Assembly (NCBI RefSeq): GCF_009937765.1
Contig: NZ_CP047089.1
Span: 1,238,272-1,302,271 of the forward strand
Length of the DNA: 64,000 bases
DNA from: Bacillus pumilus
Lineage (GTDB): Bacteria; Bacillota; Bacilli; Bacillales; Bacillaceae
Reading direction: 5' to 3'
Part shown: one piece after another, positions 1 to 64,000 of the stretch
Layout of the letters: each line of letters starts with the position of its first letter
How positions within the stretch are numbered: position 1 is the first letter of the stretch
Translations under genes and position numbers: made by a program
The notes under the pieces: model-generated
What the model saw: only the letters and a program-made list of their open reading frames with translations
The model's database searches: none
Told to the model about the DNA's origin: nothing

Positions 1-1
1 A

Positions 2-475
2 CCTGATTGGACTGTCAGTCATACGCATTTTTTACCGCTGCGAAAATCGCCCGTGATTCGTGTGCTACCAGGGAGACATTTTTCTTTTTTTCAAGAATCA
101 TCTCAAAGCACCTTTTTCGAACAGCCTTTTCAGGTCACGCCTCAATCAGATCGCATGGGCTGTCGTTTGAAAGGGGAGCCAGTTCAATTAAAAGAAAAGC
201 TTGAATTGATTTCTGAGGCAGTTGCCTTTGGTTCTATTCAAATTCCTCCTGACGGGCAGCCGATTATTCTGCTGGCAGATCGGCAAACAACAGGCGGATA
301 CCCGCGGATTGGAGAAGTTGCGACGGTTGATCTATCGCTCATTTCACAAGCGATGCCTGGTGCGAATTTGTATTTTAAGCGAATCGATCATCAGGATGCA
401 GAGCAGGCGCTATTTAAGCAAGAAGCAGAACTGAAGGAACTGGCTGCCAGAATTAAGCTAGAAGCCTTCGTTTAG
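2..475 (+). CDS. kipA: 5-oxoprolinase subunit C / KipA (3' part only)
   Basis: The gene runs in from the left edge, so only the last 157 residues are seen. The reading frame is open from base 2 to the TAG at 473-475. The residues PGRHFSFF, ILLADRQTTGGYPRIG and PGANLYFKRI are typical of the C-terminal part of the biotin-dependent carboxyltransferase-like family (PxpC/KipA), which with PxpB/KipI cleaves 5-oxoproline in an ATP-dependent way. In B. subtilis KipA also counteracts KipI, the inhibitor of sporulation kinase KinA. It is followed after 15 bases by its regulator gene kipR, as in B. subtilis. Family certain; the N-terminal half is outside the window. Confidence 0.93.
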   Translation, partial: PDWTVSHTHFLPLRKSPVIRVLPGRHFSFFQESSQSTFFEQPFQVTPQSDRMGCRLKGEPVQLKEKLELISEAVAFGSIQIPPDGQPIILLADRQTTGGYPRIGEVATVDLSLISQAMPGANLYFKRIDHQDAEQALFKQEAELKELAARIKLEAFV

Positions 476-490
476 AAAAAGGGGATGGAC

Positions 491-1252
491 ATGCAGAACA
501 CAAATAAAACCGTTGTGAAATCAATGGAGATTTTGCGGTTGTTTATCGCCCATGATCAATTAACATTGAATGAAATGATCGAGCTCTCCGGCATGCCGAA
601 AACGTCTGTGCACCGCATGGCGAGCTCGTTAACCGATATGGGATTATTAGAAAAACATGATTCAGGTGTTTATCGGTTAGGCCTGATGTTTCTAGAATAC
701 GGTCAGCTTGTGGCGGACCGCCTTGATATTCGGAGAATTGCAAGACCATTTATGGAAGGCTTGCGGGATGAAGTGGGAGAAGCTGTCCAGCTCATCGTTC
801 GTGAAGGAGATGAAGCCATTTACGTGGATAAAATTGAAGGGACGCAGCCTGTTCGTCTCTATACCGCCGTCGGCAGGCGCTCTCCATTATATGCAGGTGC
901 TTGTGCAAGAAGTATTCTCTCCTTTTTACCAGAAACAGAGAGACTTGCCTATATCGATTCGATTGAACTAGGGAAAATCGGAATCGGGACCATTACAGAT
1001 AAAGCGGTTCTTCGAAACATACTGGAAGAATCAAATGAGCGGGGATATACGCTAAGCTATTCGGAGCTTGAAAATTATACAGCTGCAGTTGGAGCCCCTA
1101 TTTTCAATCACCTTGGAGAAGTCACAGCAGGTATTAGCATTGCAGGGTTTGAAGCAGGCTATCAAAAAGAACGTCTTCCATACTTAATAGAACAAGTCAA
1201 AAAAGCCGCAAGCGGTATCTCCAGAGAATTAGGCTTTCATCTAAACAAATAA
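491..1252 (+). CDS. kipR: IclR-family transcriptional regulator KipR
   Basis: 253 residues. An N-terminal winged helix (about 5-65, with LSGMPKTSVHRM as the recognition region) is followed by an IclR effector-binding domain (about 75-250; ARSILSFLP and SYSELENYTAAVGAPI are typical). In B. subtilis KipR represses the kip operon in response to nitrogen status; this role is carried over from the conserved position directly behind kipA. Two in-frame ATGs exist at 485 and 491. The GGGG ribosome-binding core at 481-484 touches the first ATG but sits 6 bases from the second, so 491 is preferred. A strong hairpin terminator follows. Confidence 0.92.
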   Translation: MQNTNKTVVKSMEILRLFIAHDQLTLNEMIELSGMPKTSVHRMASSLTDMGLLEKHDSGVYRLGLMFLEYGQLVADRLDIRRIARPFMEGLRDEVGEAVQLIVREGDEAIYVDKIEGTQPVRLYTAVGRRSPLYAGACARSILSFLPETERLAYIDSIELGKIGIGTITDKAVLRNILEESNERGYTLSYSELENYTAAVGAPIFNHLGEVTAGISIAGFEAGYQKERLPYLIEQVKKAASGISRELGFHLNK

Positions 1253-1285
1253 AAAGCCAATGACCGTAAAGATCATTGGCTTTTT
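1251..1285. terminator. Bidirectional terminator between kipR and azoR
   Basis: A 13-bp perfect stem, AAAAAGCCAATGA (1251-1263) with TCATTGGCTTTTT (1273-1285), has a 9-base loop. The A-tract and T-tract on either side let it stop both the rightward kip transcript and the leftward azoreductase transcript. Confidence 0.93.
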
Positions 1286-1297
1286 GCGTGCAGTTTA

Positions 1298-1933
1298 TTA
1301 GAAAGTTTTTCCTAAAGCTTTCGCACGTTCGATTGCATCTGCTTTAATTTGCTCTGCTTTCGCAGGCTCAGCATTGTGACCTTCAACGATAAGACCTTCG
1401 AAAGAAGGAATTCCGAAGAAGCTCGCGATTGTACCAAGGTAACGGTGACCTGCTTCAAGTTCAGCAGCAGGACCTTCAGTGTAGTATCCGCCACGTGCTT
1501 GGATGTGAAGAGCTTTTTTGTCTGTTAATAATCCAACAGGACCTTGCTCAGTGTATTTGAATGTTTTACCAGCTACAGCAACAGAGTCGATGTATGCTTT
1601 AAGAACTGGTGGGAATGAGAAGTTCCAAAGTGGTGAAACAAATACATATTTGTCAGCAGAAACGAATTGATCGCTTAATTCGTTTAGACGAGCAACTTTC
1701 GCTTGCTCTTCAGCTGAAAGTGTATCGAAGCCAGCACCTGATTGCAGTTTGCCCCAGCCAGCGAATACATCTGCATCAATGTGAGGGATGTTTTCTTTGT
1801 ACAAGTCGATATGTACAACCTCGTCACTTGGGTTTGCTTCCTTATAAGATTCGATAAATGCTTTAGCAGTAGCCATACTGTAAGATACTGTTTCATCATG
1901 CGGATGTGCAGTGATGTATAAAACTTTTGCCAT
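1298..1933 (-). CDS. azoR: FMN-dependent NADH-azoreductase
   Basis: 211 residues, full length for the AzoR/AcpD flavodoxin-like family. The start [17 protein letters not shown] is the phosphate-binding loop region, and the segment [19 protein letters not shown] contains the conserved P(M/L)WNFS(I/F)P motif that contacts FMN. These cytosolic enzymes reduce azo dyes and quinones with NADH and in bacilli are induced by quinones and electrophiles. The start ATG has AGAAAGGATTG upstream on the minus strand. It is monocistronic, with a nested inverted repeat just upstream. Which B. subtilis paralogue (azoR1 or azoR2) it matches cannot be settled here. Confidence 0.92.
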
Positions 1934-1968
1934 GTTTATTCAATCCTTTCTGTTTCAGTGTTTTTTTT

Positions 1969-1989
1969 AGTGTATCCCAAAGATACACT
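1969..1989. promoter_or_regulatory. Perfect inverted repeat upstream of azoR, probable operator
   Basis: AGTGTATC-N5-GATACACT is an 8-bp perfect inverted repeat 36 bases from the azoR start. It lies inside a second pair, TTCAGTG (1954-1960) and CACTGAA (1986-1992). The position fits repressor binding over the start of the azoR transcript. Azoreductases in B. subtilis are controlled by MarR-type quinone sensors (MhqR, YodB), but this sequence is not a clear match to the sites I remember for either. The rest of the 403-base gap to 2336 shows no gene. Confidence 0.55.
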
Positions 1990-2336
1990 GAATATGTGGC
2001 ATCTTTAATCATAGTGGAATGCTATGAAAAAGATGTAACAAGCACAGTTACATAAAAACTGATATTTTCATTGTAATCACAATGTAGTTTGAAGTCAAGG
2101 TATAAAGTCTCGAAATCAAGATAAAAAGTTTGTAAATTTTTCTGGAACGCATACAGGTGCAAATTTCATCATCTAAACCTATTCTTATTGAACAAAAAAT
2201 GAGTCGATCTCGCAAGTAAAGAGTTTGAAAAGACGTCTTATGAAAAAAAGATGAATGCCTCTAAGTCATCTGCTACAAGCATCTGTTCTCCGATGTCGTA
2301 TATATAAGAGAAGGCAGGAGAGAGTGAGGGATAAGA

Positions 2337-2969
2337 GTGGGACGATCCTATGTTGCAATTGGAGATTCCTTAACAGTTGGAGTGGGGGCGCGTTTATTTG
2401 GCGGTGGATTTGCTGAGCGGTATCAGTGGATGCTTGAAAAAAAGACACATGCGCCAGTCGAGCTGTCTGTATTTGCAAAGTCAGGGTTAACAACAGATCA
2501 GATTTTACAGTTGTTCAAACGATCTAATGTGAGACGTGCTATTGCAGCAGCTAATATCATCACCATCACAGGCTGTGGGAATGATCTTGTTCAAGCGATT
2601 CAGCAGTATGAAAAGGGTGAAGATGAAACGAAACTGCTGCAAGCGACGTTGCATTGCCAAGCAAATTTCAGCAAGATGATTCAAGAAATCGCTCAGATCA
2701 AAAGAGGACAGAAGCAGTCTTATTGCGTGTATCTCATGAATTTATATAATCCTTTTCCGCAAATACCTATAGCCGGACGATGGCTTCAGCAATACAATCA
2801 TCAGCTTCGCTCGCTTGCTGCAAATCCGCATGTAGAAGTCGTGGATGTGTACCGGGCGTTTGAAGGACATGAACATGAGTACTTATCGATTGATCAATTT
2901 CATCCGAATCATAAGGGATATGAAGCAATGGCAAAAATATTGTTTCAACAATCCTGTAAACAGCTGTAA
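2337..2969 (+). CDS. ycsK: SGNH/GDSL-type lipase or esterase (YcsK)
   Basis: 210 residues. All SGNH blocks are visible: GDSLTVGVG near residue 8 (catalytic Ser), TGCGNDL near 80 (block III Asn), and DQFHPNHKGY near 185 (catalytic Asp and His). No signal peptide is apparent, so it is probably cytosolic. The substrate is unknown. The start is GTG, preceded by GAGAGTGAGGG. Its place two genes right of kipR matches B. subtilis ycsK, although here azoR is inserted between them. The terminator overlaps its stop codon. Confidence 0.85.
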   Translation: MGRSYVAIGDSLTVGVGARLFGGGFAERYQWMLEKKTHAPVELSVFAKSGLTTDQILQLFKRSNVRRAIAAANIITITGCGNDLVQAIQQYEKGEDETKLLQATLHCQANFSKMIQEIAQIKRGQKQSYCVYLMNLYNPFPQIPIAGRWLQQYNHQLRSLAANPHVEVVDVYRAFEGHEHEYLSIDQFHPNHKGYEAMAKILFQQSCKQL

Positions 2970-2992
2970 TCCATTGTGATTGCAGTTTTTTT
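2964..2992 (+). terminator. Terminator of ycsK
   Basis: CTGTAATC (2964-2971) pairs with GATTGCAG (2978-2985) with one G-U pair and a six-base loop, followed by seven T. The stem contains the ycsK stop codon. Confidence 0.8.
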
Positions 2993-3021
2993 CATTCTTT
3001 TAAATAAAGGAGGGTTTCGAT

Positions 3022-3087
3022 ATGATAAAAGAAACGAAGGCGCAAGAGGTGTACAGGCATGGAGGAGATCAGTGCATATTTTCATGA
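3022..3087 (+). CDS. Short leader ORF overlapping the C45-family gene
   Basis: A 21-codon reading frame (MIKETKAQEVYR and so on) begins with ATG 7 bases after AAAGGAGGG (3006-3014), the best ribosome-binding site in this neighbourhood. It ends at TGA 3085-3087, 26 bases inside the next gene, in a different frame. It may be a leader peptide that couples translation into the downstream start, or the mark of a frameshift near the true 5' end of that gene. No known family. Confidence 0.4.
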   Translation: MIKETKAQEVYRHGGDQCIFS

Positions 3088-4138
3088 AATGACAGGAACC
3101 GCTTATGAAGTGGGGAAGCAGCAGGCTGTCTGGATGAAGACGCAAGGGCTACAGACCCAATACATTCGAACAGAACCGCTTGAAAAAGAGGCTTTGAAAG
3201 AAACGAAGCAGATGATTCGCCCATATCTTCCTCAGTTAGAAGAAGAGATTGCTGGTTTTTGTGATGAAATGCAACTGGAGGAGCGTTATTTGACCTTTTT
3301 CTATTCATCTCATCTACAGCCAGGCTGTTCCCACTGTGTGAGGCAGGGAAATATGGCGGCAGGTCAACAAACGGTCATGTTACGTAACTATGATTTCTCC
3401 CCGATATTTGATGATATGCGTCTTGTGACGACACATGTGAAAGGCCTGCCATATCATACAGGCTCGTCGCTGCTCTTGTTTGGCAGATCTGATGGGATGA
3501 ATGAGCATGGTCTTTCTGTCACATTCTCTGCATGTGGTCCGCCGATTGGAAATGAACCCGGTTTAAAGCCTCCATCAGTTGCCGGTTTGCAAGTGTATCA
3601 TGTGATACGGTCTGTTCTGGAAAGCTGTCAAACGGTTGAGGAAGCCATTTTCTCTATTCAGGAAATGCCTGTTGCCTCTAATGTTCACCTCATGTTTGCC
3701 GATCGAAAAGGAGAAGCGGCTGTGATAGAAATCATTGATGGCCGCAAAATGGTGAGAAGACCGGAGACAGGGTTTATTGCAGCCACAAATCATCCGCTTG
3801 CTGATCAAACAGCAAAAGGAATGACGAAACAGCATTCTGTTGTCAGATACGACATGTTAATGGAAGCTTTAGTACAAAGGCAATCAAGTGATTCTCTTGC
3901 GAAGCTATTCCAGACAGAATATCCTGATGGTCTGGCTGTGCACAATTATGAAGAGCTGTTTGGAACAATGCGAACCGTCATCTTTCGCCCAGAAGAAGGA
4001 ACGATGGATTATTGCTTTGGCTCTCCCGTATACAATCCGACGTATTCTTTAAAAGCAGGGGGTTTACTGCCTTTCCATGAACAGAAGGTTCAATTTCATC
4101 AAAAGGATTATGGACCGTCATTTTGGAGAAACGTATAA
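3059..4138 (+). CDS. C45-family autoproteolytic acyltransferase/hydrolase
   Basis: 359 residues. The sequence matches the acyl-CoA:6-aminopenicillanate acyltransferase (C45, Ntn-hydrolase) fold. It has an N-terminal YEVGKQQAVWMKTQG helix, a GCSHCV segment near 92-97 supplying the presumed nucleophile Cys, MLRNYDFSP near 112, and FIAATNHPL near 244. Members cleave themselves before the nucleophilic Cys and hydrolyse or transfer acyl groups; the substrate here is unknown. The chosen ATG has AAGAGGTG 7 bases upstream, but the stronger Shine-Dalgarno belongs to the overlapping short ORF at 3022. It stands alone, without operon partners. Confidence 0.8.
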   Translation: MEEISAYFHEMTGTAYEVGKQQAVWMKTQGLQTQYIRTEPLEKEALKETKQMIRPYLPQLEEEIAGFCDEMQLEERYLTFFYSSHLQPGCSHCVRQGNMAAGQQTVMLRNYDFSPIFDDMRLVTTHVKGLPYHTGSSLLLFGRSDGMNEHGLSVTFSACGPPIGNEPGLKPPSVAGLQVYHVIRSVLESCQTVEEAIFSIQEMPVASNVHLMFADRKGEAAVIEIIDGRKMVRRPETGFIAATNHPLADQTAKGMTKQHSVVRYDMLMEALVQRQSSDSLAKLFQTEYPDGLAVHNYEELFGTMRTVIFRPEEGTMDYCFGSPVYNPTYSLKAGGLLPFHEQKVQFHQKDYGPSFWRNV

Positions 4139-4268
4139 CTAGACATTGTATTTAATTTTGTCACAGCCTATGTGCCAAAGTCAGATCAACTTAAGATTGC
4201 GTCGTTTGTTGAAAGCGTTTTATATTAAAGTGTGACAATAGACCTATTTTTGCAGAAGGAGGCATTTC

Positions 4269-6356
4269 ATGTACATAACGGCACGAGAACAGAAAATCAT
4301 CAAATACATCATTCAACAAAATCGTTATGTCACCATTCGTGAGATAGCCGAATCTGTTCAGGTGAGTACAAGAACGATTCATAGAGAACTAAAATCGATT
4401 AAACCTATATTAAAGAATTATGATCTTTCATTAGATAAACAGCCGGGGAAAGGCTTGAAGGCCGTCGGCGAACAGGAGGATAAACAGCGGCTTCTTGCTC
4501 ATATGTCAAATGAGGATCAAATTGAATATAGCTCTGACGAACGGAAACTCTTAATATTATGTGCACTACTTGAAGCAAAAGAACCAGTGAAATTATATAC
4601 ACTCGCTGCCGATTTGCAGGTTACAAATGCGACCATCAGCTATGACTTAGATGAACTGACGGAATGGATCGCGCCTTACGGTTTGCAGTTGATCCGAAAA
4701 CGCGGGTATGGCATTGAATTAAAAGGACCGGAGGAAGCGAAACGAAAGATTGTCGGCAACCTTATTGTCGACCGGCTCGATATTCAATTGTTTTTAGAAA
4801 CGATTGAAATGAATATCAAACATCGAACGAAAGCGACGGAAAAGGTGTTTGGCGTTGTGAGCAGAGGACAGCTGCTAAAAGTAGAACGCCTGCTTTTTCA
4901 TTTAAAAAATAGACTGTCACTCTCTTTATCTGATAGCGCCTATATTGCGCTTGTCGTTCACTTAACCTATGCTATTGAACGGATTCAGCTTGGCGAAACC
5001 ATTCGAATGGAAGAGGAAGAGCTGCTTGAACTAAAGCGGACGAAAGAATTTGAATCATCATTGCGAATCGCAAGAGCACTTGAACGCATGTTTAATGTCG
5101 TGATCCCCGAAGCAGAGGTTGGTTATATGACCATCCATCTGCGCAGTGCCAACCGCAGCTTTGGGGCAGAATACCGGATTGATGAAATCGAGCTGGATAT
5201 CGCGATTAGAACGAAGAAACTCATTGATTTTATTTCAAATAAAACCGGCTACCATTTAAATGAGAATGATTCATTGTATGAGGGACTCGTATCTCATCTC
5301 GAACCCGCCATGAACCGTTTAAAGGAAAAGATGAGAATCTATAATCCACTTACACAACAAATTAAAAAGGACTACTTTCTACTTTTCATGGCGATTGAAG
5401 AAGGAGTCGAGCGTTTCTTTCCAGAGATTGCATTTCCAGAGGATGAAATCGCTTTTATTGTGCTTCACTTTGGCTCAGTGCTTGAAATTAAAAAAGAAGA
5501 AACGAACATTCATGCATTGGTCGTGTGTTCAAGCGGAATCGGTTCGTCCAAAATGCTCGCTTCTCGTTTAAAAAAGGAATTGCCAGAAATCGCTGAATTC
5601 GATCTGTCTTCCTTGATTGAGCTAAAAGAAATCGATGCATCAAGCTATGACATGATTGTCTCGACCGTCCCTATCCCATATGAGCATATCGATTACATCA
5701 TGGTCAGTCCGCTCCTAAACGAGGATGATGCGATGCGTGTGAAGGCTCATATAAAACGAAAGATCCCTTATATCATTGAGAAAAAAAGAATGAAAGAAGC
5801 CGACAAAGAATCGGTGCAAGAATCCGTGAATATGATGGTGGTAGCAGAGCAGGTGACGAATTACATGTCTGTGATTCGTAGCATTTTGTCCCATTTTACC
5901 ATCGAAAAAAGAAAGGCGATGCCGCAGCATGAGGCAACCATCAAGCAGCTGCTTCGTCAGCTTGAAGAGGAAGGATTTATCACACATGCGGATGAGGTAG
6001 CAAGTGGTTTACTAGAACGTGAACAGCAAGGTGGTTTAGGAATTCCTGGTACCGAGTTTGCTCTTTTTCATTTAAAGCATGCATTCATCAAGGAACCAAT
6101 CTTTCATATGTATGATCTTGATCAGGCATACGAGGTCAAAAGCATGGATGGCGGGCAGCAGCAGATGTCAAGAATGCTCATGATGTTGGCGCCGCAAGAG
6201 CTAGGCAAGGAAGGGTCAGAAATGTTTAGTCTGATCAGTTCATCCATCATTGAAAGTGAGGAAAGCATGACGCTTTATGGTCATGGATCAAAGGAAGATA
6301 TAGAACAGAAATTGCATCAGCTGTTCTATCAATTTGTAAAAGAAGCAAAATGGTAA
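4269..6356 (+). CDS. mtlR: Mannitol operon activator MtlR (PRD regulator)
   Basis: 695 residues. Domains in order: two N-terminal helix-turn-helix segments (1-70 and about 90-150); PRD1 (about 190-295, His231 and His290); PRD2 (about 305-405, His343 and His400); an EIIB-Gat-like domain (about 413-500, with [11 protein letters not shown] and Cys420); and a mannitol-type EIIA domain (about 550-695, with [11 protein letters not shown] and His601). In B. subtilis, HPr phosphorylates the PRD2 His to activate the protein, while the EIIB/EIIA residues are modified by the mannitol permease. All equivalents are present, so regulation should be intact. GAAGGAGG lies 6 bases before the ATG. The mtlAFD operon is not in this window. 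Confidence 0.95.
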
Positions 6357-6360
6357 GAAA

Positions 6361-6393
6361 AAAAGCCGAGCGCTTATTCGCTTCTCGGCTTTT
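6361..6393. terminator. Bidirectional terminator between mtlR and ydaC
   Basis: AAAAGCCGAG (6361-6370) pairs with CTCGGCTTTT (6384-6393). The genes converge and the ydaC stop codon falls in the loop. Confidence 0.9.
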
Positions 6394-6985
6394 TGGCTGT
6401 GACACAGACAGCAAGCGTTGGACGAATCTCCTCATACTCAACAGAAAAATGGTCAAACCCCGCAAACTGTAGATCATTCAATATGTTTTCACCCATCTCT
6501 TTTGTCCGACTGGCATCAGCACCTTTTTCTCTTGGCTGCATCACAATGACGAGTTTTCCGCCGGGTTTCAACGTGTGATAAAGGTTGAGCAGGCCAGTCT
6601 TTGGATCATCCCAAATCGTAAAGTTGTTCACTGACAGTACTTTGTCATACTGTTCTCCCGGCAAACGTGTTTTCTCAATTTTTCCTACATATAGACGAAC
6701 TTGTTTGTCTTTTGAGCGTTTGTTGACGCGGGACTGTGCTTGCTCCTGCATGGTGGAGGAAGCATCTAGTCCATCAATGTGAAGATCGTCATAATGCTTG
6801 AGCATATGCTTGATGCTGTAGCCAGGCCCATAGCCGATTTCCAAAATGTTTTCACCATCTGACAAATCTAAATGCTGGATCGCCCATTGATTCAGTGCCT
6901 TATTTTCATTTGCCATAATAAAACCTGCGATGCTTCCGAGCCAGCCTTTTGGTCTGCTAAAGGTTTTCGAAATGGTTGACAGCAT
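6374..6985 (-). CDS. ydaC: Class I SAM-dependent methyltransferase (YdaC)
   Basis: 203 residues from the preferred start. The SAM-binding motif I is ILEIGYGPGYS and the post-I acidic residue lies in HIDGLDASS; a motif IV-like segment VLSVNNFTIWDD and LKPGGKLVIVM (motif VI region) follow, so the Rossmann core is complete. The methyl acceptor is unknown. The frame is open 20 codons further upstream to 7045, but the ATG at 6985 has AAAAAGGAG 9 bases in front and gives the usual family length. It matches B. subtilis ydaC in neighbourhood, though the neighbouring ydaB is absent here. Confidence 0.85.
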   Translation of the reverse strand: MLSTISKTFSRPKGWLGSIAGFIMANENKALNQWAIQHLDLSDGENILEIGYGPGYSIKHMLKHYDDLHIDGLDASSTMQEQAQSRVNKRSKDKQVRLYVGKIEKTRLPGEQYDKVLSVNNFTIWDDPKTGLLNLYHTLKPGGKLVIVMQPREKGADASRTKEMGENILNDLQFAGFDHFSVEYEEIRPTLAVCVTAKKPRSE

Positions 6986-7076
6986 GTGAGAACGCTCCTT
7001 TTTATTGATCATGTAACCGATTTTATCCATCTTGAAACATGCCAATTTTCAAAACGCATCTGTGCCACATAATGAT

Positions 7077-7102
7077 GTTTGAGTGAAAAAATGAGGTGGT
7101 AA
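7077..7102 (+). promoter_or_regulatory. SigB-type promoter of ydaD
   Basis: GTTTGA (7077-7082), 14 bases, TGGTAA (7097-7102) resembles the SigB consensus GTTTAA-N12-15-GGGTAT. Transcription would start near 7109, upstream of the ribosome-binding site used for the 7141 start. ydaD is a general stress gene in B. subtilis. Confidence 0.65.
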
Positions 7103-7140
7103 TGAAAGGATACATCAACAAATCAAGGAGGAGCTTACTC

Positions 7141-8010
7141 ATGGATTTACGTGAATATTTAACAAATGGCATTCCGCGCCAAACACAGGATCAGCAGCCA
7201 GGCAGTGAAAGGGAAATGAATCCTGCGCCGATCTTTGAAGACGAATCCTATCAAGGGTCTGGCAAGCTTAAAGGGAAAGTTGCATTGATTACAGGCGGAG
7301 ATAGTGGAATTGGACGTGCTGTATCTGTTGCCTATGCAAAAGAAGGGGCACATGTCGCCATCGTGTACTTAAATGAACATAATGATGCAAAGGATACACA
7401 AAAGCGCGTAGAACAGGAAGGCGTCAAATGTTTAACGATTGCAGGAGATGTCGGTGACGAAGCCTTTTGCGAGAAAGCGGTAGAAAAAACAGTTGAAGCC
7501 TTTGGGCAATTAGATATCTTAGTGAATAATGCGGCTGAACAGCACCCGAAAGAACGGATTCAGGATATTTCTAGTGAACAGCTTCACCAAACGTTTAGAA
7601 CCAACTTCTATTCCTATTTTTATTTTACGAAGAAAGCACTGGATTACTTAAAACCGGGAAGTTCAATTATTAATACAACATCCATTAACCCATATCGAGG
7701 CAACAAAGTGCTGATTGATTATACGGCGACAAAAGGGGCCATCAACGGCTTTACGCGTTCTATGGCACAATCGCTTGTGAAAGATGGAATTCGGGTGAAC
7801 GGAGTAGCGCCGGGCCCGATTTGGACGCCGCTCATTCCATCTACATTTGATGAGGATAGTGTGGAAAGCTTCGGGGCAGAAACACCGATGGGAAGACCAG
7901 GACAGCCTGTAGAGCATGTTGGTTGCTATGTGCTGCTTGCTTCTGACGAATCGTCTTATATGACAGGACAAACACTTCACGTCAACGGCGGTTCCTTTAT
8001 GAATACATGA
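7141..8010 (+). CDS. ydaD: General stress short-chain dehydrogenase YdaD
   Basis: 289 residues of the GSP39-like extended short-chain dehydrogenase group. After a 45-residue N-terminal arm (typical ending MNPAPIFEDESY) come the NAD(P)-binding TGGDSGIGRAV, the structural NNAAEQ motif, the catalytic Ser in NTTSINPYRG, and Tyr and Lys in DYTATKGA; GLY-rich VNGVAPGPIWTPL follows. It reduces or oxidises an unidentified carbonyl or alcohol, in the cytosol. The ATG at 7141 has AAGGAGGAG 7 bases upstream; an open extension to 7096 would overlap the promoter, so it is rejected. Converges on a 36-residue membrane ORF across a shared terminator. Confidence 0.9.
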   Translation: MDLREYLTNGIPRQTQDQQPGSEREMNPAPIFEDESYQGSGKLKGKVALITGGDSGIGRAVSVAYAKEGAHVAIVYLNEHNDAKDTQKRVEQEGVKCLTIAGDVGDEAFCEKAVEKTVEAFGQLDILVNNAAEQHPKERIQDISSEQLHQTFRTNFYSYFYFTKKALDYLKPGSSIINTTSINPYRGNKVLIDYTATKGAINGFTRSMAQSLVKDGIRVNGVAPGPIWTPLIPSTFDEDSVESFGAETPMGRPGQPVEHVGCYVLLASDESSYMTGQTLHVNGGSFMNT

Positions 8011-8019
8011 TCAAAAGCG

Positions 8020-8050
8020 CACCGCCCACTTGATTGGGCGGTGTTTAGTA
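8020..8050. terminator. Terminator after ydaD
   Basis: CACCGCCCA (8020-8028) pairs perfectly with TGGGCGGTG (8035-8043), six-base loop, then TTTAG. It also faces the end of the convergent small ORF. Confidence 0.8.
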
Positions 8051-8155
8051 TTTCTTGCGATTCTTCTGCACAGATGAGACAGACCATACGATAATGCCCA
8101 CAACAACTGCCGCAATGACAAGTGAACTTAAATGGAACATTGTTTCATGATGCAT
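8045..8155 (-). CDS. Small single-helix membrane protein, 36 residues
   Basis: The frame encodes a short polar start (MHHETMFHLSS), one hydrophobic helix (LVIAAVVVGIIVWSVSS) and a basic tail (VQKNRKKY). This layout suits a one-pass membrane peptide with the C-terminus inside. AAGGGAGAAG lies 6 bases before the ATG on the minus strand. I recognise no family. It sits between the two stress genes ydaD and ydaG, convergent with the former. Confidence 0.6.
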   Translation of the reverse strand: MHHETMFHLSSLVIAAVVVGIIVWSVSSVQKNRKKY

Positions 8156-8234
8156 GTTCAACTTCTCCCTTCATTGAGCCTGTTTTCTATAGCATCAGCT
8201 AGAAGATCTCTTTTTATGAAAAACACATTTCTTT

Positions 8235-8260
8235 GTTTAATGAATGGCTTGTCGTGGAAA
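8235..8260 (+). promoter_or_regulatory. Possible SigB promoter of ydaG
   Basis: A perfect SigB -35 (GTTTAA, 8235-8240) is followed after 14 bases by TGGAAA, a poor -10 compared with GGGTAT. The call rests on the -35 box and on ydaG being SigB-dependent in B. subtilis. Confidence 0.45.
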
Positions 8261-8298
8261 CCTAAGAGTACGGATGAAATTTGAAGGAGTGAAACGAT

Positions 8299-8721
8299 AT
8301 GTCACAAGAAGAATTAAAACAAAAGGTATTAAGCCTATTAGATGAACAAAAGGTCGGAACACTCGCGACCGTTGAACAGGATAAGCCGCATACCCGCTAC
8401 ATGACTTTTTTCCATGAGGGACTGACATTATATACACCAACAAGTAAAGAAACACATAAAGCAGACGAAATTGAAAAAAACCCGAATGTGCATATTCTCA
8501 TTGGGTATTCAGGTGAAGGATTCGGTGACACATATGCAGAAATCGCAGGTACCGCTACATTAACCGACGATCCAGAACTGATCGACCGCCTTTGGTCTGA
8601 GGAAATGGAGAAATGGTTTAAAGGAAAAGATGATCCGAACCTAGTGATTCTGAAGATTGATCCGACCTCCATTCGTTACATGAATGAAGGAAGCCGTACG
8701 CCAGCAGAATTATCACTTTAA
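8299..8721 (+). CDS. ydaG: General stress protein 26, PNPOx-like flavoprotein YdaG
   Basis: 140 residues, full length for the pyridoxamine-phosphate-oxidase-like GSP26 family. KVGTLATVEQDKPHTRYM forms the first strands of the split barrel, followed by LTLYTPTSKETHKADEI and NVHILIGY, the usual FMN/cofactor-contact strands. The cytosolic role is unknown; members bind FMN or haem-like cofactors. GAAGGAGTG lies 8 bases before the ATG. In B. subtilis it is induced by heat, salt and ethanol through SigB. Confidence 0.93.
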   Translation: MSQEELKQKVLSLLDEQKVGTLATVEQDKPHTRYMTFFHEGLTLYTPTSKETHKADEIEKNPNVHILIGYSGEGFGDTYAEIAGTATLTDDPELIDRLWSEEMEKWFKGKDDPNLVILKIDPTSIRYMNEGSRTPAELSL

Positions 8722-8785
8722 CACTTGCGAAAAATGGGGGAACGTGTTATAGTTTGATATTAAGTGTTGAAATAAGCAAATAAAT

Positions 8786-8808
8786 AAAGAAAGTAAACTT
8801 TCTTTTTT
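8786..8808 (+). terminator. Terminator after ydaG
   Basis: AAAGAAAGT and ACTTTCTTT form an uninterrupted inverted repeat followed by TTT. The AT-rich stem is weaker than most others in the window. Confidence 0.6.
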
Positions 8809-9155
8809 CTATGACATAATGAGAAGCAATAGAGCTTCTACTAGATAAGAACGAGACGCTGTCAAAGCGAACAAACTTATTCTTTTCCTTCTGCACCCGC
8901 CCCCTATAAAAGCGGAAGAGTGGAAAAAAGACGTTTTGATTTACAATTCACACTGGCACGGCTTCGGAGCCGTAAGGACGAATGAGAGGTAGGGCTTTCG
9001 TTGTCTTGTTATCCAGAACTTCCATGGCGTTTACTTTCAAACGTAGGTTCATTCGGAACACATATGACACACTGATATGATCGAATCTTAATTCATACAC
9101 TCCGTAACGGAGATCACACATTGATTATTTATTTGCATGATAAAAGCAAGGAAGA
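8809..9155. other. Structured stretch of uncertain coding status (possible ncRNA)
   Basis: This is a 347-base gap between the ydaG terminator and a second rightward terminator. It holds two tight hairpins, ACGGCT-TCGG-AGCCGT near 8957-8972 and CTCCG-TAA-CGGAG near 9099-9112, and a possible -10 TATAAA at 8905. A 57-codon frame lies on the minus strand (8948-9121, starting MCDLRYGVYELRF) with no ribosome-binding site. Either a small RNA ends at the 9156 terminator, or the minus-strand frame is real, or neither. I recognise no Rfam family. Confidence 0.35.
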
Positions 9156-9182
9156 GGCTGCCATCTATTTGGCAGCCTTTTT
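9156..9182 (+). terminator. Rightward terminator before the small membrane gene cluster
   Basis: GGCTGCCA (9156-9163) pairs with TGGCAGCC (9170-9177), then five T. There is no T-tract on the minus strand, so it stops a rightward transcript, yet no rightward gene lies between it and ydaG. The stop codon of the leftward 57-residue gene lies in the loop. Confidence 0.8.
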
Positions 9183-9338
9183 CATTGGGTTAAACAATAA
9201 AACCCCGAAACCAACAAGCCCGAGAAAAGGGAAAATGAAGCTAGAAACCAAACGCATAGCGTCCGCTTCAAAAGGCTTCGACATCAAAAATAGGCCAATG
9301 ATCGCACAGGTGATCACAGTGAACAAGGCGAGTTTCAT
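9165..9338 (-). CDS. Small two-helix membrane protein (57 residues), third of cluster
   Basis: MKLALFTVITCAIIGLFLM is the first hydrophobic segment and SSFIFPFLGLVGFGVLLF the second, joined by a short acidic loop; the tail NPMKKAAK is basic. It starts 2 bases after the stop of the preceding 60-residue gene, which suggests translational coupling. Only a weak GAAGTGA precedes the ATG. No family recognised. Confidence 0.65.
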   Translation of the reverse strand: MKLALFTVITCAIIGLFLMSKPFEADAMRLVSSFIFPFLGLVGFGVLLFNPMKKAAK

Positions 9339-9340
9339 GA

Positions 9341-9523
9341 TCAATCACTTCGGCCTTTCTTCTGATACTGCCAAATCCTCCGAATAAAGAAGAACATCAC
9401 CGCAAACAAAATAGAAAAGATGAACATATCTAGGAGTGTCACACCTTTATTTGGGTGCACGATGCCAAACCAAACCCATTGCAGAACAAAAGAGATAGCA
9501 AAATAACTGATGGATTCTTTCAT
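9341..9523 (-). CDS. Small two-helix membrane protein (60 residues), second of cluster
   Basis: MKESISYFAISFVLQWVWFG begins the first helix; a short loop HPNKGVTLLD leads to the second (FIFSILFAVMFFFIRRIW), ending in YQKKGRSD. CGGGGAA lies 6 bases before the chosen ATG; an upstream start at 9595 would overlap the preceding gene. It is 13 bases downstream of that gene and 2 bases upstream of the next, forming a three-gene unit. No family recognised. Confidence 0.65.
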   Translation of the reverse strand: MKESISYFAISFVLQWVWFGIVHPNKGVTLLDMFIFSILFAVMFFFIRRIWQYQKKGRSD

Positions 9524-9536
9524 AATTTTCCCCGTT

Positions 9537-9755
9537 TCACTTATTTTTTTGACCTTTTTGCCACAACAGCCAAATGAAGAAGGAACCGATGACACATGAT
9601 AGTAAAGTGACAGGCGGCAAGGTATGCCAGCTAGTCAGCGCCTTTACAAAACACATATAAAAAAAGAAAATGGAAATGGATACAAGCACCCATTGCTTGA
9701 ACCAACGAGGAACACGCAGCCAAGCCGCTAGAATGATCGATGATAGCTTATCTAT
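9537..9755 (-). CDS. Small two-helix membrane protein without a canonical start codon
   Basis: The frame runs from a TAG upstream and encodes IDKLSSIILAAWLRVP, then two hydrophobic helices (WVLVSISIFFFYMCF and TLLSCVIGSFFIWLLW) and a basic end. The Shine-Dalgarno AAAAAAGGA lies 10 bases before an ATA codon (9753-9755), with no ATG, GTG or TTG nearby; the first GTG in frame is inside helix one. Either ATA initiates inefficiently, or the start codon was lost by mutation. It heads the three-gene cluster and is divergent from the large membrane protein gene at 9898. Confidence 0.45.
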   Translation of the reverse strand: MDKLSSIILAAWLRVPRWFKQWVLVSISIFFFYMCFVKALTSWHTLPPVTLLSCVIGSFFIWLLWQKGQKNK

Positions 9756-9897
9756 TGAGATAACATCCTTTTTTCGAATCTGATTGGATTTTATCGCAAA
9801 TAACCAAGTTTGTAAAATATGGATTTGGAAAGTTAGAATGGTATTCTTCTAGCATGAAACATTCTCGCTGCACTAACGTATAAGGTAAAGGAACCTC

Positions 9898-12168
9898 ATG
9901 AAAGGAAGCGATCAAGTGAAAAGAATACCAGTGATTTTCCTCAGGTATATTGTCTTCTTTATTCCAGCAATCATTCTTAGTTTCTTGGTGTGGAACCATT
10001 ACCAAGATGATTTGTCAGCAGGGAAAGCGACGCAATATGACATCAGACGAATATTTACATTTGATGAAGGGAAACGAGTGGTGAGTGCTGTATCAAAAGA
10101 CCAGCAACTCCGTTTTGTAATGTATGATCCTCAATCAGGAAAAATAATCAGTGAATGGACCACGGAAAGCGATACGTTTAATGAAATGCTGCCATCCATT
10201 CAAGGTAACAATCTCTTACTTGCTTTAAAAAATAAAGAGGGGCAGCTTTTGATCGAGAAACTAACGCCTAGCGGAGAAAAGAAAGAGCTCATTAAACAAA
10301 ACTTGCAGATACCCTCGTTTTTAAAAACGAATACATATCAATGGAATGGACGGCTTGTGTTTACAGGAGAAATGGAAGGTGCCGCTATCGTCCTAGGTGA
10401 GCTAAAGAATGGTCAGTTTTTTCATGTGCACAATCTCAACAAACTGAACCTGCCAGCAAGACCCGTTTCCATCGATGCCGTCATGAACTCCTTTAGAGGC
10501 CAGACGCCTATACCTATATTTGAATTGACTTTAAAAAATGACCAGAAAGCATATGTCAGCGGAGTCTCAAACGATAAGCATCAGCTTGGGGTCTATGTCT
10601 CCAAAAACGCTGAACCGTTTAGCCTCATTCAAGATAAAGTGGAGAAGCAGCTAGCAAAAACAATCGGAACATCCCAAAACTTTGCCGTCGCTGTCGAATC
10701 TAACTATCCAAAAAGACCAAGGAAAGTGAATGCAGAGGGAGGGCTTGGTGAAGTCGTCCCAACACCAAAACCGATTTATCAAACCTTTATCTACCAGCTT
10801 AATGAAGAAGAAGTTCTTCTTGTAGGCTCTACAGCAAAGGACGAAGCAAAAGGCAAGCTGACAGGTTATATTTATAACCACCGCACGAATAAGACAACAT
10901 CTGTCAGCAAGCTTTTTCAGTCGTTTTCATATGAAAATTTAAACAGAGAAGGACTATTTTTCCATAAAAATGTGAAAAGTGATTGGATCTATTATTCATT
11001 CGAAAATCAATTAACGGGTGCATTTGAGACGAAAAGCAAACAGCTAAAGGAATTTCCTTTGCAAAAAGTCATCTCAATCGAAAACGCAAGCCCTGCTCAC
11101 CAAACATCATTTGACACCTTTATGCAATATGTCATGAAAGGCGGACCGCTCATTCTTAACTGGGCACTATGGCTGTTTATTCCATTGCTGTTATTTGTAC
11201 TAGCCATCTTCCTGCCGCCGATTTTGAGATTGGTGAGAAACAACAAAATCAAAGACAGTGTCACATTAGAAGCCAATATTGTATCTGTCAAAGAAACAGG
11301 CACCTACCTCAACGAACAGCCAATTATCAAAATGCAGCTGCAATTTCAATATGATGGGCAAAATATCGAGAAGACGGTTAAAACGGTTGTATCCTATACC
11401 CAGATACCACAGGCGGGTCAGCGTATCGCCATTCTCTATAATCCGCAGAAGAAAAAGGCGATGCTCTTAAAAGAGGGGGACTTCTCCCAGACAAGTGAGC
11501 CAAAGTTCATCAAAGGCGCTGTTTTAAGAAACATAGAATCATATGGAACCGTAGGACGAGGCACGGTCTTATCGCTTACATTTGAAGCAGATCAGAAAAA
11601 ATATACTATTCCGATGATTCAAGCCGATGGTTTTGAATATAGAACAGGAGAAAAAGCCGATCTCGTCGACATCAGCGGTCAGTTGAAAATGGCAGCCTAT
11701 GGCCATGAAGTGCGGAATCGATCGGGGAAAGACGTAACATTAACAGGAACCATCCAGCGGGTGAAGCAATATCCAGTCACGATTCATAATCAGAAACCTA
11801 TTATGCTGGATGTGATGGTTTCTAGCGGAGATCAGTCCATTACAAAAACGGTCAGTCAATTCATCCCTGACCATATGGAGGTTGCGCCAGGAACTCAAAT
11901 CACGATGCAGACAAAACAAGAGGAGCTGGATAAAGAAATCAGTCTTATGCAAGAGAAACAAGGAAGTGCAAAAGTGACCCATGTCGCATTTTCTGGTGTC
12001 ATCGGCAATCAGCCGTTAGCGACCATTCAGATTGAGAGAGATGGCGTGATGTATGAAGTGAAACAGCCAATCGATCCAATCACTAGCGTACTGCCAGGTG
12101 ATGAATTATGGGTGGCATATCACGAAATGACACGTCAAGCAGCCATTGTGAAATATGCATCAATTTAA
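9898..12168 (+). CDS. Large membrane-anchored protein of unknown function (756 residues)
   Basis: A transmembrane helix near residues 14-31 (FLRYIVFFIPAIILSFLVW) is followed by about 380 residues rich in beta propensity, presumably outside. A second helix lies near 417-445 (WALWLFIPLLLFVLAIFLPP). The last 300 residues contain repeated beta modules resembling DUF3592: one near 455-530 (with IAILYNPQKKKAMLL) and weaker copies near 535-610, 615-690 and 690-756. AAAGGAAC precedes the ATG at 9898; GTG at 9916, with its own AAAGGAAG, is an alternative. Divergent from the tiny membrane genes on its left; a repeat element with a hairpin follows. Function not recognised. Confidence 0.75.
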   Translation: MKGSDQVKRIPVIFLRYIVFFIPAIILSFLVWNHYQDDLSAGKATQYDIRRIFTFDEGKRVVSAVSKDQQLRFVMYDPQSGKIISEWTTESDTFNEMLPSIQGNNLLLALKNKEGQLLIEKLTPSGEKKELIKQNLQIPSFLKTNTYQWNGRLVFTGEMEGAAIVLGELKNGQFFHVHNLNKLNLPARPVSIDAVMNSFRGQTPIPIFELTLKNDQKAYVSGVSNDKHQLGVYVSKNAEPFSLIQDKVEKQLAKTIGTSQNFAVAVESNYPKRPRKVNAEGGLGEVVPTPKPIYQTFIYQLNEEEVLLVGSTAKDEAKGKLTGYIYNHRTNKTTSVSKLFQSFSYENLNREGLFFHKNVKSDWIYYSFENQLTGAFETKSKQLKEFPLQKVISIENASPAHQTSFDTFMQYVMKGGPLILNWALWLFIPLLLFVLAIFLPPILRLVRNNKIKDSVTLEANIVSVKETGTYLNEQPIIKMQLQFQYDGQNIEKTVKTVVSYTQIPQAGQRIAILYNPQKKKAMLLKEGDFSQTSEPKFIKGAVLRNIESYGTVGRGTVLSLTFEADQKKYTIPMIQADGFEYRTGEKADLVDISGQLKMAAYGHEVRNRSGKDVTLTGTIQRVKQYPVTIHNQKPIMLDVMVSSGDQSITKTVSQFIPDHMEVAPGTQITMQTKQEELDKEISLMQEKQGSAKVTHVAFSGVIGNQPLATIQIERDGVMYEVKQPIDPITSVLPGDELWVAYHEMTRQAAIVKYASI

Positions 12169-12178
12169 AAAATACTTT

Positions 12179-12338
12179 AGCGTGTAGATAAACCCTCGCA
12201 TTCGGTTTCAGTCCTGCGTGCTGTTCTTGCGAATGTCAAATTCGCTCCGCTTCAGTACTCGTCCTTTCTAGGGCTGCAAAGGTTTTCTATCACGCTGAAA
12301 AGGAGAAAAAGGGCTAAAACGAAATTCGTTTTAGCCCT
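12179..12338 (+). repeat. Dispersed structured repeat, copy 1
   Basis: This intergenic element of about 160 bases is repeated at 34856 and 55836. Shared blocks in order: AGCGTGTAGA at the start; CGAATGTCAAATTCGCTCCGC in the middle (near 12229); TCACGCTGAA near 12290; then a hairpin, here GGGCTAAAACGAA with TTCGTTTTAGCCC (12311-12337) and a T-run. The hairpin serves as terminator between the convergent 9898 gene and ydzA. The ends AGCGTG and CACGCT are complementary. No open reading frame is conserved among copies. Confidence 0.85.
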
Positions 12339-12344
12339 TTTTGA

Positions 12345-12641
12345 TTAAGCTTTTGTATCATACTGGCGGAGCACCTTATCGTAGGCGAAGTTGCCGAAAG
12401 GAATGAAAGCCGCAAAAAAACCAGCGATCGACCATTTCAAATGCCAGCGAACTTTAAAGGTCACATATGCCAAAATAAGCATATAGATGACAAACAATGC
12501 GCCATGAAGAGAGCCTACAATGGTGACTGCCATCGGAATATCCGCAAAATATTTCAGAGGCATGGCAATTAAAAGAAGGGTTAAAAGAGACATACCCTCA
12601 ATAAAACCCGCCTGTCGAAGACGGCTAATACTTGTATGCAT
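12345..12641 (-). CDS. ydzA: DUF3817 membrane protein YdzA
   Basis: 98 residues with three hydrophobic helices; the FIEGMSLLTLLLIAMPLKY and GSLHGALFVIYMLIL segments are characteristic of the DUF3817 family (often annotated YdzA, and as a C-terminal domain of some transporters). Function unknown. The frame is open to TTG at 12647, but AGGAGG sits 8 bases before the ATG at 12641 and only 2 from the TTG, so 12641 is used. It lacks its B. subtilis neighbour lrpC. Confidence 0.85.
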   Translation of the reverse strand: MHTSISRLRQAGFIEGMSLLTLLLIAMPLKYFADIPMAVTIVGSLHGALFVIYMLILAYVTFKVRWHLKWSIAGFFAAFIPFGNFAYDKVLRQYDTKA

Positions 12642-12777
12642 ATACAAATCCTCCTGTATAAAAGCTAGTTTCTCATCTTCTAATATAAACGAAAGAACGT
12701 CTGGACATGCTGAAATCTACGAAAAATTCAAAATATGTTCATGTAATGCTTAAAAAATGGGAAAAAGGAAAAATCAC

Positions 12778-13452
12778 TTAATCCTTGTTTGTTTCAGAGA
12801 GTACTTGCTTTAAGTGCATCACATCATGTAACAAATGATTCGTCATCGCTTGAACGGCTTCTGTGGAGCGGCGCTCTTTCATTTCAGAATAAATGGCAGC
12901 ATGCTCAGTTTGAATCGTCTCAGCACGCGCCCCGCCGCTAAAATGAAAGATACGGCAAAAATGAATCAGTGCGTTCACATGATTCAATTGTTTATATAAG
13001 CGGTGATTGTGGCTCGCTAAAATGATTTTTTGATGAAAGGCTTCATGTAACTGGACGATGTCTTTAGATGGTAGTTGCTGTTTGATTGCTTCGTCTGCCT
13101 GCGTGAGGACCTGCTCAATTTCATCGAGCTCTTTTTGCGCGGCTTCTTTGCATGCAAGCTCAACAGCAAGCGTTTCTAAGGCAATTCGAATTTGATAAAG
13201 CTCCTCGACATCTTCTTCCGATAACGTATAAATAGAGTAGCCTGACCGATGATCAGCGATCAAGAGCTCATCTTTTTCTAAAAGCCTCATCGCCTCTCTC
13301 ACCGGTGATCGGCTTACACCAAATTGTTTGGCAAGCTGTGTCTCATTGATGCGTTCCCCTGGCTGAAACTGTCCATCAAAAATCATCTGCTTTAACTGTT
13401 CATAAAATTGCATATGGTATGGTGCTGGTCTTTCCATCTCGAATGAATTCAT
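12778..13452 (-). CDS. GntR-family regulator with FCD domain
   Basis: 224 residues. The N-terminal winged helix (about 10-75, INETQLAKQFGVSRSPVREAM cut here to its core RSPVREAM) is followed by an all-helical FCD domain (about 85-215). The conserved LHEAFHQKI and later His residues are those that usually bind a metal or an organic acid. This subfamily responds to carboxylates and sugar acids. It reads away from a transporter remnant and ycsA; a GGTC-type palindrome in front of ycsA is a good candidate operator. Exact effector unknown. Confidence 0.85.
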   Translation of the reverse strand: MNSFEMERPAPYHMQFYEQLKQMIFDGQFQPGERINETQLAKQFGVSRSPVREAMRLLEKDELLIADHRSGYSIYTLSEEDVEELYQIRIALETLAVELACKEAAQKELDEIEQVLTQADEAIKQQLPSKDIVQLHEAFHQKIILASHNHRLYKQLNHVNALIHFCRIFHFSGGARAETIQTEHAAIYSEMKERRSTEAVQAMTNHLLHDVMHLKQVLSETNKD

Positions 13453-13570
13453 TCTGTCATTCCCTCATTTACACATCATCTTTTGTCTCATGTTATCCAA
13501 GTTTTTCCCTCTAGGCAAGCCTGTCTTGGAAAAGTCAATATCGTACAATTCAAGAGAAAAAGGGTGTTCA

Positions 13571-13771
13571 GTGAAAACGAGTGTATATATTTATGGCGTT
13601 CCTATTATTACGATGGTCATTTCAATGATCGTTCTTCATGAAAGATTGACCCTCATGTCAGCACTCGGTACGGTACTGACCTTAGGCGGGCTAGTGCTTT
13701 CGGATAAAAAAAGTGCGAGGAGGAAGAAGGAGAAACCCTCGATGCCTTTCCAGAATAAACAGGCGCTTTGA
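13571..13771 (+). pseudogene. Remnant of an EamA/DMT-family transporter (3' end)
   Basis: About 60 residues remain: SVYIYGVPIITMVISMIVL, then HERLTLMSALGTVLTLGGL and a basic tail. This is the last pair of helices of a ten-helix EamA permease, with the typical HE-L-T/G-ALG pattern. The frame upstream of 13571 has no transporter sequence, so about four fifths of the gene is gone. It lies next to the divergent GntR gene, a usual pairing for DMT exporters and their regulators. It could still make a two-helix peptide (GTG 13571), but decay is more likely. Confidence 0.7.
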
Positions 13772-13787
13772 TCAAAAAAGTGCCTTT
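13761..13787 (+). terminator. Terminator of the transporter remnant
   Basis: AGGCGCTTT pairs with AAAGTGCCT (one G-U), followed by TTTAT. It isolates the remnant from ycsA. Confidence 0.6.
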
Positions 13788-13792
13788 ATCCA

Positions 13793-13845
13793 TTGAAAGA
13801 ACATGCACTCTCTAGTAAACTCAAATAAACGGTCGACCGTCGACC
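13793..13845 (+). promoter_or_regulatory. ycsA promoter with overlapping GntR-type operator
   Basis: TTGAAA (13793-13798), 17 bases, TAAACT (13816-13821) forms a SigA-like promoter. At the expected start site lies the perfect palindrome GGTCGAC-C-GTCGACC (13831-13845). GGTC/GACC half-sites are common for FadR-subfamily GntR proteins, and the GntR gene with FCD domain is 380 bases away. Repression of ycsA by that protein is the inference. Confidence 0.6.
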
Positions 13846-13867
13846 GATAATAAAGGGGGAGAAATGA

Positions 13868-14923
13868 ATGAAGCATGTTTCAATTGCGGCGATACCAGGT
13901 GACGGGGTTGGAAAGGAAGTTGTACCTGAAGCGATACGAGTTTTGGAAGCGGTGTCAGAAGTGCATGGCGGTCTGTCATTTACTTTTCAGGATTTTCCTT
14001 GGAGCTGTGAATATTATTTAGAGCATGGCGAGATGATGCCAAAGGATGGATTGGATCAATTGAAAGCCTTTGACAGCATTTTCTTAGGGGCTGTCGGAGA
14101 TGCCAATTTAGTGCCAGATCACGTATCGCTTTGGGGATTGCTTATTAAAATTAGGCGTGAATTTGAACAGGTGATTAACGTCAGACCTGCAAAACAGCTG
14201 AACGGAATACGCTCACCGCTTTCGCAGCCAAAGGATTTCGACCTTCTAGTTGTCAGAGAAAACGGTGAAGGTGAATATAGTGAAATTGGGGGACGTATTT
14301 ATCAAGGAGAAGATCAGCTTGCTGTTCAAAATGCGGTGTTCTCAAGAAAAGGGACAGAGCGTGCCATGCGTTTTGCCTTTCAATTAGCAGAAAAAAGACG
14401 AAAGCATGTGACGAGTGCAACCAAATCGAATGGGATCGTTCATACCATGCCTTTTTGGGATGAAGTGTTTCAAGACGTAGCAAAGGATTATCCAGAAGTG
14501 ACCGCAGATTCACAGCACATTGATGCACTCTCAGCCTTCTTTGTCACGAGACCTGAGAAATTTGATGTCATTGTGGCCAGTAATTTGTTTGGTGATATTT
14601 TGACGGATCTTGGGGCAGCCATTATGGGGAGTATTGGTGTAGCGCCTGCCGCCAACATCAATGTGAATGGCAAATACCCATCCATGTTTGAGCCTGTACA
14701 CGGATCAGCTCCAGACATTGCGGGAAAAGGAATTGCTAACCCGATCGGCCAAATCTGGACGGCTAAACTCATGCTGGATCATTTCGGAGAGGAAGAACTG
14801 GGCACTCATCTGCTCGAAACCATCGAATCAGTTACAGCAGACGGCTTTTTAACAGCAGACATCGGCGGCGCCTATCAAACGCAAGAAGTCACAAACGAAA
14901 TCATCAAACGATTGAAGAAATAA
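13868..14923 (+). CDS. ycsA: Tartrate / D-malate-type dehydrogenase YcsA
   Basis: 351 residues of the isopropylmalate/isocitrate dehydrogenase family. It has IPGDGVGKEVVPEA at the N-terminus, ENGEGEYSEIGG (substrate loop of the tartrate/malate subgroup), the catalytic KSNG, the metal-binding Asp in NLFGDILTDLGAA, and the NAD-binding HGSAPDIAGKGIANP. The subgroup oxidises D-malate or tartrate with NAD and Mn2+ or Mg2+. GGGGGAG lies 6 bases before the ATG. In B. subtilis ycsA is near the mannitol genes; here it sits between a GntR regulator and topB, a rearrangement. Confidence 0.9.
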   Translation: MKHVSIAAIPGDGVGKEVVPEAIRVLEAVSEVHGGLSFTFQDFPWSCEYYLEHGEMMPKDGLDQLKAFDSIFLGAVGDANLVPDHVSLWGLLIKIRREFEQVINVRPAKQLNGIRSPLSQPKDFDLLVVRENGEGEYSEIGGRIYQGEDQLAVQNAVFSRKGTERAMRFAFQLAEKRRKHVTSATKSNGIVHTMPFWDEVFQDVAKDYPEVTADSQHIDALSAFFVTRPEKFDVIVASNLFGDILTDLGAAIMGSIGVAPAANINVNGKYPSMFEPVHGSAPDIAGKGIANPIGQIWTAKLMLDHFGEEELGTHLLETIESVTADGFLTADIGGAYQTQEVTNEIIKRLKK

Positions 14924-14951
14924 TCCGTCATTAGAACCGCATCTCCACGTC

Positions 14952-14960
14952 TGCTATAAT
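14952..14960 (+). promoter_or_regulatory. Extended -10 promoter of topB
   Basis: TG-C-TATAAT is a perfect -10 with the TGn extension; the -35 (TTAGAA, 18 bases upstream) is poor, as expected for extended -10 promoters. Confidence 0.6.
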
Positions 14961-14995
14961 AAAAGGATGGATAGAAGAAAGAGATGTGAAATCTA

Positions 14996-17182
14996 GTGTC
15001 AAAAACAGTTGTATTAGCAGAGAAACCTTCGGTCGGACGTGATCTTGCACGTGTGCTGAAGTGTCATAAAAAAGGAAATGGCTTTTTAGAAGGAGATCAA
15101 TACATTGTGACATGGGCGCTTGGCCATTTGGTCACACTGGCTGATCCAGAAGGCTACGGAAAAGAATTTCAATCCTGGCGTTTAGAGGATTTACCAATCA
15201 TTCCTGAACCGCTGAAACTTGTGGTGATGAAGAAGACAGGGAAACAATTTCAAGCAGTGAAAGCACAGCTTGCGAGAAAAGATGTCAAAGACATTGTCAT
15301 CGCAACAGATGCTGGACGTGAAGGAGAGCTTGTCGCACGATGGATTCTTGAAAAAGCCCATGTGAAAAAGCCTTTAAAACGACTATGGATTTCATCTGTC
15401 ACGGACAAAGCCATTCAAGAAGGCTTCAAACGTTTAAAAGACGGCAAAGAATATGATAACTTGTATCGCTCAGCCGTTGCGCGCGCAGAGGCAGACTGGA
15501 TTGTCGGCATCAACGCAACAAGAGCGCTGACAACCAAATTCAATGCACAGCTTTCCTGTGGACGGGTGCAAACACCAACGATCGCCATGATATTCAAACG
15601 AGAAGAAGACATTCAGCAATTTCAGCCGAAGCCGTTCTATGGATTGACTGCACAAGTAGATGGACTAACGTTGACCTGGCAGGATGCCAAAACAAAGCAA
15701 AACCGGACATTCCAAGAGAATGTGATCAAAGAGCGTTTGGCAGCCTGCAAAGGCAAACCAGCAGTGGTTGATGCGTTGAAAAAAACAGCGAAAAAAGCGT
15801 TCGCGCCGGGACTGTACGATCTGACTGAATTGCAGCGTGATGCACATAAACGCTATGGCTTCTCAGCCAAAGAAACATTATCTACGCTTCAGCGATTGTA
15901 TGAGCAGCATAAGCTCGTCACATATCCGCGTACAGATTCACGATTTATTTCAGCGGATATCGTTCCTACATTAAAAGATCGTTTAAAAGGAATGAACGTC
16001 AGACCGTATGCGCAGCATGTGAACCGGATTTTACAGTCAGGTGTAAAAGCGCACAAAGGCTTCGTCAATGATGCCAAAGTGTCAGATCACCATGCGATCA
16101 TTCCAACCGAGGAAGAGCTATATCCAGGAGTACTAAGCGATAAAGAGCGTAAATTATATGACCTCATTGCCAAACGATTCCTTGCTGTACTCATGAATCC
16201 TTTCGAGTATGAAGAAACAACGGTCATCACCAAAATAGGCAGTGAAACATTCACAGCAAAAGGGAAAACTGTGCAAGCAGCTGGCTGGAAAGCCGTGTAC
16301 GATGACTCGTATGAAGAAGAGGAATCAGCCGAGGCAGATCAACATTTGCCGCTGCTTTCAGAAGGACAGTCACTAGACGTACGACAGCTGAAAGAAACAA
16401 GAGGAGAAACGAAACCTCCTGCACGTTTTAATGAAGCGACCTTATTATCTGCTATGGAAAACCCAGCGGCATTTATGCAGAACGAGGAAAAGGACTTAGT
16501 GAAAACCCTTGGTGAAACAGGTGGTCTAGGAACAGTAGCAACAAGAGCGGATATTATTGAAAAGCTGTTCAATAGCTTCTTAATCGAGAAAAAGGGCAAA
16601 GACATTTTCATCACCTCGAAAGGAAAGCAGTTGCTCTCGTTAGTGCCTGAGGACTTAAAGTCTCCTGCTTTAACAGCAGAATGGGAGCAAAAGCTTTCTA
16701 AAATCGCCAAAGGACAATTGAAGGCTTCTCAATTCATGAGTGAAATGAAATCGTATGCCAAACAAGCCGTATCTGAAATCAAACAGACGAACCAGACCTT
16801 TAAGCATGATAATGTCACTGGTACCCATTGTCCAGACTGCGGTAAACTCATGCTGAAAGTGAATGGAAAACATGGCACAATGCTTGTCTGTCAGGACAGG
16901 GAATGCGGCCATCGTAAAAATGTGGCAAAGAAAACAAACGCACGCTGCCCAAACTGTCATAAAAAGCTCGAGCTGCGCGGAGAAGGCGATGGCAAAATCT
17001 TTGCTTGTGTATGCGGCCATAGAGAAAAGCTGTCTGTCTTCGAAAAACGCAAATCTCAATCCAATCAAAAGAAAGCCAGTAAGCACGATGTGTCTAAATA
17101 TATGAAGAAACAAAAGAAAGTGGAAGAACCCATTAATAACGCACTTGCTGAACAATTAAAGAAATTAAAATTAGATCAATAG
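14996..17182 (+). CDS. topB: DNA topoisomerase III
   Basis: 728 residues, the usual Bacillus TopB length. The N-terminal Toprim domain (LAEKPSVGRDLA; ATDAGREGELVARW with the acidic metal-binding residues) precedes the type IA core with the catalytic Tyr in LVTYPRTDSRF near residue 309. SCGRVQTPT and the C-terminal Cys-rich zinc ribbons (HCPDCGKLM near 610; ARCPNCHKK near 655) complete the protein. It relaxes negative supercoils and resolves single-strand-linked intermediates. GTG start with a weak ribosome-binding site; terminated by the hairpin at 17191. Confidence 0.96.
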   Translation: MSKTVVLAEKPSVGRDLARVLKCHKKGNGFLEGDQYIVTWALGHLVTLADPEGYGKEFQSWRLEDLPIIPEPLKLVVMKKTGKQFQAVKAQLARKDVKDIVIATDAGREGELVARWILEKAHVKKPLKRLWISSVTDKAIQEGFKRLKDGKEYDNLYRSAVARAEADWIVGINATRALTTKFNAQLSCGRVQTPTIAMIFKREEDIQQFQPKPFYGLTAQVDGLTLTWQDAKTKQNRTFQENVIKERLAACKGKPAVVDALKKTAKKAFAPGLYDLTELQRDAHKRYGFSAKETLSTLQRLYEQHKLVTYPRTDSRFISADIVPTLKDRLKGMNVRPYAQHVNRILQSGVKAHKGFVNDAKVSDHHAIIPTEEELYPGVLSDKERKLYDLIAKRFLAVLMNPFEYEETTVITKIGSETFTAKGKTVQAAGWKAVYDDSYEEEESAEADQHLPLLSEGQSLDVRQLKETRGETKPPARFNEATLLSAMENPAAFMQNEEKDLVKTLGETGGLGTVATRADIIEKLFNSFLIEKKGKDIFITSKGKQLLSLVPEDLKSPALTAEWEQKLSKIAKGQLKASQFMSEMKSYAKQAVSEIKQTNQTFKHDNVTGTHCPDCGKLMLKVNGKHGTMLVCQDRECGHRKNVAKKTNARCPNCHKKLELRGEGDGKIFACVCGHREKLSVFEKRKSQSNQKKASKHDVSKYMKKQKKVEEPINNALAEQLKKLKLDQ

Positions 17183-17190
17183 TTCTATAT

Positions 17191-17219
17191 AAACCCATGC
17201 GGAAACGCATGGGTTTTTC
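17191..17219 (+). terminator. Terminator of topB
   Basis: AAACCCATGCG-GAAA-CGCATGGGTTT: an 11-bp stem closed by a GAAA tetraloop, then TTT. Confidence 0.92.
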
Positions 17220-17328
17220 AATGTTATCAAGCATATTGACATGTTGTTTTTCTGAAAATGGGAATAAATATGCGAAAAGACTCGTAATTTGGTATAAAAT
17301 ATTTATTTAAATTTAAACAAAAACGCTC

Positions 17329-17334
17329 TATAAT
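17329..17334 (+). promoter_or_regulatory. Probable -10 element of the ydaJ operon
   Basis: A perfect TATAAT 46 bases before ydaJ in an AT-rich stretch. No convincing -35 is at the right distance, so activation or a non-canonical promoter is possible. Confidence 0.4.
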
Positions 17335-17379
17335 AAATCGTTAGATGTTTAGAGAACGGGGAGTTGAAAGGGGACACGA

Positions 17380-18462
17380 ATGCATACACGCATATATCGT
17401 ACAGCAATTTTTTTACTCATTGTTATTTTACTAGGCGGATGTACCTGGAGGCAGCAGAAAGAATCAGCTGATCCAGTATCACCTCAGCCCGTTTTACCTG
17501 GAGAATATTTCATCACTCACCACTTAATGACAGATCAAGGTTTGATTCGTACCTCCTTTGCAGAGGAGCATATTTACTTATCTGAATCACTTGGGCTTTG
17601 GATGGATTATCTTGTTCGAAAAAAAGACCAAAATTTATTTGATCAACAGTTAGGTGTTTTGCAAGATCAATTTTTATTAGATCATCATCTTCTCAGCTGG
17701 CAAATTGAATCTGAACAAAAAAGTAAAGCCAATGCTTTAGTTGATGATTTACGTGTAGTGTCGGCACTTCAAAAGGCAAATCGTTTGTGGAAGAAGCCAG
17801 CGTATCAATCGACAGCAAAAGAAATCGCTCAAGCGTTAAAAGAAAAAAACATGTACAAAGGCATATTGTCCGATTATTATGATGCATCAACAAATCGTAC
17901 TTCACATACAATCACACTCTCTTATATAGACCCAAAAGCAATCAAAGAATTGGAATCCCTCCACATATTCACGAAACAAATGACCAGCAACCAATTAGCC
18001 ATTCTAAAACAAGCACCGAGAAAAAAAGGATTTTTTCCTAAGTCCTATGACATAAAGAAAAAAACCTATTCATTCGATCAAGAAATCAATATGATCGATC
18101 AACTTTATACAGCTCAACATGCACATCATGCAAAGGTGAATACGTCTGAAATCATGAAATGGCTGAAAACGTCGTTTAAACAAGACGGAAAACTGTACGG
18201 GAGATATAAACTGAGCACTTTGCAACCCTCTGTCACATATGAATCGCCTTCGGTATATGCGCTCGTTATTTTGTATGCCCTTAAACAAAACGAACAGAAA
18301 TTCGCAAAGACGGTCTATCACCGCATGAAAGAGTTACAAACCCAAGATCCTCTTAAGCCTTATTACGGAGGATACATGAACGAAAAAGAGACACACTCAT
18401 TTGATAACTTATTGCCTCTAATTGCAGAAAGGGAGCTTTTAAATGAATCGGTTGTTCAGTAA
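17380..18462 (+). CDS. ydaJ: Exopolysaccharide-operon lipoprotein YdaJ
   Basis: 360 residues. A lipoprotein signal with lipobox LLGGC (Cys21) anchors it outside the membrane. The body carries regularly spaced Trp- and Tyr-containing helices resembling an (alpha/alpha)6 glycosidase fold; B. subtilis YdaJ has been likened to family 8 glycosidases, which suits modification of a secreted polysaccharide, but I see no catalytic signature I can name with confidence. GAAAGGGG lies 6 bases before the ATG. First gene of ydaJKLMN, overlapping ydaK by 20 bases. Confidence 0.85.
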   Translation: MHTRIYRTAIFLLIVILLGGCTWRQQKESADPVSPQPVLPGEYFITHHLMTDQGLIRTSFAEEHIYLSESLGLWMDYLVRKKDQNLFDQQLGVLQDQFLLDHHLLSWQIESEQKSKANALVDDLRVVSALQKANRLWKKPAYQSTAKEIAQALKEKNMYKGILSDYYDASTNRTSHTITLSYIDPKAIKELESLHIFTKQMTSNQLAILKQAPRKKGFFPKSYDIKKKTYSFDQEINMIDQLYTAQHAHHAKVNTSEIMKWLKTSFKQDGKLYGRYKLSTLQPSVTYESPSVYALVILYALKQNEQKFAKTVYHRMKELQTQDPLKPYYGGYMNEKETHSFDNLLPLIAERELLNESVVQ

Positions 18463-19294
18463 CACGTATCGCTTGTACTATTCTCTGCTCCTCACGTTTG
18501 CAGGCCTTATTTTGTTTATGGGCTACCTCAACGTACAAGATGCGGAGAGCTTTATGATCATCGCACTGACATTTGTCGTGTTAGGCTGCGGTATTTTATT
18601 TGGTATCCTACCAGCATTAATTTTCACCTTGTTGATTTTGTTCTTTATAGGAAGCGCCATGTTCTTTACAGAGCTTGGTCATGTAAGTCCTCTTTTTTCA
18701 AATCAAACATTGCAAGATGTAGTGATTTGGGGCGTAGCACTTCTTTTCTTTGCGATTTCAGCAGGAAGCTTGCATGAACGGATCCATACGCTGCGTCACA
18801 CCATTGAACAACAAAAGCAAGCCATCAAACAATTTGTAGCGATTGACTCGACAACGGGATTTGACAATGCTGAGCGGATGAAGCTCGAATTATCCGAGGA
18901 AATGAAACGGGCAGAACGGTACAAACAGCCATTTGTCTTTATCCTTCTTCATATGAATTACGCAGCGGAATTCAAATCGTTATATGGAGAAAAAGAAATG
19001 CAGCACCTATTCCAGCAATTAAGTCTCAAGATCCGCGAAAGCGTAAGAGAAACCGATAAGAAATTTCGGTTATCTGAAGAGCGAATGGGCTTGCTGCTAA
19101 CCCATACACCAGAAGAAAATGTGTCAGTTGTCCTTGATAAGCTAAAGGATAAATTGCAGACGCATGTCTTATTAAACGGTCGTGAAGTGACCTTGACATT
19201 TCATGTCTGCCATTTAACAAGCAGCTCGGATTATCGTACGCCAGAGCAATTTTTAGAAGAACTAGAAAAAGAGATGATGATGAATGAACTGTAA
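18443..19294 (+). CDS. ydaK: Degenerate GGDEF c-di-GMP receptor YdaK
   Basis: 283 residues. Four hydrophobic helices (about 10-110) are followed by a linker helix and a GGDEF-fold domain (about 130-275). The catalytic GGDEF is replaced by LSEER, so no cyclase activity is expected. The inhibitory-site RxxD is kept as RETD exactly four residues before it, the spacing used to bind c-di-GMP. This matches the B. subtilis protein, a membrane c-di-GMP receptor needed for the ydaJ-N polysaccharide. AAAGGGAG precedes the ATG; coding overlaps both neighbours. Confidence 0.9.
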   Translation: MNRLFSNTYRLYYSLLLTFAGLILFMGYLNVQDAESFMIIALTFVVLGCGILFGILPALIFTLLILFFIGSAMFFTELGHVSPLFSNQTLQDVVIWGVALLFFAISAGSLHERIHTLRHTIEQQKQAIKQFVAIDSTTGFDNAERMKLELSEEMKRAERYKQPFVFILLHMNYAAEFKSLYGEKEMQHLFQQLSLKIRESVRETDKKFRLSEERMGLLLTHTPEENVSVVLDKLKDKLQTHVLLNGREVTLTFHVCHLTSSSDYRTPEQFLEELEKEMMMNEL

Positions 19295-20999
19295 TTCTTT
19301 GATGAAATGTTGTTTGATGATCACGCTTTTTACGATTGTTTCGTTTAAACACATTGCTTCAGCGGATGCTCTTGTCACGCAGCCAAATACACTGATCGTT
19401 TATTCCACACCATCTGGTGAAGTGACTCCAGCCGTTCATATGCTGGATCTACTCGTCGGTCATTTTTCAAAACAGACGATGATTGTATCCGATGAACATT
19501 TGGCTGAAAAGAGAATCAATGAATTTCAGCAAGTCATTTATCTTGGTGAAATAAAGAGAACCTTGTCAAAACAAACCATTCGTGCGATGAACGAATCACA
19601 GCAATTCATCGCCATTGGCTACAATGCGGAACAGTTTCGCCCATTCTCCAAGCTTACTTTTCACAAACAAGATCATACCAGTCAAATAAAACATACACAT
19701 GATCAAACATACCGTCAGTTAGAGAGAAGTATCAATGTGTTAACGGTTAGAGGGGCAGAGTTGAAAAATGAATTTCTAGTGAAGAAACGTCAATCTGATC
19801 TGCCATTTGTGATTCAAACAAAAGAAGGTGCGGCATATATCGGTATCTTAGATGTCATGCAGCACAACGAGCTTCTTGCAGAAGCGCTAGAAAAACATAT
19901 GTCACCTTCTGTGCAAATGACGACAAAATACTTAATGCTCGGGAACATCAGTCCAGCAAGTGACGAGAAAAAGCTACTTGAACTTGGACAATACGTATCC
20001 GCACAGCATATTCCTTATCAGATTGCAGTGACCCCTGCTTGGATAGATCGAGCAACAGGTGATGAAGTCACACTAAGTGACCGCCCGAAACTTGTGAGTG
20101 TTTTAAAACAATTGCAAGGGAATGGAGCGAGTATCATTCTTCATGGCTTTAGCCGTACGTATCGAACGGAGGAATCTGGTCAGGGATTTGAGTTCTGGGA
20201 TGCAAAATATGATCAGCCCATCTCGTCAAATGACCCAAAAAAAGCTGAGAAGAAACGAATGAAAAGTCAATTCCCAAATGAAAAAGACTTTCATACGTAT
20301 ACCAAATCGTATCAGGAGCAAGAAATCGCCTATACAGAAGAAAAACTGACAAAGGGCATTGAGCTTCTTACTAGTCAAGGCTTATATCCTCTTGGGTTCG
20401 AGGTGCCGCATGATGCGACATCACAACAAGGGTATGAAGTGATTTCAAAGCATGTGTCGAGTCTATTTGGACAGGTGCAGCTGTCAGACCGCACTTGGAA
20501 ATCAGTCGGCGCATCGCCGCTTGTGACGTCTCCTGCCATGTTACACGGCATGACCTTATATCCTCAGCATCAAGTAGAGCAAGCCCCTGACCAAGAAGGT
20601 TCCAATGTTTTAACAGAACAGACGATTCAATCCGTTCAGCATCTGCAATCAGCCGCAATAGGGCTGTCCTATGACGTGGAGTTGGGGATAGCAGGGTTAC
20701 AGGATTTAATCACACAGATGGAGGCAATCCCTTCTAGCGAATGGCTGGATATCAAGAAAACAAAACAGACGGTCCAAACTGCACATGTCAAAATCCAAAC
20801 ATTTGGGAATGGACATATTCAAGTAGAGGAATCCAACATCGCCGAAACAAAAACAGTCAAACGAAGTGGCATGGAAAATATGCTGAGAATTCTCACGGTC
20901 GTGGTCATGCTGTTTATTGCGGCATTTGCTTTATACACATTGTATTTAAGACTGACAATGAAAAAACGAATTTTTAAGGAGAGAAAATTAGGTGGCTGA
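19284..20999 (+). CDS. ydaL: DUF2334 polysaccharide-deacetylase-like protein YdaL
   Basis: 571 residues. An N-terminal signal segment (CCLMITLFTIVSFKHIASA) leads to an extracellular DUF2334 domain (about 200-450). That domain has SIILHGFSRTY, a deacetylase-like HG motif, and PLGFEVPHDA near 370. A C-terminal helix (near 533-555, ILTVVVMLFIAAFALYTLY) anchors it. DUF2334 proteins resemble NodB-type polysaccharide deacetylases, so modification of the nascent exopolysaccharide is likely but unproven. The start overlaps ydaK by 11 bases and the end overlaps ydaM by 8. Confidence 0.85.
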   Translation: MNCNSLMKCCLMITLFTIVSFKHIASADALVTQPNTLIVYSTPSGEVTPAVHMLDLLVGHFSKQTMIVSDEHLAEKRINEFQQVIYLGEIKRTLSKQTIRAMNESQQFIAIGYNAEQFRPFSKLTFHKQDHTSQIKHTHDQTYRQLERSINVLTVRGAELKNEFLVKKRQSDLPFVIQTKEGAAYIGILDVMQHNELLAEALEKHMSPSVQMTTKYLMLGNISPASDEKKLLELGQYVSAQHIPYQIAVTPAWIDRATGDEVTLSDRPKLVSVLKQLQGNGASIILHGFSRTYRTEESGQGFEFWDAKYDQPISSNDPKKAEKKRMKSQFPNEKDFHTYTKSYQEQEIAYTEEKLTKGIELLTSQGLYPLGFEVPHDATSQQGYEVISKHVSSLFGQVQLSDRTWKSVGASPLVTSPAMLHGMTLYPQHQVEQAPDQEGSNVLTEQTIQSVQHLQSAAIGLSYDVELGIAGLQDLITQMEAIPSSEWLDIKKTKQTVQTAHVKIQTFGNGHIQVEESNIAETKTVKRSGMENMLRILTVVVMLFIAAFALYTLYLRLTMKKRIFKERKLGG

Positions 21000-22260
21000 T
21001 GTTTTATTTTATCTTTCATTAATGCTCATTTGGATCATGCTCCTATACCACATGTTTCTCATGCAGGGCGGCTTTCAGCATTACCTGACCTATGAAAAAG
21101 TGCTGCCTAAATGGACGAAACAAGGGAAGGATCTGCCAACCGTCAGTATTCTGATTCCTGCTCATAATGAAGAGGTCGTCATTCGGCAGACATTAAAAGC
21201 GATGGTTCAGCTATCTTATCCTAAACACCTCCTTGAAATCATTGTGATTAATGACAATTCCTCTGATCGCACAGGAGAGATTGTGCAATCATTCAGTGAG
21301 CAATATGATCATGTCCATATGATTGAAACGAAGCCACCATTTGCAGGGAAGGGAAAATCCACTGCGCTGAATGAAGGTTTGAAGGCTTCAACAGGAGAAG
21401 TGATTTGCGTATACGATGCAGATAACATGCCAGAACCAAAGGCTGTCTATCATCTGGTTCTTGGGTTATTAAATGACCCAAAAGCAGGCGCTGTTGTCGG
21501 GAAATTCAGGGTCATCAATGCAGCCAAAAATTTGCTGACCAAATTTATTAATATTGAGACCATCTGTTTTCAATGGATGGCGCAGGGCGGGAGATGGAAA
21601 TGGTTTGGTATTGCGACAATACCAGGTACCAACTTCGCCATCCGCCGGCACATTTTAGAAGAGCTCGGCGGCTGGGATGTCCAAGCTTTGGCCGAGGACA
21701 CCGAATTAACGATCCGTGTGTATAACCTTGGGTATGTGATTCGATTTTTCCCAGCGGCGATCACATGGGAGCAAGAGCCCGAGACATGGAAGGTCTGGTG
21801 GCGGCAAAGAACGCGCTGGGCTAGAGGGAATCAATATGTTGTTCTTAAGTTTTTAAGGCAGTTTATGAAGCTAAAACGAAAACGAATGATTTTCGATTTG
21901 TTTTATTTCTTCTTTACGTATTTCTTATTTTTCTTCGGTGTGCTGCTCTCAAATGGCATCTTTATTGTAAACCTATTTGTTGACCTCCACTTATCTGTAG
22001 GGGCTGTTGCACTGATCCTTTGGGGGTTAGCGTTCTTCCTCTTTCTAACAGAAGTGATGATTACATTAAGTATTGAGAAAACAGAGCTCACCAAACAAAA
22101 TATTCTCATAGTGGTTCTCATGTACTTCACCTATTCTCAAGTATGGATTGCGCTTGTCGTGTACTCCTTATGTGTAGAGGTGAAGAGCCGATTATTGAAA
22201 CAAGAAGTGAAATGGTATAAAACAGAGCGTTACGATCAACAACAAAAGAAAAGCGGGTGA
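20992..22260 (+). CDS. ydaM: Family 2 glycosyltransferase YdaM (polysaccharide synthase)
   Basis: 422 residues with a membrane helix at the N-terminus and three or four at the C-terminus, the BcsA-like plan of processive synthases. The GT2 core shows SILIPAHNEEVVIRQ, the nucleotide-binding DADNMPEP (DxD), the acceptor-site LAEDTELTIR, and QRTRWARGN (QxxRW). All catalytic motifs are present. No PilZ domain is seen, so c-di-GMP sensing would come from YdaK. GTG start with AAGGAGAG upstream, overlapping the ydaL end. Confidence 0.93.
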   Translation: MADVLFYLSLMLIWIMLLYHMFLMQGGFQHYLTYEKVLPKWTKQGKDLPTVSILIPAHNEEVVIRQTLKAMVQLSYPKHLLEIIVINDNSSDRTGEIVQSFSEQYDHVHMIETKPPFAGKGKSTALNEGLKASTGEVICVYDADNMPEPKAVYHLVLGLLNDPKAGAVVGKFRVINAAKNLLTKFINIETICFQWMAQGGRWKWFGIATIPGTNFAIRRHILEELGGWDVQALAEDTELTIRVYNLGYVIRFFPAAITWEQEPETWKVWWRQRTRWARGNQYVVLKFLRQFMKLKRKRMIFDLFYFFFTYFLFFFGVLLSNGIFIVNLFVDLHLSVGAVALILWGLAFFLFLTEVMITLSIEKTELTKQNILIVVLMYFTYSQVWIALVVYSLCVEVKSRLLKQEVKWYKTERYDQQQKKSG

Positions 22261-22264
22261 CAAA

Positions 22265-24352
22265 TTGAAATCGGTCAAATGGATGTTTTTAATATTAGCG
22301 CTATCTCTTGCCATTCAGCCTTTTTTCATGGCAAGTCAAGCAATGGCGCAATCCAATCGAGTACAAGTGAAAGACGATTGGGTTCACTCATCAAAAGGCA
22401 ATCAAACCGAAACGCAGCATCTATCAGAAGATGTGGTGACCTTGTATGGTCAAGAAGACCGCACTGAATTTTCCTATCAAATGGAGAAAGAAAAAGTAGA
22501 GTCTAGCACTCTTACATTAAATATAGAGGCTTCACCATTACTCATATCGCCATCGTCTTTCACAGTGATGATTGATGGAGAGATTGAAAAGACGATCCCT
22601 GTATCAGGGGAAAATGCAAAAAAATCGATTGAAATCAAATTGAACAAAGCGCAATTGAAAAAAGGATCTCATCAAATTCAGCTCGCATTTTATGGTGTGT
22701 TAAAAGAAGGTGTGTGTATCAACCAAGAGACGCCTGCCAATTGGCTGAAAGTATATCCTGAAAGTGAGCTGGCGTTCAAAGGAGTTCAAACGAAAGACGT
22801 GACGTTAGATAGCTTCCCTTCACCATTTATTTCATCAGGTGAACAGAATGAACAAACAGATATTGTGATTCCAAATAAACCGAATGCGGCTGAATTAGAA
22901 GCGGCGATGAAAGTATATCGCACGTTGAAAAACAAAGACCGCCAAGCAGACCTCAAACTCGTTCAAGAAAAGGATATCGAGCAAATTGCGCATCCAACCA
23001 TTGCTGTGGGAGCAAAGGGAAGCTGGAATGGGCGAATGAAATCAATCGAGCAAGCGGCTGGAATTAAAACAGAAGGTGATCAACTTACGTTAGCGGTAAG
23101 AACCTTGACAGCAAAGAAAAAAGAACAGCCCGTTTTATTTGTCACTGCTAAGCAGCCAAAGATAATTGCTGAAAAAATCAATGTTTTGACTCAGCCAGAA
23201 CTGACAGGTCAGCTCACTGGTACCGACTTGCTGCTGCAAAAAGTGACAGCTAATGTGTCTAAGCCATCGCATCATATTCGTTTAATAGATTTTGGCGGAG
23301 ATGATATCAAAGTTGGAACCAAAAAGACAGCATCTGATCACTACTATTATCCGAAAGCATTAATGGCACAACAAAAATCAGGTGCAAAACTAACTCTATC
23401 ATTTAAAAAATCAGATCCAGCGAATAAAGCGGAACGTCTAACAGTTATGATCAATAACGAACCGCACGACGTGCCGTTAACAAAACTAGGAAACAAAGAT
23501 GAGAATGGCTTCTATCATGTGTCGATTCCAGTAGATTCACAAGTACTCCAAAAGAACGAATATGTGGACTTACAGTTTGTCACAACAGGTTTTAAAAACA
23601 TGGAATCTTGCAGACATACGGATGAAGAAGGCTGGATTTACATTGATAAGAACAGCTCTCTTCAAATACCAGAAGGAACAACTAGTGATACACCGGACTT
23701 AACCGCATGGCCGCTTCCTTACACTTCGGAAACGCAGCAAGGAAACACATTGATCATTATGCCAGATCAAATCACTCAAGCATCAATTAATCAAATGGCA
23801 ATGCTGACAGAATCATTTAGTCAACCGGAAGCTACTCACTATCATTTGGTCGAAGCATCAAATGTGACAGATGAACAATTGAAAAAGAACTCTCTCATTT
23901 TCATCGGGGGCATCCAGACATTTTCTCTTTTAAAAGAAAAAGCAGACGATCTCATTGTTCCAGCGGAAAAGGATCAATATGATGTATCCTCATTTGGCAT
24001 GATCAACGAAACAACAGCTCGTATTGTATGGACGCAGCCATCCGTATGGAATAAAGAATTAACCATGACCGTTTTTTCAGGAATGACGCCAGCTGACGCT
24101 AATATATCAAATGAAGTGATTCAATTCCTTCAAACAAATACGGAGACCGCTACAGTTGCGATAGAAAGCAAGAACAAAGATATGTTCTCTAATCATCAAA
24201 CAGTCAGCAATGCAAAAAATGATCTTAAAAAAGGTGAAAAACAAGGTGCCGGTGAGTCTTGGGTTTACTTTGCCTGTATCGCTGTACTGATCATTTTTGT
24301 CGCTGTGATGATTGTTTATTTCTTACGGAAAAACCGTAAAAAGACTGATTAA
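22265..24352 (+). CDS. ydaN: BcsB-like exopolysaccharide subunit YdaN
   Basis: 695 residues. A signal peptide (ending SQAMAQ near 29) precedes a long extracellular region with alternating carbohydrate-binding and flavodoxin-like modules, as in BcsB of cellulose synthase. GVLKEGVCINQETPANWL near 150 and KNMESCRHTDEEGW near 453 are conserved Cys-containing segments. A C-terminal helix (WVYFACIAVLIIFVAVMIVY) anchors it beside the YdaM synthase. TTG start 4 bases after ydaM. No hairpin follows closely, so transcription may read toward the kimA leader. Confidence 0.88.
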   Translation: MKSVKWMFLILALSLAIQPFFMASQAMAQSNRVQVKDDWVHSSKGNQTETQHLSEDVVTLYGQEDRTEFSYQMEKEKVESSTLTLNIEASPLLISPSSFTVMIDGEIEKTIPVSGENAKKSIEIKLNKAQLKKGSHQIQLAFYGVLKEGVCINQETPANWLKVYPESELAFKGVQTKDVTLDSFPSPFISSGEQNEQTDIVIPNKPNAAELEAAMKVYRTLKNKDRQADLKLVQEKDIEQIAHPTIAVGAKGSWNGRMKSIEQAAGIKTEGDQLTLAVRTLTAKKKEQPVLFVTAKQPKIIAEKINVLTQPELTGQLTGTDLLLQKVTANVSKPSHHIRLIDFGGDDIKVGTKKTASDHYYYPKALMAQQKSGAKLTLSFKKSDPANKAERLTVMINNEPHDVPLTKLGNKDENGFYHVSIPVDSQVLQKNEYVDLQFVTTGFKNMESCRHTDEEGWIYIDKNSSLQIPEGTTSDTPDLTAWPLPYTSETQQGNTLIIMPDQITQASINQMAMLTESFSQPEATHYHLVEASNVTDEQLKKNSLIFIGGIQTFSLLKEKADDLIVPAEKDQYDVSSFGMINETTARIVWTQPSVWNKELTMTVFSGMTPADANISNEVIQFLQTNTETATVAIESKNKDMFSNHQTVSNAKNDLKKGEKQGAGESWVYFACIAVLIIFVAVMIVYFLRKNRKKTD

Positions 24353-24382
24353 TAAACGGTCAAAAGACCTCGAAAAAATCTC

Positions 24383-24411
24383 TTTACTTTGGTGTCAAAC
24401 GGGAGTATGAT
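24383..24411 (+). promoter_or_regulatory. SigA-type promoter of the kimA leader
   Basis: TTTACT (24383-24388), 17 bases, TATGAT (24406-24411), placed just before the riboswitch. Confidence 0.65.
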
Positions 24412-24428
24412 CTCTTTTATAAAAGACC

Positions 24429-24570
24429 AATCGCTGAATCATTTCAATGAGCGGGGGAACCAATTGTGGTGGTAAAGCACCACGTGGGGTGAATCCTTTT
24501 TAGGTAGGGCAAAGTCTCATGCGCCCGAATCCGTCAGCTAACCTCGTAAGCGTTAAAGAGAGCAAAGACC
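24429..24570 (+). ncRNA. c-di-AMP riboswitch (ydaO class) of kimA
   Basis: The conserved core of the ydaO-yuaA leader is visible: GAGCGGGGGAACCA (24449), GGGGTGAATCC (24486), CCGAATCCGTCAGCTAACC (24525-24543) and AAAGAGAG (24555). TCGCT and AGCG at the ends can form helix P1. The class is established as an OFF switch: c-di-AMP binding stabilises the aptamer and allows the terminator at 24590. It lowers KimA synthesis when potassium, and so c-di-AMP, is high. Confidence 0.95.
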
Positions 24571-24589
24571 AACCTGTGATCTAAACAAT

Positions 24590-24625
24590 AGACACAGGGG
24601 CATTCTATTGCCTCTGTGTCTTTTT
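24590..24625 (+). terminator. Riboswitch-controlled terminator before kimA
   Basis: AGACACAGGGGCA pairs with TGCCTCTGTGTCT (one G-U), then TTTTT. It is the expression platform of the kimA riboswitch. Confidence 0.92.
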
Positions 24626-24679
24626 GGCGATCCATCTTTTGTAACTTAAATCGTTTGACACTAAAGGAGCGGGCATCAC

Positions 24680-26506
24680 ATGTACAGTTTGATGAAGCGT
24701 ATTTTAATTGGTAAACCATTAAAATCACAGGCAGCAGGAGAACAAAAACTATCAAAAATCAAAGCGTTGGCATTATTGTCATCAGACGCATTGTCATCAG
24801 TTGCATATGGTACAGAACAAATCTTAATTGTTCTTTCTGTCGTTAGTGCAGCAGCATTTTGGTACTCACTCCCGATTGCAGGTTGTGTATTAATTCTTTT
24901 AATGGCGTTAATTCTATCTTACCGCCAGATCATTTATGCTTATCCAGAAGGCGGCGGGGCATATGTCGTCTCTAGCAGGAACCTAGGTGAAAAACCAGGT
25001 TTGATCGCTGGTGGATCATTGCTTGTAGACTATATTTTGACTGTAGCGGTGAGCATATCAGCTGGTACTGATGCCGTCACATCAGCTTTTCCAGCACTAT
25101 ATCCATATCATGTCTTGATCTCAATTGTATTGGTCATCGTGATTATGGTGCTCAACCTTCGTGGATTGACAGAATCGGCATCTATTCTGGCTTATCCTGT
25201 CTACTTGTTTGTATTTTCACTCCTTATCTTAATTGGAGTAGGCGGCTTTAAATTATTAACAGGAGGCGTACCACCAGCACCTGAGCATACTGCGGTAGGC
25301 ACGCACGTACAAGGCATTACATTATTTCTTTTATTAAAAGCTTTTTCATCTGGCTGTTCTGCTCTGACTGGAGTAGAAGCCATTTCAAATACCATCCCAT
25401 CTTTTAAAAAACCGGCTGCTCAAAATGCAGCAAGAACATTATTGATGATGGGTGGATTACTAGCTGTTTTATTTGTGGGTGTCACATTGCTTGCGTTTGG
25501 TTTCGGCATCTCGCCAAAGCCAGAAGAAACGGTTGTATCACAAATTGCATCAGACACGTTTGGGCGTACGTTTTTCTATTACGTCATTCAGGCAGTCACA
25601 GCGCTAATCCTTATATTAGCGGCAAATACCGGCTTTTCAGCCTTTCCGTTATTGGCTGTCAATTTAGCAAAGGATAAGTATATGCCGCGTATGTTTACTG
25701 TAAGAGGAGACCGGCTTGGTTACTCTAATGGCATTATCTTTTTAGGCGTAGCTTCCATGCTGCTCATCTGGTTGTTTGATGGAAAAACAGAACATCTTAT
25801 CCCGCTATATGCTGTTGGTGTGTTCATTCCATTTACCCTGTCGCAGACCGGCATGTGTGTGAAGTGGATTCGTGAAAAACCGCAAGGCTGGAAAACGAAA
25901 ATGCCAATCAATATCGTCGGAGCACTGATTTCCTTTACAGTTTTCATGATTCTCATTTTGACTAAGTTTCATCTCGTATGGCCAGTATTTGTTTTTCTGC
26001 CGATCGTACTATTTATCTTCCATTCCATTAAAAAGCATTACCTGTCTGTGGGAGAACAATTGCGTTTATTGAATGAAACAGAGTCTGTTGAGATGAAAGG
26101 AAATGTGGTCATCGTACCTATAGCGGGTGTGACGCGTGTTGTCGAACAATCTCTTCAATATGCAAAGTCTTTGTCAGAGCAAGTCATAGCAGTGCATGTA
26201 TCCTTTGATAAAGAAAAGGATAAGAAAATTGAAGAGGATTGGGAAAAGCTTAATAGCGGCGTACGACTTGTGATGCTTCATTCGTCCTATCGAAGCCTCA
26301 TACACCCGCTTGATAAATTTCTTGAAACCGTTGAGGCAAAAGCAAATGCGCATCAATATAAAGTGATGGTGCTTGTGCCTCAATTTATCCCGAAAAAAAG
26401 ATGGCACACCATTTTGCATAATCAATCTGCCTTTTTATTAAGATTCCGCCTGTTATGGAAGCGGGATATTGTGGTGGCGACCCTGCCTTATCATTTTAAA
26501 AAGTAG
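24680..26506 (+). CDS. kimA: High-affinity potassium importer KimA
   Basis: 608 residues of the KUP-like APC-superfamily subgroup typified by B. subtilis KimA (YdaO). About twelve helices cover residues 30-460; the opening LSSDALSSVAYGTEQIL and YPEGGGAYVVSS segments line the transport path. The cytosolic C-terminus (about 470-608, with VVIVPIAGVT and HSSYRSLIHPLDKFL) forms the domain through which c-di-AMP also inhibits the protein. It is a K+/H+ symporter in the cytoplasmic membrane. AAAGGAGCGGG precedes the ATG. Control is thus at RNA and protein level by the same nucleotide. The adjoining B. subtilis mutT gene is absent. Confidence 0.96.
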   Translation: MYSLMKRILIGKPLKSQAAGEQKLSKIKALALLSSDALSSVAYGTEQILIVLSVVSAAAFWYSLPIAGCVLILLMALILSYRQIIYAYPEGGGAYVVSSRNLGEKPGLIAGGSLLVDYILTVAVSISAGTDAVTSAFPALYPYHVLISIVLVIVIMVLNLRGLTESASILAYPVYLFVFSLLILIGVGGFKLLTGGVPPAPEHTAVGTHVQGITLFLLLKAFSSGCSALTGVEAISNTIPSFKKPAAQNAARTLLMMGGLLAVLFVGVTLLAFGFGISPKPEETVVSQIASDTFGRTFFYYVIQAVTALILILAANTGFSAFPLLAVNLAKDKYMPRMFTVRGDRLGYSNGIIFLGVASMLLIWLFDGKTEHLIPLYAVGVFIPFTLSQTGMCVKWIREKPQGWKTKMPINIVGALISFTVFMILILTKFHLVWPVFVFLPIVLFIFHSIKKHYLSVGEQLRLLNETESVEMKGNVVIVPIAGVTRVVEQSLQYAKSLSEQVIAVHVSFDKEKDKKIEEDWEKLNSGVRLVMLHSSYRSLIHPLDKFLETVEAKANAHQYKVMVLVPQFIPKKRWHTILHNQSAFLLRFRLLWKRDIVVATLPYHFKK

Positions 26507-26523
26507 CAGAAGCAAGTTGAAAC

Positions 26524-26549
26524 GTTTGATCAAAAGAATGCGGTGGTAT
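26524..26549 (+). promoter_or_regulatory. SigB promoter of ydaP
   Basis: GTTTGA-N14-TGGTAT differs from the SigB consensus by one base in each box. It has the same -35 and spacing as the ydaD site at 7077. Confidence 0.75.
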
Positions 26550-26576
26550 GGAGTAAGAAAAAAGGAGTTTTCTCAC

Positions 26577-28298
26577 ATGCCGCAAAGAACCGCAGGAAAA
26601 GAAGTAACAGCGCTACTGGAAGAGTGGGGCGTGAAACATATTTATGGAATGCCCGGTGACAGCATAAACGAATTGATTGAAGAACTTAGGCATGAATCAA
26701 GCCAAATACAATTTATCCAAACGAGACATGAAGAAGTGGCAGCACTATCAGCGGCAGCTGATGCCAAACTAACAGGTAAACTCGGTGTCTGTTTATCTAT
26801 CGCTGGGCCAGGTGCTGTCCACTTATTAAATGGACTGTATGATGCCAAAGCAGATGGTGCACCAGTTTTAGCAATTGCAGGGCAGGTTGCTTCGGCCGAA
26901 GTAGGCAGAGACGCATTCCAAGAAATCAAATTGGAGCGGATGTTTGACGATGTCGCTGTCTTTAATCAGCAGGTACAGACGGCAGAGGCGCTGCCTGACT
27001 TATTGAATCAAGCCATCAAAGCAGCTTATACCCATAAAGGTGTAGCAGTTCTTACCGTATCAGATGACTTATTTTCTCAAAAAATAAAGCGCAAACCCGT
27101 CTATACATCTCCTCTTTATGTGGAGGGAGAAGTACGACCGAAGAAAGATCAACTGCTAAAGGCGGCTCAGCTGATTAACAATGCGAAGAAGCCAGTCATC
27201 TTAGCAGGTAAAGGATTAAGACATGCAAAAGAAGAGCTTCTTTCATTTGCAGAAAAGGCAGCTGCTCCTATCGTCATCACACTCCCTGCAAAAGGGGTTG
27301 TACCAGATAGGCATCCATACTTTTTAGGTAACTTAGGTCAAATTGGAACGAAGCCGGCATATGAAGCGATGGAAGAATGTGATCTCTTAATTATGCTTGG
27401 CACCTCCTTTCCATATAGAGACTACTTACCAGAGGACACGCAAGCCATTCAACTGGATATTAAACCAGATCAAATCGGTAAAAGGTATCCGGTAGATGTG
27501 GGAATTGTGAGCGACAGCAAGAGTGGTTTGCATGAACTGACTTCGTACATTGAATATAAAGAGCAGCGTGGCTTTCTCGAAGCTTGTACAGAGCATATGA
27601 TGAAGTGGCGAGAAGAAATGGATAAAGAAAAATCTGTTGCTACTTCACCGATTAAACCACAGCAAGTCATTGCTAGACTAGAAGAAGCAGTCGAGGACGA
27701 CGCCATTCTTTCAGTTGATGTTGGTAATGTGACAGTATGGATGGCGCGTCATTTTGAAATGAAACAGCAGGATTTCATTATCTCCAGCTGGCTTGCCACA
27801 ATGGGTTGCGGTTTACCTGGTGCGATTTCAGCTAAATTGAATGAACCGAACCGACAAGCCATTGCTGTATGTGGTGATGGAGGCTTCACAATGGTCATGC
27901 AAGACTTTGTGACAGCTGTAAAATATAAGCTCCCGATCGTTGTCGTGATTTTAAACAACAACAATTTAGGAATGATTGAATATGAGCAACAGGTAAAAGG
28001 AAACATGAATTATGGTATAGAGCTGGAGGATATTAATTTTGCTAAATTTGCAGAAGCATGTGGCGGCAAAGGAATCTCCGTGTCATCACATGAAGAATTA
28101 GCTCCAGCCTTTGATACAGCCCTTCAATCCGATAAACCAGTCATTATTGATGTCGCTGTAGACAATGAACCTCCGTTACCTGGGAAAATCACTTACACCC
28201 AAGCAGCAGGATTCAGTAAATATTTATTGAAAAAATTCTTTGAAAAAGGTGAGCTGGATATCCCTCCACTCAAGAAAAGCCTCAAACGCTTTTTCTAA
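26577..28298 (+). CDS. ydaP: Thiamine-diphosphate-dependent pyruvate oxidase YdaP
   Basis: 573 residues with three domains. The PYR domain is at 1-170 (YGMPGDSINELIEEL; Glu in TRHEEVAALSAAAD). The central domain is at about 190-330. The PP domain (about 370-545) has the ThDP/Mg motif, GDGG near 438 followed by ILNNNNLGMIEYEQ. It matches the PoxB/YdaP group, which decarboxylates pyruvate oxidatively with FAD and ThDP. The frame is open to 26469, but AAAAAAGGAG lies 9 bases before the ATG at 26577 and gives the family start MPQRTAGKE. SigB-dependent in B. subtilis. Confidence 0.93.
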   Translation: MPQRTAGKEVTALLEEWGVKHIYGMPGDSINELIEELRHESSQIQFIQTRHEEVAALSAAADAKLTGKLGVCLSIAGPGAVHLLNGLYDAKADGAPVLAIAGQVASAEVGRDAFQEIKLERMFDDVAVFNQQVQTAEALPDLLNQAIKAAYTHKGVAVLTVSDDLFSQKIKRKPVYTSPLYVEGEVRPKKDQLLKAAQLINNAKKPVILAGKGLRHAKEELLSFAEKAAAPIVITLPAKGVVPDRHPYFLGNLGQIGTKPAYEAMEECDLLIMLGTSFPYRDYLPEDTQAIQLDIKPDQIGKRYPVDVGIVSDSKSGLHELTSYIEYKEQRGFLEACTEHMMKWREEMDKEKSVATSPIKPQQVIARLEEAVEDDAILSVDVGNVTVWMARHFEMKQQDFIISSWLATMGCGLPGAISAKLNEPNRQAIAVCGDGGFTMVMQDFVTAVKYKLPIVVVILNNNNLGMIEYEQQVKGNMNYGIELEDINFAKFAEACGGKGISVSSHEELAPAFDTALQSDKPVIIDVAVDNEPPLPGKITYTQAAGFSKYLLKKFFEKGELDIPPLKKSLKRFF

Positions 28299-28309
28299 AC
28301 ACACAAGGT

Positions 28310-28344
28310 AGTCGGTCTTCTGAAAAGAAGGCTGACTTTTTTTG
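28310..28344 (+). terminator. Terminator of ydaP
   Basis: AGTCGGTCTTC and GAAGGCTGACT form an 11-bp stem with one G-U pair, followed by seven T. Confidence 0.9.
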
Positions 28345-28495
28345 TGATGATTAGGAAAAATCATTTCAATTGTCACTTGCCGTCATCTCTATTAAAAAAT
28401 TTGGAAATTATTTTTGTAACTTAAAGCCTATTTTTCCAATTCGATGAGAAAGGTAAAATAGACTTTATGATCAATAATGGAAGGAGTGAATTCTT

Positions 28496-30088
28496 CTGGG
28501 GAAGATACTTGATGCAAAAGCACTAACAAATGCCATGGACGCAAGGGCAAAACACTACCAGGAACTACGAGAACAAATGGTCGATTTAAAAAAAGCATTA
28601 CAAGGTGTTGCCAACCTCGGTGATGACTTCACTGGGAAAGGTGCCGATAACATTAAAAGTTTCTATAAAGAGCTGGCTGGAAATGTAGACATGTTTATCA
28701 GCTTCATCGATAAGCAAAAAGCCTTTCATGAAGGTGTTTCTGGGACACTAGATGATACAAACTTTGGCGGCGATACCTTTGTAGAAGAACACTTTTTAGA
28801 CAACGCTGTACATATGGGCATCAAAAATGCCAAAAGCATTGTAAAGGATCAAAAAAAGGCGCTTAAAACGATTTTTCAAGACATCGACGACCTCATTTCT
28901 CTAGAAGTATTTGATAGTCAAACCTTTGACGAAAAAATTGCAGATGCGGAAGACGAGCGAAAAAAGACAGTAAAAGATCTAAGAGAGCTTGATCAAAATT
29001 TAAAAGATGAATATGCTTTGTCAGAGACGGAACAGCAAGCTACAATGGCATTGTACGCTGAAATGATGAATGCGACAAATGATGGAAAAGCGATTTCCCC
29101 TATGAATTTTGACAAGAAAGCGTATCAAAATAGCGAAATCTACAAGGCAAAAAGCGATATTGAGAAGCAAACTGCTGAATATCTGAAAATCAAAAAAGAA
29201 CAAGAAGAAGCCCGCGAGATCGCAAAGGAACAAGAGGCACTCGCCAACCGTCCTTGGTATGAAAAAGCACTCGATTATGGTGGAAATATCGTCAATGAAC
29301 TGACAGGCGTAAACGATGCAAAACGCGCCGCAACAGGCGTTGACCCGATCACAGGCGAAGAACTTACCGCAGGACAGCGCGTCGCCGCAGGCGGCATGGC
29401 AGCAGCAGGCTATATCCCAATCGTCGGCTGGGCAGGACGCATTTTCAAAGGCGGAAAAGCCGTCTATAAAACGACCCAAGCCACCTCAGCCGCAGTCAAA
29501 GCAGTCGACATTTACAAGACATCGCAAAAATCCTTTGACGCCTTAAAAACATCGCAAAAAGGCTTATATGGACTCACTGCTACAAACGGCTTCAGCGAAG
29601 CAATTACAGGTAGAGACATGTTCGGGAATAAGATCTCGAAAGAACAACAGGAAGCGAGTATGAATGCGGCGCTGGGAATGCTTTTACCGTTTGGGGCGAA
29701 AGGGTTTCATGGGAAGATGGGTGTTAAGAATACCAGAGAACTTAAGCATCCAGTTTTAGAAAATCCACGAGCAGGTAGTGCTTTGAAAGATGATTTTTAT
29801 CATAGCTTTAATGATATAATTGACAACTATGCAGTTCATTCTAAGAGATTTGATTTACCAAATAGAAAAGGCCATATGGATTCGTTGTATCAAATAGAGG
29901 GCTCAGTGGTTAAGTACGAAACGAAATATGTAAAAGTAAAGAACAATGCCCCTGAAATGGTACAGTCGAAAGAAATAAAGAATGGCGTGTTTGAATGGGT
30001 GGTAGATCCAACAACGAATACAGTAACCCATAGAACTTTTATACCTGGTGGCAAAGTGACAGGAAAAATAAATCAATGGGAGAGATAG
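28496..30088 (+). CDS. LXG-domain polymorphic toxin (type VII secretion substrate), probable CTG start
   Basis: 530 residues. The N-terminal LXG domain (1-230; L-GKILDAKALTNAMDARA, ANLGDDFTGKGADNIKSFY) directs export by the YukE/YukB type VII system. A pre-toxin TG-like linker follows near 250-410 (NELTGVNDAKRAATGVDP, TAGQRVAAGGMAAAGYIP, and so on). The last 120 residues form an unrecognised tip domain with a beta-rich end (GVFEWVVDPTTNTVTHRTF). The match to LXG starts before the first ATG (28535): AAGGAG at 28481 is 9 bases from CTG 28496, with no ATG, GTG or TTG there. Base composition becomes more AT-rich from about 29730, as expected for a swapped tip. Its immunity gene follows after 4 bases. 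Confidence 0.88.
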   Translation: MGKILDAKALTNAMDARAKHYQELREQMVDLKKALQGVANLGDDFTGKGADNIKSFYKELAGNVDMFISFIDKQKAFHEGVSGTLDDTNFGGDTFVEEHFLDNAVHMGIKNAKSIVKDQKKALKTIFQDIDDLISLEVFDSQTFDEKIADAEDERKKTVKDLRELDQNLKDEYALSETEQQATMALYAEMMNATNDGKAISPMNFDKKAYQNSEIYKAKSDIEKQTAEYLKIKKEQEEAREIAKEQEALANRPWYEKALDYGGNIVNELTGVNDAKRAATGVDPITGEELTAGQRVAAGGMAAAGYIPIVGWAGRIFKGGKAVYKTTQATSAAVKAVDIYKTSQKSFDALKTSQKGLYGLTATNGFSEAITGRDMFGNKISKEQQEASMNAALGMLLPFGAKGFHGKMGVKNTRELKHPVLENPRAGSALKDDFYHSFNDIIDNYAVHSKRFDLPNRKGHMDSLYQIEGSVVKYETKYVKVKNNAPEMVQSKEIKNGVFEWVVDPTTNTVTHRTFIPGGKVTGKINQWER

Positions 30089-30092
30089 AAAA

Positions 30093-30572
30093 TTGTATAA
30101 AACAGAAATAATCACAAAAAATGGTTTTGATTGTAACTGGTCTACGCTGTTTATTGGTAGGCAGTTTAATTTAATATCTGCTTTAGAAGTAACAAACTAT
30201 GCTGTTAAATACTTAGAAAATAATCCTAATGCTAATAATGAATTAATCCTTGAATTAGCTTGGGAACAAGAAGAAGTGAAAGTAGATAATATACTTGAAA
30301 GCATAACCTCTGACAGTTCTTCGGAAGACATGAAAAGAGAATATCATAAGTGGCTATATAGCACTGTGAAAGAGACGTATAGTCACTCAAGTGATGAAGA
30401 TATCTTTGAAGAAATTGAAAATATTTTTTCAATCTTTAATACACCGGAAAATATGTATGACTTCTTTAGAAAAGTTTCAGACGCATTTTATTACCCTCAT
30501 GATTCAAAAAATACAATTAAAGAACTTGTAGAAGAGTTTTTAGAGACAGAAAAGGAATTAATTTTTAAATAA
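30093..30572 (+). CDS. DUF2247-like immunity protein
   Basis: 159 residues, acidic and helical, with no signal or membrane segment. WSTLFIGRQFNLISALEVTNY and NNELILELAWEQEE are the features by which I place it in the DUF2247 family, often found after polymorphic toxins. It starts with TTG 4 bases after the toxin stop, with GGGAGAG overlapping the toxin's last codons, which couples the two. It should bind and block the tip domain of the LXG toxin in the cytosol. AT-rich like the toxin tip. Confidence 0.78.
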   Translation: MYKTEIITKNGFDCNWSTLFIGRQFNLISALEVTNYAVKYLENNPNANNELILELAWEQEEVKVDNILESITSDSSSEDMKREYHKWLYSTVKETYSHSSDEDIFEEIENIFSIFNTPENMYDFFRKVSDAFYYPHDSKNTIKELVEEFLETEKELIFK

Positions 30573-30588
30573 CTAGAGAACGTAAATG

Positions 30589-30620
30589 GAACGATGGACT
30601 AATTGTCCATCGTTCTCTTT
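30589..30620 (+). terminator. Terminator after the immunity gene
   Basis: GAACGATGGAC-TAATT-GTCCATCGTTC is a perfect 11-bp stem; the tail TCTTTC is only moderately T-rich. Confidence 0.75.
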
Positions 30621-30839
30621 CAAAGCATGTAAAGATTGATATGATAAAAGAATAAAGTGAATTTGTTTTTTTAAAAGCAATGGAGAAGAAAGCATTAAGT
30701 GACCATAAAATAAGTATCATGTTCGGGAAATTTGAAAATACGGGCGAACTTTCTAATAAAAAGCAAACAAAATCACCCCAAGCATAATTGGAAATCATAT
30801 GTTAAACTAATCCAACCACCAAAAAAAGGAGAAAAACCC

Positions 30840-31064
30840 ATGCTACTAATCCTCACACAAAATCAACAAACTATCATTCATGTACAAGAAGTCTCAGTAA
30901 GCGGCAAAAAAATTGAAGGGATGATCTTGGGGAGTACTTCTTGGGCAAAGCTACTCGGCAAGTATGACTCAAATGAACGCGCAGCCGAGATCCTTCAAGA
31001 CATGATGAAGACGATTGAAGAACATCCAAATGCCACAATGACATATCGAATGCCGCCTCAATAA
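30840..31064 (+). CDS. Small conserved-looking protein of unknown function (74 residues)
   Basis: The protein opens with MLLILTQNQQTIIHVQEV, has a glycine-turn (SVSGKKIEGMILGSTSWAKL) and ends in a helix (SNERAAEILQDMMKTIEEH) and TMTYRMPPQ, suggesting an alpha/beta fold. AAAAAAGGAG is 8 bases before the ATG. It has its own terminator. I recall similar small proteins in other Firmicutes but no assigned function. It lies behind the toxin-immunity pair, separated by 267 bases containing that pair's terminator and nothing I can name. Confidence 0.7.
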   Translation: MLLILTQNQQTIIHVQEVSVSGKKIEGMILGSTSWAKLLGKYDSNERAAEILQDMMKTIEEHPNATMTYRMPPQ

Positions 31065-31069
31065 AAATG

Positions 31070-31102
31070 AAACCACCTTTCCATCGTGAAAAGGTGGTTT
31101 TT
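31070..31102. terminator. Bidirectional terminator after the 74-residue gene
   Basis: AAACCACCTTT (31070-31080) pairs with AAAGGTGGTTT (31090-31100); T and A tracts flank it, serving the convergent gene at 31105 as well. Confidence 0.85.
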
Positions 31103-31104
31103 GT

Positions 31105-31368
31105 TTAGGATGGTGTTTTTCCAAAGGCTAAGAATAAGGGGATGCCTGTGCCAACAAGGGTGGTGGCAAATAGGAACATACCACAAATAAATAGAAAATG
31201 GCTGGCTGAAAAGACGAGTGCCAGAATGAGAAAAACGATGCTGAGCCCTATCATGCTATAGGATGGGACAAAGCGGCGTTTGTAGGTGGCTTTCTTTGTT
31301 AGGAATGAGAAGAAAATACCAAATACTAAAGGGACAATCCATAAGTAAAATAAAATAATAAGAGACAT
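31105..31368 (-). CDS. Small membrane protein, three helices (87 residues)
   Basis: Hydrophobic segments LIILFYLWIVPLVFGIFF, YSMIGLSIVFLILALVF and FLFICGMFLFATTLVGTG are separated by a basic loop (TKKATYKRRF). GAGGTA lies about 8 bases before the ATG. It resembles uncharacterised YesK-like bacillus membrane proteins only in size and layout; no family is claimed. Confidence 0.65.
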   Translation of the reverse strand: MSLIILFYLWIVPLVFGIFFSFLTKKATYKRRFVPSYSMIGLSIVFLILALVFSASHFLFICGMFLFATTLVGTGIPLFLAFGKTPS

Positions 31369-31466
31369 ACATCATACCTCGATTTTTCCTTCTATTTTAT
31401 CAGATGCGGATCACAACGGATACTACAAAGCTTCACTTTGTAAAATAATTCATGCAATCGACACAA

Positions 31467-32036
31467 TTAAGTGTGCTGATTCATCGCATCCGTTTTTTGT
31501 TTCATATATTCAGGCTGTAAAAGGGCGTACACACAATGATCAGTAAAGCGATTACCCAGCCATTCACATTGTCTCAACACTCCCTCAAGAGAAAAGGATA
31601 ACCGCTCTGGGATACGTCTGCTTTTCTGGTTATCGACAGCAGCCCTAATCTCAATACGGTGCAGTCCGCACTCTTCAAATAAATAGCGAATGACCGCTTG
31701 GCATGCTTTTGTCATGATCCCTTTTCCTTGATAGCCTTCTCCGAGCCAATAGCCGATTGAAACGGTTTTATTGATCCAATGAATTTGATGGGTGCCAATG
31801 ATGCCGACAAGTTCTCCATGTGACCAGATGCCCGCTTGAAACCCGTTGTTCTGCATCGCTTGCTGCATCGCACCTTGGATAAACATCATACTGTCTTCCT
31901 CTGTCTGAGTTGAATCCACCCAAAGCATCCATTCACGTAAATGCTCTCTCGACCGCTGGATGAGCAAATACAGACTTCTTGCGTCTCTTGGCTCAAGCAA
32001 CCGCATGGATATCTCTTGATCCTGATAAACAAACAT
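31467..32036 (-). CDS. RimJ/RimL-type GNAT N-acetyltransferase
   Basis: 189 residues. MRLLEPRDARSLY opens the fold, TVSIGYWLGEGYQGKGIMTKA carries the acetyl-CoA pyrophosphate loop (QGKGI), and HRIEIRAAVDNQKSRRIPERLSF matches the RimL-type pattern. It would acetylate a protein N-terminus or small amine; substrate unknown. Its position between the stress genes and mntH, and general likeness to B. subtilis YdaF, suggest a relative, but I am not confident of orthology. No good hairpin separates it from mntH. Confidence 0.85.
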   Translation of the reverse strand: MFVYQDQEISMRLLEPRDARSLYLLIQRSREHLREWMLWVDSTQTEEDSMMFIQGAMQQAMQNNGFQAGIWSHGELVGIIGTHQIHWINKTVSIGYWLGEGYQGKGIMTKACQAVIRYLFEECGLHRIEIRAAVDNQKSRRIPERLSFSLEGVLRQCEWLGNRFTDHCVYALLQPEYMKQKTDAMNQHT

Positions 32037-32106
32037 GTACCCACATCCTCTCAGGGGAATTCTACCATAACCATTTGGAAAGAAAAAGACAGCTCAACAC
32101 TGTCTT

Positions 32107-33384
32107 TTACATAAACGTATCTACAATTAAGAAAAGATTAAGTGCTACAACAAGAGCTGCTATCACCCAAGATATTCCTGTCACCCAGCGGGCATTCGTT
32201 AATTCACCCATAATTCGTTTTTTACTTGTAAATAAAATGAGCGGAATTAAAGCAAAGGCAATCCCAAACGATAAGACGACCTGACTCATCACAAGTGCGG
32301 AGGTCGGATTCACTCCAGATGCAATAATCGCAATAGGAGGAATGATGGTAATCAGCCGGCGAACATAAAGCGGAATTCGGTATTGAATAAAGCCCTGCAT
32401 AATGATATCGCCTGACAATGTACCGACAGAAGAGCTGGATAGTCCGGCTACAAGCAGACCTACACCAAATAAAATGGCTGATACAGGTCCTGCGAGTGTA
32501 CCAAAATGCTGAAACGCAACATCTAAATCTTCAACAAAAAGGCCATTTTTATAAAATAAAGCGGCAGCCACAATCAACATGCTGGCATTGATGGCTCCGG
32601 CGACGATCATTGCAATGAGGATATCTAAAAACTCAAAGCGGAAAATCTGCTTTTTCTCCTTTTCCGTTCTGCCGACGACTCTTCTTTGGGTTAAAGCTGA
32701 ATGTAAGTAAATTGCGTGAGGCATCACGGTCGCACCTAAAATTCCAGCGGCAAGCAGCACACTGTCTGCGCCATCAAATTTTGGAATGAACAGTCCGCCA
32801 GCGACACTTGCGATATCGGGTTTAGCGACAAAGGTTTGAACAGCGAAAGCGATCACGACAACGAACAGCATGCCTGTAATACCTGCTTCTAAAGCTCGAT
32901 ATCCTCGTCTTTGCAGTTCCAATATCGCAAATGAGCCGATAGCTGCGATAATAGATGCTTCGAGCAGCGGGATTCGAAAGAGCAAGTATAAACCAAGTGC
33001 CGCCCCGATAAACTCAGCTAAATCCGTGGCAATAATGACGAGCTCTCCTTGAATCCATAAACCGATCGAAACGGGTTTTGGAAACTCTTCACGTGCGATT
33101 TCAGGTAAGTTTTTACCTGTCGCGATTCCGAGCTTTGCGGATAAGGACTGAATGAGCAAAGCCATGAGATTTGATATGAGAATCACCCATAAAAGGAGGT
33201 ATCCATATTTGGAGCCAGCCGCAATGTTGGTGGCAAAATTTCCTGGATCAATATAAGCAATGGCTGCGATAAAAGCAGGGCCGAGAAAAGGAAGGAGTCT
33301 TCTAAATCCTTTGACTTTCCCCTCAAGTGCACGCTCAGCTGCCTCTGACATGTGTGCCTGTGCCTCGATGTATTTGTTTGTCAT
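32107..33384 (-). CDS. mntH: Nramp-type manganese/proton symporter MntH
   Basis: 425 residues, about eleven membrane helices. The metal-binding DPGNFATNIAAGSKYGY near 45 (helix 1) and MPHAIYLHSALTQRR near 210 (helix 6) are the canonical Nramp motifs. It imports Mn2+ across the cytoplasmic membrane with protons. AGGTGATG precedes the ATG on the minus strand. Two sequences like the MntR operator lie 25-65 bases upstream, so repression by manganese-bound MntR is expected. Confidence 0.95.
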   Translation of the reverse strand: MTNKYIEAQAHMSEAAERALEGKVKGFRRLLPFLGPAFIAAIAYIDPGNFATNIAAGSKYGYLLLWVILISNLMALLIQSLSAKLGIATGKNLPEIAREEFPKPVSIGLWIQGELVIIATDLAEFIGAALGLYLLFRIPLLEASIIAAIGSFAILELQRRGYRALEAGITGMLFVVVIAFAVQTFVAKPDIASVAGGLFIPKFDGADSVLLAAGILGATVMPHAIYLHSALTQRRVVGRTEKEKKQIFRFEFLDILIAMIVAGAINASMLIVAAALFYKNGLFVEDLDVAFQHFGTLAGPVSAILFGVGLLVAGLSSSSVGTLSGDIIMQGFIQYRIPLYVRRLITIIPPIAIIASGVNPTSALVMSQVVLSFGIAFALIPLILFTSKKRIMGELTNARWVTGISWVIAALVVALNLFLIVDTFM

Positions 33385-33407
33385 ATGTCATCACCTAGAT
33401 TCTACAA

Positions 33408-33447
33408 AGTTTTGCTTGGGCACAAAATGTTTCCTTGATGCAATTTT
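33408..33447 (-). promoter_or_regulatory. Two MntR-box-like sites upstream of mntH
   Basis: The minus strand at 33447-33427 reads AAATTGCATCAAGGAAACATT, close to the MntR consensus (TTTGCAT-AGGGAAAC type). A second, on the plus strand at 33408-33428, begins AGTTTTGCTTGGG. They lie where RNA polymerase would bind. Consensus recalled, not computed. Confidence 0.55.
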
Positions 33448-33551
33448 TAATCATCATATGCCCATCTTCATGAAAAGTCAACTATCTGAACTAATAGGTT
33501 TGTTTATCTTATGTAAGTGAAAAAAATAGATACCTTGTCAATCCAACACAT

Positions 33552-33577
33552 AAAAAACACCGCCTTTTAGACGGTGT
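33552..33577 (-). terminator. Terminator of ydaS
   Basis: On the minus strand ACACCG-N9-CGGTGT is followed by six T. It lies 30 bases beyond the ydaS stop. Confidence 0.75.
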
Positions 33578-33606
33578 CCCTACTGCTTCCTCTGTTATTT
33601 GTTTTT

Positions 33607-33867
33607 TTATGAAACCCTTGATCCCACACTACGGAAGATCAGGCTTAAGATAATGACAAAGATCGCTGCGCCTAAGATGGCTGGAATGATCGCAAAGCCT
33701 GCCAAACTAGGACCCCACGTTCCAAGCAATCCGTGACCAATCCAAGCACCTGCAAGTCCTGCAATCATTGAACCGATCCATCCTCCTGGTACACTACCTC
33801 CAGCGAGTGCACTGCCGATAAGGCCGATGACAATCGCCACAACTAATGAAATTAGAAATCCTAACAT
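33607..33867 (-). CDS. ydaS: GlsB/YeaQ/YmgE-family stress membrane protein YdaS
   Basis: 86 residues, three glycine-rich helices: LISLVVAIVIGLIGSALAGG, IGSMIAGLAGAWIGHGLLG and FAIIPAILGAAIFVIILSL. This is the transglycosylase-associated protein family, of unknown function. A GTG at 33876 is in frame but only 1 base from AGAGGAG; the ATG at 33867 is 8 bases from it. A good SigB promoter precedes it, matching its stress regulation in B. subtilis. Confidence 0.92.
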   Translation of the reverse strand: MLGFLISLVVAIVIGLIGSALAGGSVPGGWIGSMIAGLAGAWIGHGLLGTWGPSLAGFAIIPAILGAAIFVIILSLIFRSVGSRVS

Positions 33868-33901
33868 GTTGATCACTCCTCTTTTTTGTTTGTATTAAGC
33901 A

Positions 33902-33927
33902 ATAACCGTTTTGAAAAAGTTTCAAAC
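33902..33927 (-). promoter_or_regulatory. SigB promoter of ydaS
   Basis: On the minus strand: GTTTGA (33927-33922), 14 bases, GGTTAT (33907-33902), one mismatch in each box. Confidence 0.75.
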
Positions 33928-34023
33928 CTTTCGAAACCGCTTCAATGTTCTATACGTATGATGGGAAAGGATTGTGTATAATAACAGACAAATACTTGAG
34001 CGGCATCTAAGGAGGCAATTACA

Positions 34024-34854
34024 ATGGAGGAAAGAGAGTGGCTAAAAGCACAATTAAAAGAAATTGAAAAGTGGGAGAAAGACCAGCAAAAGGTATGGTT
34101 TTGGGAGAAACTCAGCCGTTTGCCATTTCAAATGCTGGACAAGCTGACGCCTGCCTTTATCCAGAAAAAAATCGGTGTGCTGCTAGATGAAATGGGTCAT
34201 TACATTCAATCAGGCGGTGCCTATTTGACATCAGAAAAAGGCATCATCCATCAATTTCAAAAGAAATGTGCAGATGATTCCATTCAGCGTATAGAAGATA
34301 TAGAAAAAGCGCCAATTGAAATCATGGACGCCATTAGTGAACATATGGGGAAAAATAGGACGAATCTCGCCACGGTACAAGGGGCGACAACGGGTGTCGG
34401 TGGTATGTTTACACTGGCTGCAGATATTCCTGCGGTACTTGGCCTCTCCCTTAAAACATTACAGGATATTGCCGTCACCTATGGCTATGATCCTAAAAAC
34501 AAAGAAGAGCGGGTCTTCATCATAAAATGCTTACAACTGACTTCTGCTGATGTGGTTGGGAAGAAATCGATATTAAAAGAGCTCAGAAGCTTTCATGATT
34601 CAGAAGGGAAACATGAAAACATGTTCTCACAAATCCAAGGGTGGCGTGAGGTAGTCTATAATTACCGAGATTCATTTGGCTGGAAGAAACTATTTCAGCT
34701 TGTTCCCGTAGCAGGGATTTTATTTGGCGCAGTCTCCAACCGCTCACAACTAAAAAGTATTGCCGAAACAGGCATGATGCAATACCGAAAACGAAGAATT
34801 GTCTCAAGATTAGAAGAGATCACCCAGCAAGAACAGAGTGAATCTGGTGCATAA
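34024..34854 (+). CDS. EcsC-family protein
   Basis: 276 residues. The body (about 60-250) matches the EcsC family: GATTGVGGMFTLAADIPAVL near 120 and LVPVAGILFGAVSNRSQLKSI near 225 are typical glycine-rich hydrophobic segments, and the rest is helical and charged. EcsC proteins are linked to, but not required by, the Ecs secretion-related transporter; function unknown. AAGGAGG lies 7 bases before the ATG and TATAAT is at 33977. It ends immediately before repeat copy 2. Confidence 0.8.
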   Translation: MEEREWLKAQLKEIEKWEKDQQKVWFWEKLSRLPFQMLDKLTPAFIQKKIGVLLDEMGHYIQSGGAYLTSEKGIIHQFQKKCADDSIQRIEDIEKAPIEIMDAISEHMGKNRTNLATVQGATTGVGGMFTLAADIPAVLGLSLKTLQDIAVTYGYDPKNKEERVFIIKCLQLTSADVVGKKSILKELRSFHDSEGKHENMFSQIQGWREVVYNYRDSFGWKKLFQLVPVAGILFGAVSNRSQLKSIAETGMMQYRKRRIVSRLEEITQQEQSESGA

Positions 34855-34855
34855 C

Positions 34856-35028
34856 GCGGCATGTAGACAAACCCTTGCATTCGTTGTCAGTCCCGCGTGC
34901 TGGTACTCACGAATGTCAAATTCGCTCCGCGCCACAGTACTCGCCCTTCCTAGGGCTGCAAAGTTTTCATGTCACGCTGAATAGAAGACAAAGGGCTAAA
35001 ATGAAGATTCATTATAGCCCTTTGTTAA
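34856..35028 (+). repeat. Dispersed structured repeat, copy 2
   Basis: Same element as at 12179 and 55836: GCATGTAGACAAACCC start, CGAATGTCAAATTCGCTCCGC block, TCACGCTGAA, and the hairpin GGGCTAAAATGAA with TTCATTATAGCCC (34993-35020). The sequence then continues TTGTTAACAATCTGA, shared with copy 3. It begins 2 bases after the EcsC-family stop codon. Confidence 0.85.
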
Positions 35029-35035
35029 CAATCTG

Positions 35036-35062
35036 AAATCCCTTACTCAAAGGGATTTTTTA
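35036..35062 (+). terminator. Hairpin following repeat copy 2
   Basis: AAATCCCTT pairs with AAGGGATTT, then TTT on the plus strand. It overlaps the convergent dctB stop codon. Confidence 0.7.
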
Positions 35063-36157
35063 TTTGGTCTTATCCTCTTCTTGAAAAGCATGGATCGGAG
35101 AATGTTCATAACGCGCACGCAGCTCACGAATCTGTTTGATTAGGGGAGAACCAATGGTTTTTTCGGCTTCTTCATACAAAGGATCGAGGGCTTTCACCCA
35201 TTTTTGTCTTTCAGCTGGTGTCAATTCATGAATGGCAATCGGTGATTCCCGTTTAATCTCCTCCAGTTGATCTTTGTTCATCTGTTCTGCATGTTTTTCA
35301 TTCCAAGCGGTTGTTTCTTCCATCGCTTCAAGTAAAATTTGTTTCGTTTCAGGTGTCTGGCGATCAAAGAAGGATTGATCTGTTAAGACCACATAGCCCA
35401 AATATCCGTGATTACTGATCGTCATATAGTCTTGTATATGATAGAATTTTTTTGAATAAATATTTGAAATGGTATTTTCTTCACCATCTACCTTTTTTGT
35501 TTCTAATAGCTGAAACGTCGAATTAAACGATTCCTGATAGGGCTTTGCGCCAAGAAGTTTGAATTGCTTTTCAATCATGTCGCTTTGCATAATGCGGAGA
35601 GATTGGTTTTTTAAATCACTAGGCTGTTTGATTGGCCCTTTATTAGAGGTGATTTGCTTAAAGCCATTTGTCCAATACGCCATTCCCTTTAGCCCATCTT
35701 TTTGCAGGGTGCCGAACAATCTTTGTCCAATTGCACCATGCAAGCCTTCTTGAACCGCATCGTAATTAGAAAAAGCAAAGGGAAGGTCAAGTGCCAGCCA
35801 CTCAGGGGATAGCATGCCGAGCTTCGAGGTAGATGGTGCGATAAATTGAACTTGATTCTCTTTGAGTGCATTAATTTCTTCTATATCAGAATAAAGACTT
35901 CCGTTGGAGAAAATTTGAATGGTGATCTTGCCATCGGATTTTTCGTGCACAAGCTCAGCAAATTTCTTTGCGGCAAGTCCTTTTGGTGTATTATCTGCCA
36001 CGACATGGCTAAATTTGAACACAAGCTGATCCTTCAGCCCTGTCTGTTCATCGTCAAAGGTCGTCGCGGCTTTTGGCATCATATGATAAAAACCAAAGTA
36101 TAAAGCGGTTACAAAACCAATCAAGAGCAATAGTGTATAGGCGAGTAAATTCTTCAT
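35060..36157 (-). CDS. dctB: DctB, C4-dicarboxylate-binding protein (DctP/TRAP type)
   Basis: 365 residues. One N-terminal hydrophobic segment (LLAYTLLLLIGFVTALYFG) anchors or exports it. The TRAP-type solute-binding fold follows (LVFKFSHVVADNTPKGLAA, VQFIAPSTSKLGML, LRIMQSDMIEKQFKLLGA, VDGEENTISNIYS). In B. subtilis DctB works outside the cell with sensor kinase DctS and permease DctP, which are encoded just to the right. The frame is open to 36184, but AAGGGGG lies 9 bases before the ATG at 36157. Divergent from dctS with 68 bases between. Confidence 0.94.
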   Translation of the reverse strand: MKNLLAYTLLLLIGFVTALYFGFYHMMPKAATTFDDEQTGLKDQLVFKFSHVVADNTPKGLAAKKFAELVHEKSDGKITIQIFSNGSLYSDIEEINALKENQVQFIAPSTSKLGMLSPEWLALDLPFAFSNYDAVQEGLHGAIGQRLFGTLQKDGLKGMAYWTNGFKQITSNKGPIKQPSDLKNQSLRIMQSDMIEKQFKLLGAKPYQESFNSTFQLLETKKVDGEENTISNIYSKKFYHIQDYMTISNHGYLGYVVLTDQSFFDRQTPETKQILLEAMEETTAWNEKHAEQMNKDQLEEIKRESPIAIHELTPAERQKWVKALDPLYEEAEKTIGSPLIKQIRELRARYEHSPIHAFQEEDKTK

Positions 36158-36225
36158 GCGTCCGATCCCCCTTATGTCAAGCATACTTGACCGAGGAAGA
36201 ATTCGTAAAGATACAGGTGGAAAAA

Positions 36226-37845
36226 ATGATGAGAAATCGATTGAAATTACAACAATTATCTATTAGATGGAAGCTCACCATCCTCACATATTTCGTTGTC
36301 ATTTTCGCCCTTTTAATCGGAGGAATTGTCCTTGTTGGGGGAATCCAGCAAACAGAGGAACGGGAGCTTCGAAAAAGGCTCATGAACACAGCGAGAACAG
36401 TGGCTGAGATGAATGAGGTAAAGCAGGCGTTAGCTGATCAAACAAAGGAACGTGACCGATTACAGCATGCCATCGAGGAGATTCGGATTATTCAAGATGC
36501 TGACTACATTGTCGTCATGGATATGGATCATGTGAGACTAACGCATCCAGTGAAAGCAAGGATTGGTCAGCGCTCGGAGGGGACAGATGAAGAGCCTGCT
36601 TTTGCTGAGCACATTTATTTCTCAGAAGCAGAGGGAGAGCTTGGGACCGCCATCAGAGCCTTTTATCCAGTGAAGGATGATCAATTTAATCAAACAGGGG
36701 TCGTCCTTGTTGGGAGAACACTGCCAAGTATGATCGATATATTAGGAGAAATGAAGCGAGATATCCTCATGATTCTCTTGCTCACGCTCAGCTTTGGGCT
36801 TGTCGGTTCATTTTTACTTGCTCGTCATATTAAACAGCAAATGTTTAAGCTGGAGCCGCATGAGATTGTCAGAATGCTAGAGGAGCGCACCGCAACCTTT
36901 CACTCTATTAATGAAGGGGTTATCGCCATTGATAATCAGCACATGATTACCATTTTTAATGAAAAGGCGAAGCAAATATTTAGTGTGACAGGGGATGTCG
37001 TAGGCAAGAATATTTGGGATGTGCTGTCTGACACAAGGCTTCCAGAAATCATTGATCGCGCGGAGCCCGTCTATAATGAAGAAATTCATATGAGCGGAAA
37101 GCGGATTATGAGTAGCCGAATTCCGATTGTCATGAAAAAGAAAATTATTGGAGCGGTCGCCATTTTTCAGGACAGGACAGAAGCGGCAAAATTGGCAGAG
37201 GAGCTAACCGGGGTTAAGAACTTTGTAGACGGTCTGCGGGTACAAAATCATGAGCATATGAACAAGCTTCATACGATTGCTGGGCTGATTCAGCTAGGTA
37301 AACCCGATCAGGCACTTGATCTAGCCTTTCAAACGACGGAAGAGCAAGAACATGTGCTGGACTTTCTTCATCGGGTCATTCAGCATGATGCCGTTGCGGG
37401 TTTATTGATGAGCAAAATCAGAAGGGGCAAGGAGTTAGGCATAAAGGTCGAAGTAGACGAACATAGCTGTCTACGTGATTTCCCTGAGCGTCTAGATCAA
37501 CATGATATGACGAAGCTGCTTGGCAACCTGATTGAGAATGCCTTTGCCTCGTATGATACTGTAGAAAGAGACACAAAATGCATTTCTATTAGTATTGATC
37601 AAACCGAGGATGTCCTCGCGATTTTAATTGAAGACAATGGCTCCGGGATTGAAGAGGAAATGATTCCTTATATTTTCGATAAAGGTTTCACACACGGCAA
37701 AGAAGGCGGAACAGGCTATGGCCTGTATATTGTAAAAACGATTATCGACAAAGGGATGGGAAATGTAGAAGTCACATCAAGCATCGGCATTGGTACCACC
37801 TTCTCAATCGAATTCCCAATGATTATAGAGGAGAGAGACAGATGA
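36226..37845 (+). CDS. dctS: C4-dicarboxylate sensor kinase DctS
   Basis: 539 residues of the CitA/DcuS type. A membrane helix (about 18-42) precedes an extracellular PAS-like sensor (about 43-180), then a second helix (LLTLSFGLVGSFLLARHI), a cytosolic PAS (about 215-325) and the kinase. The phosphoacceptor lies in RVQNHEHMNKLHTIAGLI; the ATP site has NLIENAFASYD, EDNGSGIEEE and GTGYGLYIVK. The open frame begins at 36073 but overlaps dctB; the ATG at 36226, after AGGTGG, gives the family length. It overlaps dctR by 4 bases (ATGA). Confidence 0.95.
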   Translation: MMRNRLKLQQLSIRWKLTILTYFVVIFALLIGGIVLVGGIQQTEERELRKRLMNTARTVAEMNEVKQALADQTKERDRLQHAIEEIRIIQDADYIVVMDMDHVRLTHPVKARIGQRSEGTDEEPAFAEHIYFSEAEGELGTAIRAFYPVKDDQFNQTGVVLVGRTLPSMIDILGEMKRDILMILLLTLSFGLVGSFLLARHIKQQMFKLEPHEIVRMLEERTATFHSINEGVIAIDNQHMITIFNEKAKQIFSVTGDVVGKNIWDVLSDTRLPEIIDRAEPVYNEEIHMSGKRIMSSRIPIVMKKKIIGAVAIFQDRTEAAKLAEELTGVKNFVDGLRVQNHEHMNKLHTIAGLIQLGKPDQALDLAFQTTEEQEHVLDFLHRVIQHDAVAGLLMSKIRRGKELGIKVEVDEHSCLRDFPERLDQHDMTKLLGNLIENAFASYDTVERDTKCISISIDQTEDVLAILIEDNGSGIEEEMIPYIFDKGFTHGKEGGTGYGLYIVKTIIDKGMGNVEVTSSIGIGTTFSIEFPMIIEERDR

Positions 37846-38525
37846 CTCAGATTAAGGTGCTATTAATTGAAGATGATCCGATGGTGCAAGAAGTGAATAA
37901 GGAGTTCATTAAGAGTGTTCCTGGCTTTCAAGTGGTGGCAATCGCAGGTAATGGGGAGCAGGGAATCCAGCTCATCAAAGAAATTCGTCCAGACCTTGTT
38001 GTCCTCGACGTATATATGCCAAAAAAAGATGGCGTGAAGACGCTTCAAGACATTAGAAAGCAAAAGATACAGGTGGACGTGATCGTTATTTCTGCGGCAA
38101 AAGACAAAGAGACGATTGGCACCATGCTTCAAAATGGTGCACGAGATTATATCATCAAGCCATTTAAGTTCGAACGTATGAAAGAATCACTTGAAACCTA
38201 TAAAGCGTTTAAATCTAAAATTCGCACAGCAGCAGAATTTTCTCAGGAGATGCTGGATGATATCATACGAAAGCCGGCTGTTAAGCAGGAAGATACTTGG
38301 CTTCCTAAGGGGCTGAATGTGCATACGATGAATGAAATTAAAGCCTATATGGGCTTGCAGGAAGGACCGCAGTCTGCGGAGGAAGTGGCCAATGCACTTG
38401 GCATTGCACGTGTCACGGCACGCCGGTATTTAGACTTCTTAGTGAAAGAAGGCGAGCTGAAATTAGATATGCAATACGGCGGAGTTGGGCGGCCTGTGAA
38501 TAAATATATCGTACATTCTGACTAA
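37842..38525 (+). CDS. dctR: Response regulator DctR
   Basis: 227 residues. The receiver domain (1-125) has the acidic pair EDD near 10-12, phosphoacceptor Asp56 in VVLDVYMP and Lys near 107. The C-terminal DNA-binding part (about 160-225) contains ANALGIARVTARRYLDFLV, a winged helix of the CitB/DcuR group. Phosphorylated by DctS, it activates dctP in B. subtilis. A palindrome 19 bases beyond its stop, in front of dctP, is a candidate binding site. Confidence 0.95.
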   Translation: MTQIKVLLIEDDPMVQEVNKEFIKSVPGFQVVAIAGNGEQGIQLIKEIRPDLVVLDVYMPKKDGVKTLQDIRKQKIQVDVIVISAAKDKETIGTMLQNGARDYIIKPFKFERMKESLETYKAFKSKIRTAAEFSQEMLDDIIRKPAVKQEDTWLPKGLNVHTMNEIKAYMGLQEGPQSAEEVANALGIARVTARRYLDFLVKEGELKLDMQYGGVGRPVNKYIVHSD

Positions 38526-38543
38526 GAGACCAAAAAGACCAAA

Positions 38544-38623
38544 ATGTACGATATGTACATAAGCTTCACAGCCTTTGTTGAAATCGCTATCATTTAGCTA
38601 CAGATAACAGTTAAGCGTTTACA
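38544..38623 (+). promoter_or_regulatory. dctP control region: DctR-like palindrome and two cre sites
   Basis: ATGTAC-GATAT-GTACAT (38544-38560) is a perfect inverted repeat suited to a dimeric activator such as DctR. TGAAATCGCTATCA (38579-38592) fits the CcpA cre consensus at all 14 positions, and GTTAAGCGTTTACA (38610-38623) at 12 of 14. B. subtilis dctP is known to be repressed by glucose, so CcpA control is expected. No clear SigA -35/-10 pair stands out, as is common for activated promoters. Confidence 0.65.
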
Positions 38624-38649
38624 TCAAAGGGTGAGGGAGTTGATTTTTT

Positions 38650-39918
38650 ATGAAGAGGCTTTTGAAGAACCTGACATTTCAGGTGGTTGCAGCTGTCATT
38701 ATCGGGATCATTGTTGGGATGGTTTGGCCAAACGTCGGAAAAGAAATGAAGCCGCTCGGTGACACCTTTATCAATGCCGTTAAAATGGTCATTGCACCAA
38801 TTATTTTCTTAACCATTGTTCTTGGTATTGCCAAAATGGGGGATATGAAAAAGGTTGGAAAAGTTGGGGGAAAAGCATTTATTTATTTTGAAGTCGTCAC
38901 GACGCTTGCCTTGGTCATCGGACTTTTTGTCGTAAATATCATGAAGCCAGGTGCAGGTCTGGACTATAGTAAGCTTGAAAAAGGGGACGTTTCGCAGTAT
39001 ACCCAAAATGGGGGACAGGGTATCGACTGGATGGAATTTGTTACACACATCGTACCATCTAATATGGTAGATGCCTTTGCAAAGGGTGATATTTTACAGG
39101 TCTTATTCTTCTCAATTTTATTCGGTGTTGCACTCGCTGCCCTTGGCGATAAGGGGAAAGGCATCATCGAATGGCTTGATAAGCTGTCACTTGTTTTCTT
39201 TAAAATCATTGGATATATCATGCGTGCAGCGCCGCTCGGTGCATTTGGGGCAATGGCGTATACGATCGGACACTTTGGTTTGGCGTCGATTAAACCGCTC
39301 GCAAGTCTGATGCTCTCCGTTTATTTGACGATGTTCCTGTTCATCTTCGTTGTGCTGAACATCATTTGTAAAATGTATGGTTTCAGTCTGCTTGGTTACC
39401 TGCGATTTATCAAGGATGAAATTTTAATTGTTCTTGGCACAAGCTCATCAGAATCCGTGCTGCCAAGAATGATGGATAAAATGGAACGCTACGGGTGCTC
39501 TAAGTCTGTTGTGGGCCTTGTCATCCCAACAGGGTATTCCTTTAACTTAGACGGAACCTCGATCTATTTATCGATGTCTGTGGTCTTTTTAGCGCAAGTG
39601 TTTGGTGTAGACCTATCTATCGGTCAGCAAATCACCATTATCCTTGTTCTGATGCTAACTTCAAAGGGCGCGGCTGGGGTGACAGGAAGCGGATTTATCG
39701 TGCTCGCTTCTACCCTTGCTGCACTACAGGTCATTCCGCTAGAGGGGCTTGCACTTCTGCTTGGCGTAGACCGATTCATGAGCGAAGGAAGAGCCATCAC
39801 AAACCTCATTGGAAATGGAATCGCGACAATTGTTGTGGCGAAAAGTGAAGGTGAATTTGACGAGGCGAAGAGCAAAACAGCCCTTCAAGAAATGCGCAAT
39901 ATGAAGCAAGCTGTATAG
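38650..39918 (+). CDS. dctP: C4-dicarboxylate/proton symporter DctP
   Basis: 422 residues of the DAACS (glutamate/dicarboxylate) family, eight helices and two hairpins. The substrate site is shown by VLGTSSSESVLPRMM (Ser-rich hairpin), PTGYSFNLDGTSIYLS (NxDGT) and GVTGSGFIVLASTLAAL. It imports succinate, fumarate and malate through the cytoplasmic membrane. Directly behind dctSR, with a 124-base control region. GGGTGAGGGAG precedes the ATG at a somewhat long distance. Confidence 0.95.
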   Translation: MKRLLKNLTFQVVAAVIIGIIVGMVWPNVGKEMKPLGDTFINAVKMVIAPIIFLTIVLGIAKMGDMKKVGKVGGKAFIYFEVVTTLALVIGLFVVNIMKPGAGLDYSKLEKGDVSQYTQNGGQGIDWMEFVTHIVPSNMVDAFAKGDILQVLFFSILFGVALAALGDKGKGIIEWLDKLSLVFFKIIGYIMRAAPLGAFGAMAYTIGHFGLASIKPLASLMLSVYLTMFLFIFVVLNIICKMYGFSLLGYLRFIKDEILIVLGTSSSESVLPRMMDKMERYGCSKSVVGLVIPTGYSFNLDGTSIYLSMSVVFLAQVFGVDLSIGQQITIILVLMLTSKGAAGVTGSGFIVLASTLAALQVIPLEGLALLLGVDRFMSEGRAITNLIGNGIATIVVAKSEGEFDEAKSKTALQEMRNMKQAV

Positions 39919-39932
39919 TATAAAAACAACCC

Positions 39933-39973
39933 AAAACCGAAACCTTATGTCTACATGGGGTTCGGTTTTTTCT
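39933..39973 (+). terminator. Terminator of dctP
   Basis: AAAACCGAA pairs with TTCGGTTTT around an inner stem ATG/CAT, followed by TTC. Confidence 0.85.
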
Positions 39974-40127
39974 TGTGTTGAAAAGAAAAAACATTAAAGC
40001 TTGATAAATTTAGGTCGAATCGTAAGACCTCAATGACCTTTTGTTATATAATTTACAGAAAGATCCGATATAATGTATATCAGATCCAATGAAAAATAGA
40101 CTTTAGTCCTGGCAGGTGTGTAACGTA

Positions 40128-41150
40128 ATGGCAGCATTTTTAAAATTGTTCGAAAAACCCGGTGTTAAGCGGTTTTCTGTATTTGTAGTATTAGCCACAG
40201 CCTTATATCTATTAAGAGGAATGATGAATTTAATTCTCTTGACCTTCATATTCACCTTTTTGATGAATCGGTTAGAAGAGGTCATTAGAGGCTTTTTAAG
40301 TCGCTTCCTGAAAATAGGGCAGAAATCGGTTATTACCATTTTGTATATTCTTTTGGCTGGTGGATTGACGTTTGGCGGATTCGTGTTTGTGCCAATCATC
40401 GCCAAACAGGTGGAGCAACTATTTCATTTAGGAAAGAAAATTGCAGACCATCCACAAAATTTACCCTTCTTTGATGTCATCACCAACGTATTCGGAGATT
40501 TTAAAATATCAGCTTACTTTGAGAAAGGGTTTAATTTCCTCTATACATACTTAACAGATTTCAGTACGTTCAGTATCCAAGTCATTATGTCCTTAATATT
40601 AAGCATGTTCTTCCTGTTCGAAAAAGAACGCCTCATTCAATTCATGAACAAGTTCAAAACGAGTAAAATCTCTGTGTTCTATCACGAAATCGCCTTCTTT
40701 GGACGTAAATTTTCCAGAACGTTCGGAAAGGTACTCGAAGCACAGTTTATTATTGCAACTGTTAACTGTGTTTTAACAACCATTGCGCTAGGTATTATGG
40801 GATTCCCTCAATTATTTGGATTAGCGGTCATGGTCTTTTTGCTAGGCTTAATCCCAGTCGCAGGTGTGGTTATCTCACTTATTCCCCTCAGCATCATTGC
40901 GTATACGCTTGGGGGCGGCATGTATGTCCTGTATATCGTGCTTGTGATCGTCATCATCCATGCCATTGAAGCCTATTTCTTAAACCCGAAGCTCATGTCA
41001 GCAAAAACAGAACTCCCTATTTTCTTCACATTTATTGTGCTGATCTTCTCTGAACACTACATCGGGATTTGGGGACTCATTATTGGTATACCAATCTTTG
41101 TGTTTATTCTAGATATTTTGGAGGTCACCAACAAGGAGGAAAGTAGTTAA
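40128..41150 (+). CDS. ydbI: AI-2E-family transporter YdbI
   Basis: 340 residues with about eight membrane helices. The family features are the long amphipathic segment after helix 2, the LGLIPVAGVVISLIP stretch near 245, and LNPKLMSAKTELPIFFTFI near 288 with LWGLIIGIPIF-like end. Members move AI-2, Na+/H+ or other small solutes; substrate unknown. A GTG at 40116 is in frame, but ATG 40128 has AGGTGTG upstream and matches the family start. A TATAAT lies near 40071. Confidence 0.9.
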   Translation: MAAFLKLFEKPGVKRFSVFVVLATALYLLRGMMNLILLTFIFTFLMNRLEEVIRGFLSRFLKIGQKSVITILYILLAGGLTFGGFVFVPIIAKQVEQLFHLGKKIADHPQNLPFFDVITNVFGDFKISAYFEKGFNFLYTYLTDFSTFSIQVIMSLILSMFFLFEKERLIQFMNKFKTSKISVFYHEIAFFGRKFSRTFGKVLEAQFIIATVNCVLTTIALGIMGFPQLFGLAVMVFLLGLIPVAGVVISLIPLSIIAYTLGGGMYVLYIVLVIVIIHAIEAYFLNPKLMSAKTELPIFFTFIVLIFSEHYIGIWGLIIGIPIFVFILDILEVTNKEESS

Positions 41151-41168
41151 AAAGTTCACTTGAACCTG

Positions 41169-41197
41169 TTTACAATTTTCTAAAAATAAGGTATAAA
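41169..41197 (+). promoter_or_regulatory. Promoter of the second riboswitch transcript
   Basis: TTTACA (41169-41174), 17 bases, TATAAA (41192-41197): a strong SigA-like promoter placed just before the aptamer. Confidence 0.75.
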
Positions 41198-41222
41198 TAG
41201 TATGAAAATATCATAATAACCA

Positions 41223-41344
41223 CACGCTTAATCCTTCTAAAGGAATGGGGGACCCATGTTTTTGGGGTGAATTTTTCTCTGTTGAGAAAAAAGGACATCT
41301 CTTCGTCCTAACCCGTCAGCTAACCTCATCGGCGTGAAGAGAGT
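41223..41344 (+). ncRNA. c-di-AMP riboswitch (ydaO class) of a dicarboxylate/amino-acid symporter
   Basis: The aptamer core seen before kimA is repeated: GGGGGACCCATG (41247), GGGGTGAAT (41264), CCTAACCCGTCAGCTAACC (41307-41325) and GAAGAGAG (41337). CACGC (41223) and GCGTG (41332) can close helix P1. A terminator follows at 41371. The assignment to the class rests on shared core blocks and spacing with the kimA leader 17 kb away. Expected action: high c-di-AMP switches the symporter gene off. Confidence 0.88.
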
Positions 41345-41370
41345 AAACGGTGGTATATGTAAAGACACGC

Positions 41371-41404
41371 AGACCCACGAGAAAACTCTCTCGTGGGTCT
41401 TTTT
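41371..41404 (+). terminator. Riboswitch-controlled terminator before the symporter
   Basis: AGACCCACGAGA-AAACTC-TCTCGTGGGTCT is a perfect 12-bp stem, then TTTT. Confidence 0.92.
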
Positions 41405-41425
41405 GACGAGGAAGGGGAGATTTTA

Positions 41426-42667
41426 TTGAAGCTGGCGACAAAAATTATTATTGCCCTTATTGTGGGTGCAATCACGGGACTTCTGCTTAACATTTTCGCT
41501 CCAAATGTATTCAAAATGTTAGACCCTTATCTATTCACACCTCTAGGTCAAATCTTCTTAAATCTAATTAAAATGCTGGTTGTGCCAATCGTCTTCTTTT
41601 CCATTACACTTGGTGTAGCAGGCCTCGGAGATCCAAAAAAACTAGGCCGAATTGGAGCAAAAAGCATCTTATACTTTCTACTGACCACAACCTTCGCTAT
41701 TATCATTGCGATGTCATTAGCATTATTAATCAAACCGGGTTCCATTGGTTCATTCGATACTAAAGGGGCAGAATACGAACCTCAAGAAGCACCATCTACG
41801 ACAGACACTTTATTAAACATCATTCCATCAAATCCAGTTCAATCTTTAGTTGAAGGAAATATGCTGCAAATCATTGTCTTCTGTGTATTCTTAGGACTAG
41901 GAATTGCAGTGCTAGGCAAAAAAACAGAAGGATTACTCAACATATTAGAACAAGGCAATGAACTCATGATGTACCTTGTAGGAGTGGTCATGAAATTTGC
42001 TCCGTACGGGACATTTGGCTTAATTGTGACGGCTATCGGGAGCCAAGGCCTTGAAGCTATTAAAGCCATGGGGCTGTATTTTACAGTCGTATTAGTAGCA
42101 CTATTGGTGCATTTCTTTCTCACATATGGCTCAACTTTGGCTTTATTTGCAAAACGAAATCCATTTACATTCTTTAAAGACTTTTCGCCTGCGATGGTCG
42201 TAGCCTTTAGTACGTCTAGCAGTAGTGCGGTTCTCCCTGTATCTATGGAAACCGCTCAAAAGAAATTGAAAGTACCTGAGCCGATATCCAGTTTCGTGCA
42301 GCCTTTAGGCGCTACGATCAATATGGATGGAACAGCCATTATGCAAGGGGTGGCAACCATCTTTATTGCACAAGTGTTTGGTGTGGAATTAACGCTGATG
42401 CAAATGCTCACAGTTGTATTAACCGCCGTATTAGCCAGTATTGGGACAGCCGGTGTACCAGGCGTAGGCTTGATCATGCTCGCAATGGTATTGAATTCGG
42501 TTGGGCTTCCGGTTGAAGGCATTGCGCTCATCCTTGGTATTGACCGCTTATTAGATATGGCAAGAACCGTTGTCAATATTACAGGTGACGCCGCATGCGC
42601 GGTGATTGTGACCGAAACTGAGAAAAAACATGAGAAAGACGCAGCATCACCGAATCTATCCATGTAA
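41426..42667 (+). CDS. Sodium/proton:dicarboxylate (glutamate/aspartate-type) symporter
   Basis: 413 residues of the DAACS family: KMLVVPIVFFSITLGVAGL near helix 2, AFSTSSSSAVLPVSM (Ser-rich hairpin), QPLGATINMDGTAIMQG (NMDGT), GTAGVPGVG and VVNITGDAACAVIV at the cation/substrate site. The D in TGDAACAV followed by no Arg-rich stretch leaves the choice among glutamate, aspartate, cystine or dicarboxylates open. The chosen TTG (41426) has GGGGAG 6 bases upstream; the frame is open further, but that region is the terminator. It differs from the nearby DctP and is controlled by c-di-AMP. Confidence 0.88.
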   Translation: MKLATKIIIALIVGAITGLLLNIFAPNVFKMLDPYLFTPLGQIFLNLIKMLVVPIVFFSITLGVAGLGDPKKLGRIGAKSILYFLLTTTFAIIIAMSLALLIKPGSIGSFDTKGAEYEPQEAPSTTDTLLNIIPSNPVQSLVEGNMLQIIVFCVFLGLGIAVLGKKTEGLLNILEQGNELMMYLVGVVMKFAPYGTFGLIVTAIGSQGLEAIKAMGLYFTVVLVALLVHFFLTYGSTLALFAKRNPFTFFKDFSPAMVVAFSTSSSSAVLPVSMETAQKKLKVPEPISSFVQPLGATINMDGTAIMQGVATIFIAQVFGVELTLMQMLTVVLTAVLASIGTAGVPGVGLIMLAMVLNSVGLPVEGIALILGIDRLLDMARTVVNITGDAACAVIVTETEKKHEKDAASPNLSM

Positions 42668-42685
42668 TGTAAAAGAAGGGCTGAC

Positions 42686-42713
42686 AGGGCTGACTCAATC
42701 AGCCCTTTTTTTC
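42686..42713 (+). terminator. Terminator of the symporter gene
   Basis: AGGGCTGA-CTCAA-TCAGCCCT, then six or more T. Confidence 0.92.
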
Positions 42714-42803
42714 ATGGAGTTCCTTGTCTTGCGTGATATACTTTTAACAGAATGAGCGGCCTTCTTTGCCGCCAAAGGTTTTACATCAGAAGGAGGAACC
42801 ACT

Positions 42804-43730
42804 TTGGAGTCTGCTGTTTTAAAGGTAGAGAAAGTCGATAAACGAATTGGCCGGAAAATAATCTTACAAGATATATCCATAGAAATAGGGAAGGGAGAAA
42901 TCGTCGGCTTACTAGGGCCAAATGGCTCTGGAAAAACAACCTTGATTCGTTTGATCGTTGGCTTGATGAAGAAAAACAACGGGCGAATCATGATCAATGG
43001 GTATTCACAGGATGAAGATTTTCGACATGCGATGTCATCTGTTGGTGCAATCATAGAAAATCCCGAATTTTATTCTTATTTAACAGGCTTTGAAAACCTT
43101 GAACTGTATGCGGCGATGCACAATGGAGTGACGGAGGAACGAATGCATGAAGTGGTCAAAAGAGTTCGTCTGGAGCACGCCATTCATCAGAAGGTGAAGA
43201 CCTATTCACTGGGGATGAAACAAAGGCTTGGGATTGCGCAAGCCATATTACATCAGCCAAATCTGCTCATTTTAGATGAACCGACAAATGGACTTGATCC
43301 TGCCGGTATGAAGGAGTTCAGGGAGCACTTGCAAACACTAGTGCGAGAAGAAGGAACGTCCGTCTTATTTGCTACACATTTATTGCATGAGGTAGAAGAG
43401 CTATGTGACCGCATGATCATCATTCAAAAAGGAGAGATCAAAGCTAGTACCATGCTTCGTGACATAGAGGGGAAAGAACAGATGCTCATGAATATTCAGC
43501 CAGTGGAAAAGGCAGTGACGTGGCTCGAGACACATGACTATACATATGAACGAAATGGATCGCATGTTTTACTTCAATTGAACAAAGAGCAAGTGCCTGA
43601 GCTGAACAAACAGCTTGTACTGGCTGGGTTTGATGTACTTGAAATGACACCTCAAAAGCCATCAATTGAAGAGGCATTTATGAAATGGACGGAAGGCGGG
43701 ACGGCAGATGCTTCAACTCATCAAGAATGA
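42804..43730 (+). CDS. ydbJ: ABC exporter ATP-binding protein YdbJ
   Basis: 308 residues. Walker A GPNGSGKTT, Q-loop region, signature YSLGMKQRLGIAQAIL, Walker B LLILDEPTNGLDP and H-loop ATHLLHE are all intact, with a C-terminal accessory region (about 220-308) typical of the bacitracin/drug-export subgroup. TTG start with AAGGAGG 7 bases upstream. Overlaps its permease gene ydbK by 23 bases. Substrate unknown. Confidence 0.92.
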   Translation: MESAVLKVEKVDKRIGRKIILQDISIEIGKGEIVGLLGPNGSGKTTLIRLIVGLMKKNNGRIMINGYSQDEDFRHAMSSVGAIIENPEFYSYLTGFENLELYAAMHNGVTEERMHEVVKRVRLEHAIHQKVKTYSLGMKQRLGIAQAILHQPNLLILDEPTNGLDPAGMKEFREHLQTLVREEGTSVLFATHLLHEVEELCDRMIIIQKGEIKASTMLRDIEGKEQMLMNIQPVEKAVTWLETHDYTYERNGSHVLLQLNKEQVPELNKQLVLAGFDVLEMTPQKPSIEEAFMKWTEGGTADASTHQE

Positions 43731-44475
43731 GCATAAAAAAATGATGAAGAAAAAGATTACGTTCATCGCACTTGGACTGATCGTTGTGTTTCAATTGGCG
43801 ATGGCTCTAGCATTGAAACGAGTCATTTCTAGTTTTGGTGGACAAGACACTGTTGCCAATTATTTTGCTTATTCCACAAACGTCGTATTTATTTTACAGG
43901 TGCTTGCAGTTGTCATTGGCGCGACCTTGATCTCAACAGAATTTCAAAAAAGAACGATCAAGTTTTTATTGATACGGCCCAAAACTAGGCTGCAAATTTA
44001 CCTGTCAAAATACATCACACTTGTGCTGAAGGTCATCTATTTGTTTGTTTTTTATTATGTAATTGCTTTCCTATTTGGCCTTATTTTCTTTGGTACTGCT
44101 TTTGATGAAAGTTCGGGACGCTTATTTCAGCATACGTTTGCTGTGATCGGATCTCAGTGGGTGGAAGTGTTGATGATGGCAAGCTTCGCTTTTATGTGTT
44201 CCAGCTTGTTTAGAAACAGCCTCGTTGCGCTTGTGACCTCGTTTTTTGTTTTATATGCGGCTAAATCACTTGTGCCTATTATGTCTCTTTTAGAAAATCA
44301 GTGGGGGAAAATCCTACTTTTTGCTAATACGGACTTTACTCAGTACAGCTTTCAAGGACCGCCACCCTTCCATGGCATGAGTCCTTTGTTTTCTCTATTT
44401 ATGGTAGGGGCGCATTTTGTTTTCTTTGTTGGAACGGCTTGGGTTCTTTTTTGGAAGCGCGATGTAAATGTGTAA
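43708..44475 (+). CDS. ydbK: ABC-2-type permease YdbK
   Basis: 255 residues with six predicted helices. The pattern of an N-terminal KNEHKKMMKKKITFIALGL and the cytosolic FQKRTIKFLLIRPKTRLQIYLSKY loop is typical of ABC-2 permeases that pair with YdbJ-like ATPases. The start overlaps ydbJ, so translation is coupled. Confidence 0.9.
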   Translation: MLQLIKNEHKKMMKKKITFIALGLIVVFQLAMALALKRVISSFGGQDTVANYFAYSTNVVFILQVLAVVIGATLISTEFQKRTIKFLLIRPKTRLQIYLSKYITLVLKVIYLFVFYYVIAFLFGLIFFGTAFDESSGRLFQHTFAVIGSQWVEVLMMASFAFMCSSLFRNSLVALVTSFFVLYAAKSLVPIMSLLENQWGKILLFANTDFTQYSFQGPPPFHGMSPLFSLFMVGAHFVFFVGTAWVLFWKRDVNV

Positions 44476-44592
44476 AAATTGTGTCAAATAACAAGGAAAA
44501 TTCGTGACATCTTTGTGAAAACGAGTCTGCATTTCACGATAACCGGCTGATTTTGTCTTATAATAAGAGGGAATCTTGGAGGTGGCACTATC

Positions 44593-44928
44593 GTGAAAAA
44601 TTTCATTACGGCTTTACCTATTTTGTTGCTGCTGTCGTTTTCGTTTGTGTCTTTTGCCTTCCAGTTTGATCATCTTATTTATTTCAGACTAGCGCTGGGA
44701 ATCTTTTCGTTAGCCGGTCTTTTCTTTCTGTATACACTTAAAAGAAACATGAAATGGTTCATGGTTTATTTATATGCGAGCTGGATCATTCTTGCTGCTG
44801 TCACAACATTTGAGGAGCCTGTCTTTTCTCAGTTCTTCTTTGGTGGTTTAACAATGACCATGGGTTATCTCACATATATGCTCATTTATTTAGGAATGAA
44901 GCAGGACCGTGTAGCGAAATCTCATTAA
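44593..44928 (+). CDS. ydbL: Small membrane protein YdbL
   Basis: 111 residues with four hydrophobic helices (ITALPILLLLSFSFVSFAF at the start) and a short basic tail. GGAGGTGG lies 7 bases before the GTG start, and TATAAT is at 44561, so it can be transcribed separately from ydbJK. Function unknown; position matches B. subtilis ydbL. Confidence 0.8.
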   Translation: MKNFITALPILLLLSFSFVSFAFQFDHLIYFRLALGIFSLAGLFFLYTLKRNMKWFMVYLYASWIILAAVTTFEEPVFSQFFFGGLTMTMGYLTYMLIYLGMKQDRVAKSH

Positions 44929-44931
44929 AAC

Positions 44932-44974
44932 AAAAGCCGATAAAATCAAAGCATAGATTTTATCGGCTTTTTTT
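44932..44974 (+). terminator. Terminator of ydbL
   Basis: A 16-bp stem, AAAAGCCGATAAAATC with GATTTTATCGGCTTTT, followed by TTTT. Confidence 0.95.
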
Positions 44975-45027
44975 GTTGGAAAAGACAAAAGAGAGGAGCA
45001 GCCAGCTTTGACTGCTACCCCTTATGT

Positions 45028-45177
45028 TTATGATTCACGTCCAGTAGCTGCAAGCTGCTTCTGATGCTTTTTGTCGATGGTTTCGTATATACTTTCCATC
45101 ATTTTAGGATCGCGCATGATGGCTTTCTTGTTCTCTTCAATCAATTGCTGATACGTTTTGATTTTCTTCTTAGACAT
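45028..45177 (-). CDS. fbpB: Iron-sparing small basic protein FbpB (YdbN)
   Basis: 49 residues: MSKKKIKTYQQLIEENKKAI, then a helix with MMESIYETIDKKHQ. Basic and helical, it fits the FbpB family of Fur-regulated small proteins, which assist the small RNA FsrA in repressing iron-rich enzymes in B. subtilis. AAAGGAGCG lies 9 bases before the ATG on the minus strand. A near-perfect Fur box is 58 bases upstream. The location between ydbL and ydbP matches B. subtilis ydbN. Confidence 0.85.
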   Translation of the reverse strand: MSKKKIKTYQQLIEENKKAIMRDPKMMESIYETIDKKHQKQLAATGRES

Positions 45178-45234
45178 GTGACTCATCGCTCCTTTATAAG
45201 AATAGACGTCTATAGAATTCCACTTAGATGAAAT

Positions 45235-45249
45235 TGATAATCATTTTCA
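45235..45249. promoter_or_regulatory. Fur box upstream of fbpB
   Basis: TGATAATCATTTTCA matches the 7-1-7 Fur consensus TGATAATNATTATCA at all but one defined position. The remaining 45250-45475 shows no gene I can support. Confidence 0.85.
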
Positions 45250-45475
45250 ATTAGCATCTCTATTATACAAAGTGCAAAGCTGGAAGTAAAGATTATATTC
45301 AGAAAATTCACGTAATCGACAAATTTGAAGACTAGTCGACGCACATTCTTTCCCAGGAAATAATTGCTGTCATTTCTTGTCGTAAGAGAAACATCTATAT
45401 AAAACATTCTTTCGCTCATTGAAACGTTTTGACTGAACAAATCGTCTTATGAAGAGATTTGATGAAAGGAATAGA

Positions 45476-45509
45476 GAAAAAAAGACACCAGCAAATGTTT
45501 GCTGATGTC
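45476..45509 (-). terminator. Terminator of ydbP
   Basis: On the minus strand GACATCAGCAAA and TTTGCTGGTGTC form a 12-bp stem with one G-U pair, followed by at least seven T. Confidence 0.9.
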
Positions 45510-45523
45510 CTTCGTTTTACGAT

Positions 45524-45844
45524 TTAAGAAACGTGCTCTTGAAGAAACTCTGTCACTTCTTCAGGTGATTTTGCGTTTGCACTGTGTAAATGACCTGTTT
45601 TTTCGCCATTTTTGAAAATTAACAGGCTTGGAATACCCATGACCTGATACGTTTCTGCTAGTTCAGGGAAATCATCTTTGTTTATTTCAAACCATTCATG
45701 GTGAGCATACGCCTCTAAGATGTCTGGAATGAACATGTCCATTCTTGTACAGTCAGGACACCATGTTGCAAAGAATTTAACGATGACTTCTTTGTCAGAT
45801 TGAATGATTTCATTGAATTGTTCAGTACTTGTGATTTTTTTCAA
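45524..45844 (-). CDS. ydbP: Thioredoxin-like protein YdbP
   Basis: 106 residues, thioredoxin fold. The active site is WCPDC in FFATWCPDCTRMDMF; cis-Pro lies in VMGIPSLLIF. It probably acts in cytosolic thiol-disulfide exchange. The frame is open to 45937, but AAAGGAG lies 10 bases before the TTG at 45844, and this start gives the B. subtilis length. Confidence 0.92.
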   Translation of the reverse strand: MKKITSTEQFNEIIQSDKEVIVKFFATWCPDCTRMDMFIPDILEAYAHHEWFEINKDDFPELAETYQVMGIPSLLIFKNGEKTGHLHSANAKSPEEVTEFLQEHVS

Positions 45845-46027
45845 TTTGTCACAACTCCTTTTCAATGTCATTTTAATATAAAATAAAGGCGAATGACATA
45901 CAAATGCTCGGGAGGCGCTTACAACCTTACAAATCATTTCAATTCCGTAACAAGAAAAATTAATTAGAGCATTTTTGCTTGAAAGTGATAAGATAGTAAA
46001 GATGAATTTTAGTGGGGGGAGTATCCA

Positions 46028-47110
46028 TTGAAAATAAGTTTAGGATTGATTTACGGCGGAAAGTCAGCCGAACATAATGTATCACTGCAAACAGCCCTTG
46101 CAGTTACAAAAGCACTTAACACTGAGAAGTTCGATATACATCCAATTTATATTACAGAAGAGGGCGAATGGCTAAGAGGAGAAAAACTCACTGAACCAGT
46201 ATCAAACGTCAGAATGCTTCAATTTGAACAGAATGCAAAGACGTTTTTACCGACTTCTTTAAACGAGAGCATGTTTCCACAGCCTACATCTGCTGATGAG
46301 AAGATTGATGTTGTCTTTCCATTATTGCACGGGCCAAATGGTGAAGATGGAACGATGCAAGGATTACTTGAACTGCTGAATATCCCGTATGTCGGCAACG
46401 GCGTTCTTGCTTCTGCCGCGGGTATGGATAAAGTCATGATGAAAGATGTTTTTGCTCAAGCAGGACTTGCACAAGCAAAGCACCTTTCCTTCAATAAAAA
46501 AGACTATGAGAAAGCCACACCAGACAGCTTAGAACAGGTGGAACAAGTACTTGGCTATCCATGCTTTGTGAAACCTGCCAACATGGGATCAAGTGTTGGA
46601 ATAAGCAAATGTCGCAGCAAAGAAGAGCTGCAAACGGCATTCGACTTGGCTTTCCAATATGATCGACGTGTGGTCGTAGAAGAAGGCGTCGTAGGAAGAG
46701 AAATCGAGATTGGTGTATTAGGAAATGACGAGCCAAAATGCTCTGTCGTTGGTGAAATTGCACCTAAAACAGATTTTTATGACTACAAAGCAAAATATGA
46801 AGATGGCGATACAGATTTGATCATTCCTGCAAGTGTGTCAGAGGATGAGTATAAGACGATTCATGATATGGCGATTAAGGCATTTAAATCCCTAGATGGT
46901 TCTGGTCTTGTACGTGCAGACTTCTTCCTTACAGAAAAAGGCGAAGTGTTGATCAATGAAGTGAATACAATGCCTGGATTCACACCATTTAGTATGTTCC
47001 CGCTGCTTTGGAAGCACACTGGTGTAGAGTACCCAGAGCTCATTGAAAAGCTAGTGTCACTTGCAATTGAACGCCATCAAGAAAAACAAACCATTAAAAC
47101 GACTTTTTAA
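46028..47110 (+). CDS. ddl: D-alanine--D-alanine ligase
   Basis: 360 residues, ATP-grasp enzyme. [19 protein letters not shown] starts the N-domain; [30 protein letters not shown] and [14 protein letters not shown] complete the active site. The loop segment DFYDYKAKY carries the Tyr usual for D-Ala-D-Ala rather than D-Ala-D-lactate ligases. It makes the dipeptide that MurF, encoded next, adds to the wall precursor. TTG start after GGGGGGAG. A moderate hairpin separates it from murF. Confidence 0.96.
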
Positions 47111-47124
47111 TGTGAGCAACGAGC

Positions 47125-47152
47125 AGACACTATCCTTAGGTAGTGTCTCTTT
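47125..47152 (+). terminator. Hairpin between ddl and murF
   Basis: AGACACTA pairs with TAGTGTCT around TCCTTAGG, then CTTTTCC. The interrupted T-tract suggests partial termination, which would lower murF relative to ddl. Confidence 0.55.
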
Positions 47153-47191
47153 TCCTTCAAACGTGAAATGAGAAAGAGAGGCGAAAAAATC

Positions 47192-48556
47192 ATGATCAAA
47201 CGTACAGTGAAACAAATCGCCCAAATGGCTGGTGGGACACTATCTAATCAAGCTTTTGGCGAAGAGCAAATTCACGGAGTGACGACAGATACACGAAAAG
47301 TATCAAAAGGTGCATTGTTTATCCCCCTAATTGGAGAACATTTTAATGGTCACACATTTGCTTCTAAAGCAGTGGAGCTTGGAGCGGCAGCTGTTCTTTG
47401 GAATCAAAAAGAAACCAATCCACCAGAAGGCGTACCTGTCATTCTTGTCGACGATACACTGGCAGCCCTTCAGCAATTGGCAAAATCGTATTTAAAAGAA
47501 GAAAACCCTCGTGTTGTCGGTATTACAGGAAGTAACGGGAAAACCACGACGAAAGATATGATTCATTCCGTCTTACAAACAACGTATCAAGTTCATAAAA
47601 CAGACGGTAATTTTAATAATCATATCGGTCTTCCGCTCACCATTCTTTCAATGCCAAAAGGTACAGAGATCGCTGTATTAGAGATGGGCATGAGCGCAAA
47701 AGGCGAAATCGAGTTTTTGTCAAACCTAGCTGAGCCTGATGCAGCAGTCATCACCAATATCGGAGAGTCTCATATGCAAGATTTAGGATCAAGAGAAGCC
47801 ATTGCTGATGCAAAATGTGAAATTACAAAAGGGTTGAAAGAGGATGGCACCTTTTACTACTTAGGAGATGAACCTTTGATTCGCGAGAGAGCGACTCAAC
47901 TTTCTCAGCAAGTGAAAACCTTTGGAGAAGCAGATGACTGTGATATTAAGGTAACGCATATTAACCAGCTTGCAGAAGGAACTGAATTTCAAGTTGAAGG
48001 GTATGCTCAAGGGTTTCTCATTCCTGTATTAGGGAAACATAATGTGAAGAATGCCCTTGCTGCCATTGCTATAGGTCAGCATTTCGGACTGAATGAAAGA
48101 CAAATCGCCCAAGGACTCATGCAAACAAAGTTAACAGGAATGCGTCTTGAACTGTTTAAAACAGAAAAAGGAATTACTGTTATCAATGATGCGTATAATG
48201 CAAGCCCTACTTCTATGAAAGCTGCTATTGATCTTGTAGGAGATATGGACGGCTTCGCAAATCGCATTCTTGTCCTTGGAGACATGCTAGAGATGGGTAG
48301 CGAAGAAGAAACATATCATTATGAACTAGGCCGCTACATCAAGCCTGAATTTATTGATCATGTGATGACGTATGGCCGTTTAGGTGCATTCATCGCTGAA
48401 GGAGCAAAGAAATCATTCGGTGATACGCGAGTGTTCTCATTTATGGACAAAGAGGAACTGAAGAAAAAACTTGCTGACGTAGCAGGTCCTGATGATGTGG
48501 TCCTTGTCAAAGCTTCACGCGGCATGAGATTAGAAGAAGTCATTACTGCACTATAA
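47192..48556 (+). CDS. murF: UDP-MurNAc-tripeptide--D-Ala-D-Ala ligase
   Basis: 454 residues. N-terminal substrate domain (about 1-95, TDTRKVSKGALFIPLIGEHF), ATP domain with GITGSNGKTTTK near 108, NFNNHIGLPLTIL, LEMGMSAKGEI, and C-terminal domain with NDAYNASPTSMKAAID and LGDMLEMG. It completes the cytosolic UDP-MurNAc-pentapeptide. The ATG at 47192 has GAGAGGCG upstream; a longer frame from 47168 is rejected for lacking a binding site. Confidence 0.96.
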   Translation: MIKRTVKQIAQMAGGTLSNQAFGEEQIHGVTTDTRKVSKGALFIPLIGEHFNGHTFASKAVELGAAAVLWNQKETNPPEGVPVILVDDTLAALQQLAKSYLKEENPRVVGITGSNGKTTTKDMIHSVLQTTYQVHKTDGNFNNHIGLPLTILSMPKGTEIAVLEMGMSAKGEIEFLSNLAEPDAAVITNIGESHMQDLGSREAIADAKCEITKGLKEDGTFYYLGDEPLIRERATQLSQQVKTFGEADDCDIKVTHINQLAEGTEFQVEGYAQGFLIPVLGKHNVKNALAAIAIGQHFGLNERQIAQGLMQTKLTGMRLELFKTEKGITVINDAYNASPTSMKAAIDLVGDMDGFANRILVLGDMLEMGSEEETYHYELGRYIKPEFIDHVMTYGRLGAFIAEGAKKSFGDTRVFSFMDKEELKKKLADVAGPDDVVLVKASRGMRLEEVITAL

Positions 48557-48583
48557 AAAGTGAGCGGCAAAGAAGGTGACAGA

Positions 48584-49276
48584 ATGATTGGCTGTCTATG
48601 TATACATGGATTCACTGGTGCCCCCTATGAAGTGGAACCGCTAGCGCAATATTTAAAGCAGAAGACAGATTGGAATGTTCAGTCTGTCACGCTTCCGGGG
48701 CATGGAGATGAGCTTCAGCTAAAAGGTATTCTCTATCAAGAATGGATTGCGACAGCTGAATTAGAACTTCTTTCTCTTTACAGAACATGTGAGACTATTT
48801 TTTTGATCGGGTTTTCTATGGGAGGAATGATTGCTTCTTATCTTGCAGCCAAGTATCCAGTCGCTCGTCTTGTCCTGTTAAGTGCAGCGGCTAAATATGT
48901 GAATCCAAAACAAATGATTCAAGACACAAGGCAGATGGTGAAGGAATCATTGTCTGGGCTAATTGATACGAATCCTTTGTATGATAGATACCGGCATAAG
49001 CTGACGAGCACACCGCTGTCAGCCGCTGTAGAATTTATGAAGCTGGTGAAGCAAACGAAGAGCTCCCTTGAGAAGCTTCACCTCCCTGTGTTAATTGTTC
49101 AAGGGGAAAGCGATGGGATTGTCCCAGCTTCAAGTGCACAATTAATTGACCATAAAATCCCGTCTCGTCAGAAAGAAATGTTTTATTTACCCGATTGTAA
49201 ACACCATGTTTGTCATGAGCCATGTGCGCAGCAATTGTTTGAAAAAGTAGAGGAATTTCTGAAAAAAACAATTTAA
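48584..49276 (+). CDS. Alpha/beta-hydrolase, carboxylesterase (Est30-like)
   Basis: 230 residues. CLCIHGFTGAPYEVEPL holds the oxyanion HGFTG; the nucleophile elbow is GFSMGG near 85; the acid residue lies in VQGESDGIVPA and the His in CKHHVCHEPC. The layout matches small thermophilic-Bacillus carboxylesterases that cleave short-chain esters. ATG 48584 has GAAGGTG 6 bases upstream; the open extension to GTG 48560 is less likely. It begins 27 bases after murF and may be cotranscribed. I know no orthologue at this place in B. subtilis. Confidence 0.87.
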   Translation: MIGCLCIHGFTGAPYEVEPLAQYLKQKTDWNVQSVTLPGHGDELQLKGILYQEWIATAELELLSLYRTCETIFLIGFSMGGMIASYLAAKYPVARLVLLSAAAKYVNPKQMIQDTRQMVKESLSGLIDTNPLYDRYRHKLTSTPLSAAVEFMKLVKQTKSSLEKLHLPVLIVQGESDGIVPASSAQLIDHKIPSRQKEMFYLPDCKHHVCHEPCAQQLFEKVEEFLKKTI

Positions 49277-49403
49277 TCTATAGAAAAGCGAAAATGTGGC
49301 TAAACTAATATAAATTGAATCCCACTTGTTAAAAATTGCATCATTTTTGTCGAATGAGTGACAAGCCTATGGTACAATAGGAAAGAAAAGGTGGTTGATT
49401 CGG

Positions 49404-49742
49404 TTGTTTCAATATGACGGAAAAACCTTTGTCCCGCAGTCTAATTCGAGTAATGGAGAAGTATCGGTTGGCACCGTATTTCAATATCGTCAGGACGGGA
49501 ATATATTAACGGGCACGTATCAAGGCGGCAGTATTATATCTGGTGTACTTGTAGGAACTGTAAATGAGGATGGAACACTTCATTTTAGGTACCACCATGT
49601 CAGCAAAGACGGCAGCATGAGAAGCGGGTCTTGCAATTCTACACCTAATCAGTTGGATAACGGAAAAATTCAACTGTTCGAAAAGTGGAAATGGATGGAT
49701 GGCGATCAAAGTGATGGTGAATCTGTCATTGTGGAACAGTAG
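49404..49742 (+). CDS. Conserved small beta-rich protein (often labelled N-acetylglutamate synthase)
   Basis: 112 residues of alternating short strands: NGEVSVGTVFQYRQDGN, TYQGGSIISGVLVGT, LHFRYHHVSKDGSMRSG, and KIQLFEKWKWMDG near the end. I recall the family in many bacilli under the name N-acetylglutamate synthase, but no GNAT or kinase-like motif supports that label. AAAGGTGG sits 9 bases from TTG 49404 and directly abuts the alternative TTG 49395, so 49404 is used. Function unknown. Confidence 0.75.
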   Translation: MFQYDGKTFVPQSNSSNGEVSVGTVFQYRQDGNILTGTYQGGSIISGVLVGTVNEDGTLHFRYHHVSKDGSMRSGSCNSTPNQLDNGKIQLFEKWKWMDGDQSDGESVIVEQ

Positions 49743-49762
49743 ATATATCCATTTCTGTCTTG

Positions 49763-49791
49763 TTGAAAAACAAATAGTGTAATGGTAAGAT
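49763..49791 (+). promoter_or_regulatory. Possible cshA promoter
   Basis: TTGAAA, 17 bases, TAAGAT; a leader of about 110 bases would follow. A TATAAT at 49819 lacks a -35 partner. Confidence 0.4.
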
Positions 49792-49828
49792 ATAAGGTAG
49801 GGTAATTCGGGCTTTGTATATAATGGAC

Positions 49829-49855
49829 CTGTCCTTTCGAAAAAGGGCAGTTTTT
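49829..49855 (+). terminator. Terminator-like hairpin in the cshA leader
   Basis: CTGTCCTTT-CGAA-AAAGGGCAG (one G-U pair), then TTTTT, 53 bases before the cshA start codon. It could end the previous transcript or attenuate cshA. Confidence 0.65.
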
Positions 49856-49907
49856 AATGATCATTCACGAGATTACTGAAACAGCAATTAGAAGGAGTTT
49901 GAATAAT

Positions 49908-51398
49908 TTGACTATAACGTTTCAAGATTTTCAATTAAGCGAAAGTCTCATGAAAGCTATTAACCGCATGGGATTTGAAGAAGCAACACCGATTCAAGCG
50001 GAAACAATTCCTCTCGGTCTTCAGAATAAAGATGTCATTGGACAAGCACAAACAGGAACAGGAAAAACTGCAGCGTTTGGTATTCCTCTTGTAGAAAAAA
50101 TTGACCCAGCGTCTCCAAACATCCAAGCGATTATCATTGCGCCAACAAGAGAATTAGCGATTCAAGTATCTGAAGAGCTATACAAAATTGGCCAAGACAA
50201 GCGTGCGCGCGTACTTCCGATTTACGGTGGACAAGATATTGGTCGCCAAATCCGTTCACTCAAGAAAAATCCTCATATCATCGTAGGGACTCCAGGACGT
50301 TTACTCGATCACATTAACCGTCGTACAATGCGTCTTCAAAATGTTGAAACTGTTGTGCTTGATGAAGCAGACGAAATGCTAAACATGGGTTTCATCGAAG
50401 ACATTGAATCGATCCTTTCAAATGTACCAAGTGAACACCAAACACTTTTATTCTCTGCGACAATGCCTGCACCAATTAAGCGCATTGCAGAACGTTTCAT
50501 GACAAACCCAGAACACGTAAAAGTAAAAGCGAAAGAAATGACTGTCTCTAACATCCAACAGTTCTACTTGGATATCCATGAGCGTAAAAAGTTTGATACA
50601 TTGACTCGCCTTCTTGACATTCAATCACCTGAGCTTTCAATTGTCTTCGGCCGTACAAAACGTCGCGTTGACGAATTGACTGAAGCACTTAACCTTAGAG
50701 GTTATACAGCTGAAGGTATTCATGGTGACTTAACTCAAGCGAAACGTATGGTTGCGCTTCGTAAATTCAAAGAAGGTTCAATCGATGTGCTTGTCGCAAC
50801 AGACGTTGCAGCACGTGGACTTGATATCTCAGGCGTAACACACGTGTATAACTTTGACGTACCACAAGATCCAGAAAGCTACGTACACCGTATTGGACGT
50901 ACTGGACGTGCTGGACGTACAGGTATGGCGATGACATTCATCACACCACGTGAAAAAGATATGCTTCGTGCGATCGAGCAAACAACTAAACGTAAAATGG
51001 ATCGTATGAAAGAACCAACACTAGATGAGGCAATCGAAGGACAACAACAAGTAACTGTTGATCGTCTGCGCACAATCATCAGTGAAAACAACTTAAACTT
51101 CTACATGACAGCAGCAGCTGAATTACTCGAAGATCATGATTCTGTCACAGTGGTTGCGGCTGCCATCAAAATGATGACAAAAGAGCCGGATGCAACGCCT
51201 GTTCGTTTGACAGATGAAGCACCAATGGTTTCAAAACGCAATCGCAACAACCGCAGCTCTTCTAAACGTAGAGACGGTGGCGGCGGAGGCGGCTATCGCG
51301 GAAAAAGCCGTTCATCTTACGGTGACAAAAAGCGTTCTTCAAATGACCGCAATCGTTCTTCTAGCGATCGCCGTCAAAAGAAATCTTATAACAACTAA
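49908..51398 (+). CDS. cshA: DEAD-box RNA helicase CshA
   Basis: 496 residues. Motifs in order: Q-motif [73 protein letters not shown] and [12 protein letters not shown] CshA C-terminal dimerisation region (about 370-440) and a basic Ser/Arg/Gly tail follow. It is the main helicase of the degradosome-like network and helps ribosome assembly and cold growth. AGAAGGAG lies 11 bases before the TTG at 49908, which gives the family start MTITFQDF; an in-frame ATG at 49857 overlaps the leader hairpin tail. Confidence 0.96.
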
Positions 51399-51401
51399 TT
51401 C

Positions 51402-51434
51402 AAAAGCGAATCCTTTGCAGGGTTCGCTTTTTTT
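51402..51434 (+). terminator. Terminator of cshA
   Basis: AAAAGCGAA and TTCGCTTTT enclose CC/GG pairs and a TTTGCA loop; T-run of seven or more. Confidence 0.9.
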
Positions 51435-51445
51435 AACAGGTTTCC

Positions 51446-51471
51446 TGAAACTTTTTAGGCTTTCTTTCGTA
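51446..51471 (+). promoter_or_regulatory. SigW-type ECF promoter of ydbST
   Basis: TGAAAC-N16-CGTA is an exact match to the SigW consensus. B. subtilis ydbST is a member of the SigW regulon. Confidence 0.85.
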
Positions 51472-51508
51472 ATATATTGATAGAAAAGTAAGAGAATGGG
51501 GGAAGAAT

Positions 51509-51988
51509 GTGAGAAAACAGCCGCAACGTCAAATTAGTTTAAATGGTTTAAAGGTATGGCGCCTTCAAAATGGAATCATCTCATTGATTTTCTTACTCAT
51601 CATCATTGGGGTATTTGTTGCTAGTTATTATCTTCATTGGCCGTATTGGATTGGTGCCATCCTCACCGGTTTATGGGTCTTACAGGTTGTTTTTGGCATT
51701 TGGCTTATACCGAAAATCCGTCATCGCATCTGGCGTTACGAAGTATTCGAAAATGAAATCGAAATTCAGCATGGGCTCATTCGTGTCACACGTGTGATTG
51801 TACCGATGGTGCGTGTCCAGCATGTCGATACATCACAAGGGCCACTCTTAAGGCGCTACCGTTTGGCTTCTGTTCAAATATCGACTGCTGCCACAGTTCA
51901 TGATATACCGGCGCTAGAATTAGAAGAAGCAGATGAGCTTCGTGATTACATATCTCGTTTAGCAAGGGTGACGGAAGATGATGTCTGA
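51509..51988 (+). CDS. ydbS: Membrane PH-domain (bPH2) protein YdbS
   Basis: 159 residues. Two helices (about 25-70: IISLIFLLIIIGVFVASYYL and WIGAILTGLWVLQVVFGIWL) precede a bPH2/DUF304 domain (about 75-155) with the usual EIEIQHGLIRVTRVIVPMVR and QHVDTSQGPLLRRYRL. With YdbT it helps B. subtilis resist certain antimicrobial peptides. GTG start; overlaps ydbT by 11 bases. Confidence 0.9.
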   Translation: MRKQPQRQISLNGLKVWRLQNGIISLIFLLIIIGVFVASYYLHWPYWIGAILTGLWVLQVVFGIWLIPKIRHRIWRYEVFENEIEIQHGLIRVTRVIVPMVRVQHVDTSQGPLLRRYRLASVQISTAATVHDIPALELEEADELRDYISRLARVTEDDV

Positions 51989-53477
51989 ACCAAAACGTGT
52001 ACATCCAATCTCGATGTTCATTGATTTTATATCAGATGCCGTATCCATGATCAAAAACTTCATTATTCCTTTTTTCGTGCTTATTTTTGTGAACTCGAAT
52101 TCGAGCATTCGTTTTTATGCATTTATCATTCTTGGTGTGCTTCTTTTATGGAAAGCTGTTTTAACCGTTTTAGCATGGAGACGCTTTACCTACCGGATGG
52201 AAGATGATGAATTTCGCGTGGAATCGGGCGTCATCACAAAAAAGAAAAAATATATTTCGTTAGAACGAATTCAAACGGTGAATACAAGTGAAGGTATTTT
52301 CCAGAGGATTTTTGGTTTGGTGCGTGTTCAAATCGAAACAGCTGGCGGAACAGACGGTCCGGAAGTGAGTCTGACGGCGATTACAAAAGCAGAAGCGGAA
52401 CAATTAAAGCAATCGATTTTCAACCGGAAGAAAAGCTTGCAGCAAGAAGAAATGGTGGATGAAAATGGAGGTACCCCACATGATCCTCTGGCAGCACACC
52501 AACCTGTAGAAAAAGAAATCAATGTTTCCTACCGGATGGGGATACCAGAACTGCTTTTGGCTGCGACCACATCAAGCGGGATCGGCGTCATTATTTCTGG
52601 GTGTCTTGCCATTTACACACAAATAGATGAAATTCTTCCTTTGGACGGATTCATCAAGCAGTTTTCTTTTTTAAGTCATGCGAGTGTTGAGATTTATGCG
52701 ATTCTCATATTTATTGCCGTATTGATTGCATGGATTCTTAGTGTTGGGGTAACAGCCCTTCAATATGCGAATTTTAACGCAAAACGAAAAGGGAAAGACA
52801 TCATCATCACAAGAGGGCTCATCGAAAGGCATCAAATGACCATTCCGCTTGCGAGAATTCAAGCAGTGAAAATCAAAGAAAATATTCTTCGTGAACCCTT
52901 TGGTTTTGCGACGGTGATGCTTGTGAGTGCAGGAGGTTCTATTACAGAAAAAGAAACCTCTTCCGTCTTATTTCCACTGATTCGGAAGAAAAAAATCAAT
53001 GAACTGCTCTCTCAATTCACAGATGATTATCATTTGGAGCCAGAATCTGAATTGAAAAAGGTACCAAAGCGTTCACTCAAGCGCTACCTGATCTCTTTCG
53101 GTTTTGTGCCATTACTTGTCGGCGTGATCCTATCTGTTCGTTTTCCGCCATGGGGGTATTTGGCACTCATTCCGCTTCCTCTTGCTTTGGTTTTTGGTTA
53201 TTTAGCTTATAAACAATCAGGCTATACGATCAAAGATCCATTGATTCAACTGACATCAAGAGGCATTGGCAAAACCACTGGAATTGTCTTGAGAAAACGA
53301 ATGCAAAACTATACGATGACACAATCATTCTTCCAAAAGAAAGGCCGAGTGGCGAGTATTCACACCTTTGTGAAATCCTCTGCGTTGCTTGATTCCTTTG
53401 GTGTACATCACCTTGAGGAAGAAGATGCAGCACGTGTAATGGATTGGTATTCGTATGAAAAAAATAAATCTTCTTAA
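51978..53477 (+). CDS. ydbT: Membrane PH-domain protein YdbT
   Basis: 499 residues with several bPH2/DUF304 modules separated by membrane helices: near 70-150 (FRVESGVITKKKKYISLERI and the GIFQRIFGLVRVQIETAGG motif), 265-350 (IIITRGLIERHQMTIPLARI) and 405-490 (DPLIQLTSRGIGKTTGIVLR). Partner of YdbS in the envelope-stress response; molecular action unknown. Ends in a long terminator hairpin shared with the convergent ydcA. Confidence 0.9.
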   Translation: MMSEPKRVHPISMFIDFISDAVSMIKNFIIPFFVLIFVNSNSSIRFYAFIILGVLLLWKAVLTVLAWRRFTYRMEDDEFRVESGVITKKKKYISLERIQTVNTSEGIFQRIFGLVRVQIETAGGTDGPEVSLTAITKAEAEQLKQSIFNRKKSLQQEEMVDENGGTPHDPLAAHQPVEKEINVSYRMGIPELLLAATTSSGIGVIISGCLAIYTQIDEILPLDGFIKQFSFLSHASVEIYAILIFIAVLIAWILSVGVTALQYANFNAKRKGKDIIITRGLIERHQMTIPLARIQAVKIKENILREPFGFATVMLVSAGGSITEKETSSVLFPLIRKKKINELLSQFTDDYHLEPESELKKVPKRSLKRYLISFGFVPLLVGVILSVRFPPWGYLALIPLPLALVFGYLAYKQSGYTIKDPLIQLTSRGIGKTTGIVLRKRMQNYTMTQSFFQKKGRVASIHTFVKSSALLDSFGVHHLEEEDAARVMDWYSYEKNKSS

Positions 53478-53480
53478 ACA

Positions 53481-53527
53481 AAAAATGTCGATCCGCTTCC
53501 TGTTCATAGGAGTGATCGACATTTTTT
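53481..53527. terminator. Bidirectional terminator between ydbT and ydcA
   Basis: AAAAATGTCGATC and GATCGACATTTTT form a 13-bp stem with a 20-base loop. Confidence 0.88.
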
Positions 53528-53533
53528 ATGAGG

Positions 53534-54139
53534 TTAGTAGCGTCTTTTTTTTGAATGGAAAACTAGCGTAAGAGGTGCTAGGAGCATGCCGCCGATCAAT
53601 CCAAATAAGTGAGCCATGATATTGATGTTTGAGTTGACGAACGTCATAATGACAGAGACGGCAAGAATCGTTAAGATCACCTGAGAATTGCCGCGATCCA
53701 TCATATGCGGTTTAAATAGAACAAGGTATAAATAAACGCCAAACAAACCGAAGATCGCACCAGATGCGCCGACATGTACATACTCTAAAGGCTCCACCCA
53801 ATAGGTTCCGAGGTTGCCAATGAATCCTGCACCAAGATAGATAATGAGAAATCGAACCTTCCCAAGCAAATGCTCAAGTGCTGGAACGAATAAGAACAAT
53901 GCCATAGAATTGAACAAAATATGGGTCAGACTTCCGTGAAGAAAAACAGGTGTGATAAGTCGCCACCATTCTCCAGCAGCTACACCATAATTGAAACCGA
54001 CGAGATGGTCGTGACCAAGCTGGATAAGAGGGATAGGAAGCGCAAATAGAAGCCATAAACCAAATTGCAAAGCAAGGATCGTTGTGACGATTGGATATGA
54101 TCTAATAAATTGTTGAAAGCTCTCCGTTCGAATAAACAT
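53534..54139 (-). CDS. ydcA: Rhomboid-family intramembrane protease YdcA
   Basis: 201 residues, six helices. The catalytic Ser126 lies in VGASGAIFGLFG and His177 in NINIMAHLFGLIGG; HGSLTHILFNSMALFLF is the rhomboid H-xxxN region. It should cleave membrane proteins within the bilayer; substrates unknown. AAGGGG lies about 7 bases before the ATG on the minus strand. Divergent from acpS. Confidence 0.92.
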   Translation of the reverse strand: MFIRTESFQQFIRSYPIVTTILALQFGLWLLFALPIPLIQLGHDHLVGFNYGVAAGEWWRLITPVFLHGSLTHILFNSMALFLFVPALEHLLGKVRFLIIYLGAGFIGNLGTYWVEPLEYVHVGASGAIFGLFGVYLYLVLFKPHMMDRGNSQVILTILAVSVIMTFVNSNINIMAHLFGLIGGMLLAPLTLVFHSKKRRY

Positions 54140-54233
54140 AACAAACCCCTTTTGACTAGATAATGGTAAGTTTATAGTAACACGTTTATGAAGAGAACAT
54201 CCAAATTAGTACGAGTATCATAGGAGGTACCTC

Positions 54234-54599
54234 ATGATCAAAGGAATAGGTCTTGATATAGTAGAGATCAACCGGCTCGCACATGTGCTTAGTAGACAAC
54301 CTCGTTTGCCAGAACGAATTTTAACGTTAAATGAACAAGACATCTTTCACGCACTTAGTGAAAAGAGGCAGCTGGAATTTTTGGCAGGACGTTTTGCAGC
54401 AAAGGAAGCTTTCGCCAAAGCATACGGAACGGGAATTGGAAGGCATTTAAGCTTTCATGACATAGAAATCCAGAAAGACGAACATGGAAAACCTTTCATC
54501 AAAAGCGAAAAGACGAAGGACGACCAAGTTCATGTGTCCATCACTCACACGAAAGAATATGCTGCGGCACAAGTTTTAATTGAAAGGTTGTCAAGCTAG
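54234..54599 (+). CDS. acpS: Holo-(acyl-carrier-protein) synthase
   Basis: 121 residues. GIGLDIVEINR (Mg-binding Asp8) and FAAKEAFAKAYGTGIGR (Glu, CoA site) are the AcpS signatures; HVSITHTKEYAAA closes the fold. It transfers phosphopantetheine to ACP in the cytosol. GGAGGT lies 5 bases before the ATG. The stretch to ydcC (54600-54768) shows no gene. Confidence 0.95.
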   Translation: MIKGIGLDIVEINRLAHVLSRQPRLPERILTLNEQDIFHALSEKRQLEFLAGRFAAKEAFAKAYGTGIGRHLSFHDIEIQKDEHGKPFIKSEKTKDDQVHVSITHTKEYAAAQVLIERLSS

Positions 54600-54768
54600 T
54601 CTGCATATTGTTTGTCCCCCCTTCATATATTGGGTAGTGCGATAAGGAAGGGCGAGTTGCTAACAGGCTTTGATGGTTCGCGGTACGCAGTTAACTCTTG
54701 AGGCGTACTGTTAAAGTCAAACAAGCGGTTTCTTCCTTTTAACACAATTAACGAAGGGGTTGAAAAGG

Positions 54769-55776
54769 GTGAGAAAAAGCTTTGTTTTGCTTGTAACGGG
54801 AATCCTTTTTGTACTGATTCTCTCCGCATGCGGTCAAAAATCTCAGAAGGATATCGTTGGAGATTTAAACAAAAAGGCAGAGGAAATGACATCATACAAA
54901 GCCAAAGCAAAAATGACCATTGAGACAGGAAATGACCCGCAGGAGTATCAAGTAGAAATTTGGTACAAAAAGCCGGAACTTTACCGTGTCTATTTAGAAA
55001 ATCCGAAAAAGGATCAGAGTCAAGTCATTTTAAGAAATGGCAATGGTGTGTTTGTGCTGACACCTTCATTGAACAAGAGCTTCCGTTTTCACAGTGATTG
55101 GCCGAATAATAGCAGTCAGGTCTACTTATTTGAGTCACTCGTGAAGGACATTAAAAATGACAGTGCTGCTCAGTTCAAAGCGAAGGATTCAAAGTATGTG
55201 TTCGAAACCAAAACCAATTATCAGCACAACCAAATGCTGCCTACCCAAGAGATTACCTTTCATAAAAAAACAATGGCGCCTGCCAGTGTGAAAGTGCTGG
55301 ATAGCGACAAAAAGCCAATGGTGAAAGTGGAATTCTCTCACTTTGAATTCAATAAATCCTTTTACAAAGATGCATTTGATGAGAAGAAAAACATGACACT
55401 CTCTCAAATGGATGTTGCCACAAGTGCAGACCCATCTGACAGCTTCGCAGTGAAAACGCCAGTTGACATGCCAGAGGGTGTGAAAAAGATGGAAGAGAAA
55501 GAAATGATGACAGATGCCGGGAAGCGTTATGTGATGACGTATGGCGGAAAGAAATCCTTCACACTCATTCAGGAAAAAGCGAGAGTTGCTGAAGCATCTA
55601 CGCCTGTGACAATGAACGGCGAGCCAGTCGACCTTGGCATGACAGTTGGGGTTCTGACAGATCAATCCCTTTCATGGACATCTGACGGAGTGGACTACTT
55701 GATTTCTTCAAGTGATCTATCGAAGGAAGAGCTCTTGATGGTTGCAAAGAGTGTAGAAGGCCAGTCAGCTAAATAA
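54769..55776 (+). CDS. ydcC: Outer-surface lipoprotein YdcC (LolA-like)
   Basis: 335 residues. A lipoprotein signal with lipobox ILSAC (Cys near 20) and a LolA/LolB-like beta body (KMTIETGNDPQEYQVEIWYK, and so on). In B. subtilis ydcC is sporulation-associated; function unknown. GAAGGGG lies 9 bases before the GTG at 54769 but abuts the alternative TTG at 54760, so GTG is used. Repeat copy 3, bracketed by two near-identical hairpins, follows. Confidence 0.88.
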   Translation: MRKSFVLLVTGILFVLILSACGQKSQKDIVGDLNKKAEEMTSYKAKAKMTIETGNDPQEYQVEIWYKKPELYRVYLENPKKDQSQVILRNGNGVFVLTPSLNKSFRFHSDWPNNSSQVYLFESLVKDIKNDSAAQFKAKDSKYVFETKTNYQHNQMLPTQEITFHKKTMAPASVKVLDSDKKPMVKVEFSHFEFNKSFYKDAFDEKKNMTLSQMDVATSADPSDSFAVKTPVDMPEGVKKMEEKEMMTDAGKRYVMTYGGKKSFTLIQEKARVAEASTPVTMNGEPVDLGMTVGVLTDQSLSWTSDGVDYLISSSDLSKEELLMVAKSVEGQSAK

Positions 55777-55806
55777 ATATCTCAGGCGAGAGCCTTAGAA
55801 ATTGAA

Positions 55807-55835
55807 AGATCAGCCTTATTGCAAGGGCTGATCTT
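55807..55835 (+). terminator. First copy of the ydcC hairpin (no T-run)
   Basis: AGATCAGCC pairs with GGCTGATCT around a TTATTGCAAG loop. It equals the 29 bases at 56011 with one mismatch, but the T-run is replaced by the start of repeat copy 3, so it probably no longer terminates well. Confidence 0.75.
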
Positions 55836-56010
55836 CAGCGTGTAGACAAACCTTCGCATTCGTTGTCAGGTCTGCGCGCCGGTGCTCACGAATGTCAAAT
55901 TCGCTCCGCGCCAGTGCTCGGCCTTCCTAGACTTCAAAGGTTTTCTATCACGCTGAAAAGAAGACAAAGTGCTAAAATAAAGATCATTTTAGCACTTTGT
56001 CAACAATCTG
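55836..56010 (+). repeat. Dispersed structured repeat, copy 3
   Basis: Same element as at 12179 and 34856: CAGCGTGTAGACAAACC start, CGAATGTCAAATTCGCTCCGC, ATCACGCTGAA, and the hairpin GTGCTAAAAT with ATTTTAGCAC (55979-55996), then TTGTCAACAATCTG as in copy 2. A G-C pair of copies 1 and 2 is replaced by T-A here. The element is bracketed by a 29-base direct repeat. A 73-codon plus-strand frame inside has no counterpart in the other copies. Confidence 0.85.
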
Positions 56011-56044
56011 AGATCAGCCCTATTGCAAGGGCTGATCTTTTTTT
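56011..56044 (+). terminator. Second copy of the ydcC hairpin, functional terminator
   Basis: AGATCAGCCC-TATTGCAA-GGGCTGATCT, then seven T. It should end the ydcC transcript. Confidence 0.9.
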
Positions 56045-56118
56045 GATTTGTTTCACTTTATTCTTGATTTTTAGTATCATATGAGAGGATTGAATCATTC
56101 AATAGGGAAGTGTGACGG

Positions 56119-57297
56119 ATGGACACAAATGCCTTTTATAGAGACACATGGGCAGAAATTAATTTATCAGCAATTAAGCATAATGTTTCACATATGAAAG
56201 ATCATATCGGTCAAAGTGTTCAACTAATGGCTGTGGTGAAAGCCAATGCATATGGACATGGAGATATAGAAGTGGCAAGTGCTGCTCTCAAAGGGGGCGC
56301 AGACATTTTAGCCGTCGCCTTTTTAGATGAGGCCGTTTCTTTAAGAAATAAAGGCATCAAAGCACCAATACTTGTACTCGGCGCCGTACCGACTGAATAT
56401 GTCAAAGTCGCCGTTCGATACAATGTCATCATGACCGCTTACTCCATCGATTGGCTGAAAGACGTCACCAACATGATGGAAGGGCAGATGGGACAACCTA
56501 TACGATTTCATTTGAAAATAGACAGCGGAATGAACCGATTAGGTGTGAAAACGATAGAGCAAGTGAACGAAGTGAAAAAGCTTGTCGGCGAGCATTCTTA
56601 TTTACAGCTGGAAGGCGTATTTACTCACTTTGCAACAGCAGATGAAAAGGATGAGGCCTACTTTGATCGCCAGGTTGACGCCTTTCAAACACTGCTTGAG
56701 CCGCTTCATACGGACAAGCTTCTCGTTCATTGTGCCAACAGTGCAGCAGGTTTAAGGTTTAAGGACGTTTTGTTTAATATGGTTCGCTTCGGCATCAGTA
56801 TGTACGGGCTGTCACCGTCAGAAGAAATCAAAGATGAATTGCCTTTTAAGCTCGAAGAAGCCATGTCCCTTCATACGAAGCTTGCCCATGTGAAGCACAT
56901 TCAAAAGGGTGAGAGTGTCAGCTACGGGGCAACGTATACAGCCAATCAAGATACATGGATCGGCACGGTTCCAGTCGGCTATGCAGATGGATGGATTCGG
57001 AAGCTGGCAGGAACGGAAGTACTTGTTGGCGGAAAGCGCCGGAAGATCGCCGGAAGGGTTTGTATGGATCAATTCATGGTTGAACTGAAAGACAAGCTTC
57101 CAGTGGGCGAGACGGTCGTTTTAATTGGTAAGCAAGGCGAAGACATGATACCAGTCGATGAAATCGCCAAAAGGCTTGAAACCATTAATTATGAAATCAC
57201 GTGCTCGATTGGTCACCGCGTCCCGAGAGTGTATATAGAGGACGGCAAAAGAGTTCAAGTGCGGAATCCACTCCTTCAAGGCGGACCAAGTTTTTGA
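56119..57297 (+). CDS. alr: Alanine racemase
   Basis: 392 residues, PLP-dependent TIM barrel plus C-terminal beta domain. The PLP Lys41 lies in VVKANAYGHG, and the opposing catalytic Tyr near 272 in SVSYGATYTA; RVCMDQFMVE follows. It supplies D-alanine for Ddl. AGGGAAGTG lies about 5 bases before the ATG. It is followed by a long perfect hairpin. Confidence 0.96.
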   Translation: MDTNAFYRDTWAEINLSAIKHNVSHMKDHIGQSVQLMAVVKANAYGHGDIEVASAALKGGADILAVAFLDEAVSLRNKGIKAPILVLGAVPTEYVKVAVRYNVIMTAYSIDWLKDVTNMMEGQMGQPIRFHLKIDSGMNRLGVKTIEQVNEVKKLVGEHSYLQLEGVFTHFATADEKDEAYFDRQVDAFQTLLEPLHTDKLLVHCANSAAGLRFKDVLFNMVRFGISMYGLSPSEEIKDELPFKLEEAMSLHTKLAHVKHIQKGESVSYGATYTANQDTWIGTVPVGYADGWIRKLAGTEVLVGGKRRKIAGRVCMDQFMVELKDKLPVGETVVLIGKQGEDMIPVDEIAKRLETINYEITCSIGHRVPRVYIEDGKRVQVRNPLLQGGPSF

Positions 57298-57309
57298 TAA
57301 ACAACATTC

Positions 57310-57345
57310 AAAAGAACGACAGTCAAACTGACGTCGTTCTTTTTT
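57310..57345 (+). terminator. Terminator of alr
   Basis: AAAAGAACGAC and GTCGTTCTTTT enclose an inner AGTC/TGAC stem; T-run follows. Confidence 0.9.
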
Positions 57346-57510
57346 ATTCGACAAAAGTAGGGTAAACATTCTCCCTTTTTTAGAGATTTTGGAAATACCG
57401 TATGATTTTCGGAAAAAAGCGTATAATGGGAAGGAGGAACTCCATTATCATCTTGATTTACGGGTGGCGAGCCGCTTCATGTTCTAATAAGAAATCATGA
57501 AAAAACAGCT

Positions 57511-57538
57511 TTGCTTGTGCATTGAATAATGGTATGAT
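57511..57538 (+). promoter_or_regulatory. Promoter of ndoAI-ndoA
   Basis: TTGCTT, 16 bases, TATGAT, ending 55 bases before the ndoAI start. The rest of the 57346-57510 gap holds another isolated TATAAT at 57422 but no supported gene. Confidence 0.5.
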
Positions 57539-57593
57539 TAGTCTTGGAATGGATCGATACGGTATCCGTAAGTTTTGTGGAGGTGTATGTTTT

Positions 57594-57875
57594 TTGTCTG
57601 AATCCAGCGCAACAAACGAAATGAAGATTCGACTGCCGGAGACTTTAATGTCTGAGATCGAACGAGTAGCAGAGCAGGATAAGGTAACAAGAAATGAATT
57701 GATCTACCGAGCGACAAAAACGTATATTCGTGAACGTAATATTCGACAAAATCGTGAATCGATGAGACGCGGCTACATGGAGATGGCGAAAATTAATCTG
57801 AATATCTCTTCAGAGGCACAATACGCAGAATTTGAGGCTGAGAATACAGTTGAGCGATTAGTCAGCGGGGGTTAA
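57594..57875 (+). CDS. ndoAI: Antitoxin EndoAI (MazE type)
   Basis: 93 residues. An N-terminal ribbon-helix-helix ([20 protein letters not shown] and so on, about 8-50) binds DNA; the C-terminal [19 protein letters not shown] and the ERLVSGG end wrap the toxin. GGAGGTG lies 8 bases before the TTG start; the frame is open upstream to 57522 through the promoter, which is rejected. Four bases separate it from the toxin gene, so they form one operon. It neutralises EndoA and represses the pair. Confidence 0.95.
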
Positions 57876-57879
57876 ACAT

Positions 57880-58230
57880 TTGATTGTTAAACGCGGTGAT
57901 GTTTACTTTGCTGATTTATCTCCTGTTGTTGGCTCCGAGCAGGGCGGGGTTCGCCCAGTATTGGTGATTCAAAATGACATTGGAAATCGCTTCAGCCCGA
58001 CTGCTATCGTTGCAGCCATAACAGCCCAAATACAAAAAGCGAAATTACCGACTCACGTCGAAATTAATGCAAAGCGGTACGGCTTTGAACGAGATTCTGT
58101 CATTCTTTTGGAACAAATTCGTACAATCGATAAACAAAGACTGACAGATAAAATCACACATCTTGATGATGAGATGATGGAGAAGGTTGATGAAGCCTTA
58201 CAAGTTAGTTTGGCTCTTATTGATTTTTAA
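57880..58230 (+). CDS. ndoA: Endoribonuclease toxin EndoA (MazF type)
   Basis: 116 residues, full length. [21 protein letters not shown] and [12 protein letters not shown] form the MazF core, with [13 protein letters not shown] near the end. The B. subtilis enzyme cleaves mRNA at UACAU. TTG start after GGGGG of the antitoxin's last codons. Sits directly upstream of the sigB operon, as in other bacilli. Confidence 0.96.
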
Positions 58231-58244
58231 TATGGTGAGATATG

Positions 58245-58271
58245 GTTGCTCTACTGGGAGCAACTTTTTTT
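58245..58271 (+). terminator. Terminator of ndoA
   Basis: GTTGCTC pairs with GAGCAAC around TACTGG, then seven T. Confidence 0.88.
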
Positions 58272-58298
58272 GTGTTCAATTTTTATTAACGTTATAAT
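58270..58298 (+). promoter_or_regulatory. SigA promoter of the rsbR-sigB operon
   Basis: A perfect TATAAT (58293-58298) with TTGTGT 17 bases upstream corresponds in place to the housekeeping promoter of the B. subtilis operon. Confidence 0.6.
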
Positions 58299-58343
58299 GA
58301 AGAAAGACTAAGAAGAGCTTTAAATGTAAGTAGGGGGTAAAAC

Positions 58344-59174
58344 ATGTCGAATCATATCGTGTTAGCTTTTGCAAGAAAGCATCAAAAGGAATTAGAAAAA
58401 GAGTGGACGGACATTTTAAAACGACTCGGAGAAAAAGAAACGGACATGATGCTGAACGACAAAATGTATGAAACCATCTGTTCGGAATATGTTCAACTCA
58501 TCATTACATCTCTTTCAGAGGGGGATAATGAGGATTTTGAAGAAAAAGTGCAAAATTTTGCTTTAAAAATTGTTCAAATGGGTATATCACTTAAGTTGCT
58601 GGCAAACGGTCTAACGGAAATTCGTACACATTTATATGAAAAAATGAACGATGACAAAGATACAACACAAGAAAGTCATGACCTCATTTGGCAAATCGAC
58701 CGATTCATCACACCCATCCATAACGAGATTTTAAACCAGTACTCCATCTCATGGGAAAAAACCGTCAGCCTTCAAAAAATTGCGCTGCAGGAACTATCTG
58801 CCCCGCTAATCCCAGTATTTGAGCACATCACCGTCATGCCACTTGTTGGAACAATTGATACAGATCGTGCGAAAAAAATTATGGAGAACCTGCTCAATGG
58901 TGTCGTCAAACATCGCTCACAGGTCGTCTTAATTGATATCACGGGTGTACCTGTCGTGGACACAATGGTTGCCCACCATATCATACAAGCGTCAGAGGCT
59001 GTGAGATTAGTAGGAGCGAAGTGTTTACTTGTCGGGATTCGCCCAGAAATAGCCCAAACGATCGTTAACCTTGGAATTGATTTATCTCAGGTTACAACAA
59101 AGAATACCCTTCAAAAAGGAATTCAAACTGCTTTGGAAATGACAAATCGAAAAATTGTTTCATTGGAGGGATAA
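58344..59174 (+). CDS. rsbRA: Stressosome co-antagonist RsbR (RsbRA)
   Basis: 276 residues. A variable N-terminal globin-like helical domain (1-135) and a highly conserved C-terminal STAS domain (about 150-270). The Thr residues phosphorylated by RsbT in B. subtilis correspond to those in [10 protein letters not shown] (about 170) and [10 protein letters not shown] (207). Forms the stressosome core with RsbS. AGGGGGT precedes the ATG. First gene of the operon. Confidence 0.96.
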
Positions 59175-59178
59175 CCAA

Positions 59179-59547
59179 TTGAGAAATCACCCGAAGATTC
59201 CAATCTTAAAATTATATAACTGTCTTCTGATTTCAATACAGTGGGAGCTTGATGATCAAACAGCTCTTCACTTTCAAGAAGACTTACTGAATAAAATTCA
59301 TGAAACAGGAGCAAACGGTGTTGTCATCGATTTAACATCCGTCGATATGATTGATTCATTTATCGCTAAGGTATTAGGCGATGTGATCACCATGTCTAAG
59401 CTCATGGGGGCAAAAGTTGTATTAACAGGAATACAACCGGCAGTCGCTGTGACGCTTATTGAACTTGGTATATCGCTGGAAGAAATACAAACAGCACTAG
59501 ATCTTGAACAAGGGCTTGAGACACTGAAGCGGGAATTGGGGGAATAG
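59179..59547 (+). CDS. rsbS: Stressosome scaffold RsbS
   Basis: 122 residues, a single STAS domain: [18 protein letters not shown] at the start and [12 protein letters not shown] with the phosphorylated Ser near 60. GGAGGG is 8 bases before the TTG at 59179; an in-frame ATG at 59155 lies inside rsbR and is rejected. It holds RsbT captive until stress. Confidence 0.96.
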
Positions 59548-59549
59548 AT

Positions 59550-59951
59550 ATGAAAGACCAATCCTGTGTAAAAATATTGACGGAATGGGATATAGTCGCA
59601 GCAAGACAATTGGGGCGCAATGTTGCAAAAGAACTTGGTTTTGGAACAGTTGACCAAGCAAGAATTACGACGGCCATTTCAGAATTAGCTCGAAACATCT
59701 ATTTATACGCTGGTAAAGGTCAGATTTGTATAGAAGAAGTGATGGAGCGTGGAAAGCGTGGACTCAAGGTCATCGCAGCCGATGAGGGTCCTGGCATCAT
59801 GGATATACGTAAAGTGATGGAAGACGGATTTTCTACATCAGGCGGACTCGGAGCAGGCTTGCCGGGCGTCAGAAGACTGATGGATGAATTTAAATTAGAT
59901 TCTGCACCAGAACAAGGAACGGAGATACAAGCTGTTAAGTGGCTTCGCTAG
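59550..59951 (+). CDS. rsbT: Switch kinase RsbT
   Basis: 133 residues, GHKL serine/threonine kinase. ISELARNIYLYAGKG is the N-box, DEGPGIMDI the G1 box and GGLGAGLPGVRR the G2 box. Phosphorylates RsbR and RsbS, then binds and activates RsbU. Two bases separate it from rsbS. Confidence 0.96.
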   Translation: MKDQSCVKILTEWDIVAARQLGRNVAKELGFGTVDQARITTAISELARNIYLYAGKGQICIEEVMERGKRGLKVIAADEGPGIMDIRKVMEDGFSTSGGLGAGLPGVRRLMDEFKLDSAPEQGTEIQAVKWLR

Positions 59952-59961
59952 GAGGGAAACC

Positions 59962-60969
59962 ATGGATTTTAAGGAGGTAATGGAGCAGCGGTACCATCAG
60001 CTGCTCAGTCGTTATATCAGTGATTTAACTGAAACATCGCTTTATCAAGCTCAAAAATTTAGCCGTAAAACCATTGAGCATCAAATACCTCCTGAAGAAA
60101 TAGTGAGTGTTCACCGAAAAGTGATTCAGGAGCTTTACCCTGATTTGCCGGAAGATGTTTTTCATTCACTAGACTTCTTAATTGAAGTCATGATTGGGTA
60201 CGGACTTGCCTATCAGGAACATTTAACACTTAGAGGCATCCAGCAAGAAATTAAATCAGAAATTGAAATTGCTGCAAATGTTCAGCAAACCCTTCTGGAA
60301 ACGAAAATTCCAGAAGGAGATACGTTCGATATTGGGGCGATCAGTGTACCGGCAAAACAGATGAGTGGAGATTATTACCACTTTGTGACGGATCACGATA
60401 CGATTAATATCGCGATCGCAGATGTCATTGGAAAGGGAATCCCGGCTGCGCTTTGTATGTCGATGATTAAATATGCGATGGATTCATTGCCAGAGTCAGG
60501 GAGCGGCCCAACTAAAGTGCTGAAAACCCTAAATCGTGTTGTCGAGCAAAACGTAGACCCAAGTATGTTTATCACCATGTTTTATGGCAGCTATAATAAA
60601 GAAACACATGAATTTAAATATGCATCGGCTGGTCATGAGCCGGGCTTTTTCTATTGCAATAAAGAGAATCAATTTTACGATTTAGATGCAAAAGGACTTG
60701 TCCTTGGGATCGCACCAGATTTTGATTATAAGCAGTATGAGAAGCATCTGGACGTAGGAGATATGGTGATCTTATTCTCTGATGGTGTCACAGAATCTAA
60801 ATCAGAGGACGGCTTCTTAGAGCGTGAGGATATCAAAGCGCTGATATCAGAGAACCTATCCTATTCAGCTCAGGAAATGGTGGATGCCATCTATGACAGC
60901 TTACTTAAGCTGCAAGAATTCCAGCTGCATGATGATTTTACGTTACTTGTCCTTAAAAGGAAGGTTTAG
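59962..60969 (+). CDS. rsbU: Phosphatase RsbU (energy/environmental stress)
   Basis: 335 residues. N-terminal RsbT-binding helical domain (1-85), then a PP2C domain (about 120-333) with PAKQMSGDYYHF, IADVIGKGIPAALCMSMIK, ASAGHEPG and VILFSDGVTES as metal-binding motifs. It dephosphorylates RsbV. Its stop codon overlaps the SigB promoter of rsbV. Confidence 0.96.
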   Translation: MDFKEVMEQRYHQLLSRYISDLTETSLYQAQKFSRKTIEHQIPPEEIVSVHRKVIQELYPDLPEDVFHSLDFLIEVMIGYGLAYQEHLTLRGIQQEIKSEIEIAANVQQTLLETKIPEGDTFDIGAISVPAKQMSGDYYHFVTDHDTINIAIADVIGKGIPAALCMSMIKYAMDSLPESGSGPTKVLKTLNRVVEQNVDPSMFITMFYGSYNKETHEFKYASAGHEPGFFYCNKENQFYDLDAKGLVLGIAPDFDYKQYEKHLDVGDMVILFSDGVTESKSEDGFLEREDIKALISENLSYSAQEMVDAIYDSLLKLQEFQLHDDFTLLVLKRKV

Positions 60970-60988
60970 AAAGTGCATAGACGGGTAT
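60964..60988 (+). promoter_or_regulatory. Internal SigB promoter of rsbV-rsbW-sigB-rsbX
   Basis: GTTTAG-N13-GGGTAT: perfect -10, one -35 mismatch. Gives the positive loop known from B. subtilis. Confidence 0.92.
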
Positions 60989-61028
60989 ATAAAATTCAAG
61001 GAAACAAGAATTTCGAGGTGAATGCATA

Positions 61029-61358
61029 ATGAATATGTCTGTAAAAGAGCATCAAATAGATCAAAAAACGAAAATTAGTGTCAGTGGAGAAATCGATGTG
61101 TACTCTGCTCCTCAGCTAAGAGAAACACTTATGCCTAAAGCCGAGGCGGGAGAGCATCTTGAGATCTGTTTGAAGGATGTTACGTATATGGATAGTACAG
61201 GATTAGGTGTATTTGTTGGGCTGTTTAAAGCAGCTCAAAAAGCAGGCGGAACACTAAAGCTTGAAAACTTATCAGATCGGCTTGTAAGGTTGTTTGAAAT
61301 TACTGGATTAAAGGACATCATTGACATTTCTGCAAAGTCAGAGGGTGGGGTACAATGA
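61029..61358 (+). CDS. rsbV: Anti-anti-sigma factor RsbV
   Basis: 109 residues, STAS domain. Phosphorylation site Ser56 in [23 protein letters not shown] near 20. Unphosphorylated it binds RsbW and frees SigB. GAGGTG precedes the ATG. Overlaps rsbW by 4 bases. Confidence 0.97.
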
Positions 61359-61843
61359 ACGAAACAGTAGATCTAATCGAGATGAAAATACCGGCGAAAC
61401 CAGAATATGTAGGCATCATTCGCCTGACTCTTTCAGGCGTAGCGAGCCGAATGGGCTATGTCTACGAAGAGATTGAAGACTTAAAAATTGCCGTCAGTGA
61501 GGCTTGTACAAATGCAGTTCAGCATGCCTATAAAGGAAAAGACGGTGAAGATGGAGAGGTAGCTGTTCGCTTTCTTGTCTACGAAGATCGTCTAGAAATC
61601 ATTGTCGCTGACAAAGGCGGTAGCTTTGACTTTAAGCAAAAGCAAGAAGACCTCGGACCGTATACAACTGCTCATACGGTGGATCAATTGGCAGAAGGAG
61701 GTCTTGGTTTATACTTAATGCAAACATTGATGGATGAAGTCGAGGTGCAAGCAAACTCCGGAGTTACCGTTGCGATGACAAAGTTTTTAAACAGGGAGCG
61801 AGTTGACCATGACACAACCATCCAAAACTATGAAACTAACTAA
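61355..61843 (+). CDS. rsbW: Anti-sigma-B kinase RsbW
   Basis: 162 residues, GHKL fold: [15 protein letters not shown] (N-box), DKGGSFD (G1) and [16 protein letters not shown] (G2). Binds SigB or phosphorylates RsbV. Overlaps sigB by 35 bases. Confidence 0.97.
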
Positions 61844-62597
61844 AGATGAAGTGGATCGCCTTATCCAAAGCTATCAATCCAATCAAGATGAGCAGGCGCA
61901 GCTCACGCTGGTCGAATGCTATACAAACTTGGTCGATATGCTGGCAAAAAAATATTCAAAAGGAAAAAGCTTTCATGAGGATCTCAGACAAGTTGGAATG
62001 ATTGGTTTACTTGGCGCCATTAAGCGATACGATCCGCTCGTCGGTAAATCATTTGAAGCCTTTGCTATTCCAACCATTATCGGAGAAATCAAACGCTTTT
62101 TACGAGATAAAACATGGAGTGTCCATGTACCAAGGCGAATCAAAGAGCTTGGACCAAGAATCAAGATGGCCGTTGATCATCTAACAACAGAGACGCAAAA
62201 GTCACCGAAAGTCCAAGAAATTGCAGAATACCTAGATGTGACAGAGGAAGAAGTTCTAGAAACCATGGAGATGGGCAAAAGCTATCAAGCACTGTCTGTT
62301 GACCAAGGCGTAGAGGCTGATTCTGAAGGAAGTACAGTCACCATTTTAGACGTTGTCGGCTCACAAGAAGAGGGCTACGAGCGTGTAAACCAAAAAATGA
62401 TGCTTGAGAGTGTGCTTCATGTTCTGACAGATCGAGAAAAAGAGATTATCAATCTGACTTATTTACAAAATAAGAGTCAGAAAGAAACAGGCGATTTACT
62501 AGGGATATCCCAAATGCATGTATCGAGACTGCAACGGAAGGCAGTTAAAAAGCTACGAGATGCATTATCAGAAGATGCGTCTATGGAGCTAGGGTAA
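61809..62597 (+). CDS. sigB: General stress sigma factor SigB
   Basis: 262 residues. Region 2 (KKYSKGKSFHEDLRQVGMIG, AFAIPTIIGEIKRFLRDKTW), region 3 (VPRRIKELGPRIKMAV) and region 4 (LTDREKEIINLTYLQNKSQ with the HTH ETGDLLGISQMHVSRLQRKA) are complete. GGGAGCG lies 9 bases before the ATG at 61809, inside rsbW; TTG 61803 is an unlikely alternative. Confidence 0.98.
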   Translation: MTQPSKTMKLTKDEVDRLIQSYQSNQDEQAQLTLVECYTNLVDMLAKKYSKGKSFHEDLRQVGMIGLLGAIKRYDPLVGKSFEAFAIPTIIGEIKRFLRDKTWSVHVPRRIKELGPRIKMAVDHLTTETQKSPKVQEIAEYLDVTEEEVLETMEMGKSYQALSVDQGVEADSEGSTVTILDVVGSQEEGYERVNQKMMLESVLHVLTDREKEIINLTYLQNKSQKETGDLLGISQMHVSRLQRKAVKKLRDALSEDASMELG

Positions 62598-63196
62598 TGA
62601 AACAGATTGAACAGCATGAGCATGTGAATGCCATTATCTATCAATCGAATAAAGAAGGGAAATCATGCTGCGGGGACAGTTTTTTTATTAAAGCAGATGA
62701 TGAAGAACTAATTTGTGCTGTGGCAGACGGATTAGGCAGCGGTCAGTTCGCCAATGAATCATCTTCTTTAGTCAGCGAAATTGTCGAAGAATATGGACAT
62801 GAGGATATGACGACCCTCATCGACAGATGCAATCAGGCGATGAAAAATAAACGCGGAGCCACTGTTGGGATCTTAAAGGTGAATTTTTCCCAGCAGCAGT
62901 TTACCTATTGTTCGGTTGGTAATATTCGGTTCATCTTGAATGCCCCTTCTGGCGACTATATTTATCCACTTCCGACATCAGGATACTTATCAGGGAAACC
63001 TAGAAAATATAAAACATACACCTATTCCTACGAAAAAGGATCGACATTCATTATGTATTCAGACGGACTGAATGTGCCAAACATGAGAATGTGTTTAAAG
63101 CATAGTCATTCGGTTGAAGATATTGCCAAACAACTTGAAACATACACACAAGACAAAAAGGACGATCTCACCTATGTACTTGGTCAGCTTACGTAA
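62597..63196 (+). CDS. rsbX: Feedback phosphatase RsbX
   Basis: 199 residues, PP2C fold: SCCGDSFFIKADDE, VADGLGSGQFANESS and CSVGNIRFIL are the metal-site segments, FIMYSDGLN the distal one. Dephosphorylates RsbR and RsbS to reset the stressosome. Its ATG shares a base with the sigB stop (TAATG). The terminator overlaps its end. Confidence 0.96.
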   Translation: MKQIEQHEHVNAIIYQSNKEGKSCCGDSFFIKADDEELICAVADGLGSGQFANESSSLVSEIVEEYGHEDMTTLIDRCNQAMKNKRGATVGILKVNFSQQQFTYCSVGNIRFILNAPSGDYIYPLPTSGYLSGKPRKYKTYTYSYEKGSTFIMYSDGLNVPNMRMCLKHSHSVEDIAKQLETYTQDKKDDLTYVLGQLT

Positions 63197-63213
63197 AATA
63201 GCTGACCTTTTTT
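63182..63213 (+). terminator. Terminator of the sigB operon
   Basis: GGTCAGCT pairs with AGCTGACC around a ten-base loop holding the rsbX stop, then six T. Confidence 0.92.
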
Positions 63214-63272
63214 CTGTTTTACCGATTTTTTTGATACACTAAAAGAGAAGACACAGTGAGAGGATGCAAAGT

Positions 63273-64000
63273 ATGAAGACATCTGACTTTTTATTGAAAC
63301 AAATTGCAACAGAATTAAAGCTTTCAACCAAACAAATTGAAAGTGTCATCAAGCTCTTAGAGGATGGCAACACCGTCCCGTTTATTGCCCGTTACCGGAA
63401 AGAGCAGACAGGCTCGCTGGATGAGGTGCAAATTCAAACCATTTCAGAGCGCTATACATATATCCAAAATGTCATGAACCGAAAAGAAGAAGTCATCCGG
63501 TTAATCGCAGAACAAGACAAACTGACGGATGAATTAAAACAAAAAATTGAGCAGGCTCATAAACTGCAAGAGGTCGAAGATTTATACCGGCCATTCAAAC
63601 AAAAACGTAAAACAAAGGCAAATGTAGCCAAAGCAAAAGGGCTTGAGCCGCTGGCGGAATATATACTCACATTGCCAAGCGATGAGATCGAGAAAAAGGC
63701 CGCTTCTTTTATCAACGAAGATAAAGAAGTAACAAGTGTAGAAGAGGCGCTTGAAGGTGCGCAGCATATCATTGCTGAACAGCTGGCAGATGATCCTGAT
63801 ATGCGGAAATGGATTCGTAGCGAAACGTACCAAAAGGGTAGTCTGATCACATCAGGAAAAGACATCGAAAACGATGAGAAAAATGTCTATGAAATGTATT
63901 ACGATTATCAAGAGCCGATCAAAAAGATAGTGCCGCACCGTGTACTAGCGGTGAATCGCGGAGAGAAAGAAGGCATCTTAAAGGCAGCCATCGAGCCGCC
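63273..64000 (+). CDS. tex: Tex-family RNA-binding protein YdcI (5' part only)
   Basis: 242 codons are visible before the right edge. LKQIATELKLSTKQIESV, then DGNTVPFIARYRKEQTGSLD and EVEDLYRPFKQKRKTKA are the hallmark N-terminal segments of Tex, a large transcription accessory protein whose nuclease-like, helix-hairpin-helix and S1 domains lie beyond the window. GAGAGGATG-rich leader precedes the ATG. The B. subtilis genes ydcF-ydcG-ydcH between rsbX and this gene are missing. Confidence 0.95.
   Translation, partial: MKTSDFLLKQIATELKLSTKQIESVIKLLEDGNTVPFIARYRKEQTGSLDEVQIQTISERYTYIQNVMNRKEEVIRLIAEQDKLTDELKQKIEQAHKLQEVEDLYRPFKQKRKTKANVAKAKGLEPLAEYILTLPSDEIEKKAASFINEDKEVTSVEEALEGAQHIIAEQLADDPDMRKWIRSETYQKGSLITSGKDIENDEKNVYEMYYDYQEPIKKIVPHRVLAVNRGEKEGILKAAIEP

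What the first reader, a model, noticed from the sequence alone, without database searches (positions are those of the whole stretch)
12179..56010. Three copies of a structured intergenic repeat with a compensated base pair
Elements at 12179-12338, 34856-35028 and 55836-56010 share blocks (GTGTAGA, CGAATGTCAAATTCGCTCCGC, CACGCTGAA) and end in a hairpin. That hairpin starts GGGCTAAAA in copies 1 and 2 but GTGCTAAAA in copy 3, with the partner changing from TAGCCC to TAGCAC. A G-C to T-A swap that keeps the pair implies selection on RNA or cruciform structure. All copies lie on the same strand, each right after a gene's 3' end. Termini AGCGTG/CACGCT are complementary in copies 1 and 3. It may be a miniature mobile element domesticated as a terminator, or a 3'-UTR RNA.
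Basis: partly seen in the sequence, partly recalled or inferred. Interest (0 to 1): 0.75.

Follow-up and report, generated by a model that had tools for sequence, protein, structure and literature searches.

The report
Tiny transposon that duplicates transcription terminators
The repeat is a small passenger transposon of Bacillus that inserts beside the hairpin that stops transcription after a gene and leaves a full copy of that hairpin on each side, so the neighbouring gene can keep its stop signal.

Summary
The three window elements belong to a family of about 60 copies in this 3.77-Mb genome, with matches in 38 of 44 genomes of the genus. The full element is about 175 bp. In 46 of 52 copies examined it sits next to a terminator hairpin that stands again, whole, on its other side (19-34 bp), against 12 of 2652 mismatched flank pairs. 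Relatives without the insertion carry one hairpin. Its ends resemble those of a resident 1.5-kb insertion sequence with an IS1182-family transposase, and 39 of 41 such IS copies examined duplicate a hairpin the same way. So it is most likely a non-autonomous IS1182-type element (MITE) whose target duplication is set by hairpin shape. Covariation is strong, but a sense-RNA role is not singled out. At window copy 1 the element's own hairpin has replaced the gene's terminator. A genome of B. subtilis 168 length holds ten copies, much like the recalled '190-bp element' of Kunst et al. 1997. A related IS, IS1272, deletes the hairpin instead (passages read).

The parts
12178..12352 (+). Element copy 1 (old insertion; native terminator hairpins lost on both sides)
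   Evidence: R1 match G000:1250449-1250623, 169.4 bits; orthologous insertion series in relatives
12306..12342 (+). Tail hairpin of copy 1 followed by TTTTT: now in the place of the upstream gene's terminator
   Evidence: Sequence; the same tail hairpin with T-run in 9 of 16 loci read at this site (L349, L350, and 7 with the core deleted); native hairpin alone in 3 of 16; native hairpins on both sides of an element in 1; 3 did not align
9898..12168 (+). ORF (756 aa) that ends just before copy 1
34857..35035 (+). Element copy 2 (left hairpin copy lost)
   Evidence: R1 match G000:1273128-1273306, 168.2 bits
35036..35058 (+). Native terminator hairpin kept on the right of copy 2, followed by T-run
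   Evidence: Sequence; the same hairpin alone, without element, in 11 of 17 loci read
34024..34854 (+). ORF (276 aa) that ends just before copy 2
55807..55835 (+). Left copy of the duplicated terminator hairpin of copy 3 (29 bp; abuts CAGCGTG, no T-run)
   Evidence: one mismatch to the right copy
55836..56010 (+). Element copy 3: CAGCGTGTAGACAAA ... TTTGTCAACAATCTG, tail hairpin with the compensated T-A pair
   Evidence: R1 match G000:1294107-1294281, 214.8 bits
56011..56039 (+). Right copy of the duplicated terminator hairpin of copy 3, followed by a T-run to 56044
   Evidence: a single copy of this hairpin without element in 16 of 16 loci read from relatives
54760..55776 (+). ORF (338 aa) upstream of copy 3

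Best explanation
The elements are a MITE (a transposon without a transposase gene) moved by transposases of one clade of the IS1182 family. Shown: parent-like IS and MITE have similar ends (CAG-N3-GT-N-GACAAA), lie at hairpins of the intrinsic-terminator kind, and are flanked by the whole hairpin on both sides; in the genus the duplication is 15-40 bp, and for the MITE its limits coincide with the base of the stem. [quoted passage not shown] The outer copy keeps the T-run, so transcription should still stop after reading through the element, which would make terminators safe harbours. The element's own terminal hairpins are probably kept for transposition. At some loci, such as window copy 1, the tail hairpin later replaces the host terminator.
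For: 46 of 52 copies in this genome have duplicated flanks; mismatched flank pairs reach the same score in 12 of 2652. All 46 duplications fold as hairpins (mean -12.9 against -2.3 kcal/mol shuffled), with a median of 0 unpaired bases at both ends; the right copy has more T after the stem in 45 of 46. Empty sites with one hairpin: copy 3 in 16 of 16 loci read, copy 2 in 11 of 17, copy 1 in 3 of 16. At copy 2's terminator an element lies in the opposite orientation in G022, between both hairpin copies. End pattern: 102 hits in the genome, control 5, including IS-length pairs. Transposase: NF033551 at 477.8 bits, cut-off 270. IS copies: 39 of 41 examined (58 over cut-off listed) have a duplicated hairpin, identical in 32; 38 of the 39 have a T-run after or an A-run before. 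Outside the genus 13 of 23 IS1182 loci analysed have one: 13 of 15 with the short transposase type, 0 of 8 with the long. The duplicators form one clade. Other genomes' MITE copies read: 7 of 10, 15 of 15, 11 of 11; control 1 of 1260.
Against: Six of 52 copies, including window copies 1 and 2, lack the duplication. Relatives explain this by erosion at copy 1; four of the six were not traced. No transposition was observed. MITE and IS ends are alike, not identical. Of the 38 genomes with element matches only 12 have an IS1182 match over the cut-off; 26 do not, the B. subtilis-sized G035 among them, and G009 has the IS but no element match. MITE orientation is biased with replication (125 to 47 over 7 genomes, ori and ter assumed) while the IS is not (30 to 25), which the model does not predict. 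IS1272 of the same family deletes the hairpin. Two IS copies (L190, L198) and two short-type loci outside the genus (L404, L405) show no hairpin duplication.
Confidence: 0.86

Rival explanations
1. A structured 3'-UTR RNA (or RNA gene) with a host function, spread behind many genes and kept by selection on its fold.
For: 45-pair model: 19 pairs with both-sided changes against 7.5 +/- 1.2 in shuffles, 0 of 500 as high; all 11 tail pairs and 4 of 8 core pairs have such changes. The core is recognisable in the B. subtilis-sized genome.
Against: Copies are polymorphic between genomes, occur in both orientations at one terminator, and end in transposon-like ends with target duplications. A.C mismatches 63 against G.U 33 is not what selection on the sense RNA would be expected to leave. 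No Rfam family reaches its gathering score over the elements; the best low-threshold hit over copy 3 is Leu_leader, E 0.00055, 28.3 bits against a gathering score of 50.
Confidence: 0.1
2. A retroelement of the group IIC intron kind that homes to terminator hairpins by reverse transcription.
For: The same target class: group IIC introns insert just after terminator hairpins (recalled).
Against: Whole-hairpin duplication is not the group II pattern (recalled); elements with like ends carry a DDE transposase of the IS1182 family, not a reverse transcriptase.
Confidence: 0.02
3. Compensated changes in the tail hairpin are templated by palindrome correction during replication, not kept by selection. 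(This concerns the cause of the compensation and is compatible with the best explanation.)
For: Near-perfect stems with both-sided changes at 11 of 11 pairs and few one-sided steps (4 G.U and 11 A.C cells in helix 5).
Against: A core helix with arms further apart (pairs 42-83, 44-81 and 45-80 of A1; 42-161, 44-159, 45-158 of A2) covaries too, which templated correction explains less easily.
Confidence: 0.3

Closest known systems
'190-bp element' of Bacillus subtilis 168 (Kunst et al. 1997; recalled, paper not held)
   Same: In G035, whose length 4,215,606 equals that of strain 168 (recalled), the model finds 10 distinct places, 9 co-oriented with the fork, the exception at 737371. The recalled report has ten copies, fork-oriented but for the most distal one at 737,062, and compensatory changes.
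   Different: I recall five copies on each side of the origin; here it is six and four, so either my recall or the match is not exact. The recalled report suggested a structural RNA; the transposon-like ends, terminator target and hairpin duplication (7 of 10 by score, two more eroded) are added here.
IS1272 / TnSha1 (IS1182 family, Staphylococcus)
   Same: Same transposase family; targets inverted repeats (passages of PMC5678879), several of them confirmed terminators (passages of PMC4923244).
   Different: IS1272 and TnSha1 delete all or part of the hairpin and leave no duplication; here the whole hairpin is duplicated. PMC5678879 drew stem-loop duplication as a possible pathway b only.
IS1182 family in general
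   Same: NF033551 match far over cut-off. Some members are said to target palindromes (Siguier et al. 2015, as cited in the passages).
   Different: ISPse1 of the same family is listed with the value 4 in what I read as the duplication column; long-type loci here show no hairpin duplication, 0 of 8.
RUP, SPRITE and other bacterial MITEs
   Same: Short repeats of mobile origin, often intergenic; SPRITE is described as terminator-like (passages of PMC10969869).
   Different: That review's main text has no occurrence of IS1182 or Bacillus, and the passages seen mention no hairpin duplication.

Membership tests
MITE of the IS1182 family | Terminal inverted repeats like those of an autonomous IS | tested here: met
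   CAGCGTGTAGACAAA / CAGATTGTTGACAAA against IS ends CAGCTTGTAGACAAA / CAGACCGTAGACAAA; pattern 102 hits, control 5. Similar, not identical.
MITE of the IS1182 family | Autonomous relative with transposase of that family in the genome | tested here: met
   Window's genome: two copies without stops, 480.1 and 477.8 bits, cut-off 270. But only 12 of 38 element-bearing genomes have one over the cut-off.
MITE of the IS1182 family | Same kind of target duplication as the IS | tested here: met
   46 of 52 MITE copies; 39 of 41 IS copies
MITE of the IS1182 family | Shown to be mobilised by that transposase | not testable with these tools
   Needs a transposition assay; insertion polymorphism only
B. 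subtilis 190-bp element | Ten copies, fork-oriented but for one near 737 kb (recalled) | tested here: met
   10 distinct places in G035, 9 fork-oriented, exception at 737371; genome unnamed, identified by length from recall
B. subtilis 190-bp element | Five copies on each side of the origin (recalled) | tested here: inconclusive
   Six in one half and four in the other; the original text was not available
IS1272-type stem-loop replacement | Target hairpin deleted, no duplication | tested here: not met
   Whole hairpin duplicated
Group IIC intron | Inserts after a terminator without target duplication; RT-encoding parent (recalled) | tested here: not met
   Duplication present; elements with like ends encode a DDE transposase
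Described RNA family (Rfam 15) | Score over a gathering threshold | tested here: not met
   No gathering-level match over the three elements; low-threshold scans of copy 3 and of one G035 copy give nothing over a gathering score
3'-UTR regulatory RNA | Stable transcript with an effect on the host gene | not testable with these tools
   No transcript data on hand

The most novel reading that the evidence does not exclude
A whole clade of IS1182 transposases chooses and measures its target by shape: it cuts at the two 5' feet of an extruded hairpin, so the target duplication is exactly the stem-loop, whatever its length or sequence. Intrinsic terminators, presumably the commonest such hairpins in these genomes, have thereby been colonised genus-wide by the clade and its MITEs, which keep them working by duplication and sometimes replace them with their own hairpin. 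The fork-biased orientation of the MITE hints that the hairpin is captured on single-stranded DNA at replication forks.
Probability: 0.5. Interest if true: 0.8.

Novelty: new variant of a known kind. Interest (0 to 1): 0.66.

Why it matters
It gives a mobile-element origin to a Bacillus repeat that, as I recall, was first described as a possible structural RNA. It supplies many natural cases of whole stem-loop duplication, a pathway drawn only as a possibility in the 2017 IS1272 paper. Duplications that follow the stem, not a fixed length, point to structure-guided target cutting by a DDE transposase, which can be tested directly in vitro. It also shows a route by which genes exchange their terminators, and each hairpin pair works as a tag for tracing IS-mediated rearrangements.

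Tried and rejected
Rejected: the complementary AGCGTG/CACGCT as the true termini (they close an internal stem; the right end lies about 55 bases further). Rejected: a strand-specific 'after a gene's 3' end' rule. Among non-convergent neighbours 11 copies run with and 9 against the flanking genes, and both orientations occur at one terminator. Rejected: a described RNA family. Rejected: group IIC intron (DDE transposase instead of reverse transcriptase; duplication present). My first reading, that a T-run to the right shows strand-specific targeting, was dropped: these hairpins commonly have an A-run before and a T-run after, so they can read as terminators on both strands.

Literature: nine searches; the repeat in Bacillus, and IS or MITE insertion at terminators; structural RNA and forks; the 190-bp names (0 papers). 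IS1182 with terminator or palindrome. IS1272. IS1182 with Bacillus and MITE. The listings I saw did not show this family, but they were cut (for example 20 of 10,193 papers, 20 of 1,144, 15 of 96), and only papers under open licences are held. The Kunst paper and the Siguier 2014 review were not held. Papers seen as passages only: PMC5678879, PMC4923244, PMC3281130, PMC10969869.

Limits: per-genome counts are capped at 62 scored candidates. Fork orientation assumes ori at base 1 and ter at half length, and for G018, G021, G022 and G028 uses only the copies listed. In one search the copies read were 10 in G035, 15 of the G036 copies, and one best-scoring copy each from 11 other genomes. Rows dropped: L014 (no element) from 53 places; L217 (two adjacent IS); 4 of 27 loci too short, where a score of 36 or more was taken by eye as duplication. 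In one search the genus is represented by 11 IS copies picked by hand, the tree was midpoint-rooted, and the ORFs taken for L404 and L401 may not be the transposase (internal stop in the match; long branches). Of the 30 loci I read 16 (L140-L155) besides the own one; of 20 asked for, 17 besides the own one; of 20 asked for, 16 besides the own one. One search printed lengths only. At copy 1, 3 of 16 loci, and at copy 2, 2 of 17, did not align at the flank and say nothing.
Full report
OBSERVATION. The window lies in a single-contig genome of 3,774,609 bases. BLAST with copy 1 lists 45 matches, with 40 of 83 candidates scored, and the 21-base core with up to 3 mismatches finds 53 places against 0 for the reversed pattern. 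I took 5 kb around all 53; 52 hold the element and one, L014, does not. A covariance model from 48 copies (A1) gives 134 hits in the genome at E up to 0.01; many are antisense hits to the tail hairpin, and 60 score 68 bits or more. The full element is about 175 bp, CAGCGTGTAGACAAACC...TTTGTCAACAATCTG.

THE DUPLICATED TERMINATOR. Reading the copies with their flanks shows that the sequence left of the element is, as a rule, a hairpin specific to that locus, and that the same hairpin stands again right of it. With a set threshold, 46 of 52 copies have it; pairing the left flank of one copy with the right flank of another gives it in 12 of 2652 pairs. The duplication is 19-34 bp (median 24) and identical in 23 of 46. 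It folds better than shuffled sequence in 46 of 46, and its limits are the base of the stem (median 0 unpaired bases at each end). The right copy is followed by a T-run (mean 5.1 T in 8 bases, against 1.9 after the left copy; more in 45 of 46). The six without it are L011, L021 (window copy 1), L022 (window copy 2), L034, L035 and L039.

EMPTY SITES. For window copy 3, all 16 loci read from relatives have the flanks and one hairpin but no element. For copy 2, of 17 loci read 11 have the bare hairpin, one (G020) an element in the same orientation, one (G022) an element in the opposite orientation between both hairpin copies, one (G042) an opposite and eroded one, one (L384) a remnant, and two did not align. 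Elements thus lie at the same terminator in both orientations, which most simply needs at least two insertions. For copy 1, of 16 loci read three keep the native hairpin alone (L356, L362, L363). L351 has the element between two native copies. L350 has the left native copy and a tail hairpin that runs straight into TTTTT. L349 and the window have lost the native hairpins, and seven have lost the core but kept the tail hairpin with the T-run; three did not align. There the tail hairpin has taken over the terminator's place.

WHAT MOVES IT. The pattern CAGNNNGTNGACAAA occurs 102 times in the genome (control 5) and includes facing pairs 1503 and 1504 bases long. These are insertion sequences with an IS1182-family transposase without stops: NF033551 at 477.8 and 480.1 bits against a cut-off of 270, with Pfam DDE_Tnp_1_6 and DUF772. 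Both are flanked by duplicated 22-bp hairpins. Over the genus, 37 of 44 genomes have some IS1182 match and 13 have one over the cut-off; 58 such matches are listed. I fetched 40 stretches and analysed 39 plus the two above. In 39 of these 41 the IS is flanked by a duplicated hairpin (15-40 bp by alignment, identical in 32). A T-run follows the right copy in 33 and an A-run precedes the left copy in 29, one or the other in 38 of 39; L190 and L198 are the exceptions. Against this link: of the 38 genomes with element matches, 26 have no IS1182 match over the cut-off, and G009 has the IS without the element. In 299 genomes drawn from the order, 94 have a match over the cut-off. Of 27 loci outside the genus, 23 were long enough to analyse and 13 show the duplicated hairpin. 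Split by transposase match length, the short type (about 1300 bases) has it in 13 of 15 and the long type (about 1500) in 0 of 8. In a midpoint-rooted FastTree of 38 proteins all 24 hairpin duplicators fall in one group of 26, printed support 1.0, with one not assessed (L400) and one negative (L405) inside. So this mode of insertion appears to mark a clade of IS1182.

STRUCTURE. On 87 distinct rows from the window's and other genomes (A2), 97.4% of cells of the 45-pair model pair. Nineteen pairs have both-sided changes (shuffled 7.5 +/- 1.2; 0 of 500 as high; slid controls 3-6), among them all 11 pairs of the tail hairpin and 4 of 8 of the core helix. The alignment was fitted to the model, which leans towards it, and the shuffles ignore relatedness. 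A.C mismatches (63 cells) outnumber G.U pairs (33), so a role of the sense RNA is not singled out. The IS ends look able to form hairpins too (ends shown; not folded), so the simplest reading is that end hairpins serve transposition. This is inference.

RELATION TO KNOWN THINGS. It has 15 matches at 10 distinct places, nine of the ten co-oriented with the fork, the exception at 737371. Copy number and the exception agree with the 190-bp element of Kunst et al. 1997 as I recall it. I also recall five copies on each side of the origin, while here it is six and four; the paper is not held, so the identification rests on recall. Seven of these 10 copies pass the duplication threshold and two more show eroded hairpins. 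In G036 it is 15 of 15 read, and in one copy each from 11 other genomes 11 of 11; control 1 of 1260. Passages of two papers on IS1272 and TnSha1 say that these IS1182 members go to inverted repeats, several being terminators, and delete all or part of them. [quoted passage not shown] The elements here look like that pathway.

NOT EXPLAINED. MITE orientation follows replication in 125 of 172 copies of 7 genomes, while IS orientation does not (30 of 55); ori and ter were assumed. For the nine copies that run against both flanking genes the nominal fork agrees in 6, local GC skew in 2, so the bias is unsettled.

VERDICT. A new variant of a known kind: a MITE family of a terminator-duplicating IS1182 clade. 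The identity is well supported. The cutting mechanism is inferred.

Noticed in passing
L064 (genome 501302), L065 (968866), L066 (1974641), L067 (2250255), L069 (2437338), L070 (3505509, 3505757), L071 (3589468), L072 (3630759): Hairpins at single IS ends match, as reverse complements or copies, hairpins at far-off IS ends, so the tags trace IS-mediated rearrangements; mean GC skew of the three loci sampled at 0.5-1.0 Mb is reversed, in line with an inversion there.
   Followed up: partly
L041 (genome about 2877240-2877387): Next to a MITE's right hairpin lies an IS end that, after a short remnant, runs into what looks to me like reverse-strand 16S rRNA sequence (recognised from recall); a rearrangement or assembly join.
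   Followed up: no
L191, L205, L227, L024, L041: MITE and IS ends stand next to each other around the same hairpin, so a duplicated terminator seems to be used again as a target.
   Followed up: partly
L123, L127, L132, L136, L138: Five of the copies read in G035 and G036 carry an insert of roughly 50-60 bases, hairpin-like, in the core; the recalled 1997 report also mentions an insert in three copies.
   Followed up: no
L064 (503-753), L070 (710-958); L067 (1806-2056): L064 and L070 hold 249-251-bp stretches with both ends of the IS, like short deletion derivatives; L067 pairs one such end with the end of another IS type.
   Followed up: no
window 24422-24567 and 41215-41348 (+), 8928-9013 (-): Two c-di-AMP riboswitches and a BsrC sRNA match over their gathering scores.
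   Followed up: no
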